Assembly (NCBI GenBank): GCA_943736015.1
Contig: OX031059.1
Span: forward strand, 20,702,501 to 20,766,500
Length of the DNA stretch: 64,000 nucleotides
Origin: Tridacna crocea
Lineage: Eukaryota > Mollusca > Bivalvia > Cardiida > Cardiidae
Direction: 5' to 3'
The notes beneath the pieces are model-generated. The model searched no databases. It was not told the origin of the DNA and saw only the letters and a program-made list of their open reading frames with translations. Shown here in pieces: positions 1-64,000 of the stretch (position 1 is its first letter; each line of letters opens with the position of its first letter). The position numbers and the translations under genes were made by a program.

Positions 1-860
1 AAGAAAGAGCAACTACTATGTCCATGCCTGCAGAATAAAAGATCTGTAACTCGATTAGATTTCCAGCTGTCTAAAAAGTCATTCTTAGAACTGATTCTGC
101 GAGTGGCGAACAACCCTTTCCTTGTACACAATTGGTTATAATACACAAATGCAGTCAACTATACTCAATATTTTTGATACATACAATTATGTGATAGATA
201 AGATCATATATAGTTCGGCACTGGAGAATATATATTATAAAACGAGTCTAGTTTAAAGTTTTGCAGCAAACCTTTGGTGAGCTTGATAACTTTTTTTCCA
301 GGGATCTTAGAAGAAAGTCTCATTTTGTGGCGAAGAAAGTTTTGACAAGGACGTTAACCAGGATGAAAATGGTCCTACAGATGCTGACATATATATATGT
401 TTTTCATGCTAAATGACTGTTGAAATTATTCAACAATTGAATGATATTCAAAATAGATCTAGATGATATGAAGTCAATTTAATAAAGGTATTACGATTGC
501 CAATTTGAAACAGCCAATAGGTAACAAAATACATGTATTCATTTTCTTTTGCAATGATTTTGTTCTATTTTAAACAATAACAACACAGACAATTTTTTAT
601 TATAACAACCTATTGTCATTAAGTTTTCAATATTGCAATGAGAGAGAGTTATTAAATTGTTGTTCTCGTCGCCATTTACGGAATATTCTATAGTCGCACC
701 GTTGATACTGTCATTCGCTTTACCCAATGGATTTTTCGAATATTCGATATGTGCACAGCCGGTAGATCTATATTGCACTGATTACTTTATCGATCTTAAT
801 GCTAAGTTTTTATACTGACTGTAATTGAAGCTTTTGCTTTAAAATGACTGAAAAAGAATA
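1..860 (-). other. Intron or 3' end of the TSP1 gene, unresolved
   Basis: The exon following 865 must start in phase 1. Two weak candidates are visible on the minus strand: an acceptor TTTTATTCTGCAG ending at 28, whose exon would run off the window, and an acceptor TGCAATATAG before about 754 that opens a short frame to a stop. Neither gives the HTLG-type ending known for the domain family. No other feature was recognised. Confidence 0.3.
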
Positions 861-864
861 CTAC

Positions 865-1272
865 CTGTGTCGCCAGCATAAAAAGAATGAATTGGTAATT
901 CAGCTTTGTTTGTGATATAACCATCATCGATTCTCCAGACTTCATCGTTTTCATCACAGTTACAAGGTAGGGAGCTGTTGTAACACGAATTCGTTTCCCC
1001 ACATCTACAGTTACCGCTGCCAGGTGTGGCACCACCAAAGTAATTCGTCATTTGTTCCGTCCTGTTCATCCAGAAAGTGGTCAACATGTCCGGGTTGAAA
1101 GGATTGTGGATAATAGCCGCAAAACATTCCCAACTCATGTACTGTTTACATTCAGCGGAGGAGTCGATTATTGCAATAGCTTCAGCCCAGCCAACAAAGT
1201 AGTCCAGGACAATTTGAAACTCCCCTGCGCCTTCGTAACCTTTCACTCGAGTCCTGTTTTCATGGTTGTGGT
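865..1272 (-). CDS. Exon 30: fibrinogen-like (CNTNAP-type) domain, second part
   Basis: The acceptor is TTTCTGTTATAG|ACCACAAC and the donor is GACACAG|GTAGTA; 408 bp, phase 1-1. Joining to the previous exon gives TVIHHNHENRTRVKGYEG. Later motifs are SAECKQYMSWECFAA, WMNRTEQMTNYFGGA, CRCG, LPCNCDENDEVWR, DDGYITNKAELPI and AGDTG, the family order. A competing acceptor at 1253 would break phase, so 1272 was chosen. The rest of the domain and the stop codon should follow on the left but no convincing exon was found between 1 and 860. Confidence 0.85.
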
Positions 1273-4200
1273 CTATAACAGAAATTTATGTGATGTTGTC
1301 TTTTTCTTTATGTTTACCTTCCAATCACACGTATACAAACCCTGTTAAAATATCTATATTCCACCGCATTTGAAAAATATTTTAAGCAAAAAATATAAAT
1401 AGCTTTGATGGTAATAAGTTTGAGTGAGCTGTCAAATAGCTTTGATGGTAATAAGTTTGAGTGAACTGTACAATTGTGATAAAAGATATATCGTTACTAA
1501 TATAAACAAAGAGATACCTCATAAAGAAACGTTTTTCCAAGGGAAAATAGAAAATCACAGTTGTATGTATGCATGTATGTATGTATGTATGTATGGTAGG
1601 TTGGAGTCTAGGCATATCAGGCATTTACCTTCGTTAGAATGAGTATATGATTTGTTCTAGTACAGATAGAAATTCTAATTATGAGTACATGTAGAGCCAG
1701 AATCCACGGAACTGAAGTTGTAACATACGTATAACGGTGAGTGCTTTTCCTGGTTCTGAATCAAAATCGCATTCAACTTCTACAGGGCCAAACGCCATGC
1801 CTTCCCCATCAGGATCTATGTCAGCAATGCAACTCTGGTTCAATCCCATTGATGCCCACTCTGCGCAGTGAATAGCTATAAAGCAGAATATGGTTGAATT
1901 GAAGGGTAAATAAAACATACACAGGAAAACCCCCAACAAGATACAACCGGAACGTAAGGCAACAACATTCCACATTTATAACATGGTTTTAAATTGAGTT
2001 GAAGATATACATGCATGTATATTAAATTTATATTTACGCTTTTTTTCTGCGAAAGCTTTATGCCATTTTCATTACATTACGAGATTTTACACAGATTCGA
2101 ATCAGAAGTACCTATATGTCATAGGCTTCATTTTAGGAATTAATTATGTTCTCTGACTTTCTGTCATATGGACATGTTTGTAAACAAAATACGCAGCTTG
2201 AGGCACATGAAGAACCACGCTTTTATTCACAAAGAACAGTGAATCAAGGCAATTGAAACAGTCGAGTGGCGTTTGTAAAGGAAGCCATCATGCGAAATTA
2301 ATGATTTAAAAGAAAAAAGGTTACGATATTCAAGTATTGGCTTGAAATAAAAATTACAAAGCAAACTAATACCCTTTTTAGATGAAGGGAGAGTACTCAT
2401 GACAAAGTTTGGATTATTTTTGTGGACTCCCTTAAATGATTTAAGAGGCGATAGGAGTAATGTCCTTTGACAGTAGGATGCATGATTAAAGGGACAATAT
2501 ATAAATATATAAATAAATCGAACGAACTGAAGTTTGTTCTTGGAAATTATAATTTTGAGTTATCTTTGGCCATAAAGATCTGACACCAAATACTACAGTC
2601 AATTATTTTAATCTATAAATTATATTTATGCACAATCAGAGCGTGTATCGCGCAATTATTGGATGAATAAGCCAGGAAGAAACTGGTTTTGTTACGAAAG
2701 AGCCCGGAACCAAGTGATAAAATTTCGTGTCTATCATTGTGCCAATAGAAGGCTATGAGTTGGTGAATCTACTTTCAACCAAAAGGAAATATTTCTACAA
2801 TCGATGGCTAATTGAATGGTGTGCTGTGCTAAGTCACGTTTTCATTACACCATATGTCTTGAACGACAGATTACTTAGGTACCAGTAATTTATAAATATC
2901 GCTTTTTGAAAGACAAGTTTGCTCTCCTGCAATGCATTACGCGTGGTTCATACAGGATGGTGTTACAGCACTATGTACATCTGATACTGGGATAGACTCG
3001 GATAGACTTCTCATACGATAAAGTCGGTGATAGGTTTATAATAGAGATTTCTAGCTTTTACGGTTCACGGTTGACGGAGACGAACTTGCACCGAAATCGG
3101 GGGTCATCTCAAACTTTTTACATGTTTACAGCGATTTTGGGAAGCCGTGTACGGTGTAGGGTGTCGGTGAGTGACGATTCGGATTTATAAATCTTATCGG
3201 CAAGCAAAACGCACTAATCAGGAAATGATAAATCAGCGCCTATCCCGGCTAACATGCGATATTGCTAGACATCACTTTGCTGACCCAGAAATGCAAGTAT
3301 GTTTGGATCTTATGGTACCATGACCGTCAACAATGTTCTGCCTATGGATTGCATAGTAATGTCAATGACCCGAATAGAACTGCTCCTGTGGTTCATTTTT
3401 CGGATGGTTAATTTCGTATGAGATTCGATCGGTGGGCCCCACGGCATTAGGAATTTTGTTCCAGGAATCCCTCATGGCAATCACAATTCTCTGGCCAAAC
3501 ATAAGTGAAATAAGGGTAGTCTAAATGTAACCGTCACACTCAAGACTTAGATACGTCTAGTAAAGGGACGACAGAAAAGGAGAATGCATTTCTTTCATTG
3601 TACGCGTCCTCGGCATCTCTCAATAATTAGGACATGTCTTTAAATTTATATAAGGTTAGGCAGCGGTCCGATTAATTCTAAGAACATACATACGAGTAGT
3701 CATCTGACAGAGTGGTATTAAAACAGTTTAACCGAATAGGATTGTTGTAGCTAATAATTAAAAAAAATACAGGGAAAAATCACGTTTATGACAGATAGAC
3801 AAGGGGCAAAGCACAGATGCATTTAATGGAAGGGAGGTAAAAAGGCGAACTTTCTCTTCAAATTTTGTGATTATTGTGTTTGATTTTGTTTAAATTTTGA
3901 TTTGCATTTGAAAGAAAAAGAATATAAAGTGATAAATCAACTGCCGCTTCTAGATGCCCCTCCACGCAAAAAAAAAAACCACACGTTCACCTAAAAGAGA
4001 ATGACCGTTCGGAAAGCATGTGCATATTGTGTTACAATCGCTACATTTGAGTACAAAAACATGGGGAAGGTGGAAATAATGCCGGTAAGTGAACACTTTG
4101 TTTTGCAGCGCGAAAATTTTCAAGCATGGGGCTCGAGACAGCCCTTTGCTACATAAACACAAGGACGATCGGAGATTGCTTGAATAAAGGTGCTTATGCA

Positions 4201-7200
4201 GCTTTGAACACCTTTTCAGTAATATCGCAATAGTTCAAATTTTTATTTGCTTCATGGATAGAACGAGGGGAGTGGTAAAGATTAATTTTAACATGAAAAT
4301 AGTACTGAACTTTTAAACTAGATGCACGGCGTGTATTTGCCAGCGGATAGGCAATAAGTAGATCAAAAGCCAGCACATTCAGTTACGCCAAAAAACTAAC
4401 ATCACTGAGGATAAGGGTGGGTCAAGGGTAACAACCTACGTCACAGGAAGTCATATCGGACCTGGGCATTTTCATAACTTATGTCCGCCATGTTGAAAAG
4501 TAAGTACGATATGAAGATAAAATGAGGCTAGCTTGGGTGGATACAAACGGACTACAAAGACTCTCATGTATTTATCAAAGTCATTAGATGAATACATTTA
4601 ATATTCTGATGTTTTGGACAGGAAGCAGATGTCTATATGCACAAACACTTTGACCAAATATCAAAAAGTGATTGGGTTTTAATATACTCTCTCAAAAAAG
4701 AAACGCAACATCAGATTATCTTTTTGAAATATTATACCAGATATTGACAATTTATGAGTGATTTATTGACAATATGTGACAAACTGTGATATTCCAAGGT
4801 AAAAGAACTCATGAACAAGAAGTGTGCCAATTTTTGCATTCCTGTGTAAATTATTTATATCATAAATTATGAAAATAATATATGAAGTAAATTTCCTATT
4901 TTCTGTATGTTGCGTTTCTTTTTTGAGAGAGTATAGTTGGTCGAAGTCTATTCCATTATTATAAGTAGTTAACAAAAGCTTTGACAAAAAACAAAGTCCC
5001 TAGGCATTGTACGCTTTGGAGGTCTAAAGACTTTTTCAGATCATTTAAAGGAACGATTACAAAAAATAACCACGCACATTGACTTTATAACAAGGGTCCG
5101 ATATCACTACCTGGGACGTCACACTGACGTACATTGTGAGAGGTGTGGGTTAGGGTTAAGAAATCGCCGCACGGTAGGCAAAGCTTGCTATCCCAACTGT
5201 AGGCAGTATGTCAGGGTATTGTTCGTTTTATCACTTATGTACTATGCTTGCATTAGGTCGCGTGTAGTTCGATCTATAATGGTAAAAAATTCTGGAAAGG
5301 ACCAATTTACCCAACTGAAAGAACTCCTGATGAAATTGAAAATGCCACCTCTGTAACGGAAGGAAATGCGGTAACTGAAAACGCCCCCCCCCCCCCCGGT
5401 TATTTTCTAGTTCCCGAGTTTTTCGCGTTTCTAATCGGTTCATCACTTTACTGATTAGTCTTCAAGGGTGCACAGGATCCCCTCCGGTAAACACAATTCT
5501 GTAGAACTTCTCGATCCTTTTTGCACCTTTCTTGCATGTTAGCCTAATACATGTGCCACTTTGTACTACAATTCCGTTTTTAACTTTACGTATTTCTCTG
5601 CATGTAGGGATATAATGCATGCAAAACTTTAACAGCTGAGATATGCATATTACAAGAATAACCAACTGAAATGCATTTGCATACATTATTGCAAAAAACT
5701 TTATTCTTCTGATTGATAAATTTGTCTTTTGTAAAAATAAAGTTTCGCAAATGCTCCGCCGTCTCGTTGTTGGCACTTCCTCTGAATCTGAATCTTTACA
5801 ATGGTTCATGAAAATTAAACAAGAAAGAAATTCGTCTGGCCTTAAATTTATCTCGACAAATATGCTGAGATAACCCCCTGAAATAGTCACCAGCCGTCTC
5901 CGTCTATCGTGAACCGTAAAAGCTAGAAATCTCTATTAAGACGGTATTCAGAGGTGAAAGATTGCGGAATATCAAGGCCTGCGCACGGCCCAGGGCTACC
6001 TCAATCCGCTTGACTTCTTCTTTTGGGGTTACATGCAGAGAAAAATTATAATATCCCTAGCCAGACAGTAAAGACATGTTTCAACAGAACATTAAACATG
6101 AAACCAAATAGATTGCTAACGGAATGTGAGCAAAAGTGATTGACAGTTTATTCGTGCTTGTTCGGCATGTAAAGGGTATAAAAGGCTACCATATCGAAAA
6201 CGTCAGAAGTTACCAAAAATGACGCCAGTGACGAATACGTACTTCTGATTTAAAATCTGTATAAAATTGCGTGATGTAATGAATATTGAGCGAAATTATC
6301 ACACACACAAAACAACTTTTATATTTTATATACATGTTGGTATATTTCTATCTCGTTATCGCAAATCTAAATTCATATATCGAAGACTGAACGCAACACT
6401 GTCGTAACTAACATTTTTTCCAAAATGACTTTTTTTTTCATTTTTGTAATCTAGAGTGCCAGTTTCATGTCCAGTAAAAATATTTTGCAAAAAAAATCAA
6501 GATAAAGCACTTAAATTCAAAAGTGGTCAAAATGTCGTAAGTGAATATTGGTAATTTTGTCAATGCAACACTGTAATTAACTTCAGATACATACAGTGTT
6601 GCACTGTAAAACCTCCTCTTTGTCACATGGAAAATGGTGCAACAATGTATGTAACTGACATGGAGTGTTTACTTCATAATTACTTCTATCAAATTAAGAC
6701 TTATAACAGTTTTAACAATACTTAAATCATCAAAATGACATCAATTTTAAGCGATGTACTAACATGACAACTTTTTAAAAGTTAAAAATCCCTTTAGATC
6801 TTTTATTTCCAAAACTTAAGCAAAAGATTAATAACTGGTAAGGTCTGAGAAAAACAAATGCCTTTTCAAATGCATTTCAAAGAACTTTCTAGAGCAAAAC
6901 AAAAAAAAAAAATAATAGGCCTGCTGGTTACATTAAATGTGTATCTATTTCAAAAAGGTATATCTAAACAGATTAGTATAGACAAGATGAAACATATTTA
7001 AACCTATCATCAAGAAGATAATAGAAATAAAAGCTCAATAGTGGCCTAAATATTCATTGCTGATGGCAAAAATACAATTAGATTCAAGCCATACCATTCA
7101 AAAGTATGGAAATAATTATGAAGACGAAAATCTGTTATTTTCAGGTAGCTCTAGTATTTAACACTGACAGGAATTGTAGGACAAAAATTGCAAGGTCACC

Positions 7201-10200
7201 TTGTCCTTTGTTTACTTCTTACCTACTTTTCGAATTCATTTTCCTACCACAGACTTGCAGTTTATATGAACCTACAATTACAGATTGTCATATTCACAAT
7301 AATTTACATACTTTTAAATGATATGATTGTATTCTAGAATCATTTTATCAACCCCTTTGCTTACTTTTGGCCAACACTCTGACCTTAAATGCCAAAATTA
7401 CTCAACAAATTCGGAGATATTCACAAGTTTTTCCAACAGAACAAAACCACACCTTTCAAAAAGAACAAAAAGACACTATTCATTGTTTGTTGGAACAGCA
7501 TTTTCTACTTTTCTCACAATGTTTTCTACCCTTCACAAAACAAATTTCAAATTTTTAGTCACTGTTATTTTTTCGTCTGCAAATGCTTTTGATTTGGACA
7601 AACTTAAAATTTTGTTTGGTAATGAGTTAGCCAAGTATCACAAATAGTAGTTTTGCATCCTGCAATATCTTACTTAAGAATACACCACATGACCAGGCAG
7701 CAACTGCTGGTGAGGACTGAACCAGAATTTTGTGATTACAAAACCAAGGTATGAAAGACCCTCATAGGTTTTGGAGCAACAAAACAGAAATATCAATTCA
7801 ATAATTCTATTCTTTGATTTGAACCACAAGGTTCCTTGCCATTAAACATTCACCGTGTTTATACATACATTGGGAAAGACCTGATGAGAAAAGACACAGG
7901 ATTTTCAATCCAAATGCTTAATGTACAATTGCTGCTAGTTTCTGGTGAGCCCTAACCTTGTACTACTGGAGCCAAGGAAAGACCACAACCTTAAGTGTTA
8001 GGCTTCCAGTGTTAGACCAAGGGTGAGGTTCCGAGATATCTTCCCTCTGCATTAGACAGTGCATACAAGTGGAACTGAAATTGTCTCTTTTAGATTTGTC
8101 ATGTGTGTATCCACTCTCTTAATAATCTTTTGTAGAACACTTGGACCCTGTGACTTTTGTATTGCTGTCAAAATTTAACAGATTTCATGAAGAGTCTCAT
8201 GTTAGTAAACCATAGTATTCAAAACAGTTTGTTATGAGGAGAAATTGAGACTAGAAAGCTACTTCTGTAGTTAAAGATATTTGGGCATGTGCCCATTATG
8301 ATCTAGAAGAACTTCAAAGTGTTTTGAGAACAAATTCTCTCTTACCAAAGTGATTAAAATTGTATTTTCATTATAGACAAAGTGGAAATTAAAAATGGTC
8401 ATTGTTTTGATCCAATCAAATGCATTTGACATCATGAACTTGTGAGGCAGGGTGTTGTTTTCCATTTCATGACACAGGAAGCTGCATAATTTTATGGTGA
8501 AGAGAAAATTGCGATGTTTTCATTACAAAACAAAGCAGGTTTCCTGTACTGTTGGTTGTGACTACTGGCCCTCGTATTTATTTAAGATTATGCATAATTT
8601 ATTACATTTAGAAAATTGGAATTTATCAAATAAAAAGAACTTGATATAAATCACATCCAGTGCTGCCAGTAAAAGAATGCTTTGTGTGAAGATTTTTAGA
8701 TATCATTGTTTTTGCTAAGTAGATTTCTTCTTCATTTTGGGTTCTAAACAGTTGGATAATGGCAGTATGTAATACTTATCCATGTTCATTTTTTTTCAAA
8801 CCTCTTGTCTACAGTATCACATCACACTCAGACCATGGTGGTGAACTTTGACATGAAATTCAGTTTTGAAATAAATTCCCAAATATAATAGCTCACAAGC
8901 TTGCACAGTTACTTAAGGTGGTTTAGAGAAGGCAGTGCTATCAACACAGTGCATGGGTTTATTTTCAAGTTAAAGGTCTAAAAACTATAAAAAGTTTATG
9001 AAAAACTATAAAATCTAAAAGGAAACTATGACGCAAATGTTTTCAGTGTACAGGAGATTTGGATCTCCTAAAGAAAAGTTAGTACAATGGGATCTGTCCA
9101 TGAGCACAGAGAAGGCAGTGCTATCAACACACTGCCTGGTTTTTTTTTTTTTTTTTTTTTTTTTTTCAAAGTTAAAGGTCTAAAAACTATAAAAAGTTTA
9201 TGAAAAACTATAAAATATAAAAGGAAACTATGACGCAAATGTTTTCAGTGTGCAAGAGATTTGGATCTCCTAAAAAAAAAGTTAGTACAATGGGATCTGT
9301 CCATGAGCACATGTTTCCATTTCGTCTTGTAAGTCTGCTGTCCATTGGTACTACTGCCATCAGGTTTGAATAAAGTCCAGAGAAGATTGGAATATGGTTA
9401 CTTGATAAAATTTATCATACAAGTGATTTAATCTGTGTCAATAGGTCTAACCTCAGGGAAAACTGTTGTGCTAGGTCATGCATTTGCGAAAATGCATGTC
9501 AAACTCAGCAATCCTTCTTTTTTAACATTCATGTGTAATTGATATTGTTATGTGACACGCAAAAAAAAATGTTTGCTGATTAAAAGGTATGCTAATTTGG
9601 GAAGTAAAGTTTAGAGAAGATAACTCTGACTTGTTGTTATAATTGTTTCAAAAGCAAAATTCTTCACAACAACCAATCATTGTTGTTGTTCTTGTCAAGT
9701 GTCAGTAAAATCAGTCTAATAGTGATTGAGTGGTATTCTATGCCACTTTCAACATTATTTCAGTCATATCAAGGGGACAGCCCACAAATCCATGCATGCC
9801 CTGGTTTTCATCAGTACTAGGTTAAGAATCAGTGCAAAACTATAGCAGTTTATTCCAGACTATGATATATAGGGGTACAATGCATGTTACTTTAATCACA
9901 CACTAAGGTCCCAAAGCACTCATCTTAAAGGTACATCTTAGAACGGCACTATTCATATTACCATCCTAATCAAGCTTGAATTACTTTAAATGGAAAGAAA
10001 ACAGTAAAAGAAGTTTATTCAACATGGCAATGTATTGGTTTACAAACAGCTTATTTTTTTCTATAAACCAAACAAATTTCCCCATAGAAGGCAGAAATTA
10101 ATACTTATCAATTCAATAATCAGTCAAAAATTGTTGAAAGTGTCAATAAAACTTTATTACATATGATTGAAAGCTATGTAAATTCACTTACAACTGTTTT

Positions 10201-13200
10201 GCATAAAATATTTTATACAGTTATCCCTTATTTTAAGGTGGAAAACTGTTGTAAGTGCAGTTACTACAGTTTTGCACGAAAATTTTTCCCCAATATTTTG
10301 TTTTTTTCAGAAGGTAAACTGTTGTAAGTAACAATTTTTGTAAAATCATCTTTTTGCATAATGTTTTCCAAAAATCTTTTTTAATATTTTGAAAGTCATT
10401 AAAATTAACTTCTATTCAGATTGAAATAATGATAATATTGATTTTCTCTAAGAAAGGAAATAGTTTTTTGTCTCTCCTGTAAAATTTTGAAAAATGCAGT
10501 TACGACAGTGTTGCGTTAAGCCCTCGATATGTAAAAAGGTATTACCTTACTCTCTGGACATCCTACATATATGTTCCGATTCTTGACTATATATGCATCG
10601 ATATGAAGAAGGTCATTTAAAAAATAAACATCATTTCTATATGTAAAAGGAATCGTGGCTGAAATCTAGTACCAACAACATTTTCTATAGGTTTGCATAC
10701 GCTTTCTTATTTATCATGTCTAAACAAAAGACATTGCCTTCCACTATTCCACTGGTACCTACGTGGAGGCTTGCCTACCCACGTGATGGTTAGTTCGCAC
10801 AATTCGTATCACGAATCCTTTCAGGTGTACCATAAGGTATGTTATCACAACGTTCACGAGTTAGGATAACGACTGATCAATTTCCAAAAACAAGTTTGTC
10901 GTACACAGGATGTTATGGCAGTTGCGTTGTATTTACCTACCTAGCGGTAGACAGTTGAATGTATGACATTCGCCATATTCCTCTGGCTCGCCCTCACAAG
11001 GAGCTGTCAGCTCGCCGAAAGATTCCATATCGCAAGTTCTATTCCTGTAGCGAGTACCTCCGCCACATGTGACACTACATAAAGTCCAGTTGCTCCATGC
11101 ATCCCACAAACCAGGTACTGAAAACAGAAAAACCAATGCCATGAAATACAAATTCTGCGTTTTTGGTATTGCTTTTGTTTAAAATGCAACGATAGAACAT
11201 CTGATTCAGTCACACACTCGTACCATAGGACGATAAAAAGTGTAAACTAAAATAAAAATGATAATTTCCTTTTGCCGAGATTTTATGTAGACTTGAATGA
11301 GATCTTCCACTAAAAAAGCTTTTTATAGCGCGTGAAAACCCTGATCACACATTTTCTACATACTTGGACAAGGATCTTTTCCACACTCTTCTGTGTCATT
11401 GTGAGGTCCAACACAGTCTGCTCCGTTATAGAAAGGGCCTTCACAATCTCTCTCTCGAAGTCGGGTCCCTCCACCGCAAGTTGTGGAACACTCCTGCCAT
11501 GGTTCCCAGTCAAGCCACACTCCGTCGACTGAAATTTACGTTGACATTGGCCTAAATAACACCCAATAAGTGATGATAATTATAATGATAATGATAAAAT
11601 CATAGCGTCGCTTTGTAGATATACAGCGAAATTCTTCAGGTTCCGTAGAATTCGTCACCAGTTTGGGTAACAAGTGAGAACCTATTTTAGAAACTTAAAG
11701 AATCACATTTAACTTTTGTTAAATTCTGGTCCCGTACTAGCTCACCATTCTCAAGAACATATTTTGTCTTATTCTTGGAAATTTTCTGAATTTGAAAGTA
11801 ATGCAACTTTTGATTGGCTAAACTGTTTGGTATAGCCAATCAAAAGTTATTTCACTTTCTAGATCCTGATATGGCTGGTTTGAATATCGAACTGCTACAA
11901 AACCTTTTAATACTTCTCTTCACAATTCAATCTGTAGATCCGCTGGATGAAAGTTATGATTTTTAGATGTACTTGATATGTTATAGAAATCTTTTCACTC
12001 AATTAGAATAGATGTAACAGATTATGCTCAACTGTTGTTTCAACATATAGATCAGGAGGCCATTTATACTTTGACAAAGAATCTAACTATCTCCCTTACC
12101 ATTCAAGAATGCATTCTGACGACCCCGTGAAAGAAGACTTTTGAAAACACAATAAGGAGAAGGGGAAATATTGATAACCTGCATTTTCTTCTGTTCCCAT
12201 GACGTTTTCTACCCTTTCTGGAACAAATTTTATGTGTTAATCCTTTTTATTTACCCTTATTTAATTTTCAGCTTTCATTTCCAGAAGTCTAAAACTCTGT
12301 GTCCTTGTCAAAAGGTAAACCTGAGTGGAAAACAAAGCTTCAGCCATTAGCATGCCATTTGTAAAGATAGACAGACAAACGGAAACAGTTACCTGGACAT
12401 TCATGTGTGTTGCATGACTGTGAATCATTCCTAGGGCCCTCACAGTCGGCCCCACCGTGGAATGGACCTTCACAAACGCGATTTCTCCACTGCAGTCCTC
12501 CTTCGCACGTGACGTCACATTCCCCCCATGTGCTCCATTCCAGGAAAATTCCGTCCACTGAAACGGATTCCAGTAAACATGGTATGAAACCGGTTGTAAA
12601 ATTATGCTATGAAACCACAATATGAATTTCTCAGCAAGTCTCCGAAATAAATCTGATTTATGGAATAATTATCTTTGTTTTACCTTACGTGAACTAATAT
12701 TTTCAAAAAAACATCCTAAATGCTATCATCGAGACAAGGAAATGTTCAGATGAAAACTGCAAAATAGATGAAGGATGGTATGAAGATATGAGCTCTGTGT
12801 ATGGAAGAGCCTAATGATTATCTACGTGAGTAAATCCTATCTAAATTACATGTATTTATTTCTGTATATATGTTTTATAGCTATAATCTATATCAGTTCT
12901 TTAATATGATAAGCCATGCTCTTTGTAGGTCAGCCTGCATGGACTAGGCTGACACGGGTCGAAATATTTTGCTATTCTTCAAAAATCTACATGTGAGATA
13001 AAAGTTCTACCATACGATTTGGTAGGTTGTTAGCAAAAATTGATAATACGGATCACAATATAATGACATTCTTGGTTTCATGTATCACAGATATGCAGTA
13101 ATCACTTTTTTTTTCTCAGAGAGCATTCACATCTACATTATTTAACACTTTACCAAACGACATAATTTCAGACTGGTCCAAATCGAAAGCACTTACAGAC

Positions 13201-16200
13201 GGCAAAATAAACACAACTCAAAAATTGACATTTGTTTCCAGCAGGGTAGAAAACATTGTGGGAAAAGGAGAAAATGCTGGTTACCAGCATTTTCTCCTTT
13301 TCCCATGATGTTTTCAAAAGGCTTCTATCACAGGGTCGTAGAAACCAGGGATTGTTTGGTAAAGGGTTAATGACTTTTGTCAGTGCGATAGAATGTTTCT
13401 TTCCAATATGTCAAAAAAACGGATTGACTTTCTTTTCCATTCTTTTCTCAGTTGTTACACAAAGTATTCGTGCATCAGCGATCTTAGTTTGTTTTTTTTT
13501 TTTATTTTCCCGAAAGAATAGTTTAAAAATCAAATTTGTAAGTATCAACCTAATAAAATCTAAGTGATAAGTATGTGATAATATTTTGGAGAAAACAAAT
13601 TTAACATAAACCAATAAATCATGTTAAATTTATATTAGTTCAAGCAGATTAGTTCTTATAGTGATCTTATTGAATAATTCGTTGAATTTGTATTGAATAA
13701 AAAGAGAAGCAATTCCGTGTTACAGAGAATAGATATATAAGAGAAGTAGTGGAATTAGGGTTTTTTTCCTAATTTTTTTAAAAACTAGACTAAAGTTCAT
13801 AGTTGTGATTGTAAAATTATATCTAGTACTGAAATTCCAGTGTATCAGTCTTTTTTTTAACTAAAATGTCAATATTTTCGGTATAAACCTACTCCATGTT
13901 CCGTTAGGAACCAGGTTTTAATTACTTGTAATTAACTCTATATCAGAGGATGAAATATAGAACTAATCCAAATGAAGCATTTACAGAACTCGAAATTGTT
14001 GTAAATTAAATGAACAGATTCTTCTTTCAATGAGTAAAAAATATCCTGGAAAATGGGGAAAAATGTAAGCATTTTTCATTGTGTCAGGAATGTTTTCAAA
14101 AGCTTTTCATTTCAGGATCACTGAAACATGAAACCTTCAGGCTAAAAGTTATGTCCATCTACTAATTATATGACTTTAAGATACCGCTAAATATCTCAAC
14201 GATGTCGTTGATATCTGCTTAGAATAATAATAATGTTGAATTCAAAATTCAAAGCACAAGTATACAAAAGGAATGAGGTGATAATAAAACGTAGCTGCAC
14301 AATGTGTCCATTGAGAGGTAAGAAAGGGAGGTAAAATCGTTGGTTAGTGACAAGGTGATCACACACGACAGACATACAAATAAAAACTATGATTGAAAAA
14401 AAAAAGTTAGAGCTATAACTATCTCAGAATTTTTTTAAAGTTCTTTTGTTAAGTATTTAAAACAGAGAAACGAGACGGTAAAATTTTCCAGTCTAATTCT
14501 GGAAACTAATACCGTCTCGCTTCAATGCGGTAAAGCTTTTTTATTTTTATGTGATCTTGTCAGAAGCCATAAAACGCGACTATAATATGTAAGGGCGTAT
14601 AATGGCACGTTATTTTCTGACCAGGGCAGTTATGTGTGTTGCAGTCACGGCTCTCGACTGCCGGATCGGGACATGCAGCCCCGCCGTGGAAAGGTCCGTG
14701 ACATGTTCTGTTCCTGGAATGAACGGCCCCACCACATGACACAGGACAATCTTCCCATTCACTCCATTCCATCCATACGCCATCAACTGAAAAAGAATGC
14801 CAATTTTATTAACTTTTCTGAAAAAAAGAATTCGTCCAAATATACAGTCTAGGCTTGATATAAAGGTTGAACATTTTTCACTAAATGAATTTGGTAAAAC
14901 ATGTATTGCATACTTTACTGCATTGCACATATTAGACATATAACTTGTACTTTGTCCAAAATATAGATTTCAAGCACTGATTTGTCGACAAGTTAAGATT
15001 TTTTAATATTGAATATATTTGCCAATGATAAATGGAACACAAGTATGGCCCAAATTAATTACATACGATGTTTGCAAAGGCCTTCTTCATCGGGGCCATT
15101 TAGTTGTTTCAACAGAAGGTTGCTTGGTAGATTATTATCCATTAGACAGCTAAGTACGACATAAGTACCCTTTTCAGGCAGTGTAGATTCAAGGTCACAC
15201 TAAACTGAACATGCAGTCTTACATCCACACTGTCCGATAAGCATATATTTTCTTAACCCTGTACCCCATAAGACATTTCTATGGTATCTCTAATTGACCC
15301 TAGATAACAGCAAGCATAAAGCTGTTTCTTATGCGTATATGACACCTTTTGATAGCGTAGAAAACATTGAGGCAAAAGGTGAAATTGCTCGTCACGAGCA
15401 ATTTCACCTTTTGCCACAATGTTTTCCAAAAGGCTCCTTCAAGCAATGCCTAGAAATGAGTATCTATGGAGTAAAGGGTTAAAAACTAACTTTCATATAA
15501 TAACGTTTGGGTTTCTTGGATTGACTGGTAGGTTCACTTCACTTACTTCTCAAAACAAATTAAATTTTTGTTAACCAGGAATCAGTCTAGCTGGTTGTTG
15601 AAGCCCAGTACTAGTGAAACAATGTATCTTTAAGGAGAGGCCTCCCCCACCAAAAAGAAGTGTATTTTCAGTATTGGTTATTTCAGCAAAATTTACAAGA
15701 ACAGCCGGAAATGTAGATACAAGATTGCTCGAATAACCCTTTACCCTATAAGGCATTTCTATGATATCTCTAATTGACTCTAAATTTTTTTATGTGTATA
15801 AGACACCTTTTGATAGCATAGAAAACATTGTGACAAAAGGTGAAATTGCTTGTGACGAGCAATTTCACCTTTTGCCACAATGTTTTCCAAAGGTTCCTAC
15901 AAGCAGTGTGTAGAAACGAGTATCTATGGAGTAAAGGGTTAAGGCGCGTTCTTTGCAGCGGGGTCTTGATAAACATCGTCAGCAAAAAGCAGTCTGATAT
16001 TGTTTATAAACACAGCCAAAGTTGTGTTGTGAAGGTATCCGCAGCATTTTTCGTTAAGCCTGAATCCGTCACCAAGTATACGATTGATGCTATATCACAG
16101 AATCCTAAGTGTCCCATCTTAGGGGAAAAAGACCCCTCATGTTATCCATATAATTATAATTTCACGCTTGCAAATGATTTTATCTTAACTCTTTCCCAAA

Positions 16201-19200
16201 CGACAATATTTCAGGCTTGTCCAAATCGAACGCATAAGCAGATGACAAAATAAAAATGACTGAAAATTTGAAATTCGTTTTGTGAAGAGTGGAAAACATT
16301 GTGGGAAAAGGAGAAAATGCTGGTTAGCAGCATTTTCTCCTTTCCCATAATGTTTTCTGAAGGCTTCTTTCTCAGGGTCGTCAAAGGTAGGGAGTGTGTG
16401 GTAATGTGTTAAACATGTCTAAATTTGGTTTTTAAGTAGAGAAATCATTTATATAATACAAATGAACGTTGTCTTTATTCTTCTTTGTCATATAAATTAA
16501 CAGAGCAAGAAAAAAGTCTTACTAAAAGATTACACATCTAGAAAACAAGCACGCCTTTACTACATACACAATCTCTATGCTAGAATATATAACAATCAGA
16601 CAAAACTACATCTGAAAATGCAAGCTACAATGCAGACGTGTCCATGAAACATCTAAAACTAACGTTCACATTGAAATATCAATGCACATAGCTATTTATG
16701 GACATACAGCATTCCCTACAGTTATTGATAGGACCAAATTTCTTATCCTGAAATACGGGTAATCGATCACAAATTAAGTCTTTATCAACGATTTTTGACT
16801 AAAAGTCGTCTACTGAATTAATTGAAAAGAGTATCACATCGTTCCTCTTTTTTTTCTAAAAAATGGAAGCAAATTCTAAAGAAAAATGTTCAGCATTTTT
16901 CTTTCTAATTTAAATTTCTAGACTAAAAGATATGCCGCATAATTATTCATAAATGAGAAATGGACTTTCCTTGGCCTACTTTAGTTCACTCTTAGCATAT
17001 CAAAGCTTAAGGCTATGTCAAAGATGGTTTAACTGACTGATGGTAAGAGTGAGTAAGAGCCAGTTGGGTGTTGGAAATAAAATTGTCTTTTCTTTCTTCA
17101 CCAGCAGGCTAAACGTTTTCAACGAAAAATGGCTGTCGTTGAAATTTGCGCTATTGCCAAAAATAAACAGCGGTAAAAGATTGTTCTTTTATACCGGGAC
17201 ACGGAAAATCATTACAGGTCCTGTTGTCTACGTATGATCCCTCGCAGTCAGCTCCGTTATAGAACGGACCCTCGCAGGTTCTGTTCCTCCACTGTATACC
17301 GCCTCCACAGGTGACGTCGCATTCTTCCCACTGTGACCATGGTGCCCAAATACCGTCCACTGAAAAACGAAAAGCTCATAGAAATCGCTCGTAAAATCAA
17401 TAGATATGTAGCACAGTCGCCTTACAGCATGTAAACCATGCGTTTATTAACGTTCATACATAAATCTTAATTACCTCCATCTTATTTTTTTAATTATTGT
17501 AAGCCGATAAATTTACGCCTATTTTACAAGTGATATTGCATAAACATAGTACGATCTTTATAAATGCTTGACTTTTACGCATGGACTGAATAATTACCAT
17601 AAATGCCTACGATTACAGCAACCCTATGATAACTATACCTGACAAAATGACTGATGATAAAATGCTGTGAACATGGAATAGTCTAACATTTAGTCGTCTG
17701 GTTAAGAATGCATTACAGCGTACCTGGACAGTTTTGTGTATTGCAATCCCTGGAATCAGTTAAGGGGTCAATACAGTCAGATCCGTTGTAGAACGGGCCG
17801 ATACACGTTCTATTTCTCCACTGCGTTCCTCCTCCACACGTTACGCTACATTCATAGAATTCAGACCATTCAGAAAGTACGCCGTCGACTGCATTAGAAA
17901 ATGGTAATCTTATTTACCTGGTCAACATCATTATCACGACCAGCTAAATAAAATTTTAAAGCAAAATGTAAGGATTCCAACATTACCACAAAAAATTTGT
18001 TTTTTAACCTCATTGTATATTGATCAAGTTTTTACCTACTTACACCGTGCTTACAAGTAATTGAATTCAATACTTAATTACACCGAGGTTATCTTTTGCA
18101 CTTTTATTACAGAATATTGACAAATTGCAACTTAAAAGCAAAGTGGTCATATCTAGCATTTTCATTTCAAAGTGTTTACATCTTGCCAATTTATTACAAA
18201 TTGTTCATATTTTGCAACTTTATTTTAAAGTGTTAACAAAGTAGGGTACTAGTACTAGTTAATGTTTACAGTAAGCTACTAAGCTATCATCGAGAGTAGA
18301 ATAAGTTGTAAGAACTAGTTTCATGAACGATGTTGAATAAGTATGTTTCAACTGAACTAAAAACACCATATTCATCATTAACATCGTTTCCATAGGTGGA
18401 ATCTAAAAGAGATGATTTTAGGGTCACGACCTATGTATCCCTTCTCTTCATGGTATTAAACTACCTCAAAATAACCAAACTTCCCTACTTGGACAGAAGT
18501 GTGTGTTACAGGAACGTGTTTCATTCCACGGACCGACGCAATCGGCTCCACCAAAATACGGGCCCTCACAATCTCTTTGTCTGGACTGGTTACCGCCCCC
18601 GCACGTTAAAGAGCACTGTTCCCAATCCGACCATTCGTGCCAAATCCCATCAACTGCATTGAAAAGACTAACATACATCGAGGCATCTAACTGAGTGAAA
18701 GACAAAAGGTAAATACAATCGTCCAACTGTTACATCTCTTACTTTTTGGGATGAAACTTTATATGCAAATCAAACAAAAGCTGTAACTTAATCCAAAGGA
18801 TTTCCTGTGTTATCAATTTCAAACGTATTGCCAAAATCTCCGACATGCATTGTAAAAGTAACAAGAGAGAAGCATCCCACCATAGGAAAATTTCTTCAAA
18901 CAAAACTTTTGTACTATTTCATTCTAAAACTTAATACTGATTTGCAAATCGATTTGCTAAAGCATACAACGCCATCGGTTCCAAATCTAAGAGCCCTCAA
19001 CTGATATAAATCCAGACATTAGATAGACTTTATGACATGAGATATAAAAACTGGAGAGTCATTTTGACTAAAACCTGCATCTAATTTGTCATCTATATCA
19101 TCAGCAACATCTTCATAATCATAAGCTGCAGCAGCAGCATTTATTAGTTGTACAGTCAGTCGGCAGGGGACTTGTAAACTTGTCAGGCTGTGGTGCATCA

Positions 19201-22200
19201 TGTCACCTCGAGCCGAAGGCCAACGCTTTTTAATTGAATTTTACCTCTCTTCTGGTTTAAAAAATTGAGTACAGTGACGAAGTAGAATTACCCTTATGAG
19301 TGCCCCAATTCAATGAAAACTGACGTCACTGGGAACTGACATCACCGAAGCTTTGGAAATACGTACTAAACACGCAGCTTGGCGCCGCCATTCGGATGTT
19401 GCGTTGATAGTGTAATCCAAACAGGAAAGCTGCTTTATCTTTGTTTTGCCAGTGTACATGTTATATATGTTCGGGCATATTATCCAATCAGATGACCAGA
19501 AATTTCTTTGCAGTATAATAAATTGTTTTGTCTATTTCCTTTCACGATTCGTTTTGACACATACGTAGTGAATTCTAAGTTTTGGACATTGATATAATTA
19601 AAAGAAGATGGTTCGTATTCAACAATTATTCTGCTTTGTTTCTGTTTTTTTTTTTTTTTCAAGTATCGATAGATTTTAGATTATTAAAGGAATACAATAC
19701 ATGGTCGGCTGAACCATTACACAGTTAGAAATAGTACTATTTTTATAGATTACAGAATTACGGCCAGTAGAAATGGGCCGAGATTTCTCCAACCTACTTG
19801 GACATTCATGTGTGTTGCAATCCTCTATACTGATGTTTTTATCTGGACATTCGGCTCCGAAGTAGAATGGCCCAATGCATTCTCTGTACCGCCATCTAGA
19901 ACCACCTCCACATGTGGTGTTGCATACGCTCCATGTTTGCCACTCGTCCCAAATCCCATCGACTGTAAAATATTTCATTAACTTTATATATACAGAGCGT
20001 AGATTTTATCTCTGATCAAAGGTATCTCTTAAGGGGAAATTACAATGGCTAGTAGAAAGAGTGGGGTTCGTGTTTGCTTCAACGCATGAATATTGTTTGC
20101 CTACGTCAATAATCGATTAACTGTATGTTGGGAAATATCCTCTTTCGTATGTGAATATTGTTTTCGGTATTCCATTTATACCCATGTTTTACATCATTAA
20201 ATTGCCAACACTTTCATTTTGATTCGAACGATATACGCGTGCCTTTTTTGTTTTAATTTGGATCTTAACACTTATATACTCTTGGTTTTCATATATTTAT
20301 CATGGAGAGAAATAATCATTTTTTAACTTATATTTAACAAATAAACAAACAAAAAAAAAACAGAAAAACAAACTGCTATGAAACAAAAAACTTTAGATTC
20401 GACTCGCATGTCAAGCTTTTATATTGTCTTTGTGTCCACTTAATCTCAAATATAAAAATCTACATTATGCATATCTGGGTTTTATAAATAATTACCGTAA
20501 TCAATCATTAAGTAAATAAAACACTAAGAGAAGCATCTTAATACATATTACTCACTGCTTATTCTAGAGGGTCGTATTTATGTGAAGACCAAGTTCTCAG
20601 ATACTTACTCGGACAGTTGTGTGTGTTGCATTGCTCTGTTTCATTTGAAGGACCTTCACAGTCGTCACCTTCATAGTAAGGACCATCACATTCTCTAAAC
20701 CGAGTCTTGTTTCCAGTTCCGCAGGTGTGAGTACATTCGGTCCAGTTTGTCCATGGATTCCAAACTCCGTCCACTGCAAGTATGAAACCTCGAGATTAAC
20801 CATTGCAGAGCTATCGGCGAAACCATGGAATTTCGTGTACAGAACGTGTAATCTGATATTTGATCTATTCTGTCAGTTTCGAATGTCCCTTTCTGTGTGT
20901 ACAAGCCTAACAATATCCAAAGAAAAAGATTCAGCTATATTGAAGCTTTACAATAATAGAGGGATGACCAGATTTTTATAGAAAAATAAAACCCTTAGAA
21001 ATGCAGTATTCCTATTTGTGCATATTCTTCTTCAGGACTTTAGCCGAAATGACATATCCTATTATAAAACTACTTCTTTCAATTGAAATCATATGTTTTT
21101 AGAGTCTTAGGGAGTGTATTAGGGACCCTACTGTTATACATGCTATATAGTGTTTTCGGTTTATGAGTTATTAAATAAAAATGTATGTAACTAAAAGTAT
21201 ATATTGGCTAAAAAATCATCAGTTTTTTACGTAGCTTTTCACAGAACAGATGCTACTAAGACTACTAATGTCACCATTCAGCCACTTTCAATTTGCATTC
21301 TGCAGTTGCCTTTAGTTTGGACAAATCTAAGAACTCGCCTGGTCTGAGCTGAAGTGCAAACAAACGATAACATGTTATCTTATCTTACCTGGACATTCAT
21401 GGGTATTGCAATCGTCGTATTGTTCATCGTCTCCAGTGCAGTTCGAACCACCGTGTAAAGTTTCAGAGCAGAAACGGGTACGCATTGTATAACCTCCACC
21501 ACATGTTACATTACACATTGACCATTTGGTCCACAGTGACCACTGTCCGTCAACTTGAAAAATAACCAAAGAATCGATGATTGATGAAGTAGTCAGCAAA
21601 GCAAAATAGGCTTTCTCAATTAGTACAGCAGGTATAAGGTTTTAAATATCACAGGAGCTTTTAGCAGAGGGTAAAAAGGAGAAAAATGCAGGTCAAATGT
21701 CGGAAAGTTTGTTGATCTTGACCTGCACTTTCCACTAAAGGTAATTTGATCTTAATTGTCTGAAATTGTAGTTTGCTCTCTAACGGTTAGTTATGGTAAT
21801 TCAGAAAATACAATATTTTATGTTAGTCATTAAGTAATCACCACGGTATCTTAACCAGAATCAACTGATTGACGTTTTCGTTTTTACCGGAGCAACAGTT
21901 TACATTGTCATCACCTTTGCATTTCATTGAGGCAACAATTTATATTGTCAAGCTACGCTTGCACGTAGCGGGACCACCAGTTTACATTGTTAACCGAGGC
22001 AACAGCACTGGACCGAGGTAACAGCTTACATTTGTCACAATGCTCACAATTAACCAGAGCAACAGTTTAAATTGTCATTACGGTCGCATTAAATCAGGGC
22101 AACACCTTATAGATAATGCTTACAATTAACAAGGGCAACAGCTTACACTATCACCACGATAGAATTTAGTTGGGACAGCAGTTTTCATTATTACGATGCT

Positions 22201-25200
22201 CATATTTAATCGCGGTAACATTTAACTTTATTAACAAGCTCGCATTTCTGGTCAACAGTTTACATTATCATAACGTTCACATTTAATCAACGTAACATTT
22301 AACATGCTCGTCATGCTGGCATTTAAACTTGTCAACAGTTTTCATTGTCAGGTGCACTTTCGCATTTAACCGAGACAACGGTTTACATTATATGCTCGTA
22401 TATGAGGCAACAGTTTTACATTGTCACTATGCACGCATTGAAGCCTGACAACATTTTCATTGTCACCACGCTAGCATTTGACCGAAGCAACACTTTTTCA
22501 CCATGCTCGCATATAACCAGAGCAATGATTTAAATGTGTGAATACTCCCATTGAACCAGGCACTGGTTCAGATTGTCTCCATACTCGAATTGAACCGAGC
22601 AAGGGTTTCTATTGTCACTGTGTTGGCATTCAACCTCGCAAATGTTTACACTGCCACCGTGATCGGATATAAGGGGCGAGTTCTATTTATTGTAACCGTG
22701 CTCGCATTTAACGTGGCAATAGTTTTCAACATTGCCATGCCTGTATTAAACCGTGGGATGTTTTTTTCACTTTTACCATACTTGTACTTAGCCGGGCAAC
22801 AATTAACGTTTCCGCCAAATCTTTAAAGTGTAACGTGCCTTAAACAATGCAATTATACTCTGTTGCCCGTCTGTCCACCTATCTTTCAAAGTGACAGAAG
22901 ACTGTCTCTCCACTGAATTATGACGGTATCATATTAACCTGTAAACAAACAATCTCGTGTGTTCAAGATCCTAAAAAACAAAGGTTTTGAAAACATTTTT
23001 TGGAAATAGAAAAATTGTTATTGAAGAGCACAGTCTAATTTTCACACAATATTTCGAAAGCATATTCCATTATTAAAGCAATAGTTAATTTGTCGTCTAC
23101 GAAGGTTTTCAATATGGGTTGGTCTAAATTTAATAGCTAGCATTTTCCACTTATTTCCACAAAACTGTCTGCCTTTACAAAGACAAATCCATAATTTATG
23201 GCGTAATTAACTTATAGTCTGCCAATATCTTTAATTTAGACGAGTCTACAATTTTACCACTTAGTTAGGATATAAATACTATCGCACTATCGGTTACATA
23301 CCTGGACAAGGATAGATATTACAGTCCTGTGACTCTTCTGTGTGGCCTGTACAATTGGCGCCATCATGATAAGGTCCTACACAGTTTCGCGTCCGATTTT
23401 GAATGGCCCCACCGCATGTTACAGGACATTCATCCCATTCTGTCCACGATGACCAAACCCCATCAACTTTTGTGGAATTATAGAATAATAGATACTAGAG
23501 TATAAACAGAAATTTACGACACGTTCTGTATTCAAGATTTGCTCTGAGATTTTGGTTCCAGATTTAAAAAAAGACATGCAATGCCTTAGATTACAATTTT
23601 AACAAAAATATCGTTTAGAGAATTTCATCCGTCGGTTACACGTTTGAGTTCAGCTTTGTAAACATGGCGAAATGACAAACAGTTTCAACTTTAAATGCAT
23701 GCTGTGAAAACTAAATCTGCTTTTTCTTTATGAAGAAATTTTCCAGATCCCAATTCTTCTTTACAATATAAATTAAGATTAAAAAACTTGATTATTCTAG
23801 TGACAATTTAAACATGGAAATTAGGACCTCCTGTGGACACTATAGATTGATAAACCTGATGATTCTAGTGACTGTCTAGCCATGAAAATTAGGACCTTTT
23901 GCGGACACTGTAGACCAAGATAAGACCTTCTATGGACAGTGTGTATCAAGCACAGACTGCATAGAACTTGTTCTGATCATGGATCTGCACTGTCCGATAA
24001 GGAGATATTATTCCCCAAAACATAACTCTGAAATAACGATATTTTGGGTTTTAACTTTCGAATTGAAAAATCAGTTTTAGTTACCTGACAGGATAAGAGT
24101 TACTACATATATGTCTATAAATGCTATTTGTAAAGGGTCAAGGAACCTTTACACATGATATTTGAATATTTATGTGTTTTGGGCCAGATGCCTATAATAT
24201 GAAAATGTTGAGTTGAGCACAAACTTTCTAGCACAGTCGAAACAAAACAGATTAGCAATTGCTTTATGTTTTGCAGCAGACTTGTCTATACTTTATTCTT
24301 TTAATTTAGGCTTTGTGACAGCATGTCCCTTTTTCAGATCGGAGTTAGGGTTGCCTGAAATAATGCATTGGAACAGAACCATCAAGGACTGATGGAAAAT
24401 CTGCCGTCAACAGTTGATACACGCTAGATGTGTAAAAGAACGAGAGAACAAACGATAACAAAGCAGCCATGCCTTGGGCACCCTGCAATTTAGCTTTAAA
24501 TAATCTCTCCATTATGAATTCGTAGAAGAGGTCGGATTCGAGGAAGTCCGCTCGCAGATCCTAGATCTTCTAAGAACAAACTCTTTTTCTTGATAGCCAA
24601 GTATAAAGTACTAATAAATGCGAGCTTCATCTGGATGTCTTACCCGCTCAACTCTTGTTAGGTTGGACACAAAAAATGTTTCTAAAAACAATAATACTAA
24701 GGTTTGGAACCTAAGCTGAGACTTTCCCAAGCCCAAGTAAGTTCCCATTACTTGCCTGAACACAACCGCTCCAACCGGTCGAACTGCCCATCCCCTTTGA
24801 AAAAGAGCCTATGTGTAAAGTAATTACCTGGACACATGATCAGGAAACAACTTTCGGTCTCATTCCATGCTCCACTGCAGTCATCACCACCATTATATGG
24901 TCCGTCACAAGTGCGACTTCTGGATCGAGTACCATTCTCGCACGTTGTGCTGCATTCTGACCATGCGACCCACGGATTCCAAAGACCGTGTACTAATTTA
25001 GAAATAAATCGTGTTTTGTAATCACACATTAAACAAACTACATCATTTGAAATAAACAAACACATGGGGAGTAAGTTAAATCTAACGCAGTAAAATTTCC
25101 AACTTACCTGATTTTGTTATACTAAGTCTAAACTGTGCATTAGACAACGGATGGGAAATACTAGAAATATTCTACTTTGCGGTGAAAATACAAGGAATAA

Positions 25201-28200
25201 CACACATAGCGGTGCGTATTGCAAAGGTTTAAGAGATAAAAAACACTATGAACAACTCTACTTTTCTACAATAAAAGAATGTGAATATAAGGATAAATTC
25301 TGAAGCAAACTCTTTTTTAGAACAATTCTAAATCTTTGATCTATCATTGCAATTTTGTGCACTATTATGTATTCAACGGTCAAATCCGCGTACGGAAATG
25401 TATTAAATCTACTTGTATGACAGCAATTTACACTTAAATCCACAAAGACACATTGTGTCCTAAATACAATATACGATATAGCTATGAAAGCATGTCATTA
25501 AGCGGACTTTTGTGTAAATCATAGTAAATGGACTTTGTTACTTTGTTGTTTACCCTTCAGATTTGTTTAAACTAAGTCAAACAAAATTCGAGAGACTTTA
25601 TTCTGTTAAGTTTTGGTGAACAATATAAACATTTCCAGATGAAAAATGCGAATTTAACATCTGTGGTGTATGCACAAACCACTCTAAATTTTCTCATTTT
25701 CATGAGGTTCCATAGCAAAAGCACAAAAGTTTTCACTGACCTACCATGCTTGTGATTTCCTAATTATTATGAAAAATAAAAAAGAGTTTGTTTGCCAACC
25801 TACAGACAACGTGAAAGGAACATTATTGGGAAACGGTACAAGCTCTACTCATAGCATTGTGATAACATGTAAAGCTTACAAGAAACTCCTACGAGGAAAT
25901 AAGCCTTAATGCGCTAAGCACAATAACAGTTGCCTACAAAATAGATCTCAAGACCAGATTTCTTTCTTTGGACGGTGTAAATCAAAGAGCTTGGATCTGC
26001 ACTATCCGCTATTTAACTCTTTACCACACAATCCCTACTTTTTACAACCCTGAAAAAGAAGCCATTTGAAAACATTGTGGGAAAAGGGGAAAACGCTGGT
26101 AACCAGTATTTTCTCCTCTTCCCACAATGTTTTCTACCCTTCCCAAACAAAATTAGAATTTTTCAGTCACATTTATTTTGTCGTCTGCAAATGCCTTCAA
26201 TTTGAACCGGTCTAAAATTTTGTCTTTTGGTAATGAGTTAAAGAACTATTTAAACACGACTTTTGTAACTGCAACAATGTATCTCTTTTCATCATTGAAA
26301 AAGACTGTTTTGTTTAATTAGCGCTTTAAGGGATAATAAACAAGCTATTTAACATTGTACAGGACCCCAGTCTCTGGTGCTATTTAAGCGAGACTTTGAA
26401 ACGATGATATCTGTTTTTCTACATTATTTTTTAAATGTGTATACACTAAATTCCCTAACCCTAATCAAAAGAATGTATTCTAACTGCACGGACACTGCCC
26501 TTTCACTTTACTAACAGAAACTTGTTCTTAATCTATGTACTTATTGTTAAATATAAACGATAACCCATCCTTATTTCTTGTTTTACCATTTTTTTTTTAC
26601 GGGAGGGGGGAGGGGAGGATTTCTCTTCATTACATATACAGTGCTTTCTTTCATTATTAGTTTTTTTTTTCTAAACAGAATTTTAACGGTAAAACCTGAT
26701 TGTAAACATGCTACCTGGAATTTCGCAAGTCATACATAAATTCTTTCCCCATGCATGCTGTATTTCTTTTCAGTTACGTTTTTGTCAATGCTAACATTCC
26801 TTTCCGTTTCAAATAATGAATGGAACGCTGTTGAATACATTATATGAAATAAAACCCAACCATTTAAAGAAAAGACACGTGCTGTGTATTTTGCTCTCAG
26901 TAAAGCCCGACCCGACTTGGATTGTGAAACTTTACAGCTACCAAAAATGGTATTAAATAATGTTCTTTTCTTCTTATTTTGGGTTCAAATATCATCTTTT
27001 TATAATTATCTGTTAATTTCATTTTCACTTGCACCTTTGTTAGGTTTACTCTTCCTTACATCTCCTTAAATACGTCAAGTATTCTACTTATTTTGAAACC
27101 AAATCAAAAACCGTTATATGTACATGTACCAGTATGTATTCACGATCATGAGCCACAAATTAATTAGATAAAACGTTCAAAAACGCCCTCCCCAATAATG
27201 GTCTTTGCATTTTACTTGGCAATTAATAAATGCAATATCTTGGTAATATCTTGGCAATAAGTAGATGTGGCATAGATTGATTAAAGATGTTCCGTTTGAA
27301 ACAGGGACAGCAAGCCAGTAGAGCTTTACAAATGCTGAATACAGCAGCGGGGAAAAGCTGAAGGTTATCACCATTGTCTTCTTTTCCCTCAATAAGCCTC
27401 AAACCTTTCACTGTCGTTAGAATATAGTATGGCTAAAGTGAAGGAATAGATGTACGATAAAGGGCAATGTCCGCCAGATATTCATTAATTGTTGGTATAA
27501 ACTACATGGGGCTTCTTGGGTGAAGGGGGAATTGTCACTCATGCACCAAAACTTCACTGTTGATATTACATTGTAAACTTCAAAAGGGGAAAGGAAACAA
27601 GCAGTTTCAACACTGAGTTCAATCCGGGTACCTGGACAGCTGGATGGGTTACACATTTCTGACTGATTGGTAGGTCCATCGCAGGGGGCTCCACCAAAGT
27701 AAGGACCAAAACATGTCCTGTTCCTGAACGTGGTACCGCGTCCGCAGGTGTGCGAGCACACACTCCAGGTTGACCATTCCGAATAAATCCCATCAACTGA
27801 ATCAAAAACAGTGTCATGCTCAGTTAAAAGTTGGGTCAATGCGTCTGCGAAAACTGTCTGCCCATGTCAGCCTATGCAGATCGCACACGCTGCCATATGT
27901 CGATTCTTTTTCTAGTGGTATTTTTCTGCATTTGAAAGGGCGCCCAAAGCTCATAATTAAGTCCATCTTTAGTTAAATGGGTCCATAATACAGGTTGACC
28001 TACCTACTTTTTGATGCATTACAATGATGCAAGAAACTATATTTTTCCTGAGAGCTGTTCTAATATTTTTGATAAATGTATTCCAATTACTATACAGTAC
28101 ATGCTTCTCCAAATCTTTTGTTGTAATGGTTTTTAACTAATACGTCGAAGAGGGGAGAAAAAAGATAAAAAAGAACTATTGTCAAACCTGTATGAAGCAA

Positions 28201-31200
28201 GAACCTGAGGGTAACTCAAAATGTGTCTGCTTGGTACAGGTACCTTTTAACATATCTATTTATCTTCTCTTGGAACTCGATATATGCTTGCTTAATTAAT
28301 ACCTTTAGCTTGCTCAAAAAGGGTGGCAACTGAAATAAGTTTTACTGTATTTTAACAAACTTCATAATGATTAAGCATCCTTACTTGGACATGGATCAGT
28401 ATTACAATCCCTGGTCTCATTGAAGTCCCCTTCACAGTCGGCACCATCGTGAAATGGACCTTCACATGTACGGTATCTGTCCTGTGTGCCCGTGTTACAC
28501 GTGACAGTACAGTCGGTCCAATTTGTCCATGGGTTCCACACACCATCAACTTAAATTATAAATTTTATTGTTAATACAACAGGAATAAAACGTGAAATAG
28601 CAATCGGTCAAATTCGACCAAACATTCTTAACGTTATTATCGTTCATTTTCCATAGATCAGATGCAAACTAATTAGAATATACATTTAGAGTATGCCTTT
28701 TTGACACAGATAGACTCTGTACCGTGAGCTTCCAAGGCAACAGGCTATGTCGGAAAATTAAGTATAAGGACACAAGTTCGTTTCTACGACCTTAAATAAG
28801 AAAAGGACGGGTTTTAATGACAAGAAATGTGTGTCAACACTTTACTAGAAAATTAAGAGTTGTTCATGGTGTAATCACCTGCAAACAACCTCTTAAATGT
28901 GACTAAAACGATGAAACCTGTCTCTGAACGAGTAGGAAACTTTGTTGAAAAACAGAAATGTTTCCAAAAGACCTTTTTTTGCAGAAGTTCGTTAGAACTC
29001 TGAATTAGGTGGTATAGTTATTTAAGTTGTGGTCTGTTAAGAAATCGTTTTTGTTTTGAACAATCCCAAATCAAGGCTGAGTAAAACTTCATTTAGCTAA
29101 ACCCGTCTAAATTTATGTGCCTACCAATTCTGCCTATAGGAAATTTGGTAAAAAAAAAAATTACGTTTTCCTGAACTGCTTTGACTAGACCGTTGGAAAG
29201 TAGCTCAATTGGAAAGAAGATTTCACAGATATGGCATGTCTTCTTTTAAATAAGTGAAAGTTTTGCTTTCGATCAGGATAACTTCGATTCGCACACTAAG
29301 TTATTTCAAGAATAAGATGTTCTGAAACAAAAGATTTGAGCAATAATCGTAAAATGCACATTTTTCATTGTTCGACACTTCCAGCAAATGCCCTGGACCG
29401 TTTCCTTAACAACAAATTTGAGACTGTCGCAAATCTGAGACATCTGCAGACGACAACTTCAAAAATTGAGAAGCTTAATTTCTGTGTTAGGAAAGAAGAC
29501 ATTGTATGCGGTAAACATTTCTCCTTTTATCAGACTAAATGCCTTCTCTTATAGGGTCGTTAAAACGCGAGATTGTGTAGCAAAGGAATAAAAGAAATTA
29601 ACGCCTTTGCTTCTGTACGAGGATTTAAACACCTTGATACGGGTGTGTTTACTCTATATAAATATTCAAAATATAGAAATTCAAAATTCATGGTTTTGTT
29701 TTCATTATTTTTGTACTAGGATGGAACAATTTGTCTTTTAAAAAGTGCCTCACATCTATTATCTTTCACCCGGTAGTTCTTTTGTGAAACTGAATAATGA
29801 AATAATGCCATTCAATATTTTAGCGCACATAATAGTACCCAGTAGGTAAAGATAGGAGTCTAGCACGTTTTAATGTTATGAAAACTGAAGAAAAAAAACA
29901 TAACAAAAACCTATTATGTAGTGTAGAATGTCGATTAACTATGTGCTGAGTAAATTTTACATATACGTATATATATATTAACAAGACTATACACGTGAAA
30001 AAAATATTCATATACATGTATACATATAATATATATATTGCCTTTTAATTTACCTGAAACAACAGAACAACACTTTCATTTCAATCCTATTTCTTTTGGG
30101 TCTACATAGATCTAATTGTACACAAAATTTGGTCTAAATTTTAGAAAAAAAATCAATCAATTTTAAAAATATGGTTTCAAGTTGACGCGACACGTCGTTA
30201 ACACATTTTTGCCACATAATTCTATTAAAATTGTATTTGATTCAGCCAGAAGTTTCTGCTTTGCTGCTATATAGTACATGAAAGGTTTGCTCTTGTTTCA
30301 TCAAAAAATGACTGACACGAGGATAAAGGCCGCTGAAATGAAAAAAAGGATACTCTAAAACTGATATAATTGAGATATAGTTATTCTTACGCACCAAATG
30401 CAAAGCTGAAATACAAGCGCATCTAGTAGGATTCAAACCTTTGCGGACAATTATCCTCGTTTTTCTAGGGCTCAAAGACCAATACCATAACCACTGAGCC
30501 AAAGAGATATCTTCCCAAGGCAGATGTTAGGTATCGTAAATAAATCGGGTTGAAGTCATGCATGAAGGAGTGGTCTCCCGTAATATTATACTTAAATTAT
30601 GTTTTAACTGAATATTCTGACAGTCATTTTTCAGGGTTTATTATCTGCTGAGTGTTGTTGGATCAAAGAAGATAAGGATCAACAATAGACTTGAGGACAA
30701 AGACTGCAGATTTACTGCGATATATTTACTAGAAAAAAAGTATACTGAACCAAATTCGCTGTCAAAATTTGATATTGACACAAGATACACTTTCATGAAA
30801 TGTATAAATCTAGCATGTGCTCGTAAATAATTGATCCAACTAAAATCGAACTTCTCATGCCTACTATGAGGTCCTGAAGCAAATAACGACTCGAACCGTC
30901 ATAACACTAATTATATTCACCCGATGAAATATGTTTTGATCTTTCACCATAAAAAAATAAATATCTTCTGTTTAGTTAGTTCATTCATTTAACTTGAAGC
31001 TAATTCCTGGTCAGTCAGGGCATTTTTACAACTGATGATAATTTGGGTCAAATACTAGAAAGACAATATGGTGTGAAATCTCGAACATTTCAGTAAAACG
31101 ATTCGAAATTTCAAAAAAAGGATTTAACAGTAAGCATTCCGCTTCTGAAAAAAAGTCCATGGATTATAAATTTTTAGTAGCACGGCGATAAGTGAAAGAA

Positions 31201-34200
31201 TAACTTCATTTCCTGTCAAAATTTTACTTTTGCGCTTGATTTCATGAAACAAACTACAATCACTTATCACAATACTTACTGGGACAGTTATGTTCATTGC
31301 ATGCTTTGAATTCCTCACTTTCCCCTTCACATATTTCACCACCGTGTTCTGGTTGGTTACATAAGCGAGAGCGAACTGTATATCCACCACCGCAGCTAAC
31401 ATTACAGGCACCCCAAGCCTGCCATGGGGCCCATTCTCCATCCACTACAAATTGAAAAAAGATATTCTGTCAAATGATCGCCTCAAAGATTTGAAACATT
31501 TTATTTTTATTTGCAATAAACGTTCTCTTAACGTTTACAGTCTTAAAGGACATGACTACATATTTCCTGAAAATGTTTTGTTATGTCAAAAAGAAATCCA
31601 CATATAGAAAGTAAGTGTTTGAAACCTTGTTGTAATATACATAGAATCTGCAAGGTGTGGTTGTATATCACAAGTGTAATCATGGAACTGTTTAACCCCG
31701 TGGCAATAAAATTGAAAATAATCAAGTGACCACAAGATAATGCGCAACACTAAGTTTAACAGAGCCTTAAGGTTCCAGAAACAAAAGGCGCCAACTTTTA
31801 CCAAAAAGCACAATGTCACTTTGAATTCCTTAGGAAATGATTAAAACACATGAAAAATAACACCCTAATGTTCAATATTTCGGCTACTGCCTTTTTCAAG
31901 AGTTAGAAACACTTTATCCTTCTAGAACATTTTTAGTACGTATAATGCAGCCATATTGTTATATTAATTAGTGTAACAATGTGGCTGCCTGATACACGCT
32001 TAAAAAAGAGTGTTATTTTTCATAGTGTTTTACCAAACAAGTTTAAAAAGATTATTTGATCCAAATTTGCAGTATTCCGCACACTGTTTACATGTGCCAT
32101 GTTCAAATTCAAATGGCATTTAGTCCTGCAGGCGGTTTATAGAGGCTCTTTTCACTTCAAATGTAATATCACTTTTAGAGGCTACTAGTATCTTTGTTAT
32201 TTGATTTTTTGAACCATTAAAAAAAAAGAGAACTTTCCTAACCATGGGGAGTCTTCTATGCCTCATGGTTTACAACGGTCTCGGTCCGTATTCGCAAACC
32301 ATTCTAATAAACGTTACTAAACTTATTCTCCAAGAACTTTTAACTTTGAAACGAAGACAACTTTGGTATGCTAAACCAAATGGTTTAGAAACTGTGTTGC
32401 TGTTAAGTTCAGAAAATTCTGGTGAATAAGACCAAGAATTTTTAAAGGGATGGTTGTTTTGACACTGATAGTTCTTTAACGAAAAAGCGTGTATTATATC
32501 GGAGAAAGAATCATCATCTGTCACATTAGTTCACGCCGACAAAGTTTGGACGTACCTGGACAGGCGATCGTGTTGCAAGAACCCCATTCAATTCTATCCC
32601 CAACACAGTCCTTTCCGTCGAAGTAAGGCCCATAACATGTTCTAGTCCGGAACTGGTAGCCTCCTCCACAAGATGCATTACACGTATTCCACGAAGACCA
32701 ATCGTCCCACACGCCATCGACTGAAAATCATCCAGGCACCAACATTTCACGTTACAATAAGAAGGACCTTTGATCCATAGGTGACTTTTAAAATCGTGTG
32801 TTGTCCATCGCTGCACCCGATTATTTGGATCCAACTAAACAGGGTCATGGGCAATAAGGAGGACTTATAGGGTTTTCACTTCTATAAAGTGTACTTTGGT
32901 ACATGTGATTGAGCAGTTAATAAATGGTGGAGAGACTACACTATATTGTTTCAATGACTGAACACTGTATAATTGTTAGGATACCTTTGGAAACTCGTAC
33001 AGGAGTTGGCAAACATGAATTGCGATATTAAAATCAATCAATTATCAAAACAGTAAGAGCAACGATGATTTAATACAATGCACATAAAAAGCACAAGACA
33101 AAATGAGTTTATAAAAACGCAATCAGCCGTTTTTGCCGTGCAGTTTACTAAACAGAAAACAAGTTATCAATTGAATCTACATTAGTTAGTCATGTTGAAA
33201 CAATATAGGGTGTTTGCAGTGTACCGTGGTTACATCATCTAGAAGGTTATGGCTTACTACAAAGTACAGTGTTAAAGTTTCATCTATTTTGATGTAAGAT
33301 AGCATCTAGATCTACTAACTCCGATACAAGATCATGCACTATATTTAGTTATAAGCTACTTTGATGTTATAACCAGGGTTAAAAACAAATGCTTGTGGCG
33401 CAGTTACTAGTACTATTGGTAGCATAGGCACCAAAACGTGTAAACATAATCAAGTATGTATTTTTTCTTTCTTGACTTTTTGAAACAAATGTCTACACAA
33501 TTTGAATACGACGTTGTTTGTTTCTAAGACCATTGCAATGGAAACAAGCTGTGTCAGTGAAGATGATTAAGTCATACAACATTTGTTTTTAACCACATCT
33601 TTAGGCAAAAAAAAATTGAAGTGTAATTATGATATTGTTTTCTAGCAAATTCTAACATTTAACAAAGCACGGGTTTCCATTGCATCCCCGTCAGACACAC
33701 ACTTGTAAACAAAAAATCATGAATTGAAGAAGATTAAGTAGTCGATGAAATATAAGCTTTTTATGATATCTTTTCAGGATTTGCATGTTTCAAAAGCGAC
33801 AATATCAGTTCGGATACGTATTCATTTTACTTATCAAAAAGCATTCTTGCTATGTTGAAGTAACATAGTTTTTGATTTTTCGTACGAACTTTTCAAAGAC
33901 CTTCGTCAGTTAAGTCTTACAACGTGGAACTTGTAGCCCTGGTAAAGATTCCAAAGAAATCTGATATCGTCATATATGTAAGCAGACTAATCTAAACTTT
34001 AACAAAATATATTTTATTCTAGAGCTCAGATGATTCTCGAAATAATTCGTTTAAAAAATCTATGACAATGAAACCATAATTACACTTCAAAAGGTGATGC
34101 CTGCTCGACTAATCACACAAAGCTTCTACATCGTTAGGCTATGTTGATAAAACTATAAAACAAGTCAACATACCTGGACAAGGGTGCGTGTTACATTCCA

Positions 34201-37200
34201 TTCTGTCTTCAGCAGAGCCATCGCACGGACTCCCACCGAAATACGGTCCGTCACATTGACGAGTACGTAACCTTGTACCGCCTCCGCAAGTTACATTACA
34301 GGAAAGCCAAGATTGCCAGCTGTCCCAAACACCATCGACTACAATTTTATAACAGTCAAGTACTCATAACAGTGTCAATGTAGGCCAATGTTAATGGTTT
34401 AGCATCATGATGGGATATTGCAAGCTTCAAAGCTAAATAGACCTCGAAAAATGTTAAACTGTACGAAAAGGAAAAACAATTACATTTTGTGCTTTAAATA
34501 TATTTTGTTGTGTCTCGAAGGGTGATGATTTGAGATGTAAATCAATGAATTCTTTGGTTGTTACCGTAATACTAACTGTATCGACCTTTTCGATAATAGC
34601 TTCCAAAATTAATCATGTAGACTGAAACAAGCAAATGTAAAGTAAATGGAAGAAATAAACAGTGTGATAAAGACTAACCAGGACATTCCTCGGTGACACA
34701 AACCGCTTCCTCTTCATAACTTCCAGAACAGTTTTTGCCGTTAAAGTAAGGACCGTAACAGGTCCTTTGGCGGTATTTGGTTCCGTTAGCACATGTCACT
34801 GAGCAATCACTCCACGTTGACCAATCGGTAAATACACCATCAACTACAATAATAAGAAGCATGGAAACGTTTTTTTTTTTTTTTTTTTAATTCTAAACTT
34901 TTTTACTTTGAAACCATCTTTAGACAGCAACATTCATGTGCCTCAAACCCTCCAATACACCATCAACTACAATAATAATAAGCATGGAAACGTCTGTTGG
35001 TTTTTTCTCTTTTTTTTTTTAATTCTAATCTTTTTGACATTGAAACCATCTTTAGACAGCAACATTCATGTGCCTCAAACCTTCCAATGTGTACCATCAA
35101 CTACAATAATAAGAAGCATGGAAACGTCTGTTGTTTCTTTACCAGTTGACAAAATTCTAACCTTTTTGACATTGAAACCATCTTTAGACAGCATATTCAT
35201 GTGCCTTAAACCCTTGAATTTATCTTTGATAGGCTAGAAAACATTGTGGGAATACTGAGCAGCCAGGAAGTTCTTCATTTTTTCCAAAGTGATTTCAATA
35301 ACCGTTTTTCCTAGTTTCAACCAGGCTTATTTGGCACTACACTAATTAGCTTATTAAGTACGCTAACGCTCTCTTACTTTATATACAGGGGTTGATGTTA
35401 GTGTTTGTCAATAAAATTATGATAAATTTAATAGGAAATCATAGGATATAATGACATAAAGGTAATGTTCATTACAGTTGCAAAGCCTTTGTCTTCTCTT
35501 CTGGAAATATTCTTTATAAAGGAAAGTGTGCCTTTTCGAACGAATGTAACTTGTTAAGACAGTAGAAAAACTATTTTTTCCGCATTTTGGTGTAAAAAGC
35601 ACAAATAGGAGAGGTTCCAGATGGCATTATGCAAATTATATTAAAATTATGATTTAGCTTTACAAAAAAAAAAGTTTTCACTTGTATAAACAGAAAACCG
35701 TGACAATTTCATATACGATAGCAATTCTTCCCTTACTTGGACAGTTATGCTCGTTACACTTCTCGGCTTCTTCTGAAGGGCCCATGCAAGCTGCTCCTCC
35801 GTGTAGAGGATCGTTACATTCACGGGTTCTGTTGCGCAAGCCTCCACCGCAGGAAACACTACATTCATCCCATTCTGTCCAGTAATTCCATGTTCCGTCA
35901 ACTAAACATTAAAAAGGCAAGTCTTATCCTACAAGACTGAGCTTAAGTTTCAAGTCAACATTACTGTTTATTTCATTATTTTGACTATCATAATTTTAGT
36001 AGTACGTCGCTATTCATTTAAGTATACCAGTTGATCATTTTTACTCTTTATTAAATGTCAATACTCATGTCAATATTTTGTGAATTATACTTTGAACATA
36101 AGTCAATATTTATTGTTTCTAATACATTATAATTCTGAACTGCATGTTACCATTTACATCATTTTTATTGACCATTATAGTTTTAAATTGTACGACATTA
36201 TTTATGTCATCGTTCTTTGAACATTATAATAAAAAATTAAAAATTGTGTGTCAATACTATAAGTACATCAGTTTTATGCTTTACCTGAATTGCTCCTAAA
36301 CATACGAACATTTCTTCTGGTCGGTATTTTTTATCGACCAACATTGAAAGGCCGATATTACGAAGGGCAAATGAAACTAAGACATCAAACTCGCCCAGTT
36401 TGAACGCTGACTTCACAAAAATGAACTGAGCTTATATATCTATCAAATTATCCAATACACTTTGAGTCGTTAATCTCATCTGAATTCGTTGAAAGGAGGT
36501 GCTTTCATTTTATTGAGAAATAAAAATAGATTTACCTGGACATGAAAATGCATTGCATGTTTCAACTTCATCTGCATCCCCGGGACAATCTGCTCCGCCA
36601 TAGAAAGGTCCATAACATACTCTGCTTCTGTTTCTGTTGCCATATCCACAAGTATGCGAGCAGTCTGTCCATGTTGACCAGTCGCCCCAAACTCCATCAA
36701 CTTAGATAAGATACATAACAATTTATTCCATAGATACTCATTTATACGCATTGCTTGTAGGAGCCTTTGGAAAACAATGTGGCAGAAGGTGAAATTGCTC
36801 GTCACGAGCGATTTCACCTTTTGCCACAATGTTTTCTACACTATCAAAAGGTGTCATATACACATAAGAAACGGCTTCATCCTTGATGTTATTTAGGGTC
36901 AATTAGAGATACCATAGAAATGCCTTATGGGGTGAAGCGTTAAAGAACATTGTCGGTTTATTTCAAAAACCTCGTAACTACAGTTTGAAACAAACTGTAG
37001 TTACGAGGTTTTTCAAGTAAACCGACGATATTATGTATTTGTTGTAAATATCTATGTAATCTTACACTATTGTGAGTGTTCGGCATAACAAGGTTTGTCC
37101 ACTGATGTTTATTTCCCGAAATTAATTATGGTAGACACTAATATAATATTATAGTTATCTTGCATCGAGTCAGGTTTATAGGATATTCGGTAGATATAAT

Positions 37201-40200
37201 TCACATTTCAATAATCTTTTCAATTTTCTTTGCTCGCAAATAATTTTATTATTGTATGTTGTCGTAGAAGCGAAAACTAAGGATAAATAGCTTAACAATT
37301 AATGATCAATAGATTTGGTTTAATTTTGTGCAAAACACTTGCGAAAGAATCTCTTCGAAACCATGAAACAATTTTAGAATGGCCCTAAACATTAAACAAA
37401 GACAAAAAATGCTTAATTTGAATTATTTTAAAAGATTTTGTGTAATGGTCGTCAGAGAATCTTCAGTAAGTATCCTTTTCAGGCTAATGAAAGTCAAACT
37501 GTTTTAAAGTACATATCACCTGCCACAAGAAAATTATTTTTCGTACCTGGACACATTTTGGGAAAGCAGCCTTCAATATCCTCTTCCGGTCCCATGCAGG
37601 CAGCTCCACCATAAAATGGCCCCGTGCAGACCCTCGATCTGCTCCTAGTTCCATTTGCACAAGTGACATCACATTCTGACCATAAGCTCCAATCCTCCCA
37701 GACGCCATCGACTAGATAAGCACACATAAATCTTGCACCATTTATATTCTGGTTTTACTTTTAATTTCTAACTTAGAGGTCCTTAATTCTCTTTCCTTCC
37801 CCTTTCTGTGCTTTATCCAAAGTTTAAAGCCCCTTTTGCTTAACTCTATTAAAACAACTCTATATAAAATATTTAATATCCAATGTAACGATATACTTAT
37901 ACAAAAGAACTAATGGCTCCTCGCCACAGGGCGTAATGTCGAAGGACGAAGATAAAAATAAACACAACAACAACACAAAGTACTACTACTACTACGACTA
38001 CTACTACATGTGATATGACGGACTATAACCCCTATGTGCGTTTATGGTCCCCATCTTTTGAATTTGCTGTTTGTTCTTCTAAGATATCTTGCCTGCATCG
38101 TAATCTAACTAGTGATTAAGTGTGAGCAAGAATGTGTGACTATTTAACACAGTGCTCGTTTTATTCGTTCATGCATTATTACTTAAAACATTTTAGTGCC
38201 TAATATATGGTCCATGCTCTGTAAAAAAGGGGGCTTAATGCATCTCCGAGATGCATAACTACTAAACAAAACATCACATCATTAGGGATACATTATTCTA
38301 CTTAGTTTTACAACCGGAGTGATCTGATAGTATAATGATCCTTTGATGTGCAGAAAATTTATCATTAGCAAAATGTTTCGGCCCAGGCTGACATAGGTCG
38401 ATACTTTTTGCAGATACATCAAACCCCCTTTCCAAGAGCATGGCTCGATTATAAATCTGACTTCTTCCGACCGCTGACAATACGATTCTCTGAAAGTCAG
38501 AGACATTTAAAACTAATAGGATTGACTGAGAAAGGCACGATATAGATTCATGTTTAGACCGCACGTTTTGTGCAAAAATCCTGTTTTCTCCAGTACCACT
38601 GAAAAAGTTAATCCTTTACCTAATAATGCTTGGTTGTTACGACCCAGAGAAAGAAGTCTTCTGAAAACATTATAGGAAAAGGAGAAAATGCTGGTAACCA
38701 GCAGTTTTTTCTTTTTCCAACGATGTTTAATACTCTTTTAAAGTTCCATTTTTTAAGTCACATTTATTTTGTCGTCTGCAAATACTTTCAATAACTTCAA
38801 GTCTAAAATTTGGTAAAGTGTAAGTGAATCCTTAACCGGGATGGTAAATTTTACAGCAAGGAGGAAGAAGGCTTTTTCCAAAAAAAAAAAGTGGGGGGGA
38901 GGAAAGGAAATGAACGAAATGCTGCTCGCCATCTTTATCAACCATCGATCTGGACGATTCTATTTTTGTGAATAATAAAACTACATGTACATTTGCAATT
39001 CTCTGTCTTGGCGTACTTTTTATTCATGAGAAGTTTCGAAAAAAAAAATTCTTACAGACGCTCACAAGCATCAAGCCTCTTGAATGATCAACTTCCGGTT
39101 TACAAAACGAAAAGTACATCTAGTAAAAAGAAAAATAAAAAGGATACAAAGTGCGGAGACGTCTTTATTGCATGCACAGGACAAAAAGTAAGGAAAGTAA
39201 ATAACAACAACACCGACATGCTTAAAAGTACAGTAACAGCGCTGGTAAATAGGTAACTACCACAGCAAGGTCCTGGCAATAATTCAGATGCATACGCTTT
39301 GTGTTTAATCATTCTTTAGGTGTTTGTAATCGCCCTTTGCCTGTTTTTGTTCCCCCCCCCCCGAAAAGAAAATGAGCAGGAATAAATTCAAAAAGAAAAT
39401 AGAAAGCTATTCATATTCATTTTTCTGATTAGGTATTACTGAGTCAGCCATATTTTAGAAAAAAAGGTTTAATCGTTCACTAAGTTAAAATCACATAAAC
39501 TTGAAGCTTTCATGGATAAAGGAGAAAAAAACTCGTCTGTCCTGCAACTATTGTTATTTGTTTTTCTTACGGCTACGTCCAAGTGAAGAAAATTAAGCAT
39601 GACCACCTTTGTCAGGCTACATCCAGCTGGCCAAAACTAGGAAAAATTGCAAATCATACAAGAGCAATACATCTTCATTCTGACATCTTATGGTATTTCA
39701 AGAGTTATGTAGAATATCTGTCGTTAAATGAAATGCTATGTGAAGTAACATAAACATGCTACAGTGAACTTCAAAATTAAACTACAAATACAAAATGGCA
39801 CATTTCAGGATCTTGATTTTATCTTGTGGTTCACCCCATCACCATTTACATTATTTCCTAAAACTGTCTATGTAAACTGTATGGTAAACTGTGACAATTA
39901 AATATGTTCAAACTAAACAAGGTGATTTGTTGTAATAAACGTCTGGTCAGGTGATCTGTGACTCATGCAGTGCATCAAACCTGTGAATATAAATACGGTA
40001 GAAATATGATTATCTGTCCTGAGTGAACAACAAATTGTAGGTGCAGATTAAGATGCAAAGGCATTGATTTTATTTAAATGTTCACAAGAAATAACCATGT
40101 GCACTTCACAGACTAACGGATGAGCAGTGTACAGGCTGATTAGACTACTGTACTACCGAAAACTTTCGTTTTGTAGGTAAACAAATATGCTTTGTAAATG

Positions 40201-43200
40201 GGCATTCGGACATTTGTGCAAAGTGTCGTCACGGATCAACCTCTGCAGTCCGTGCAGGCTAATCAAAACGTCACTTTCGTTTATATGTAATTTTCTATTT
40301 TGCGAAAGTCTTTTGAAGCACAAAATGTATTCATTATACTGCAAAGAAATTTCTCATGATCTGATTGGTTAACATGCCGGGAAAAAAAAAACATGTAAAG
40401 CCAGTTTCCCTTTTGAGTGAAACATCACTACACTTGCAACACAACATCCAAAATGTCGGCGTCGATCAATCACCAGACTGCACGTTTATGTACCAAACTG
40501 CACGATATCATTGAATTGGGGCACACAGAAGGGAATTTCTATTTCGTCAGCATACTCAATTCGTGAAATTATAAAACAGGAAAATTTCGCTTAATGCGCT
40601 TTGAAAGGGTAAAGCTTTGCAGTATAATGAATTCGTTGTACGGTCAGGTGGCAGGGGACTTGGAAACTTGTTCACGGCTGTGGTGAATCATTCAGGTTTA
40701 ACAATGGGCATATAAGTTTCATGTAGTTTATTTTCCATGTTAACTCTTTCCCTACTGCACACGACACATCACTCCTTAGTGGGCAATGTAGATCAAGATC
40801 AGACTGCACAGAAGGTGCAGTCTGATTTCTTATCTACACTATCCACTCTTCTTTACTAGCTCGTGACCAAACTGTGTCTTCATCTTGCTGTGTAACTATA
40901 CTTGCTGCCATTGAAAATATGTAGTTTATTTATATGGTAGTGAAAGACTGAAGACTTAAATAGTACATCACGGATCTCTGCGTTCATTATTTCTACTTTA
41001 CGCAGGAGTAATTCTGGAATTGTACTACACAGAGTGGGAGTTCCTACCTTACACAACAATGTTGGAGTTTCCTAAAGATTCCTACTTTGTGTACAAGGGT
41101 GCACAAAATGTCCAAACAGAGTAACCTCCCTTAATTTTCAAAATGCAACAAATTGTTATAAAGCATTTTTACCAAAAATAGATAAATAATAGATAGTAGA
41201 AAATAGATAAGAAATTATGTTTCTATATATATAAAGATAAAATGAAATGAACCATGCTCTCTAAATAAGGAGCTTAATGCATTTGCGAAAAGTATCGATT
41301 CAGGTCAGCCTGCGCAGTCCGCGCAGGCTGACCTGAACCGATGCTTTTCGCTATTGGTCACTTTTCTCATTATTCATTAAAATGTTGCGAAAAACGGATT
41401 TTAGGCATGCATAATTGTGGCGCTGCATGTGCGGCGGCACTGTATTTTTATTCGCTTTTGAAAAGTACCTATGGAGGCAGCCATATTGTTAACCTTGCTT
41501 CCAGCGATTTCGTAACTAGGTGTTTTCGTTCCTAAGCCATTTCGTACCCAAGTTTACTTTTTTATTTTGATCATTTTGTACTCAATTCGATAATTTCGTA
41601 ACCACTTTGGTCATTTCATAACCTGTTTTTAATATCAATTCGGTAATTTAGAACCTAGTTTTACGACAACTGCTTTTGTATACATCTCAAACTGAAATTT
41701 GTTAAATTTCGCCGAAGAATGCTATAACTGTGTCCTATCTTTATTGTTTCTTTCTTTTTGATTTTTTTAGTTGCATTCTATAGATTATTTAGGGATTCTC
41801 AGTTCATTTCTCATCGAGTTCTGCATAAATTTGCTCTGGTCATTTTTGGAATGATGTAATGTCCCTTATTTCAGAAACAACTGATTTGCAGCGCCATTGA
41901 TGTTACACATCAATATTTTCTTGTTATAATATTGTAATTACTGACTCGGTATCATGCATCATGTAGATGCATTAAGCCCCTTTTTTACCAGAGCATGACT
42001 CAAAATAAAAAAAAGCTAGCCTAGGTAAACAAATGCAAGCGTCCTAGTCTCTCCAAGAACGCCACAGTACTTTACCTTTTACCCAAGAACAGAGTTTTAG
42101 ACTCGGCCAAACTCATAACATATGTATACAACAACAAAAGCAGAGACACAAATGACTGAATTTGCTGTTAAATTTGTTTTAAAAGCCGATTATGGATAAA
42201 GAACAAAGTGCTGCTTACCAGCATTTTCTCGTTTTACGGTCTGTATGGTAATTAAATTTTGATCTTGGATTGGTCAAGGTAAACTGTCGCGGTTGGGGGT
42301 TGGCTTAACTTTAACTATAAAGACTACACTACTGCTAGTTATAAAGCTATAGATACAAAATATACTAGGCAAAATTATATGTCAAACTCTCATACCTGTT
42401 CGTGATTAGTCTAATGCATACGTGATTGAATAAAAATGATACTAGTTAAGTGAAAACATTATTTAAAGAAACTTGGACATCGATCTAATTGTGTTACACT
42501 AAATGCGGATGGTCCTTGTTTTGTTATAAGGTTTTTTCATACAGAAAATAAACAAAGGCATTGTTCGGCTATGATCTTGATCTTCTTTGTATATAAAAAG
42601 GAAGTCTGGTGTTGATCTATAACGTCTACAAAAGCAAAGTTGTGAATAACGGCCGAATTCAATTTGTATATCGACAATGACTTCATGTAACCATATAACA
42701 CGAAGCAGACGGAGAATGACCATGAATGTCTGTGGAGAAATCAAGCCCGTTTTTTCTTTTTTTATTGATCCAAATTTATAAAGATATAATTTCATATTGG
42801 AATAATCATTTTGGGCACATTTTGGAATCGTGAAAAGTGTTTACTGCCAATGTTTGTATACGGTCTCTCAGTTCAGTAGCGAAAACCGTCTAAACAATGC
42901 CTTGTGGTGTCTGCAAATGTCGCATTCTTCCAAGATTGTCAATTTTTTAGAAAAAAAAGCCACCTTGGAAAAGATAGTACCCAGAATGCTCAAGGCAGAT
43001 AGGTCAGTTTTTGAAAAATCAGACCTAGTAGCAAATAATGACCCTTGTGGTGCATAAAAAGAAGATGAACATCTACAATACATCGACTTGATCCGTAATT
43101 TCCAAACAGACGCTGTACGTGCATGTAGTGCGAGAATTTTACAGAGAACTTACTTGGGCACATAGGTAGTTGGCAGTGTTTAAACTGGATGTCGTCCCCT

Positions 43201-46200
43201 TTACAAGGAGTTCCCCCAAAGTTTGGGGGTGGATGTAGACACTCGCGAGTTCTTGTCCGCGTACCATTTTCACACGTGACGTCACAGTCACCCCATGAAC
43301 TCCAAAGGCTCCATCCACCACGAACTAAGAAGTGCACGATTCAAAAGTAGTCATTAGTACACTTTCAAATACCAATCATCTCATGTTAACTCTTTCCCAA
43401 ACGACAAAAATTTAGACTTGTCCAAATTGAAAGCATTAGCAGACGACAAATTAAACATAACTCAAAATTTGAAATTTGTTGCAAGTAGGGTAGAAAACAT
43501 TGTGGGAAAAGGAGAAAATGCTGGTTAGCAGCATTTTCTCCTTTTCCCACATTGTTTTCAAAAGCTTTCTTCCTCAGGGTCGTTAAAAGTCGGGATTGTG
43601 TGGTAAAAAGTTAAAAGACCCCGAGGAAAAAGGTTCCTCCAACTATCAGCAAAGATATACTGAGTGCACGTTCGTTAGATAGCTTTAAATAGATAGATTG
43701 TTATATTTTTGCAATAAAAAAAAATGGAGATCAACAGGCAGACAGGCGGACGAAAAGATGGATAGCAAATGGAGAAATAGGCAGATACATGTAGATTAAG
43801 AATAGACTTAAAAAAGATAAACTTAATATATATATTTGAGAGGGAGAGAGAAAGAGTGAACACTTTTTTAACGAGACAATGGCCTACAAATAAACAAATA
43901 GACAGGACATGATTTTTTGGTGGAAAATAATCGCACTCTCTATATTTACCCCTACAACGGATGCCGCCAAGTAAAGTACAGTCCTCAGCTTCTTTTCTCT
44001 CACATGCCTGAATGGTTTTCTCCGTGCCATCACAAAACAATGATCTAATGTGAAACGTGTTTGCGGTGTCAGTAGTATTATATACCGGATACCACGTGTC
44101 ATCCGAATTATTGGTATCGTTCCCTGGGTCCGAATCTACCAAAAAGACAAACGAATAATAAATGCACGAAGAAAATAAAACTCAAAGTACTGTTTTTGAA
44201 AAAAAGAATTAATCCCGACTAGTTTCTTTAAGCCTTTTTCATAAACATTATATTATATTATGAACGCTGATCAACATTGCATGACGTCATATCCCACTCT
44301 TATATCAAGTTGCCCGCCCTGCTGGCTCAGCGGTGAGCGTGTCGGACTCATGACCTGGTGGTTGTGAGTTCGATACCCGGTTGAGGCGAACTTTCTTTCC
44401 GGCGTATTTTCGCCTCCCACCTCTGCTGAAGCATGTGAGAAAAGTAGTTGGTGGCTTTGGAAAGAAAGTTGTGTTAGTTCCGGTGTGAGAAAGCCAGGAA
44501 ACACATGTGCGTCACCGACCGCCATGATATGACCTTAGCCGTTAAAGTGGCGTTAAACCCCAATACAACCAACCAACCAACCAATCTTATATCAATTTAA
44601 ATATCGTCGGTTTACTCTCAAAACCTCGTAACTACAGCTTGTAACAAGCTGTAGTTACGAGGTTTTGGAAGTAAATCAACGATATAACTGAACTTAAAAG
44701 ACCACCTGATGCTAGAGACCATTCTCTTACTTTCCATGGGTGGTCCCTGAATACAGGTTTTGACTGCATATACTGCATATACTCATTAATTGGTCTAATC
44801 TGAAGAAAAAACATACGTGTATAAGCTCCTTCAAATCCAATCTGTTTACACGCAATGTCCATTTCATTGACTCCCCAACGTTCATCTGCGCACACTGATA
44901 TTCGTATACCCATGATATCATCCAGTATCTCAATACGCCCCTCTCCGTGCTTGCCTATGTCCTGGAGCAGCAGTATACCTTTAAGTATAATAGAATGGTA
45001 ACAGTAATATAGAACCCACTTTTTTTACATATCTGCCCCGTCACGCAAAAAGGGACCATCTGGAAACTGCGGAAAGTGTCGACCCCGATCAGACTGCGCA
45101 GATTGCGCAGGCTGACCATGGTCGAAACTTTTCGCTTTTATGATATTTTCTGTCAATTGGTTGAAAATTTCTGAAAATTGGTCATTCTACCTTACTATAC
45201 AAACATTTCTGAACTATCAACTTATATTGATCTGCACTATCTTTGCTCTGTTTTCATCTAAATGATGACACGGACTTCCCAGATTGTCCCCTTTGCACGG
45301 CGGGTCACAATGTTATTATATAAAGGTAGACTATGACCGACGTACTGATATAAGAATGTTAAAACTCTTTGGTGATCCATTATGAAGAGAAATAATGAAA
45401 ATAAACCGCACCAGCAACTGTCCTTATTTCCTAATTATCTTCATATTGTTGATCAATTGAATTTTTAAATTCAAATTCCGAAAATTATATAAAACTGACA
45501 AAAATGCCAATACGAAATACAAAGACTTATGTTGATAAAACTGATAAAAATGCCAATACGAAACACAAAGACTCATGTTGACATAATTTTGACCCGGATA
45601 ACTCACCGTCACAGTTTATCCCTCGACAGGGAGCTGTCTCGTTTGTAAACCCGAGACAAAATCTGTCTATTCCGGGAACGCCGCCATTGGAGCATGTTCG
45701 ATACCTGTTTTTAAACCCACGGCCACATGTGTTCTCGGTCGAGCAGGCTTCCCATTCTTGCCAAGGTTCCCAGCCTTAAGGGAGAAATAAACAGTATTAC
45801 ACTTGAAATGAAAACTTGAACTATAAATAAACAATATCATGACTGACGAAAATTAATCACATCTATCAATCTTTCGGTGAAATTCACCACCGAAATCCAT
45901 AGACCACGTTAAATATTGAACGTACAGCTTATTTGTAAACAGAAATGCATCTACAGAGACTTGGGTAAAAATTGAGACTGTTGTTTAAATTTCCTAAAAG
46001 TAGCCTTACAATTTGAAGAACGGTAAAGCGGTGTATTTCCGACAAAGAAATTGTATATTGTGTAGGTGCAAATCTTCCACCGTATTACATCAAAGAGATT
46101 TGATCAACGGATCAACAGGGCTTTTCCAGATGGCTTCAAGGCTCAAATCATCTGTATTATAGTTACATATAACCAAAACATCCGCATAAAACGGGCAATG

Positions 46201-49200
46201 AAGTCTCGTTTGAAAAGCTTTTAAAATATGAAACATTGCTTGTTTTCCGTTTGCGTGAAAGCATGGCGTTAAAACTGAAAAAAATAAGGTAGAAAATATA
46301 TGCAGGAAACAAAAAGACTTGCATGTTATAATATTTAAATATCGTAAAACTACCCATCCCGTTAGCAACGGTGACGCTTATATGAAAAATTAGGACAAGT
46401 AAAAAGTTTTGCAAGTACCGTATAACGAAAAAGCTAGCTTTAAAGTGTAAATAAGCAGTTCATATATCTATAATAGAAACACCAGTCTGAAAGGCAAAAA
46501 AGGGTGTCATACGTAGATATGATACAAGTAAATTGAAAGCTTCTGAGGAGAAAAGATCAGTAATGGAAGGACAAAAATAGTTAAATCGCATGATTAAAAC
46601 AATAGTCATATAAGGCAAATAGGAGGTATTCGACTTTTAATTATGCTATGAAAATACTTGCCCTAGAAGGGCAATAAACAGCATTATGATTAAGAAAAAA
46701 GCTAACTGTGCTCTCATTGTTTACTTACAAGTAAACTAGTTAAGGAATTTTTTTTTTGCCATTATCGATTCAAGAAGTTTTTGAAAGTCATCCTAGATCA
46801 AAGATCTGAGTGCAAAAATGAATGCCCACTGAAAAATTATGACCACCTTGCTGTGAAAAGCTTTTCAATAATAAGTTCCTGTGAGAGTTAAAACTGAAAT
46901 TGTACTGTTTGCTCAAGAATAAAAACGAGATTGGCCTTTTTTCGCTATATTATCGATAACATGCATTCGATAACAGAGAAATCAATCAAGGTGAAAATAG
47001 TTCAGAGTGATTGCTGTAAGTTGTAGAACTTGTTTCTTAATGTATACCAAATGAAAGGTTTAACTTTTTTCAATAAAACATGCCATTTCTTTTATAATCT
47101 TCACGATAAAACATTATTTTACAGTTTTTGAATTGCTAGTAGTGTGAAAAGACCCTTTCTTTTTGTATTTTAACATTTTATTCTTCACGTTTTGCCGTCC
47201 ATGGCTTTGGAAAACACATTCGAGAAAATGTGATAATCAGCATATTTTTCCTTGTCCAATACCCTTTTCTACACCTTTAAAGACAAATGTAAGAGTCATT
47301 TAAGCAACAATTTTAAACCATTTTAAAATGTATTCAATTTTTGTAGTCTATCAAAGAGTCAAGAAAGAGAAGTTTTAGAATGACGTCACTTACGGGGGCA
47401 TGACTGCAGAATACAGGTCTTATATTCCAGATCACGTCCGAAGCATTTCTTAGATGATACGGCTTTGTTGGTGACCAGATCTACACAGTTCCGTCTTCTG
47501 GTAGTAAATCCAGTCTCACACGTGACTGAACAAGGACCCCATTCTTCCCATTGACCCCAGCTGAGATCATTCACTGAAATGATGACATTTATTTTTTAAG
47601 ACATAATTCATGTTTTTATTTAAGTTTTATAAATGAGGTGGTTTCTTTGGAAAAGAAGTCAGTAGAGGTAGGCATCAGTGTTTACAAATAGTTTATTGGC
47701 TATCAATTTCAATTAATTTTGGTACATGTAAATAAATAACTTGGATACTCAAAACATGAAGGAAAAACGCAGCTTAAAAAACTTTTATGCAGTACATGGC
47801 AGTCACATGACCTTCATTCCGCGTTTCCAAGTCGCGTGATCTCTCTCTTTTTTAACGAAATTCTTTTTTGTCCTTTTGCTTAGATTATCCAGCTTAATAG
47901 AAAAATCAATTATGAATCAAATCAATAGAATTAATCTCTTTTGAAATCCGTCAAAGAAAAACAAACAAAGCCTATTTCCTATTTCAGTTATTTTATTTCG
48001 GTTCATTTAGGAAATCATGACGAAATAGACTGTGTTAGAATAGTTTTACAAAGATAATAATGCATTTAGACAGCAATTTCTGAAACAGTCTCCTTTTAAT
48101 TTCACCACTGTTGGAGAGGTCTGATGACCTCTCCAATCATATTTCATTGAATAAATTAACAGAAATACAACCATCATATTTGTGCTTATTTCAACCTAAT
48201 GATAGGCCTATCTGTTAAAACTCATTTATCTTCGCAATGTACTAGCATTTGAAAAATTGTGATGATCCTGAAGATACCGGTATAAAACAGATGTGTTCCA
48301 ATATCCATGCACGACCTTAAACGAGGTGAGATATTTTGTCGGTAAAAAACTTGAATTAAATGAAAAAGATAATTTGTCGGTAGAATCTGGTTTTTTTTTT
48401 TTTTTTTTTTTAATTCTTGAAATTATATTCAAATACTTTTAGTCAAGTTTTTTCCACTCTACAAAGTTTTCGCCAAAATTGTCTGTTCGTTTAAATTGTG
48501 ATTCGTTTAGATCCTTATCGGTTTCACTCGCTATTGTGTCTATACAGCGTATTCATCCTTTCTTGACTTCTATATAGAACACTTACAGATGTCAATAATT
48601 ACCAGTGCTCATACGTCCTGAAAAGAATATGGTAACTAAGTTAACAGATCATTTTTATATTTACATATTCCCACTCAGGCTAATCAAATCGTGTAAGTCT
48701 AATAACTGGACTAGAATAATATGATTTCAAAATCATCCAGGATATTCGCATTGGTACTATCGTGTTTCTAAATCTGAGTGTGTGCTTTTGTGAATTTCTT
48801 TGTGCTTTATTACTTGATTATCAGGATAAGAGTATCATCGGAGACAATAAGGGAGAAGGATAGAAGAAACGCATCGCGTGCCTTACTTTTTAGCTCACAG
48901 TTTATCCCAGTCCATCCGTCTGAACAGAAACAAAAATAAGTACGCTTTCCTCGGGCAGTCATCGTATCAAGGCATCGAGCTCCATTTTGACAGGGATCTT
49001 GTGCGCAAGGACCCAGTGCTTCCTGTGACAAAATACGAACATTTTAATAAATGTCAACGAATTTCTCGAAAATATATTATTTCATTTTTTTCTTTTCACA
49101 AAAAAAAGAAAGCTAAAATCCAGAATTTTTTATGAACGGACAAGAAATTACTACAACAAGCATACTTATTCAATGTGACAAATTGTTTTTACCCTTGTTG

Positions 49201-51198
49201 AAATACTAATATTTTCAGTTTCATAAACTAATGTTTATTCCTGGTGTTCAATGCTATTGGACGATTTTACTTTTTTTTACATAAAGTTATCTTATCTTCA
49301 GATGATCAAGGAGGTCGAATTTAAATTAAGTATTAAAGCTTTTAAGGGGAAAAACGTGTTAATTTTCACCAACAATAAAAAAAGAAATTAGTAAATATTA
49401 CGAGTAATTGTTGTTGTTGTTGTTATTTACTTGTTGAAATAATTTATAAGGCAATGAAGGGGAAAAGGATAATATCTGGATCTGTATTCACCACCGGTTC
49501 TTCAGAGTGTTCTTATAGATCTTTTAGAAAAAAGTAACACAACTCCTCATTTGCTGAACCATTTGGTTTAGCCAATCAGACGTTGTGTTTCTTTCAAATA
49601 AAAAAAAAGGATAAGAGTAAGAACTGAAATTGGGATGAATTAAAGGTCAAACATGAAATTTATAAGAATAATGAATGAACGAGTGTTGTTTTATGGTGCA
49701 TCGACAGCTATGATCATTTAGCGCACATCTCTGTGTTAAAAGATAATAAAACTGGAGTCGTTTTAACTGAATAAAGTTTGAATACACTAATGACAAGAAA
49801 AGAATTGAATTAAGAAGTATGCATAAAAGGCATTATCGAGTTACAGGGCAATCCCTATATATACAAAAGTTTTAAATTATAAGAACTGAATTAAGAAGTA
49901 TGCATAAAGGGTATTTTTGAGTTACAGGGCAGTGCCTATAAAAAGGTTTGAAGTCAATGTTTGGTTGATAAAAAGACGTTTTGAAATGAAAAGGAAATAT
50001 GTATCACTTATAATGTGCATAAAATATGATATTAAGTGGCTGGGCAATCCCTGCCTACTCAACAGTTTTAGATTAAAAGGTAAGACTGATAATATTGCTT
50101 TTTCTTGGAAATGACGTTAAAACTGGTAAAGATTGTGAAGCCTCCAATGGGATCAATATACTCCCATTAAAGAGGTCCTGTCTCCTATGAGATAAGATGC
50201 CCCCAAGAGGGCTAATCCTCCCATTAAGGAGATGCAAACTGAATATAAAAGAAGTAAAGAATGTTGTAAAAAGATGGGTAAATATCACAGCTTATTGTAA
50301 ATGCCAATCTCCTTTATGAAAGCGGTAATAGATTCAACGCTGACAGAATCAAAAAGATTCTTCAAACTATCGATGTTGAAATACTTTGAACGAACTGGCT
50401 GAATGTCAACGCAAACTAATAGAATATGTTTTACTGAACAGGTTGCATTGCATGGTATACATTCAGGGGCATCATCTGTGGTCAAGAGCCAGGAATGTGT
50501 GATGCGTGACTGGCCAATTTGAAGCCGTGCAATAATCACTTCATCTCGACGAACGGACTTGTAAACGGGGTACCATTCACCAAGGGATGGTTTAACTGAA
50601 TACAGTTTATTGAAAACATCAGCATCCCACTGGGATTGCCAAGAAGACTGGATATGTGTTAAAACGGAGGATTTAAAATCAGTGTGTGGAACTTTAAAAT
50701 CTGAAATGGGAAGGTTAAGTGCAGATTTGGCAGACCTATCAGCATTTTCATTGCCTTTGATGCCTACATGACTTGGAAGCTACCAGAACACCAATCTATT
50801 CTTAGAAGGAATTTTATAAAAAGTAGATTAGAACCAACCTGATCAATAGAAAACGCATTTCTGTGATAATATTCTGTACTGTGACTTGGTTCTTCGTCAA
50901 CTAGACTGACATTACTTTGTTCATGGTCCGCGTCGTTAAGCTGACAAACAAACCCGTCTGGTTCGTAGTTTATGGACCTACAACGACTTGACTTCAGACA
51001 TTCGTACGCACATTGAATTACTTGTCGTTTGGTGGAAAACTCCTCAAAAACATGGCCAACAAGTCTTTTACCGGGATAAGATAAGTTTCCATTTATCATG
51101 AATTCATACACTTTAATATCTGTGTCACAAGATGTAAATATAATGTTGGATAAAATCACAAAAGAAACTCCTAATATCACCTTAGAAAATGTCTCCAT
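865..51198 (-). CDS. Large secreted PAN-EGF-TSP1-SRCR-TSP1(n)-fibrinogen-like protein, whole gene span (3' end off or unresolved)
   Basis: Thirty exons on the minus strand join in frame: signal peptide plus PAN-like domain, EGF-like, TSP1 x2, SRCR (two exons), TSP1 x22, and a fibrinogen-like CNTNAP-type domain (two exons). Splice sites were placed by eye from AG/GT borders and phase agreement. The first junction is phase 0 and all later ones are phase 1. Coding length in the window is 5395 nt. The signal peptide, the disulfide-rich modules and the absence of any membrane segment in the placed exons indicate a secreted or matrix protein. Most TSP1 units keep the WxxW tryptophan ladder (C-mannosylation motif) and the CxxTC motif used for O-fucosylation in this family. 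I infer an adhesion or recognition role. The general layout is like coadhesin- or hemicentin-like invertebrate proteins, but orthology is not established. The C-terminus and stop codon are not resolved. Confidence 0.85.
1401..1470. repeat. Tandem duplication, two copies of about 38 bp
   Basis: The unit (AGCTTTGATGGTAATAAGTT plus GAGTGARCTGT) occurs twice back to back in the intron between the two fibrinogen-like exons. The copies differ at very few positions. Confidence 0.8.
1562..1594. repeat. TATG microsatellite
   Basis: About eight TATG units with one interrupting GCATG lie in the intron between exons 29 and 30. Confidence 0.85.
1729..1875 (-). CDS. Exon 29: fibrinogen-like (CNTNAP-type) domain, first part
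   Basis: The acceptor is CTTTATAG|CTATTCAC and the donor is GTTATAC|GTATGT; 147 bp, phase 1-1. It contains IHCAEWASMG, DIDPDGEG, FGPVEVECDF and ALTVI, as in the start of fibrinogen-like domains of contactin-associated-like proteins (CxE...G...DPDG....PFxVxCD...TVI). Confidence 0.85.
1876..3038. other. Intron sequence, nothing recognised
   Basis: AT-rich start of the 9-kb intron. No exon with conserved cysteine or tryptophan spacing and no clear repeat was seen on either strand. Confidence 0.5.
3041..5936 (-). mobile_element. Decayed PIF-Harbinger-like DNA transposon with terminal inverted repeats
   Basis: The two ends match in inverted orientation for about 43 bp (outer part ATAGAGATTTCTAGCTTTTA, then CGGTTCACG and GACGGAGACG). 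TA lies directly outside both ends; a 3-bp target duplication typical of Harbinger could not be aligned cleanly. On the minus strand near 3260-3510 a frame reads EQFYSGH, HYYAIH, NIVDGHGTIR and GS, the pattern around the first catalytic Asp of DDE_Tnp_4 (Harbinger) transposases, interrupted by stops. Near 5750-5800 a frame reads DSDSEEVPTTRRR, like the N-terminal end of such proteins. The C-terminal catalytic part is missing. It lies in the intron between exons 28 and 29. Confidence 0.7.
4683..4935. mobile_element. Nested 250-bp mariner-like MITE
   Basis: Nearly perfect 29-nt terminal inverted repeats start TATACTCTCTCAAAAAAGAA and end at ACGCAACAT on both sides. TA borders suggest a Tc1/mariner-type target. 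It lies inside the Harbinger-like element, so it inserted later, and has no coding capacity. Confidence 0.8.
5937..6376. other. Intron between two transposons, nothing recognised
   Basis: A stretch of 440 bp separates the Harbinger-like copy from the 4.15-kb element. It contains a short AC run near 6301 and no coding or repeat signal that I recognise. Confidence 0.5.
7440..7648 (+). mobile_element. Diverged copy of palindromic TTAA MITE, family A
   Basis: This segment matches the right half of family A (TTTTCTACCCTTCACAAAAC, GTCTGCAAATGCTTT, TTTGGTAATGAGTTA). It accounts for the 106-codon ORF here, which is therefore not a gene. Confidence 0.65.
8934..9310. repeat. Tandem duplication of about 185 bp
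   Basis: Two adjacent copies begin GAGAAGGCAGTGCTATCAAC and end GATCTGTCCATGAGCACA. The second copy (from 9108) has gained a run of about 25 T (9140-9166). Both lie inside the 4.15-kb element. Confidence 0.9.
10531..10940. other. Intron end before exon 28 acceptor side, nothing recognised
   Basis: A stretch of 410 bp between the right end of the transposon and exon 28 with no recognised feature other than the splice donor of exon 28. Confidence 0.5.
10941..11117 (-). CDS. Exon 28: TSP1 repeat 24 (177 bp, last TSP1)
   Basis: The acceptor is CTGTTTTCAG|TACCTGG and the donor is CTAG|GTAGGT, phase 1-1. The unit reads VPGLWDAWSNWTLCSVTCGG, then NRTC, then an extended middle loop, ending TFNCLP. 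It is four residues longer than the array units. A 9-kb intron follows. Confidence 0.87.
11364..11528 (-). CDS. Exon 27: TSP1 repeat 23, last 165-bp unit
   Basis: The acceptor is AAATTTCAG|TCGACGG and the donor is CCAA|GTATGT; 165 bp. The unit reads VDGVWLDWEPWQECSTTCGG, ending KDPCPS. Longer ORFs in other frames overlap it and are shadows. Confidence 0.88.
11804..11848. repeat. Short inverted repeat in intron
   Basis: AACTTTTGATTGGCTA and its complement TAGCCAATCAAAAGTT face each other across about 12 nt, forming a 16-bp stem. Confidence 0.8.
12108..12243 (+). mobile_element. Remnant of palindromic MITE family A
   Basis: A diverged match: AAGAAGACTTTTGAAAACAC, then GGAGAAGGGGAAAT, GCATTTTCTTCTGTTCCCAT and GTTTTCTACCCTTTC. 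Confidence 0.5.
12393..12557 (-). CDS. Exon 26: TSP1 repeat 22
   Basis: The acceptor is CGTTTCAG|TGGACGG and the donor is CCAG|GTAACT; 165 bp. The unit reads VDGIFLEWSTWGECDVTCEG, ending THECPG; Trp1 is Phe. Confidence 0.9.
13142..13370 (-). mobile_element. Palindromic TTAA MITE, family A, full copy
   Basis: The copy runs from TTAACACTTTACCAAACGAC to TTTGGTAAAGGGTTAA. Its centre is GAAAATGCTGGTTACCAGCA within a longer near-perfect palindrome flanked by ACATTGTGGG and CCCATGATGT. TTAA borders both ends. It has no coding capacity. Confidence 0.85.
14040..14140. mobile_element. Probable remnant of palindromic MITE family A
   Basis: A diverged hairpin centre: GGAAAATGGGGAAAAATGTA, then ATGTTTTCAAAAGCTTTTCA, as in the right arm of family A. 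Confidence 0.4.
14471..14519. repeat. Short inverted repeat in intron
   Basis: GAGACGGTAAAATTTTCCAG pairs imperfectly with CTGGAAACTAATACCGTCTC across a 7-nt loop. Function unknown. Confidence 0.75.
14622..14786 (-). CDS. Exon 25: TSP1 repeat 21
   Basis: The acceptor is CTTTTTCAG|TTGATGG and the donor is CCTG|GTCAGA (GT present, weak consensus); 165 bp. The unit reads VDGVWMEWSEWEDCPVSCGG, ending THNCPG. Confidence 0.88.
15105..15560. mobile_element. Family F element interrupted by a family B MITE
   Basis: The left part reads GCAGTGTAGATTCAAGG to CACACTGTCCGATAAGCATA. Family F resumes after 15482 as ATAATAACGTTTGGGTTTCT. The family B copy at 15253-15482 sits between them, giving a clear order of insertion. 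Confidence 0.6.
15253..15482 (+). mobile_element. Palindromic TTAA MITE, family B, full copy
   Basis: It runs from TTAACCCTGTACCCCATAAG to GGAGTAAAGGGTTAA. The centre AATTGCTCGTCACGAGCAAT extends into a near-perfect palindrome of about 55 nt (AAAGGTG to CACCTTT and beyond). Confidence 0.85.
15733..15942 (+). mobile_element. Palindromic TTAA MITE, family B, second copy
   Basis: It runs from ATAACCCTTTACCCTATAAG to GGAGTAAAGGGTTAA with the same central hairpin. It lies 250 bp from the previous copy in the same orientation, with a slightly shortened left arm. Confidence 0.85.
16185..16412 (-). mobile_element. Palindromic TTAA MITE, family A
   Basis: It runs from TTAACTCTTTCCCAAACGAC to GTGTGGTAATGTGTTAA, with centre GAAAATGCTGGTTAGCAGCA. 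Confidence 0.85.
17195..17359 (-). CDS. Exon 24: TSP1 repeat 20
   Basis: The acceptor is CGTTTTTCAG|TGGACGG and the donor is CCCG|GTATAA; 165 bp. The unit reads VDGIWAPWSQWEECDVTCGG, ending DFPCPG. Confidence 0.9.
17724..17888 (-). CDS. Exon 23: TSP1 repeat 19 (two ladder Trp lost)
   Basis: The acceptor is CTAATGCAG|TCGACGG and the donor is CCAG|GTACGC; 165 bp. The unit reads VDGVLSEWSEFYECSVTCGG, ending TQNCPG. Trp1 is Leu and Trp3 is Phe, while the six cysteines and the CSVTC motif remain. It resembles its neighbour at 17195-17359 (TQWRNRTC and IQWRNRTC), suggesting local duplication. Confidence 0.87.
18040..18488. other. AT-rich intron with weak internal repetition
   Basis: Between 18090 and 18240 a loose unit (CAAATTG or CAACTTTA with AAAGTGTT) recurs several times. 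No exon is seen before the donor of exon 22. Confidence 0.4.
18489..18653 (-). CDS. Exon 22: TSP1 repeat 18
   Basis: The acceptor is CAATGCAG|TTGATGG and the donor is CCAA|GTAGGG; 165 bp. The unit reads VDGIWHEWSDWEQCSLTCGG, ending THFCPS. Confidence 0.9.
19135..19520 (-). repeat. Dispersed repeat family G, minus copy
   Basis: It shares with 40326-40690 and 54207-55322 the blocks GGCAGGGGACTTG, CCCCAATTCAATGA, GCGCCGCCATT and CAGAAATTTCTTTGCAGTAT (here inverted). Family unknown. Confidence 0.6.
19798..19962 (-). CDS. Exon 21: TSP1 repeat 17
   Basis: The acceptor is TATTTTACAG|TCGATGG and the donor is CCAA|GTAGGT; 165 bp. The unit reads VDGIWDEWQTWSVCNTTCGG, ending THECPS. Confidence 0.9.
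20609..20773 (-). CDS. Exon 20: TSP1 repeat 16
   Basis: The acceptor is ATACTTGCAG|TGGACGG and the donor is CCGA|GTAAGT; 165 bp. The unit reads VDGVWNPWTNWTECTHTCGT, ending THNCPS. Confidence 0.9.
21389..21553 (-). CDS. Exon 19: TSP1 repeat 15
   Basis: The acceptor is ATTTTTCAAG|TTGACGG and the donor is CCAG|GTAAGA; 165 bp. The unit reads VDGQWSLWTKWSMCNVTCGG, ending HECPG. Confidence 0.9.
21885..22825. repeat. Degenerate minisatellite, units of about 40 bp
   Basis: About twenty or more diverged units of the form ATTTAACCGNGGCAACAG, TTTACATTGTCACCATGCTC follow one another through the intron between exons 18 and 19. The repetition also creates short plus-strand ORFs (22551-22826) that are not supported as genes. 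Confidence 0.8.
23302..23466 (-). CDS. Exon 18: TSP1 repeat 14
   Basis: The acceptor is CCACAAAAG|TTGATGG (weak pyrimidine tract) and the donor is CCAG|GTATGT; 165 bp. The unit reads VDGVWSSWTEWDECPVTCGG, ending IYPCPG. Pro replaces Ser in the CSVTC motif. No convenient start codon lies in the frame, so simple ORF calling misses it. Confidence 0.87.
23810..24115. mobile_element. Family F element with internal duplication
   Basis: A block of about 65 bp (GATTCTAGTGAC, ATGRAAATTAGGACC, GGACACT) is repeated, followed by the family F hairpin (GATCTGCACTGTCCGATAAG, GAGATATTATTCCCCAAAAC). Confidence 0.6.
24828..24992 (-). CDS. Exon 17: TSP1 repeat 13
   Basis: The acceptor is TAAATTAG|TACACGG and the donor is CCAG|GTAATT; 165 bp. 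The unit reads VHGLWNPWVAWSECSTTCEN, ending IMCPG. His replaces the usual Asp after the split Val. Confidence 0.88.
25915..26012. mobile_element. Partial family F element
   Basis: A diverged copy ending CTTGGATCTGCACTATCCGC lies directly against the TTAA border of the family A MITE that follows. Confidence 0.45.
26013..26241 (+). mobile_element. Palindromic TTAA MITE, family A
   Basis: It runs from TTAACTCTTTACCACACAAT to TTTTGGTAATGAGTTAA, with a central hairpin around GGGAAAACGCTGGTAACCAG. Confidence 0.85.
26242..27631. other. Intron sequence, nothing recognised
   Basis: AT-rich, with a G-rich tract near 26603. Short ORFs here lack codon-like conservation or splice context. Confidence 0.4.
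27632..27796 (-). CDS. Exon 16: TSP1 repeat 12
   Basis: The acceptor is TTTGATTCAG|TTGATGG and the donor is CCAG|GTACCC; 165 bp. The unit reads VDGIYSEWSTWSVCSHTCGR, ending PSSCPG; Trp1 is replaced by Tyr. Confidence 0.9.
28385..28549 (-). CDS. Exon 15: TSP1 repeat 11
   Basis: The acceptor is ATAATTTAAG|TTGATGG and the donor is CCAA|GTAAGG; 165 bp. The unit reads VDGVWNPWTNWTDCTVTCNT, ending TDPCPS. It is close in sequence to the unit at 20609-20773 (both VDGVWNPWTNWT). Confidence 0.88.
28550..30230. other. Intron sequence, mostly unrecognised
   Basis: The stretch holds a diverged trace near 29390-29590 that resembles the right end of the TTAA MITEs (CAGACGACAAC, GGTCGTTAAAA), and a TATA-rich run at 29960-30040. 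Confidence 0.35.
30235..30516 (-). mobile_element. tRNA-derived SINE-like element
   Basis: On the minus strand, TTTGGCTCAGTGGTTATGG resembles a tRNA A box and AAAGGTTTGAATCC a B box about 60 nt later, followed by an unrelated body. No cloverleaf is preserved, so it is a SINE relic rather than a tRNA gene. Target duplications were not identified. Confidence 0.55.
31280..31444 (-). CDS. Exon 14: TSP1 repeat 10
   Basis: The acceptor is AATTTGTAG|TGGATGG and the donor is CCCA|GTAAGT; 165 bp. The unit reads VDGEWAPWQAWGACNVSCGG, ending EHNCPS. Confidence 0.9.
31445..32555. other. Intron sequence, nothing recognised
   Basis: 1.1 kb between exons 13 and 14. ORFs on both strands overlap each other and show no domain. 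Confidence 0.4.
32556..32720 (-). CDS. Exon 13: TSP1 repeat 9
   Basis: The acceptor is GATTTTCAG|TCGATGG and the donor is CCAG|GTACGT; 165 bp. The unit reads VDGVWDDWSSWNTCNASCGG, ending IACPG. Confidence 0.9.
32721..34173. other. Intron sequence, nothing recognised
   Basis: 1.45 kb between exons 12 and 13, AT-rich with no clear repeat or exon. Confidence 0.4.
34174..34338 (-). CDS. Exon 12: TSP1 repeat 8
   Basis: The acceptor is ATTGTAG|TCGATGG and the donor is CCAG|GTATGT; 165 bp. The unit reads VDGVWDSWQSWLSCNVTCGG, ending HPCPG. Confidence 0.88.
34679..34843 (-). CDS. Exon 11: TSP1 repeat 7
   Basis: The acceptor is ATTATTGTAG|TTGATGG and the donor is CCTG|GTTAGT; 165 bp. The unit reads VDGVFTDWSTWSDCSVTCAN, ending EECPG, with Trp1 replaced by Phe. 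The acceptor plus the first 13 or so exon bases are copied twice more in the upstream intron (34966 and 35100). Confidence 0.9.
34831..35215 (-). repeat. Triplicated intron end including a splice acceptor
   Basis: A unit of about 123-134 bp occurs three times, each containing CCATCAACTACAATAATAA, AGCATGGAAACG and CATCTTTAGACAGCAACATT. The first copy contains the true acceptor of exon 11 at 34843; the others place AG|TTGATGG at 34966 and 35100. Each later copy therefore carries a few exon bases but not the exon body. Confidence 0.88.
35737..35901 (-). CDS. Exon 10: TSP1 repeat 6
   Basis: The acceptor is AATGTTTAG|TTGACGG and the donor is CCAA|GTAAGG; 165 bp. The unit reads VDGTWNYWTEWDECSVSCGG, ending EHNCPS. 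Confidence 0.88.
35902..36535. other. Intron sequence, nothing recognised
   Basis: 634 bp between exons 9 and 10. A loose recurring block (TCAATATT, ATTATAATTTT) is seen at 35960-36260. Confidence 0.35.
36536..36700 (-). CDS. Exon 9: TSP1 repeat 5
   Basis: The acceptor is CTTATCTAAG|TTGATGG and the donor is CCAG|GTAAAT; 165 bp. The unit reads VDGVWGDWSTWTDCSHTCGY, ending AFSCPG. No ATG-started ORF covers it in the right frame. A palindromic MITE begins within about 20 bp of the acceptor. Confidence 0.88.
36716..36943 (-). mobile_element. Palindromic TTAA MITE, family B, next to exon 9 acceptor
   Basis: It contains AATTGCTCGTCACGAGCGAT and ends CTTATGGGGTGAAGCGTTAA, the reverse of the two family B copies near 15.3-15.9 kb. 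Its left end lies within about 20 bp of the exon 9 acceptor and has lost the TTAA. Confidence 0.8.
36951..37028. repeat. Near-perfect 78-nt palindrome, family H
   Basis: Arms of about 37 nt (GTCGGTTTA, then CCTCGTAACTACAGTTTG) fold back with almost no loop. It is shared with 44601-44686. Confidence 0.85.
37547..37711 (-). CDS. Exon 8: TSP1 repeat 4, first 165-bp unit
   Basis: The acceptor is CTTATCTAG|TCGATGG and the donor is CCAG|GTACGA. The unit begins VDGVWEDWSLWSECDVTCAN and ends MCPG. It is the first of twenty consecutive units of identical length. Confidence 0.92.
37975..38006. repeat. TAC microsatellite
   Basis: About ten TAC units with one CGA interruption, in the intron between exons 7 and 8. 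Confidence 0.85.
38205..38430. mobile_element. Family D element, degraded
   Basis: It holds CCATGCTCTGTAAAAAAGGG, GCTTAATGCATCTCCG, and further on GGCTGACATAGGTCGATACT and TTTGCAGATACATCAAACCC, matching the family D arms. Confidence 0.5.
38608..38825 (+). mobile_element. Palindromic TTAA MITE, family A, diverged
   Basis: It starts TTAATCCTTTACC, has the centre GAGAAAATGCTGGTAACCAG and ends near TTTGGTAAAGTG. Confidence 0.75.
40197..40285. mobile_element. Partial family C element
   Basis: It reads AATGGGCATTCGGACATTTG, then CTCTGCAGTCCGTGCAGGCT, matching one end of family C (fuller copy at 53596-53835). Confidence 0.55.
40326..40690 (+). repeat. Dispersed repeat family G, plus copy
   Basis: It reads TTATACTGCAAAGAAATTTC, CAACATCCAAAATGTCGGCG, ATTGAATTGGGGCACAC and GTACGGTCAGGTGGCAGGGG, in the same order as the copy at 54.2-55.3 kb. 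Confidence 0.65.
40745..40850. mobile_element. Family F element, partial
   Basis: A hairpin: GTAGATCAAGATCAGACTGC, then GTGCAGTCTGATTTCTTATC. Confidence 0.65.
41252..41350. mobile_element. Family D palindromic element
   Basis: A near-perfect hairpin: AAAAGTATCGATTCAGGTCA and GCCTGCGCAGTCCGCGCAGG, then the complementary arm ending CGATGCTTTTCG. Confidence 0.75.
41351..43153. other. Intron sequence, mostly unrecognised
   Basis: The stretch holds a family D end near 41950-42005 (ATGCATTAAGCCCCTTTTTT) and a family A trace near 42190. The 98-codon minus ORF at 42499-42795 has no recognisable domain. Confidence 0.4.
43154..43324 (-). CDS. Exon 7: TSP1 repeat 3 (171 bp)
   Basis: The acceptor is CACTTCTTAG|TTCGTGG and the donor is CCCAA|GTAAGT. 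The ladder is WSLWSSWGDCDVTCENG. The middle loop is proline-rich (HPPPNFGG). This is the first TSP1 unit after the SRCR domain; a 5.4-kb intron separates it from the uniform array. Confidence 0.88.
43386..43614 (-). mobile_element. Palindromic TTAA MITE, family A, full copy
   Basis: It runs from TTAACTCTTTCCCAAACGAC to GTGTGGTAAAAAGTTAA, with an almost perfect central palindrome of about 65 nt. It lies in the intron after the SRCR domain. Confidence 0.88.
43950..44135 (-). CDS. Exon 6: SRCR domain, C-terminal half
   Basis: The acceptor is CTTTTTGGTAG|ATTCGG and the donor is AGGG|GTAAAT; the exon has 186 bp and is phase 1-1. It reads SLFCDGTEKTIQAC, then EDCTLLGGIRCRG, the usual SRCR tail. 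Together the two halves hold six cysteines, as in group A SRCR domains. An Asn/Asp/Thr-rich insert (DSDPGNDTNNSDD) sits just after the intron. Confidence 0.83.
44309..44584 (+). mobile_element. tRNA-derived SINE with 11-bp target duplication
   Basis: The A-box-like TGGCTCAGCGGTGAGCG and B-box-like GTGAGTTCGATACCCGG are in tRNA order, followed by a body and the tail GGCGTTAAACCCCAATACAA with CAAC repeats. TCTTATATCAA at 44298-44308 and again at 44585-44595 is a perfect target-site duplication. It inserted opposite to the gene in the SRCR intron. Confidence 0.9.
44601..44686. repeat. Near-perfect palindrome, family H, second copy
   Basis: ATATCGTCGGTTTAC, then CCTCGTAACTACAGCTTGTA, folds onto its own complement. 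It matches 36951-37028 and lies directly beside the SINE target duplication. Confidence 0.85.
44817..44978 (-). CDS. Exon 5: SRCR domain, N-terminal half
   Basis: The acceptor is ATACTTAAAG|GTATACTG and the donor is ACAC|GTATGT; the exon has 162 bp and is phase 1-1. It contains GRIEIL, VCADERWGVNEMDIACKQIG and FEGAYT, matching the SRCR start (GRxEhh, VCxDxW, xxCxQLGF). It is completed by the exon at 43950-44135. Confidence 0.85.
45046..45312. mobile_element. Family E element
   Basis: It starts CACGCAAAAAGGGACCATCT, has a central hairpin around CAGACTGCGCAGATTGCGCA, and runs to GCGGGTCACAA. It matches 59478-59745 over its whole length. Confidence 0.75.
45486..45585. repeat. Tandem duplication of about 48 bp
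   Basis: ATAAAACTGAYAAAAATGCC and AATACGAAAYACAAAGACT occur twice in succession. Confidence 0.85.
45607..45774 (-). CDS. Exon 4: TSP1 repeat 2 (divergent, 168 bp)
   Basis: The acceptor is CTCCCTTAAG|GCTGG and the donor is GACG|GTGAGT; both ends are phase 1. The reading begins WEPWQEWEACSTENTCGRG and continues NRYRTC to GINCD. It has an extra residue in the first Cys loop (CSTENTC). Its ORF lacks an early start codon and is easy to miss. Confidence 0.8.
46094..46280 (-). other. Candidate alternative terminal exon of the TSP1 gene
   Basis: After a good acceptor (CTTATTTTTTTCAG) a frame of 62 codons opens in phase 1, the phase left by TSP1 repeat 1, and ends in TGA. It reads TPCFHANGKQAM and later HCPFYADVLVICNYN. 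If used, it would give a short secreted PAN-EGF-TSP1 form. There is no recognised domain, and a chance ORF is quite possible. Confidence 0.2.
47194..47300. mobile_element. Remnant of palindromic MITE family A
   Basis: A diverged match: TTTGGAAAACACATTCGAGA, then CTTTTCTACACCTTTAAAGA. Confidence 0.4.
47394..47573 (-). CDS. Exon 3: TSP1 repeat 1 (divergent, 180 bp)
   Basis: The acceptor is CATTTCAG|TGAATG and the donor is CCCC|GTAAGT; both ends are phase 1. The W-x-x-W ladder reads WGQWEEWGPC, followed by SVTCETG. Six cysteines are present. The middle loop is longer and unlike the later units, so this belongs to the older N-terminal set. Confidence 0.85.
47574..48886. other. Intron 2, nothing recognised beyond a T run
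   Basis: AT-rich 1.3 kb between the EGF and first TSP1 exons. It has a run of about 22 T near 48391 and a small inverted repeat around GGAGAGGTC/GACCTCTCC near 48113-48135. Confidence 0.5.
48887..49022 (-). CDS. Exon 2: EGF-like domain
   Basis: The acceptor is TTTTGTCACAG|GAA and the donor is CTAAAAA|GTAAGG. The exon has 136 bp and changes phase from 0 to 1. It holds six cysteines in EGF order (GPCAQDPCQNGARC, then YFCFCSDGWTGINCE), with the typical G-W-T-G-x-x-C ending. It lies between the PAN exon and the first TSP1 exon. No calcium-binding consensus is seen. Confidence 0.85.
49798..50095. repeat. Degenerate tandem repeat, about three units of 90 bp
   Basis: GAATTAAGAAGTATGCATAA, then GAGTTACAGGGCARTSCCTA, recurs at about 49803 and 49890, with a weaker third copy from about 50010. 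Confidence 0.7.
50115..50800 (-). mobile_element. 5'-truncated non-LTR retrotransposon (LINE), 3' end
   Basis: On the minus strand a frame reads PSHVGIKGNENADRSAKSAL, the end of an RNase H domain. It continues to RLQIGQSRITHSWLL and CIPCNATCSVKHILLVC, the zinc-knuckle-like tail of LINE ORF2 proteins, ending EIGIYNKL at 50288. A 3' UTR follows with CCTCTTTAATGGGAG-type repeats. An in-frame stop lies before the PSHVG motif. The truncated 5' end is about 40 bp downstream of the exon 1 donor, in the same strand as the gene. Confidence 0.8.
50839..51198 (-). CDS. Exon 1: signal peptide and PAN/apple-like domain
   Basis: This exon has 120 codons from the ATG at 51198 and ends phase 0 at GATCAG|GTTGGT. 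Residues 1-25 form a basic-then-hydrophobic signal peptide (METFSKVILGVSFVILSNII) with probable cleavage near TSC-DT. Residues from about 45 to 115 carry a PAN/apple-like pattern: CAYECLKSSRCRSINYEP followed by GFVCQL. The next exon starts in phase 0 at 49022. Reading past the donor reaches intron sequence and then a LINE remnant. The 5' UTR and promoter were not identified. Confidence 0.8.
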
Positions 51199-51550
51199 TC
51201 CTTACAGTTGAAGAACAGTTTTTCCGTTCAGTTTTACGAACCAATTTGTATACAAAAACACTCCAAGAATTTTGTAGAGAAGAAAAAGGTCTTGAACAGA
51301 AATGAATGACAGAATAATAGACGAGTAGAAAATAAGCGGTAAAGAAAGAAACACGGTAGATTTAATAACTTATCCACTATCTATAGTTACGATGTTGTAC
51401 CAGGTAAGACGTTCCGAAGTAAAACTGACACTGATACCAACGTTACAGGTAATCAGACAAGAGGACTATAAATATTTTATTGAGATGGAAAGTTAATTAA
51501 GATCTAGACCAAAGAATGTCCAGCGAATAATTCCGGCTAAATAATTGAAC
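51199..51550. other. Upstream region of the TSP1 gene, promoter not resolved
   Basis: About 350 bp before the start codon with no recognised repeat. No TATA box or CpG-rich tract could be assigned with confidence. Confidence 0.3.
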
Positions 51551-51574
51551 CGTACTCTGTGTAATGGATGGTTT

Positions 51575-51660
51575 ATTGCATCCACAAAAAGTATCGACCC
51601 AGGTAAGCCTGCGCAGTCCGCGCAGGCTTACCTGAGTGGACACTTTTTGCCATTGGTCAT
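51575..51660. mobile_element. Family D palindromic element
   Basis: A hairpin: AAGTATCGACCCAGGTAAGC and CTGCGCAGTCCGCGCAGGC, then the complementary arm ending ACACTTTTTG. Confidence 0.7.
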
Positions 51661-51814
51661 TTCTTGATGTCAAAGGATCAGTGCGCTTCATGGTACCCCC
51701 CAACCTGTCTTCTTAACTTTTCTGACGGATCCTAATACATGCAGGGAATGTTGCACACATTTCTTTTTTGAAAAATAGATGTTCAAATACAACAATAATA
51801 TATGGACTGAAACA

Positions 51815-52045
51815 CGCGAAAAGGGACATTCGGACAATTGCGTGAAGTGTTGGTCGGATTAGCCTGCGCAGTCCACGCAGGCTAATCCGAAAAGAGACTT
51901 TCCGTTCTATACATTTTTTTTGTTTTGCGCCAGCCTAATGTACCACAAAATCTAATGTAGTCGTAAAGTGCTGTCTCGGATTAGCATGTGCGGACTGCGC
52001 AGGTTTATCCGAGATGATATTTACGCAAATTTTCGAATCCCCTTT
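51815..52045. mobile_element. Family C MITE, full copy
   Basis: The ends are AGGGACATTCGGACAATTGC and TTTACGCAAATTTTCGAATC, inverted relative to each other. Inner hairpins are built on GATTAGCCTGCGCAGTCC. Confidence 0.7.
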
Positions 52046-52481
52046 TTTGCGTATTTCAAGCCAATTATGCACTTAGATTCGTCACTTTTAGGCTTTTTCT
52101 CTGCTTTTATTTGTTCAATGTTTAAGACTACTTTTCCACGCTAAATGAATTAAATAGATAGTCCATGCTAATATTAAATAGCTAAATATTGCGATGTTTC
52201 AGGGTTTTTTTTTTTTTCATTTTTCACCAGACAACTCTCACCCCCTCCAGCATGCACCTACGATGTGTGTAGTTTGAAATTAACGCTGATCCTTGTGGTT
52301 TCAAAGATTTTTTTTTAAATCATTATCAACTTGTTTTTATTTCGATCTATAATATTATAATTATTGTTTTATTTCTTTAATCCAATATTTTTTTTGTCGA
52401 CGACTATGGTAAAGTTTTACCTGAAAAGCCAGCAAAAGTCTGTATATTTCTACCATATGAGTGTTTGTCGAGAACTGTCTT

Positions 52482-52710
52482 TTAACCCATTACCACACAA
52501 TCCCTACTTTTGACGACCCTGAGAAAGAATCCTTTGGAAAACATTGTGGGAAAAGGAGAAAATGCTAGAAACCAGCATTTTCTCCTTTTCCCACAATTTT
52601 TTTTACCCTTCACAAAACAAATTTCAAATTTTCAGTTACTTTTATTTTAGCGTCAGCAAATGCTTTCAATTTGGACAAACCTTAAATTTTGTCATTTGGT
52701 GATGAGTTAA
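52482..52710 (+). mobile_element. Palindromic TTAA MITE, family A, full copy
   Basis: It runs from TTAACCCATTACCACACAAT to TTTGGTGATGAGTTAA, with centre GAGAAAATGCTAGAAACCAG. Confidence 0.88.
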
Positions 52711-52749
52711 ATAAATAAGATTTTAACAAAAAGCCCTAAATAGAATTAT

Positions 52750-53225
52750 CTATGAGCCATGCTCTGGAAAAAAGAGAGCTTAATGCATCTCCGTTAACCC
52801 TTTCCCATACAAGCCCTGGTTTTTACGTGTCTGCAGTAAAAGTCTTTGAAAACACTGTGGGAAAAGGAGAAATTGCTCGTAACGAGCAATTTCTCCTTTT
52901 CCCATAGTGTTTTCTACCCTGTTTGAGAACTTTCTGCAATTTTTTCCAAATCTAAAATTGTTGTCTGCAAACTCTTGCAGTTTGGAAGGGTCCAAAATTT
53001 GTTGTTTGGGAAAGGGTTAAACATGATACTAATTTAAGTCATCACATAAATATGAACCAAAAGGAACCACTTTTTCAATTATCCGTCTAATCATGAGGTA
53101 GTTTGGTCCTTTGACAAACCGGAAATTGACAAGTAACGTAATGTTTCTACCTAGGTCAGTCTACGTGGACTGCGCAGGCTGATCTGGGTCGATACTTTTC
53201 GCAGATGCATTAAGCCCCTTATTTA
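52750..53225. mobile_element. Probable family D element interrupted by a TTAA MITE
   Basis: The left end is GAGCCATGCTCTGGAAAAAA to GCTTAATGCATCTCCG. The right end is CTGCGCAGGCTGATCTGGGT, then CAGATGCATTAAGCCCC. The TTAA element at 52794-53020 begins directly after the left end. Confidence 0.5.
52794..53020 (+). mobile_element. Palindromic TTAA MITE, family A/B intermediate
   Basis: Ends are TTAACCCTTTCCCATAC and TTTGGGAAAGGGTTAA. The centre AATTGCTCGTAACGAGCAAT is of family B type, but the arms (GTGGGAAAAGGAG) and right half are of family A type. Confidence 0.8.
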
Positions 53226-53595
53226 CAGATCACAGCTCAAATATAACTATGTATTGAGATTTATATGTGACATGTTCGCTTGTTTGACGGGTATGAACGA
53301 GTACGTGTTGTTTAAATATTTTTCCAAAGAAGTTTACGTGTAATTTTCATTTCTATTCTTGAGATGAACAAAAAGAAGGTCGCAAGCTTGTCACGACCAT
53401 CAATTTTGACAGGTACAGGGAAATCTGGGTCAGTTTTGTTTCAGAAAGAGAGCGTATGATTAAAGAGCTTTGACCAACGATGACGCTGTTTGCTTTTCTC
53501 AAATATTTGTTATACATAGATAAAATCGTACTGGTAGTATCCCGATATCACACTGAAAATGACAGTAGATATTTGACTATGGCTTGCAACATGCA

Positions 53596-53835
53596 AAAAT
53601 GGGCATTCGGACATTTGCGTAAAGTGTCGTCTCGGATTAGCCTGCGCACTCCGCGCAGGCTAATCCGAGACGGCACTTTACGACAACATTAGATTTTGTG
53701 TCACGGTAAAAGTGCGCATAACAGAAAATTACATAAAAAAAAAAAAACGAAGAATGTTGTTTCGGATTGGCCTGTGCAGACTGCGCAGGCTGATCAAAGA
53801 CAACACTTTACGCAAATGTCCGAATGCCGCTTTTC
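53596..53835. mobile_element. Family C MITE, best copy
   Basis: The terminal inverted repeat GGGCATTCGGACATTTGCGT is matched by ACGCAAATGTCCGAATGCCG at the other end. Two inner hairpins are built on GATTAGCCTGCGCA and its complement. Confidence 0.85.
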
Positions 53836-54206
53836 CTGTGTTGTAGGCCATATGATTTTTCTGAGCTAATAACCTACACAAGCACTCAAACTTTTATTCC
53901 AGCCTTTCTCATTTCCATTGATGTTAGGAAGAAATAAGTAATAATGCTCGGCATTCTACCCATGACTCCATGTAAGCATGTGACCATTGGGGTAAGCTAT
54001 TCTCTGCCCAGGGATTATTAATAACTAGATTATGCTTTGTCCAAATCATCAAAGCTTTAGGCCTTATAATATCAATACAAGGGTCTGGGGAAAAAAAAAA
54101 GAATTTGATGCAAACTACATGGATTCGAATTTGGTATTGTTATTTTCATAAGCCTATAGGTGGCGTCAAAGCAGATTTTTCTTTGTAAGTAAGTATGGAT
54201 ACAGGT

Positions 54207-55322
54207 CATCATTATACTGCAAAGAAATTTCTGGTCATCTGATTAGATAGTGTGCCATGTACACTGGCAAAAACCAACAAAAAAGCAGTTATCCTTTCGG
54301 AAGCTCAGGATACATGACTACACTGTCGACACAACATCCAAAATGGAAGCGTCGATCAAGATTAACATGAAGATTCTCAATCTCCGAGCAGAGATGTCGT
54401 TCGTTACACTCACCATCTCTGCAATGGGCTAAATGAGAAGAATCTTGTCAAACCGAGGAAAAGATGTTTTGTTACTGTTTAACTGTTTCACGTGTAATAT
54501 TATAAAGAAGACAAAGGAAATATGATTCTGGATACATTATAGACCTGTGCATTCAAACTGATGAATTTACCTGTATACAATGGAACTTTTTTTTTTTGAG
54601 CCTCTTTACTGATCAGAATCTTACGCCAATTCTAACAAAAATGGCTGCGCCCATAAATGATGACAACAGTTTTGACACACCGATGGATCTTAGTTTATAA
54701 GATTAAAAAACAAGTTATGGTCCTTAAAGGACATTTAAGCTTTTCAAAAAGTAAATCCCTCTTTTTCGCATTTCCTACCACTTAGTCTGATTGGCCGTAT
54801 GCTATTTGAACAGCACACAAAGTAATCAATATTGGTCTTTCTTTCACTAGCGTTTGTGTCGCCATTCTGAGTTCTGGTCATGTGACGTAAGTATCATGTA
54901 TGACGGACTACTTTCTGAGCCCACTACAGAGGTGAATGTGAATGATCCGGAGTGCAAGAGAGTGGAAGATTCTGCGCCAAGCTGCACGTTTTAGCACGAA
55001 TTACCAAGGTTTCAGTGACGTCAGTTTCCAATGACGTCATTCTTCATTGAATTGGGGCAACGCAGACAGGAAATTCTACTTCGTCAGCGTAATCATTTTT
55101 TCAAACCAAAATAAAAAAAAAAACGGGGGGGGGGAGGATTCGCTTAACAATGGTAAAATTTTGCAGTACAAAGAATTCGGTGTACGGTCAGGTGGCAGAA
55201 GACTTGGAAGCTTGTTCACGGTTGTGGTGAATGATGTTGCCCCGAGCCTCCGGATCGGGTCGACATGATTCACCACAGCCATGAACAAATTTCTAAGTCC
55301 TTTGCCACCTGACCATACAACT
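54207..55322 (+). repeat. Dispersed repeat family G, long copy ending in a fold-back
   Basis: It starts TTATACTGCAAAGAAATTTC, continues with CAACATCCAAAATGGAAGCG, and resumes at about 54985 with ATTGAATTGGGGCAACGCAG and GTACGGTCAGGTGGCAGAAG. The stretch 54425-54985 is not shared with the other copies. Confidence 0.6.
55190..55322. repeat. Long inverted repeat, arms about 52 nt
   Basis: GTACGGTCAGGTGGCAGAAG through TTGTGGTGAAT pairs with ATTCACCACAGCCATGAACA through CCACCTGACCATACAA across a loop of about 30 nt. Confidence 0.85.
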
Positions 55323-55399
55323 GTTTAGTTTTAAGCATCAGGGAGTGGACGGTGTTAACTTTAACCTGCTGGATAAGTGAAATGAAACTTTCAAGCCAA

Positions 55400-55690
55400 T
55401 CGTAAAATCACAAATTTTGCTATTTCAAAGGGACTTGAAAGATAATCTCCTTATCGGACAGTGTGGATCCAAGATTAGACTGCAAGTTCTGTGCAGTCTG
55501 ATCATGCTCTTCACTGTCTGCCAAAGGTGTTTGAGTCACGTTTAGCAGCTCTAGGGTTAATCGAAGATCAGACAGCACCTTATGTGCAGTCTGATCTTGA
55601 TCTACATGATCCGCAAAAAGTCTTTGTAACACGCTTACCATTCCGAAGCGATAATTGGAGATTAGAGTGCATGCTCTCTGCAGTCTAATG
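55400..55690. mobile_element. Family F element, double copy
   Basis: Two head-to-tail family F hairpins: CTTATCGGACAGTGTGGATC with GTGCAGTCTGATCATG, then GTGCAGTCTGATCTTGATCT with GATCCGCAAAAAGTC. The repeat explains most of the 138-codon minus ORF in this stretch. Confidence 0.7.
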
Positions 55691-56410
55691 TTGAAAAACT
55701 CCGTGCGCAACAGGCTGTTAAAATCACCATCGGCAATTACATAGTGAAAGGGATCATTGGGGTCGATTGAAATTGGTGGTGCTTCCTTGCGAAAAAAAGA
55801 AATCAATAATTCGGGCAGGTAATTTGATTTTATCACTCCCTTCGGATAATCATAATAAAGTCGAAAACATCATTATTTATTTACAGGTTTCTATCTTGAT
55901 TACCCTACCTTTATTTCATGCTTTCCGGTAGGTAATAGAGATATTTTTTTGCGATATTTCACCAGTGAAAAAAAAACTACTTTGACTACATTGTAAATCT
56001 TCAATTGAAAGCGGAAACAGTTGTTCCCGCGTACTATTTACCTATACATGTACTAGATAAAATGCGCATGCCTCACAACCAGATGGATATATTACGTAAT
56101 CTATCCTACATGTCTCGCGTTTTGATGTTCTATTTAATGCGTGGTATGCGGAGGGGGGTACGCCACATGGAATAACCGGAAAGAACTGTACTGGATTTCA
56201 ATTAAGTTCCCCCAGAAATAAAAAGAATATTTGTTGTTTTTTTCGGTGAAGGATCGAAATTCATTTTACCTTCTGAATATTATCAGTAACATTTATACTC
56301 GTGGCTGTACTACCATTCATGAAAATATCACCGATGATTTTCACTCGGTGAAATAAATCTCGATCTTTCATCGTAAAAAATAAATATTCTCTATTTACTG
56401 CTAGAGGAAG
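55691..56410. other. Intergenic stretch, nothing recognised
   Basis: Minus frames near 55690-55800 read EAPPISIDPNDPFHYVIADG, not part of the repeat, after a weak acceptor. No family was recognised, and no second exon could be joined. Confidence 0.3.
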
Positions 56411-56411
56411 G

Positions 56412-57068
56412 ATAGTTTAGTTGGATGGTTGGTTGGTTGATAAGTTGCAAAGTAGGTTGGTTAGTTGGTTGGTTGGTTGGTTAGTTGGTTGGTTGGTTGG
56501 CTGGTCAGTTGGTTGGTTGGTTGGTAGGTTGGTAGGTAGGTAGGTAGGTAGGTAGGTTGGTTGGTTGGTTGGTTGGTTGGTTGGTAGGAAGGTAGGTAGG
56601 TAGGTAAGTTGGTAGGTAGGGGTAGGTAGGTAGATAGGTAGTTTGGTTGGTTGGTTGGAAGGTTGGTAGGTAGGTAGGTAGGTATGTTGGTAGGTAGGTA
56701 GGTAGGTAGGTAGGTAAGTTGGTAGGTAGGGGTAGGTAGGTAGATAGGTAGTTTGGTTGGTTGGTTGGTTAGCTGGTCAGTTGGTTAGTTGGTAGGTAGG
56801 TAGATAGGTAGTTTGGTTGGTTGGCTGGTTGTTTCTTTAGTTTTTTGGTTGGTAGGTAGGTAGGTAGGTAGGTAGGTAGGTAGGAAGGTTGGTAGGAAGG
56901 TAGGTTGGTTGGATGGCTGGATGGCTGGCTGCCTGGCAGGCTGACAGGCAGGCAGGTAGGTAGGTAGGTAGGTTGGTTGGTTGTTTGTTTGGTTGGTTGG
57001 TTGTTTGGTTGGTTGGTAGGTCGGTCTGTCAGTCGGTTGGTTGGTTTGATGGTTGGTTGGTTGGTTTT
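56412..57068. repeat. GGTT/GTAG tetranucleotide satellite, about 650 bp
   Basis: Blocks of GGTT alternate with blocks of GTAG over the whole stretch, with a larger repeat of about 100 bp visible (GGTAAGTTGGTAGGTAGGGG at about 56604 and 56712). Minus ORFs rich in QPTN and YLPT are by-products. Confidence 0.92.
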
Positions 57069-57435
57069 TAACGATATTTTCAAGATATTTCCAGCGTAAT
57101 TTCAGTGCACACTGACCCATGTATTCCATTACGTACTCGTACTTTCTTTTCATCAGTATTTCGCACAAAATATGCAAGCCTCTATAGCCACTTGACAACA
57201 TAATCAGTGTGAAGAGTGTTCAACTGTGCAAGGGCAAAGAAGCTTGTCGCAGTGTCTATTCTAAAGCCTTGAAAGAAATTGGCAGAACTTATAGAATGAT
57301 CTTTTTGCAACTTTCAACATAAATTCAGCCAACAGCAAGCATCTAACTTATTTGTTTTTGTCCAAGTGTTCACCTGTAACACGCTTGGGCTCTCAGGAGT
57401 CTGTACCAAACACACTCCCCTGTGTCTCCCACACT

Positions 57436-57622
57436 TTAACTCTTTAAAAAACGACAAAATTTTACACTGGTCCAAATGAAAAGCATTTTGCAGACGACAA
57501 AACAAGAGTGACTGAAATTTTTGAAATTTGCTTTGGGAAGGATATAAAACATTGTGGGAAATGGAGAAAATGTTCTCCTTTTCCCACAATGTTTTCGAAA
57601 GGCTTCTTTCAAAGGGTTATTA
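57436..57622 (-). mobile_element. Palindromic TTAA MITE, family A, diverged
   Basis: It starts TTAACTCTTTAAAAAACGAC and contains ACATTGTGGGAAATGGAGAA then TTCTCCTTTTCCCACAATGT. The right end is partly lost. Confidence 0.75.
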
Positions 57623-57705
57623 AAGGGTGCCTCCGAGCCACAAGGGACCTCTCTCGGGGTTTCAAGCCAGCACGTTGGCGGTTTGGCAACTGGCCTCAGT
57701 TTGTA

Positions 57706-57923
57706 TAAACCTTTACCATACGACAAAATTTATCTCTTCACTAATTCCGACGACAAATTTCAGGCGACAAACTAAATTTGCTCACCTTATCAGCTTTGAC
57801 TGTGAATGAGTAGAAAAAAGTGTAGAAAAGGGGAAAAAATAACATTTCTCCCTTTCCCACTGTGTTTTCAAACATTTTTTCCTCAGAGTCATTAAAACTC
57901 GAGATTTCATAGTAGAGGGCAAA
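57706..57923 (-). mobile_element. Palindromic TTAA MITE, family A, highly diverged
   Basis: AACCTTTACCATACGACAAA and TTTCTCCCTTTCCCACTGTG are in family order. The centre is degraded. Confidence 0.55.
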
Positions 57924-58177
57924 AGAATAGATCAATCAAGGGAAAAACGTTAAGGACTCTTTTTTTCTAAAAGTCATTAGCCCTTTTTTTCCCAGCTAAA
58001 CATGTTTTCATGGTTCTAAAAAAGAAGATTCTGGACATCAGTTGAACAAGAAGATAATTTTACTTACAATTTTCTTTATTTTGTTGAGTTTTTGTACTCT
58101 AAACATTTAACACTTCTGAAATAAAACACGTCTTCTGGTTTTTACACATATCAGCAGTTATTGTTATGGTAATTATT

Positions 58178-58270
58178 ATTATTTTCAATAACCATAATAA
58201 TATCTATAATAATAATAGAAGAATGAAAAGAAGAAGAATGAAAAGAAGAAGAAGAAAAAGAAGACGAAGA
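58178..58270. repeat. Purine-rich AAG tract with AT trinucleotide run
   Basis: AATAATAAT-type units pass into AGAAGAAGAATGAAAAGAAG units. The minus ORF here is serine-rich low complexity. Confidence 0.8.
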
Positions 58271-58374
58271 AAAAGGAAAAGATTCAAAAAGACAATAACA
58301 AAAAAAGAGAACAAAAACAAATAATAAGTATACCGTACTTGCCAATGAGGTAATAAATGACCATCATGTTATCA

Positions 58375-58440
58375 GAAACATGATGGTGATGAGGAGGAGG
58401 AGGATGATGATGATGGTGATGATGGTGATGATGATCACTC
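58375..58440. repeat. GAT/GGT microsatellite
   Basis: About twenty units of GATGATGGT and GAGGAGGAG type. Confidence 0.85.
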
Positions 58441-58594
58441 CGGGATGATCACTATGTAATTCTTCATAATGTCTGAATGTTCTTCGGCGGCATTTAAAAA
58501 TACCAGATAAATTCATTATATGGATGTGACAAATAGAGCATCTGACAGAGTTGGCGTTTGAAATAACTTTCATCTAAAGATTCTCAAAAATGTT

Positions 58595-58826
58595 TTAACT
58601 CTCTACCAAACAATCCCTGATTTTTGCGGCTCAGAGGAAGAAACCTGAAAACAATGTGGAAAAAGAAGAAAATACTGGTAACCCGGTAGCATTTTCTCTT
58701 ATTCCAACAATTATTTTTTACTCTTCAAAAGCCGAGTTACGATTTTTGAGTCACGTTAATTTTGTGGTCTGCAAATACTTTCAATTTGGACCAGTCTAAA
58801 ATTTTGTCGTTTGGTACAAGAGTTGT
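58595..58826 (+). mobile_element. Palindromic TTAA MITE, family A, diverged
   Basis: It starts TTAACTCTCTACCAAACAAT and has TGTGGAAAAAGAAGAAAATA in the arm and TTTTGTCGTTTGGTACAAG near the right end. Confidence 0.7.
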
Positions 58827-58929
58827 ACTTGGCAAGTCATCCATAAAATCGATGAAGCCCAACAGTCGGCTAAATCCTGAGGCAGACTGGCTCTTAGACA
58901 AGCAGAAAAATTACCAAAAGCAAAAGAAG

Positions 58930-59012
58930 TTTCAGAACAGGTCAGCCTGCGCGGATTGCGCAGGCTGATCTGGGTCGATACTTCTTGCAAATGTATCTAA
59001 ACCCCGTTTTAT
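58930..59012. mobile_element. Family D palindromic element
   Basis: It reads AGGTCAGCCTGCGCGGATTG, then GCAGGCTGATCTGGGTCGAT and ATGTATCTAAACCCCGTTTT. It ends about 30 bp short of the ANKRD66-like stop codon. Confidence 0.65.
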
Positions 59013-59039
59013 AGAGTATGACTTATATTGCTTTCTCTA

Positions 59040-59118
59040 CTAGGTTTCTCTCTCCCTTTCTGTCATGGGGTCGAAGTCTTCAGATTCAATACCTTTTTCA
59101 GTCTGTTCTTTCTCCGCA
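59040..59118 (-). CDS. ANKRD66: ANKRD66-like exon 3 with stop
   Basis: The acceptor is ATTTACTTTCAG|TGCGGAG. Entering in phase 2 it completes Ser, then reads AEKEQTEKGIESEDFDPMTE and stops at TAG (59042-59040). Phase fits and the reading continues the FLExAE pattern of the family, but a 3-kb intron separates it from exon 2, so the link is less sure. Confidence 0.55.
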
Positions 59119-62100
59119 CTGAAAGTAAATATGGTCATTATTAGGCTAACAGGCGATGCTGTTGGACCTGTTGTAGAAAGTGTATACTCAGATCGGACTG
59201 CAAAGGACATGTAATCTGATCTTGAATCTACACTTTCCGATGTGGTAAGGTTGTTTTTTAATGGTGAAATGGTTTTGTAAACGCAACAATTCACATACTC
59301 AATGCTGGCAAAAATTATTCATTCGGCATGAAAAATTTTCAGTGTTCAGTAATATATGTTGAATTCTAAAAGAAAAAAAAAACATAATGCCACTTACTTA
59401 TTTCAACACTAGACACCAGACAGAACGAAGTGGGTGGAAAAAAATTGATACCATGCAGTTTTAATATTAATATATGACCGGTCACGCAAAAAGGGACCAT
59501 CTGGGAAGTGCAAAAAGTGTCGACCCTGGTCAGACTGCGCAGATTGCGCAGGCTGACCAGGGTTGACACTTTTCACTTTTAAGATATTTTCTGTACGAAA
59601 AGTGGTCATTCTACAATAGTATACAATCATTTTTGAACTATCAACTGAAATTGACCAGCTCTATCTTTGCTCTGTTTTTATCTAATTGATGTACCATTGT
59701 ACGGAATTTCCAGATTGTCTCTTTTTTGCTTGACAGGTCACATGCTAAAAATACTTGTACTCCTTGACATGGTACTAAATATTTTTAGAGAGGCAGGTGG
59801 GCTGCCCACTCCCCCCCCCCCCCAGAGTACAAAATTCACGCAAATCCTTCACAAAATTAATTTCTCTGCGACTCTTTATGAGGACTACATGATCTTTTCT
59901 TTTCAGAAAACCGACTCATTCAAACCATACGACTGGAACACAGTCTTATATAAAAGTGTTTTATCTTTTAAAAAAAAAAATACTTTTGTTAAAATATATG
60001 TAAGTATCACATATTATTTATTGCATAAAAGTGCATTAAATTCATATTGTTATTTATTACGTGCCTGTTAAATGGGAGGTGGGGAACATACTCAGGGTTC
60101 ACACTTACTTAACCGATGGGCTGAGCTACACGCGCTTGGTTTTTACCAAGACTTTATTAAATAATGCATGACAAATCACTAAGCTCCATTTCCTGCAGAA
60201 CACCATCCAGGTTCAATTATCAACTTTTTTTTCACATATGTTTAAACTCGAATGGAAAACATTATGATATTGTTTTTGTCCTGCTGTAACATATCCTCAA
60301 TCTGGTATACAGAACATATGGATTAATATTAAAGGAGGGGTAAAGGTTAACACTCTGGAAGCTGAAAGTTTGTCTCATCTCACCACGAAATGGAAACTTT
60401 AATATCGCAGTGAATATTTTGAATCAATCTGATTGGTCAATGAAATTTGAATATCAACTTTGAAACAACGGCGTGATGCTAAAAATATTTTTGACCAATA
60501 AGATTTATCCAATATGCCATATCGACAAAGACTTGAAGAGGGTTTATTTTTTCTATAACTTACAACATAAACTGATCATTGAGAGTTGGACATGAATCCT
60601 CACAAAGGAAGACGTATCTCCGGTTGAACAGATAGTGACTGTCGGGGTCTTCTGCTAGGCAAGACAGACGTGAACTGCGGAGACAACGCACCCTTAAATA
60701 CTCGGGTTTTCAGCTCTGGACATGTATGAATTTTTTCAAAACTCTTGGTATGTTAATCTGGCGTGTCTGATAAATCTAGAAAAGTGAGAAGGAATTCACA
60801 CAGGGCTCACCACACCATACCTTGGAAATGTATTACTTGGTGACGCCGGGCTTAAAGTCGATTTATTCGTAAGAGGGGATGGAGAGTGCGGGCGTATTGA
60901 CAAGGATTGTCGGGGTCTTCTCCCACGCAAGACGGAAGTGAATTTCGGGGACAAACCCCTTTTAATTCCATGTGCTGCTTCTTCTGAACATCTATAGGTC
61001 CGTGTCCATGTAAATCACGAAATATTTAGACAGTCAATAATACAGTGTAATTTGACAAATTATTCCCAAACCATGATCATAAGGGATAATTAGTGCGCCG
61101 TCGTCAAGGTTTCAATTTGAGTTTAATCCTTTGTCTGCTAAGTGCGACTCACTTACCTTTTGCGGACAGTGTAGATCAAGATCAGACTGCACAGAACGTG
61201 CAGTCTGATCTTGGATCTACACTGTCCGATAGGGAGATATTGTTCCCCAAAATGTAACTTTGAAAAAGAAATATTTGGGTTTCTACTATCAAAATGAATA
61301 TTTCAGTTTAGTTATTTAGCAGGATAGGGATTAAGTCGCAGACTTTCTTTCAGGACTTTATTCTCTTCATTTAACTCTTTATCAGATGACAGCCCGGCCG
61401 GGTAGCTCGGTAGTTGGTTGTTGCGAGTTCGATACCCGGTTGAGGCGAACTTTCTTTCCGGCGATTTTTGACTCCCACCTCTGATGCATGTGAGGAAAGT
61501 AGTCAGTGGCTTGGAAAGAAAGTTGTGGCAGTACCGGTGTAAGAAAGCAAAGAAACACATGCTAAGGTGCTCTAACTGTCCTTATATGACTATAACTGTG
61601 CAAACGGCATTAAACAAGATACAAGAATGAAATTGCCAACTACAAAATTTTAGACGTGTCCAAATTCAAATCATTTGAAGTCGACAAAATGTATTCGACT
61701 AAAAAGCTGAAATTCGTAGCTAGAAGGGTAGAAACGATTGAAGAACAAATATTGATTTCCAGTACTTTTTTTCCTACAATCTTTTCGAAAACGTCCTTAT
61801 CTAATGTTCTTCTTGAATTTCTATGTAACACTCAGGGTTATGTGGCGAAGGTTTTAAACAATAAGTTTGGACAATAGTATTTAAAATTTACGACTGTAAA
61901 AAGACGATTTTTTTTTTCTTTTTAAGAAAGCGTTAACATAAATTTAAATACCGTTCACTTGTAAATTTATATCTATTATCAACGATAAACTCAGCCAAAC
62001 AACAATTTTATGTCTTTCGAATTAAAAGCAACAGCAGACGTCAAATTCAAATATGAAGATTTCTTACACCATTTTATCTCACCTTTCAAGAAACTCCGAG

Positions 62101-63140
62101 CATTCCGAATGTCCGTATATCTCTGCAATCCGTTTCGGTGTGTCGCCATATTTGTCTTTGGCCCCGACCGATACGTTGGCATTATGCAGGGCACGGAGGG
62201 CTGTCAGTTTGCCGGTTTCTGCAGCAAAATGAGCCGGGGTCCATCCGGTATCGGTCCGAGCTGTACCAACAGCACCAAAGTCCAGCAACAGACGAATGCA
62301 CTCCACATATCCTGTAAGGGTATCGAGATCTATCTATATCTTTAACAGACGATAAAATCTTGGACCAAATTGAAAGCAGCTGCAGAAAACAGATTGATTG
62401 ATATTAACCCATTACCACACAATCCTTACTTTTGACGCCCCTGAGAAAACATTGTGGAAAAAGGAGAAAATACTGGTTACCAGCATTTTCTCCTTTTTCC
62501 ACAATGTTTCCCACCCTTCACAAAACAAATGTCAAATTTTCAGTCACTTTTATTTTGTCGTCTGCAAATGCTTTCAATTTGGACTAGTCTAAAATATTGC
62601 CGTTTGGTAAGGGGTTAAACCTGAAATATGATGGTTTTTTAGACATTATCTATGAATCTAGTCCCACTAACAATGTAATCTGCAAATACTTTTGAAGTGA
62701 ACGAGTATAAGAAATATATATAGGCTCGATTCCCACCACTAGCTAAAATCAAACAATTCAGATGGACGATAAACATAGGTCCCGGGTGCCAGTGCACGTT
62801 GAGAACCAGGTGTAACCAAGGATTGGTTTCGTCCTGCATCTTACAGTGTCACCAAAACATAAACTAACAGACATCTTGGAACATTATCCATATGGGCTGC
62901 CAGTAGCGACGATAAATAAAGGATCAATCAATCCACCAATTCAAACCTTTGTCGCCACATAAAAAGTTTTTTTTTAAAAAATCAAGTTTTACCTTTTGCG
63001 CATGCCCAGTGCAGTGCAGTTCTGTTGTTCCATTCTTCGTCCTTTAAATCCACATCAAACTTGCCGCTCCTTAAATATTCCTCCAGAGAGTCGAAGTCAC
63101 CCGTGGACGCGGCATCGTGTATTTCCAAACCAACTGACAT
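59040..63140 (-). CDS. ANKRD66: ANKRD66-like small ankyrin-repeat protein, whole gene span
   Basis: Three exons (62993-63140, 62083-62311, 59040-59118) join in frame to 151 codons plus TAG. The protein opens MSVGLEIHDAASTGDFDSLE and holds about three ankyrin repeats: NNRTALHWACAKGYVECIRL, TGWTPAHFAAETGKLTALRA and KYGDTPKRIAEIYGHSECSE. Word-for-word blocks (GWTPAHFAAE.G, GDTPKRIA.IYG) are those I recall for vertebrate ANKRD66, hence the symbol. The tail is short and acidic (GIESEDFDPMTERERET). Vertebrate proteins have a longer basic tail, so either this lineage is shorter or another 3' exon exists. It is probably an intracellular protein-binding scaffold; function is not known from sequence. 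It points the same way as the TSP1 gene. Confidence 0.75.
59165..59250. mobile_element. Family F element, partial
   Basis: It reads CAGATCGGACTGCAAAGGAC, then TAATCTGATCTTGAATCTAC and ACTTTCCGATG. Confidence 0.6.
59478..59745. mobile_element. Family E element
   Basis: It starts CACGCAAAAAGGGACCATCT and runs to TGACAGGTCACATG, matching 45046-45312 throughout. Confidence 0.75.
60630..60960 (-). repeat. Two diverged copies of a segment of about 60-100 bp in the ANKRD66-like intron
   Basis: The segments at about 60638-60700 and 60905-60965 share TCTTCTSCYABGCAAGACRG-like sequence and GTCGGGGTCTTCT. On the minus strand they read SCLAEDPDS and SCVGEDPDN with flanking cysteines. They may be duplicated exon fragments or an old repeat; I recognise neither. 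Confidence 0.5.
61130..61335. mobile_element. Family F element, best copy
   Basis: A near-perfect hairpin: GACAGTGTAGATCAAGATCA, GACTGCACAGAACGTGCAGT and the complement to ACACTGTCCG, then GAGATATTGTTCCCCAAAAT. Confidence 0.8.
61391..61612 (+). mobile_element. tRNA-derived SINE, same family as 44309-44584, with internal deletion
   Basis: It reads GGGTAGCTCGGTAGTTGG, then GCGAGTTCGATACCCGGTTG, GCGAACTTTCTTTCCGGCG and a diverged tail. About 20 bp between the A and B boxes is missing relative to the other copy. Confidence 0.8.
61625..61860 (-). mobile_element. Palindromic MITE family A, highly diverged
   Basis: AAATTTTAGACGTGTCCAAA, GAAGTCGACAAAATG and GGGTAGAAACGATTGAAG are in family A order, with the central palindrome degraded. 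Confidence 0.55.
62083..62311 (-). CDS. ANKRD66: ANKRD66-like exon 2
   Basis: The acceptor is ACCCTTACAG|GATATG and the donor is GAAAG|GTGAGA. It enters in phase 1 and leaves in phase 2. It encodes two ankyrin repeats from GYVECIRLLLDFGAV to HSECSEFLE. Confidence 0.85.
62404..62618 (+). mobile_element. Palindromic TTAA MITE, family A
   Basis: It runs from TTAACCCATTACCACACAAT to GTTTGGTAAGGGGTTAA. Central hairpin GAGAAAATACTGGTTACCAG. It lies in the intron between ANKRD66-like exons 1 and 2. Confidence 0.87.
62993..63140 (-). CDS. ANKRD66: ANKRD66-like exon 1
   Basis: It runs from ATG at 63140 to donor GCAAAAG|GTAAAA, 49 codons plus one base. The start context is GCTACAATGTCAG. It encodes the first ankyrin helices (LEIHDAASTGDFDSLEEYLR) up to ALHWACAK. 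Confidence 0.8.
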
Positions 63141-63209
63141 TGTAGCACACTTAAGCCTTATCCTGCTTAATAACTATAATGAAATTCAAAATCGATAGTA
63201 AAAGCCAAA

Positions 63210-63355
63210 ATTGCTATTTCAAGGGTCTGCTTTGGGGAATAATATCTGTCTATCGGACAGCGTAAATACAAGATCAGACTGCACGTTCTGTGTAGTCTGA
63301 TCTTGATCTACGTTGTCCGCAAAAGGTCAGTGAGTAGCGCTTAGTAGCCCAGGGT
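63210..63355. mobile_element. Family F element just upstream of the ANKRD66-like start
   Basis: It reads CTATCGGACAGCGTAAATAC, GATCAGACTGCACGTTCTGT, then GTCTGATCTTGATCTACGTT. It lies about 70 bp upstream of the ATG, so it may be inside the 5' UTR or promoter. Confidence 0.7.
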
Positions 63356-64000
63356 GAACGACCTACTAAAGAAAAGAAACTATTGTCTCCCGCTAGATGG
63401 CATTCTACAAATGCACATCTATCTAATATGGGCATGCTGGGTACATAAGCGGACTAATTTTTCAAAACGATAACCGTAACTTTGAATTTCAAAATAAAAT
63501 AAACTGCGATTTATTTAGTTATGGCCAGGTAACAGGTAACCTATGCACCAGTCATTTATTTAAACAGTCCATACAACCTTGGGTTTAGCTTCAATGTAAG
63601 CCCTACTTTTCCTAAGTATCGGGGGGAATGGGTGATGCATCATATAACAAGGGTGACAACCCACGTCATAGCAGAGGTGTCGGAATAGCCGCCATTCTGT
63701 GTGCAAAGTGCAGATTAATTACTTTAAATATATAAATGTATCTAAAATTTACTTAGAATACCCACTTCATCTGGTGACGGTAAATATATTTGTCCTATTC
63801 GTGAAATCAAAATGCCATGAAACAATGTTGTAGCTCTAAACACTAAACACAATTATTCTTAACGGCATTGTATACGACATCTATTTTTAAATCGCACATG
63901 TGTCACCGGCTTACAAAAATTGTGCGGAGGTAATTGCAAAATCAACGAAACTAATGAACAAAATATTAATGTATACTAACGAAGAAAGTTGTCAGGTACC
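63356..64000. other. Upstream flank, nothing recognised
   Basis: AT-rich sequence with a short block near 63645-63700 (AACAAGGGTGACAACCCACG) that resembles one near 4427-4445. No exon seen. Confidence 0.35.

Follow-up and report, generated by a model that had tools for sequence, protein, structure and literature searches.

Proteins that combine TSP1 and SRCR modules are known in molluscs. TSP_1 comes first among the partner domains of the SRCR proteins of Crassostrea gigas, in a table that gives partners and not full domain orders (PMC10855680, Table 1), and the Littorina oviduct protein SRCR-OP contains one TSP1 and two SRCR domains plus, in one species, a CTLD (PMC8614816). A secreted byssal TSP-1 protein of Pinctada fucata bears 24 TSP1 repeats (PMC4597212). 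Properdin has only six consecutive TSP1 domains, and thrombospondins end in a C-terminal region of EGF domains, type 3 repeats and an L-lectin domain (PMC7663992). A fibrinogen-like (FBG-like) domain is found in human CNTNAP2, together with F5/8C, four laminin G and two EGF domains and a transmembrane (TM) segment (PMC13152795).

The stretch of DNA analysed here (the window) comprises 64,000 nucleotides of the 1.05 Gb genome of Tridacna crocea (C4:20702501-20766500). A preliminary description had proposed that it contains a gene with an unusual domain order, namely PAN, EGF, two TSP1, SRCR, 22 TSP1 and a CNTNAP-type fibrinogen-like domain; Pfam searches and an exon model recovered every one of these modules, in that order, on the minus strand. 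The gene resembles the C. gigas proteins in having both SRCR and TSP1 (PMC10855680), but differs from SRCR-OP in containing 24 TSP1 modules and a single SRCR (PMC8614816). It shares with the P. fucata byssal protein the number of TSP1 modules and, by prediction, secretion; that protein, however, includes a low-complexity region and a vWFA domain, and the accessible part of its description mentions no PAN, EGF, SRCR or FBG-like tail (PMC4597212). The window gene does not encode a thrombospondin proper (THBS1-5/COMP): no Pfam match to the thrombospondin C-terminal domains was obtained in the first 509 or the last 262 residues of its product, between which lie TSP1 exons. Nor is it a properdin, having 24 TSP1 modules plus PAN, EGF, SRCR and the tail. 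Properdin, thrombospondins, ADAMTS and SCO-spondin all have TSP1 repeats, as does the window gene, but to our knowledge none of them carries a PAN/EGF/SRCR head and a CNTNAP-type tail. No description of the full order (PAN-EGF-TSP1x2-SRCR-TSP1x22-FBG) was found in searches of open full texts. The order is unusual only in part: its TSP1-SRCR part is familiar from molluscs, and simpler genes with the same tail occur in this genome (see below). A TSP1 match (E 8.5e-8) followed ∼3 kb on, in the same strand, by a match to the first half of the SRCR domain (E 3.3e-10) was also found at C2:32033600-32036766, with more TSP1 and SRCR matches in the surroundings. At C8:9707743-9711366, 12 TSP1 matches were listed in one open frame of 1629 aa, an intronless array unlike the window gene.

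Module order and exon structure

The model comprises 30 exons within the window, from 51198 down to 865 on the minus strand, the N-terminus lying near 51.2 kb and the C-terminus towards the low end. Exon 1 (50839..51198) contains the start codon, a signal-peptide-like segment (called by eye and from hydropathy) and the PAN domain (residues 1-120; PAN_1, 34.6 bits against a Pfam cut-off of 21.4), and finishes at a phase-0 donor. Exon 2 (48887..49022) specifies the EGF-like domain (residues 121-165; 31.1 bits, cut-off 21.5). Elsewhere in the genome, the PAN-EGF part had its best match at an E value of 2e-5, in a sequence interrupted by stops. TSP1 modules 1 (47394..47573) and 2 (45607..45774) come next, followed by the SRCR domain, which is divided between two exons with phase-1 joints at both ends (44817..44978 and 43950..44135). 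Pfam gave this domain 38.0 bits alone and 32.4 bits within a 509-aa piece, against a curated cut-off of 26.1, which places it in the SRCR superfamily; its sequence matches in PDB were PIT54 and LOXL2. A count in the sequence gave six Cys across the two exons; SRCR group A is defined by six Cys that form three disulphides (PMC10855680). A genome search with the single SRCR domain matched only its own two exons, revealing no close paralogue; the SRCR family of this genome is large (299 candidates, the best 150 of which were scored). In the family scans of both TSP1 and SRCR the best 150 candidates were scored, and absence from them has little meaning.

The remaining TSP1 modules occupy one minus-strand exon each. 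Module 3 (43154..43324) follows the SRCR domain and is separated from module 4 (37547..37711) by an intron that the preliminary description had put at 5.4 kb and that measures 5442 bp. Modules 5 to 10 lie at 36536..36700, 35737..35901, 34679..34843, 34174..34338, 32556..32720 and 31280..31444; modules 11 to 17 at 28385..28549, 27632..27796, 24828..24992, 23302..23466, 21389..21553, 20609..20773 and 19798..19962; and modules 18 to 23 at 18489..18653, 17724..17888, 17195..17359, 14622..14786, 12393..12557 and 11364..11528. Module 24 (10941..11117) is 59 aa long and has a CLPL end. All 24 TSP1 exons of the model were detected by a profile derived from 11 TSP1 modules of the window itself (E 1e-11 to 5e-28), and Pfam TSP_1 exceeded its cut-off (21.6 bits) in every module: 18 of them were among the best 150 of 541 candidates in the genome scan, while modules 1, 2, 9, 13, 17 and 24 were recognized in separate Pfam searches, the last of them with 42.8 bits. 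Six Cys are present in each of the 24, and the protein therefore belongs to the TSP1 (TSR) superfamily, for which at least one TSP_1 with six Cys is sufficient. The mean identity of each module to the others ranges from 36 to 51%, and a recent expansion of the array was rejected on this ground.

All 30 donors of the model are GT and all 29 acceptors AG; the donor is in phase 0 once, at the PAN-EGF joint, and in phase 1 in the other 29 cases. These counts arise partly by construction, since exon ends were chosen as GT/AG and in phase. An independent test showed AG to lie exactly at -11 nt from the first module codon in 21 of the 24 TSP1 modules, and GT immediately after the 165-nt exon in 20 of the 24; the background frequencies in the minus strand are 0.053 for AG and 0.059 for GT. 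The donor consensus GT[AG]AG is followed by only 9 of the 30 donors. Phase-1 joints are expected of shuffled extracellular modules; since all modelled joints after that between PAN and EGF are in this phase, gain, loss or skipping of any TSP1 or of the SRCR would leave the reading frame intact.

Several other elements were seen in and near the gene. A 132-bp unit present in three tandem copies (34833-35214) overlaps the acceptor of TSP1 module 7, so that this 3′ splice site region appears triplicated. Intron 1 holds an open frame in the minus strand (50288-50779; LPSHVGIKGNENAD...) that matched no Pfam family and that we take to resemble the RNase H end of a non-LTR retroelement. The intron between the SRCR exons contains a 253-base dispersed repeat (44316-44568), for which 40 places including itself were scored out of 441 first-look candidates; the identity of the other 39 copies (92-98%) and the number of candidates point to a young, abundant element. 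Also between the SRCR exons is a 42-nt inverted repeat (44601-44685; 90% complementary, 1-nt gap). Upstream of the gene, (GTTG)n runs for about 650 bp (56420-57066). An Rfam search of the window produced no match.

The fibrinogen-like tail and its relatives in the genome

The tail is encoded by two exons, the first (1729..1875) with phase-1 joints at both ends and the second (865..1272) with a phase-1 donor at 865; both rest on the exon model and on alignment to relatives in the genome. When compared by sequence with Pfam, NCBIfam and PDB (the latter with both the single tail and a profile as query), the tail gave only chance matches, and Pfam Fibrinogen_C matched none of four aligned tails up to a limit of E 10, which leaves the protein outside the fibrinogen-related proteins (FReD/FREP, ficolin). 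A structure model of the second tail exon alone had a pLDDT of 35 and no usable fold. The name 'CNTNAP-type fibrinogen-like', proposed in the preliminary description, is thus without backing from these databases; it was kept since the tail matches a gene on C6 (E 2.6e-9) with 57 of 194 residues identical and Cys positions in common. In the C6 gene, F5/8C, EGF and laminin G exons surround the tail domain in the same strand (by Pfam, laminin G was above the cut-off in four of seven ORFs, below it in one and absent from two); the gene is considered CNTNAP-like because these domain types are those of CNTNAP2 (PMC13152795). The window gene shares the tail domain with CNTNAP/Caspr/neurexin IV, but is not itself a member of the CNTNAP/Caspr family: CNTNAP2 has a membrane anchor and the C6 gene F5/8C and laminin G, whereas the window protein combines the FBG-like domain with one EGF and shows no F5/8C or laminin G by Pfam and no TM-like segment. 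A CNTNAP-type domain that occurs in proteins lacking the other CNTNAP parts, and that no Pfam model matches, is a lead for annotation.

Besides the C6 gene, the genome search with the tail recovered two genes on C17 (C17a, C17:2032781-2059400; C17b, C17:2087301-2095129) and one on C9 (C9:13407606-13384018), the tail being identical at 92/191 residues (48%) in the C9 gene and at 100/200 (50%) in C17b. By eye, these genes start with a signal-peptide-like, PAN-like first exon that has a phase-1 donor, and their tail splice points are the same as in the window gene; the shared CNTNAP-type tail and the same exon joints assign the window gene to this PAN-to-FBG set. In C9 and C17, head and tail were assigned to a single gene on account of strand, phase and the same arrangement in both C17 copies. 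The heads scored 21.5 (C17b), 19.0 (C17a) and 11.8 bits (C9) with Pfam PAN_1 (cut-off 21.4); since two of the three fall below the cut-off and the window PAN aligns weakly with them, a common head is not proven. Between head and tail, the C9 gene contains one TSP1, and the two C17 genes none at E<0.01. A strict regular expression found no EGF in these relatives, and a single-sequence search no SRCR. The C9 and C17 genes are therefore like the window gene in their homologous tail, PAN-like first exon and phase-1 joints, but unlike it in having zero or one TSP1, diverged PAN heads and, in the stretches searched, one terminal exon. By eye, C17a appears to have three tandem copies of the last part of its second FBG exon together with the donor (within 2056700-2057220), offering three donors.

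The genome thus apparently holds two PAN-FBG genes, one PAN-TSP1-FBG gene and the long form of the window, and, beside three simpler genes that share its tail, the window gene looks like the most expanded of a small PAN-to-FBG set. It would be a complex representative of a known type, and not an entirely new one. From the order of forms offered by the three relatives, and not from a tree, we infer that the long form grew from a short PAN-to-FBG gene, by way of phase-1 cassettes that would have been inserted and duplicated, the SRCR being one such cassette. The locus offers a clear example of a large extracellular protein that was apparently put together from phase-1 exon cassettes, and the apparent short relatives in the same genome make the steps of mosaic growth testable with trees and related species.

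Continuity of the gene and candidate terminal exons

The preliminary description had treated all the exons as parts of one gene. The model might instead have fused two or three neighbouring genes: a PAN-EGF-TSP1-TSP1-SRCR-TSP1 gene that stops ahead of the 5.4-kb intron, say, then a gene for the TSP1 array and, beyond the 9.1-kb intron, a small FBG gene. The two longest introns fall at those points, one of 5442 bp and the longest, of 9065 bp, just before the fibrinogen-like exons, and the C17 genes are examples of FBG genes without TSP1. Against such an arrangement, no Pfam match at E≤0.1 was found in the gene-strand ORFs of at least 48 aa of either intron (17 and 25 ORFs, respectively). A strict search for signal-peptide first exons in both introns also found none, although this is a weak test, which exon 1 itself and most real donors (all but 9 of 30) would fail. 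A relaxed search, in which exon 1 is recovered, yielded hydrophobic, ATG-led first-exon-like candidates with a phase-1 GT at 38419 (in the 5442-bp intron) and at 6335 and 5686 (in the 9065-bp intron), as adjacent genes might be expected to show; their density (0.18 and 0.22 per kb), however, was no higher than that of three control introns considered jointly (0.73, 0.38 and 0 per kb), so that separate starts are not favoured. The ORF 5932-5465, within which ATG 5686 lies, was considered as a hidden domain (Pfam Fz, E 0.039, under the cut-off) and rejected.

Two further observations speak against adjacent genes: the joints fit in phase 1, and in the C9 relative a lone TSP1 is joined directly to the homologous tail. 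The best score of this C9 TSP1 was against TSP1 module 24 of the window (144.5; next, module 16 with 134.5), although by percent identity module 24 is not closer (25/54 residues, versus 25/50 for module 16). The position of the C9 TSP1 before the tail, and its best score against the module that precedes the tail in the window, modestly support the TSP1 array and the tail belonging together. Wrongly joined neighbours are accordingly considered improbable. A single gene, while not proven, agrees with the in-phase joints, the lack of Pfam domains in the long introns and the C9 arrangement, and the reading as a whole, i.e. one minus-strand gene for a secreted scaffold with a TSP1 rod, grown by cassettes and provided with alternative last exons, is regarded as fairly probable.

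Position 865, the last base given in the preliminary description, turned out to be a splice donor (ACAG/GTAGTA) and not the end of the gene, and one more exon is required. Three candidate terminal exons were found outside the window, 2.0-3.4 kb past its edge, at -2014, -3022 and -3352 (C4:20700486, 20699478 and 20699148); with them, the predicted full protein would have 1825, 1815 or 1820 residues, respectively. In each of the three look-alike copies (T1 to T3), AG precedes the exon, the phase agrees with that of the donor at 865, and the frame stays open to a stop of its own; any of them could complete the domain. An acceptor-anchored pattern, searched for in both strands of 345,676 bases (the window and fetched loci, some of them overlapping), appeared at the three sites beside the window gene, the third of which offered two further overlapping acceptor choices, and once in each of three other FBG genes; the 9900-bp flank, shuffled 100 times by mononucleotides, gave three matches in total. 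Since the pattern was chosen after the exons had been seen, this is a consistency check and not an independent test. In a core of six codons chosen by hand (GPVxCS), T2 and T3 show six synonymous differences and no amino-acid change, while T1 shows four synonymous differences from T2 and three from T3, with one amino-acid change in each case.

Two of these copies could be dead duplicates that leave a single real C-terminus, as might be thought from the three relatives, each of which has one terminal exon in the stretches searched. This sits less easily with three copies that have all kept acceptor, phase and open frame, and with a core in which T2 and T3 differ only by synonymous changes and T1 by one codon; we give dead duplicates a real chance, if somewhat short of even. 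It is with comparable reserve that we propose that the copies are three alternative last exons used from donor 865 and that, together with the simpler genes, the locus makes up a series of steps that leads from a protein of two modules to a mosaic of 28 (PAN, EGF, 24 TSP1, SRCR and FBG). With alternative last exons, the single donor at 865 would be joined to any of three separately terminated exons, giving the cap a different last segment; its final 17-27 residues could then vary, producing one rod with interchangeable tips. If all three were used, this would amount to tip switching on a fixed adhesive rod.

Predicted protein and proposed role

The product had been suggested to be large and secreted, and the predicted protein agrees with this: it has a signal-peptide-like start and no other strongly hydrophobic segment, the best 19-residue hydropathy mean being 1.29 outside residues 1-30 versus 1.88 in the signal region. 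Hydropathy revealed no obvious transmembrane segment in the predicted 1815-1825 residues. With the T2 end, the protein would contain 172 Cys and 45 N-x-S/T sites and have a pI of about 4.5. W-x-x-W is present in 23 of the 24 TSP1 modules, and a pattern for putative O-fucosylation sites fits 21 of them. Judged from its sequence, the product would be a secreted, disulphide-rich glycoprotein of ∼1820 residues, probably heavily glycosylated, and its role is most likely that of a secreted adhesive or recognition scaffold. We infer a function in recognition or adhesion, as had been suggested.

Two narrower roles can be envisaged. The protein might be a humoral immune recognition protein (an opsonin or agglutinin), in which SRCR, PAN and the FBG-like cap would bind microbes while the TSP1 rod crosslinks or recruits host factors. 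SRCR genes are responsive to microbes in a ctenophore, and are cited in this connection for sponges, echinoderms and molluscs (PMC11797021); candidates discussed for plastid or symbiont recognition include scavenger receptors and TSR proteins (PMC7663992). A genome search brought up no close paralogue of the window's SRCR domain, however, in contrast to the greatly expanded SRCR families of several invertebrates (PMC10855680), and the failure of Fibrinogen_C to match any of the four aligned tails means that there is no sign of a ficolin/FREP-type domain. We regard an immune role as rather unlikely, and give similar weight to a structural one, in which the protein would form part of the matrix of an adhesive, byssal, shell or egg-capsule secretion. 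A snail oviduct protein with TSP1 plus SRCR (PMC8614816) is in keeping with a structural role; the low-complexity region and vWFA domain of the byssal protein (PMC4597212) are not, vWFA being absent from the Pfam matches in the first 509 and last 262 residues of the window protein.

The more general role of a long, stiff extracellular scaffold is preferred. Its TSP1 rod would hold the PAN/EGF/SRCR end far from the FBG-like cap and would offer many putative repeated binding sites (ladders of W and R, and glycans), with which the scaffold could bridge cells, matrix, mucus or particles. A TSP1 module is about 5-6 nm long, so that an array of 24 would form a rod some 0.1 micrometre in length.
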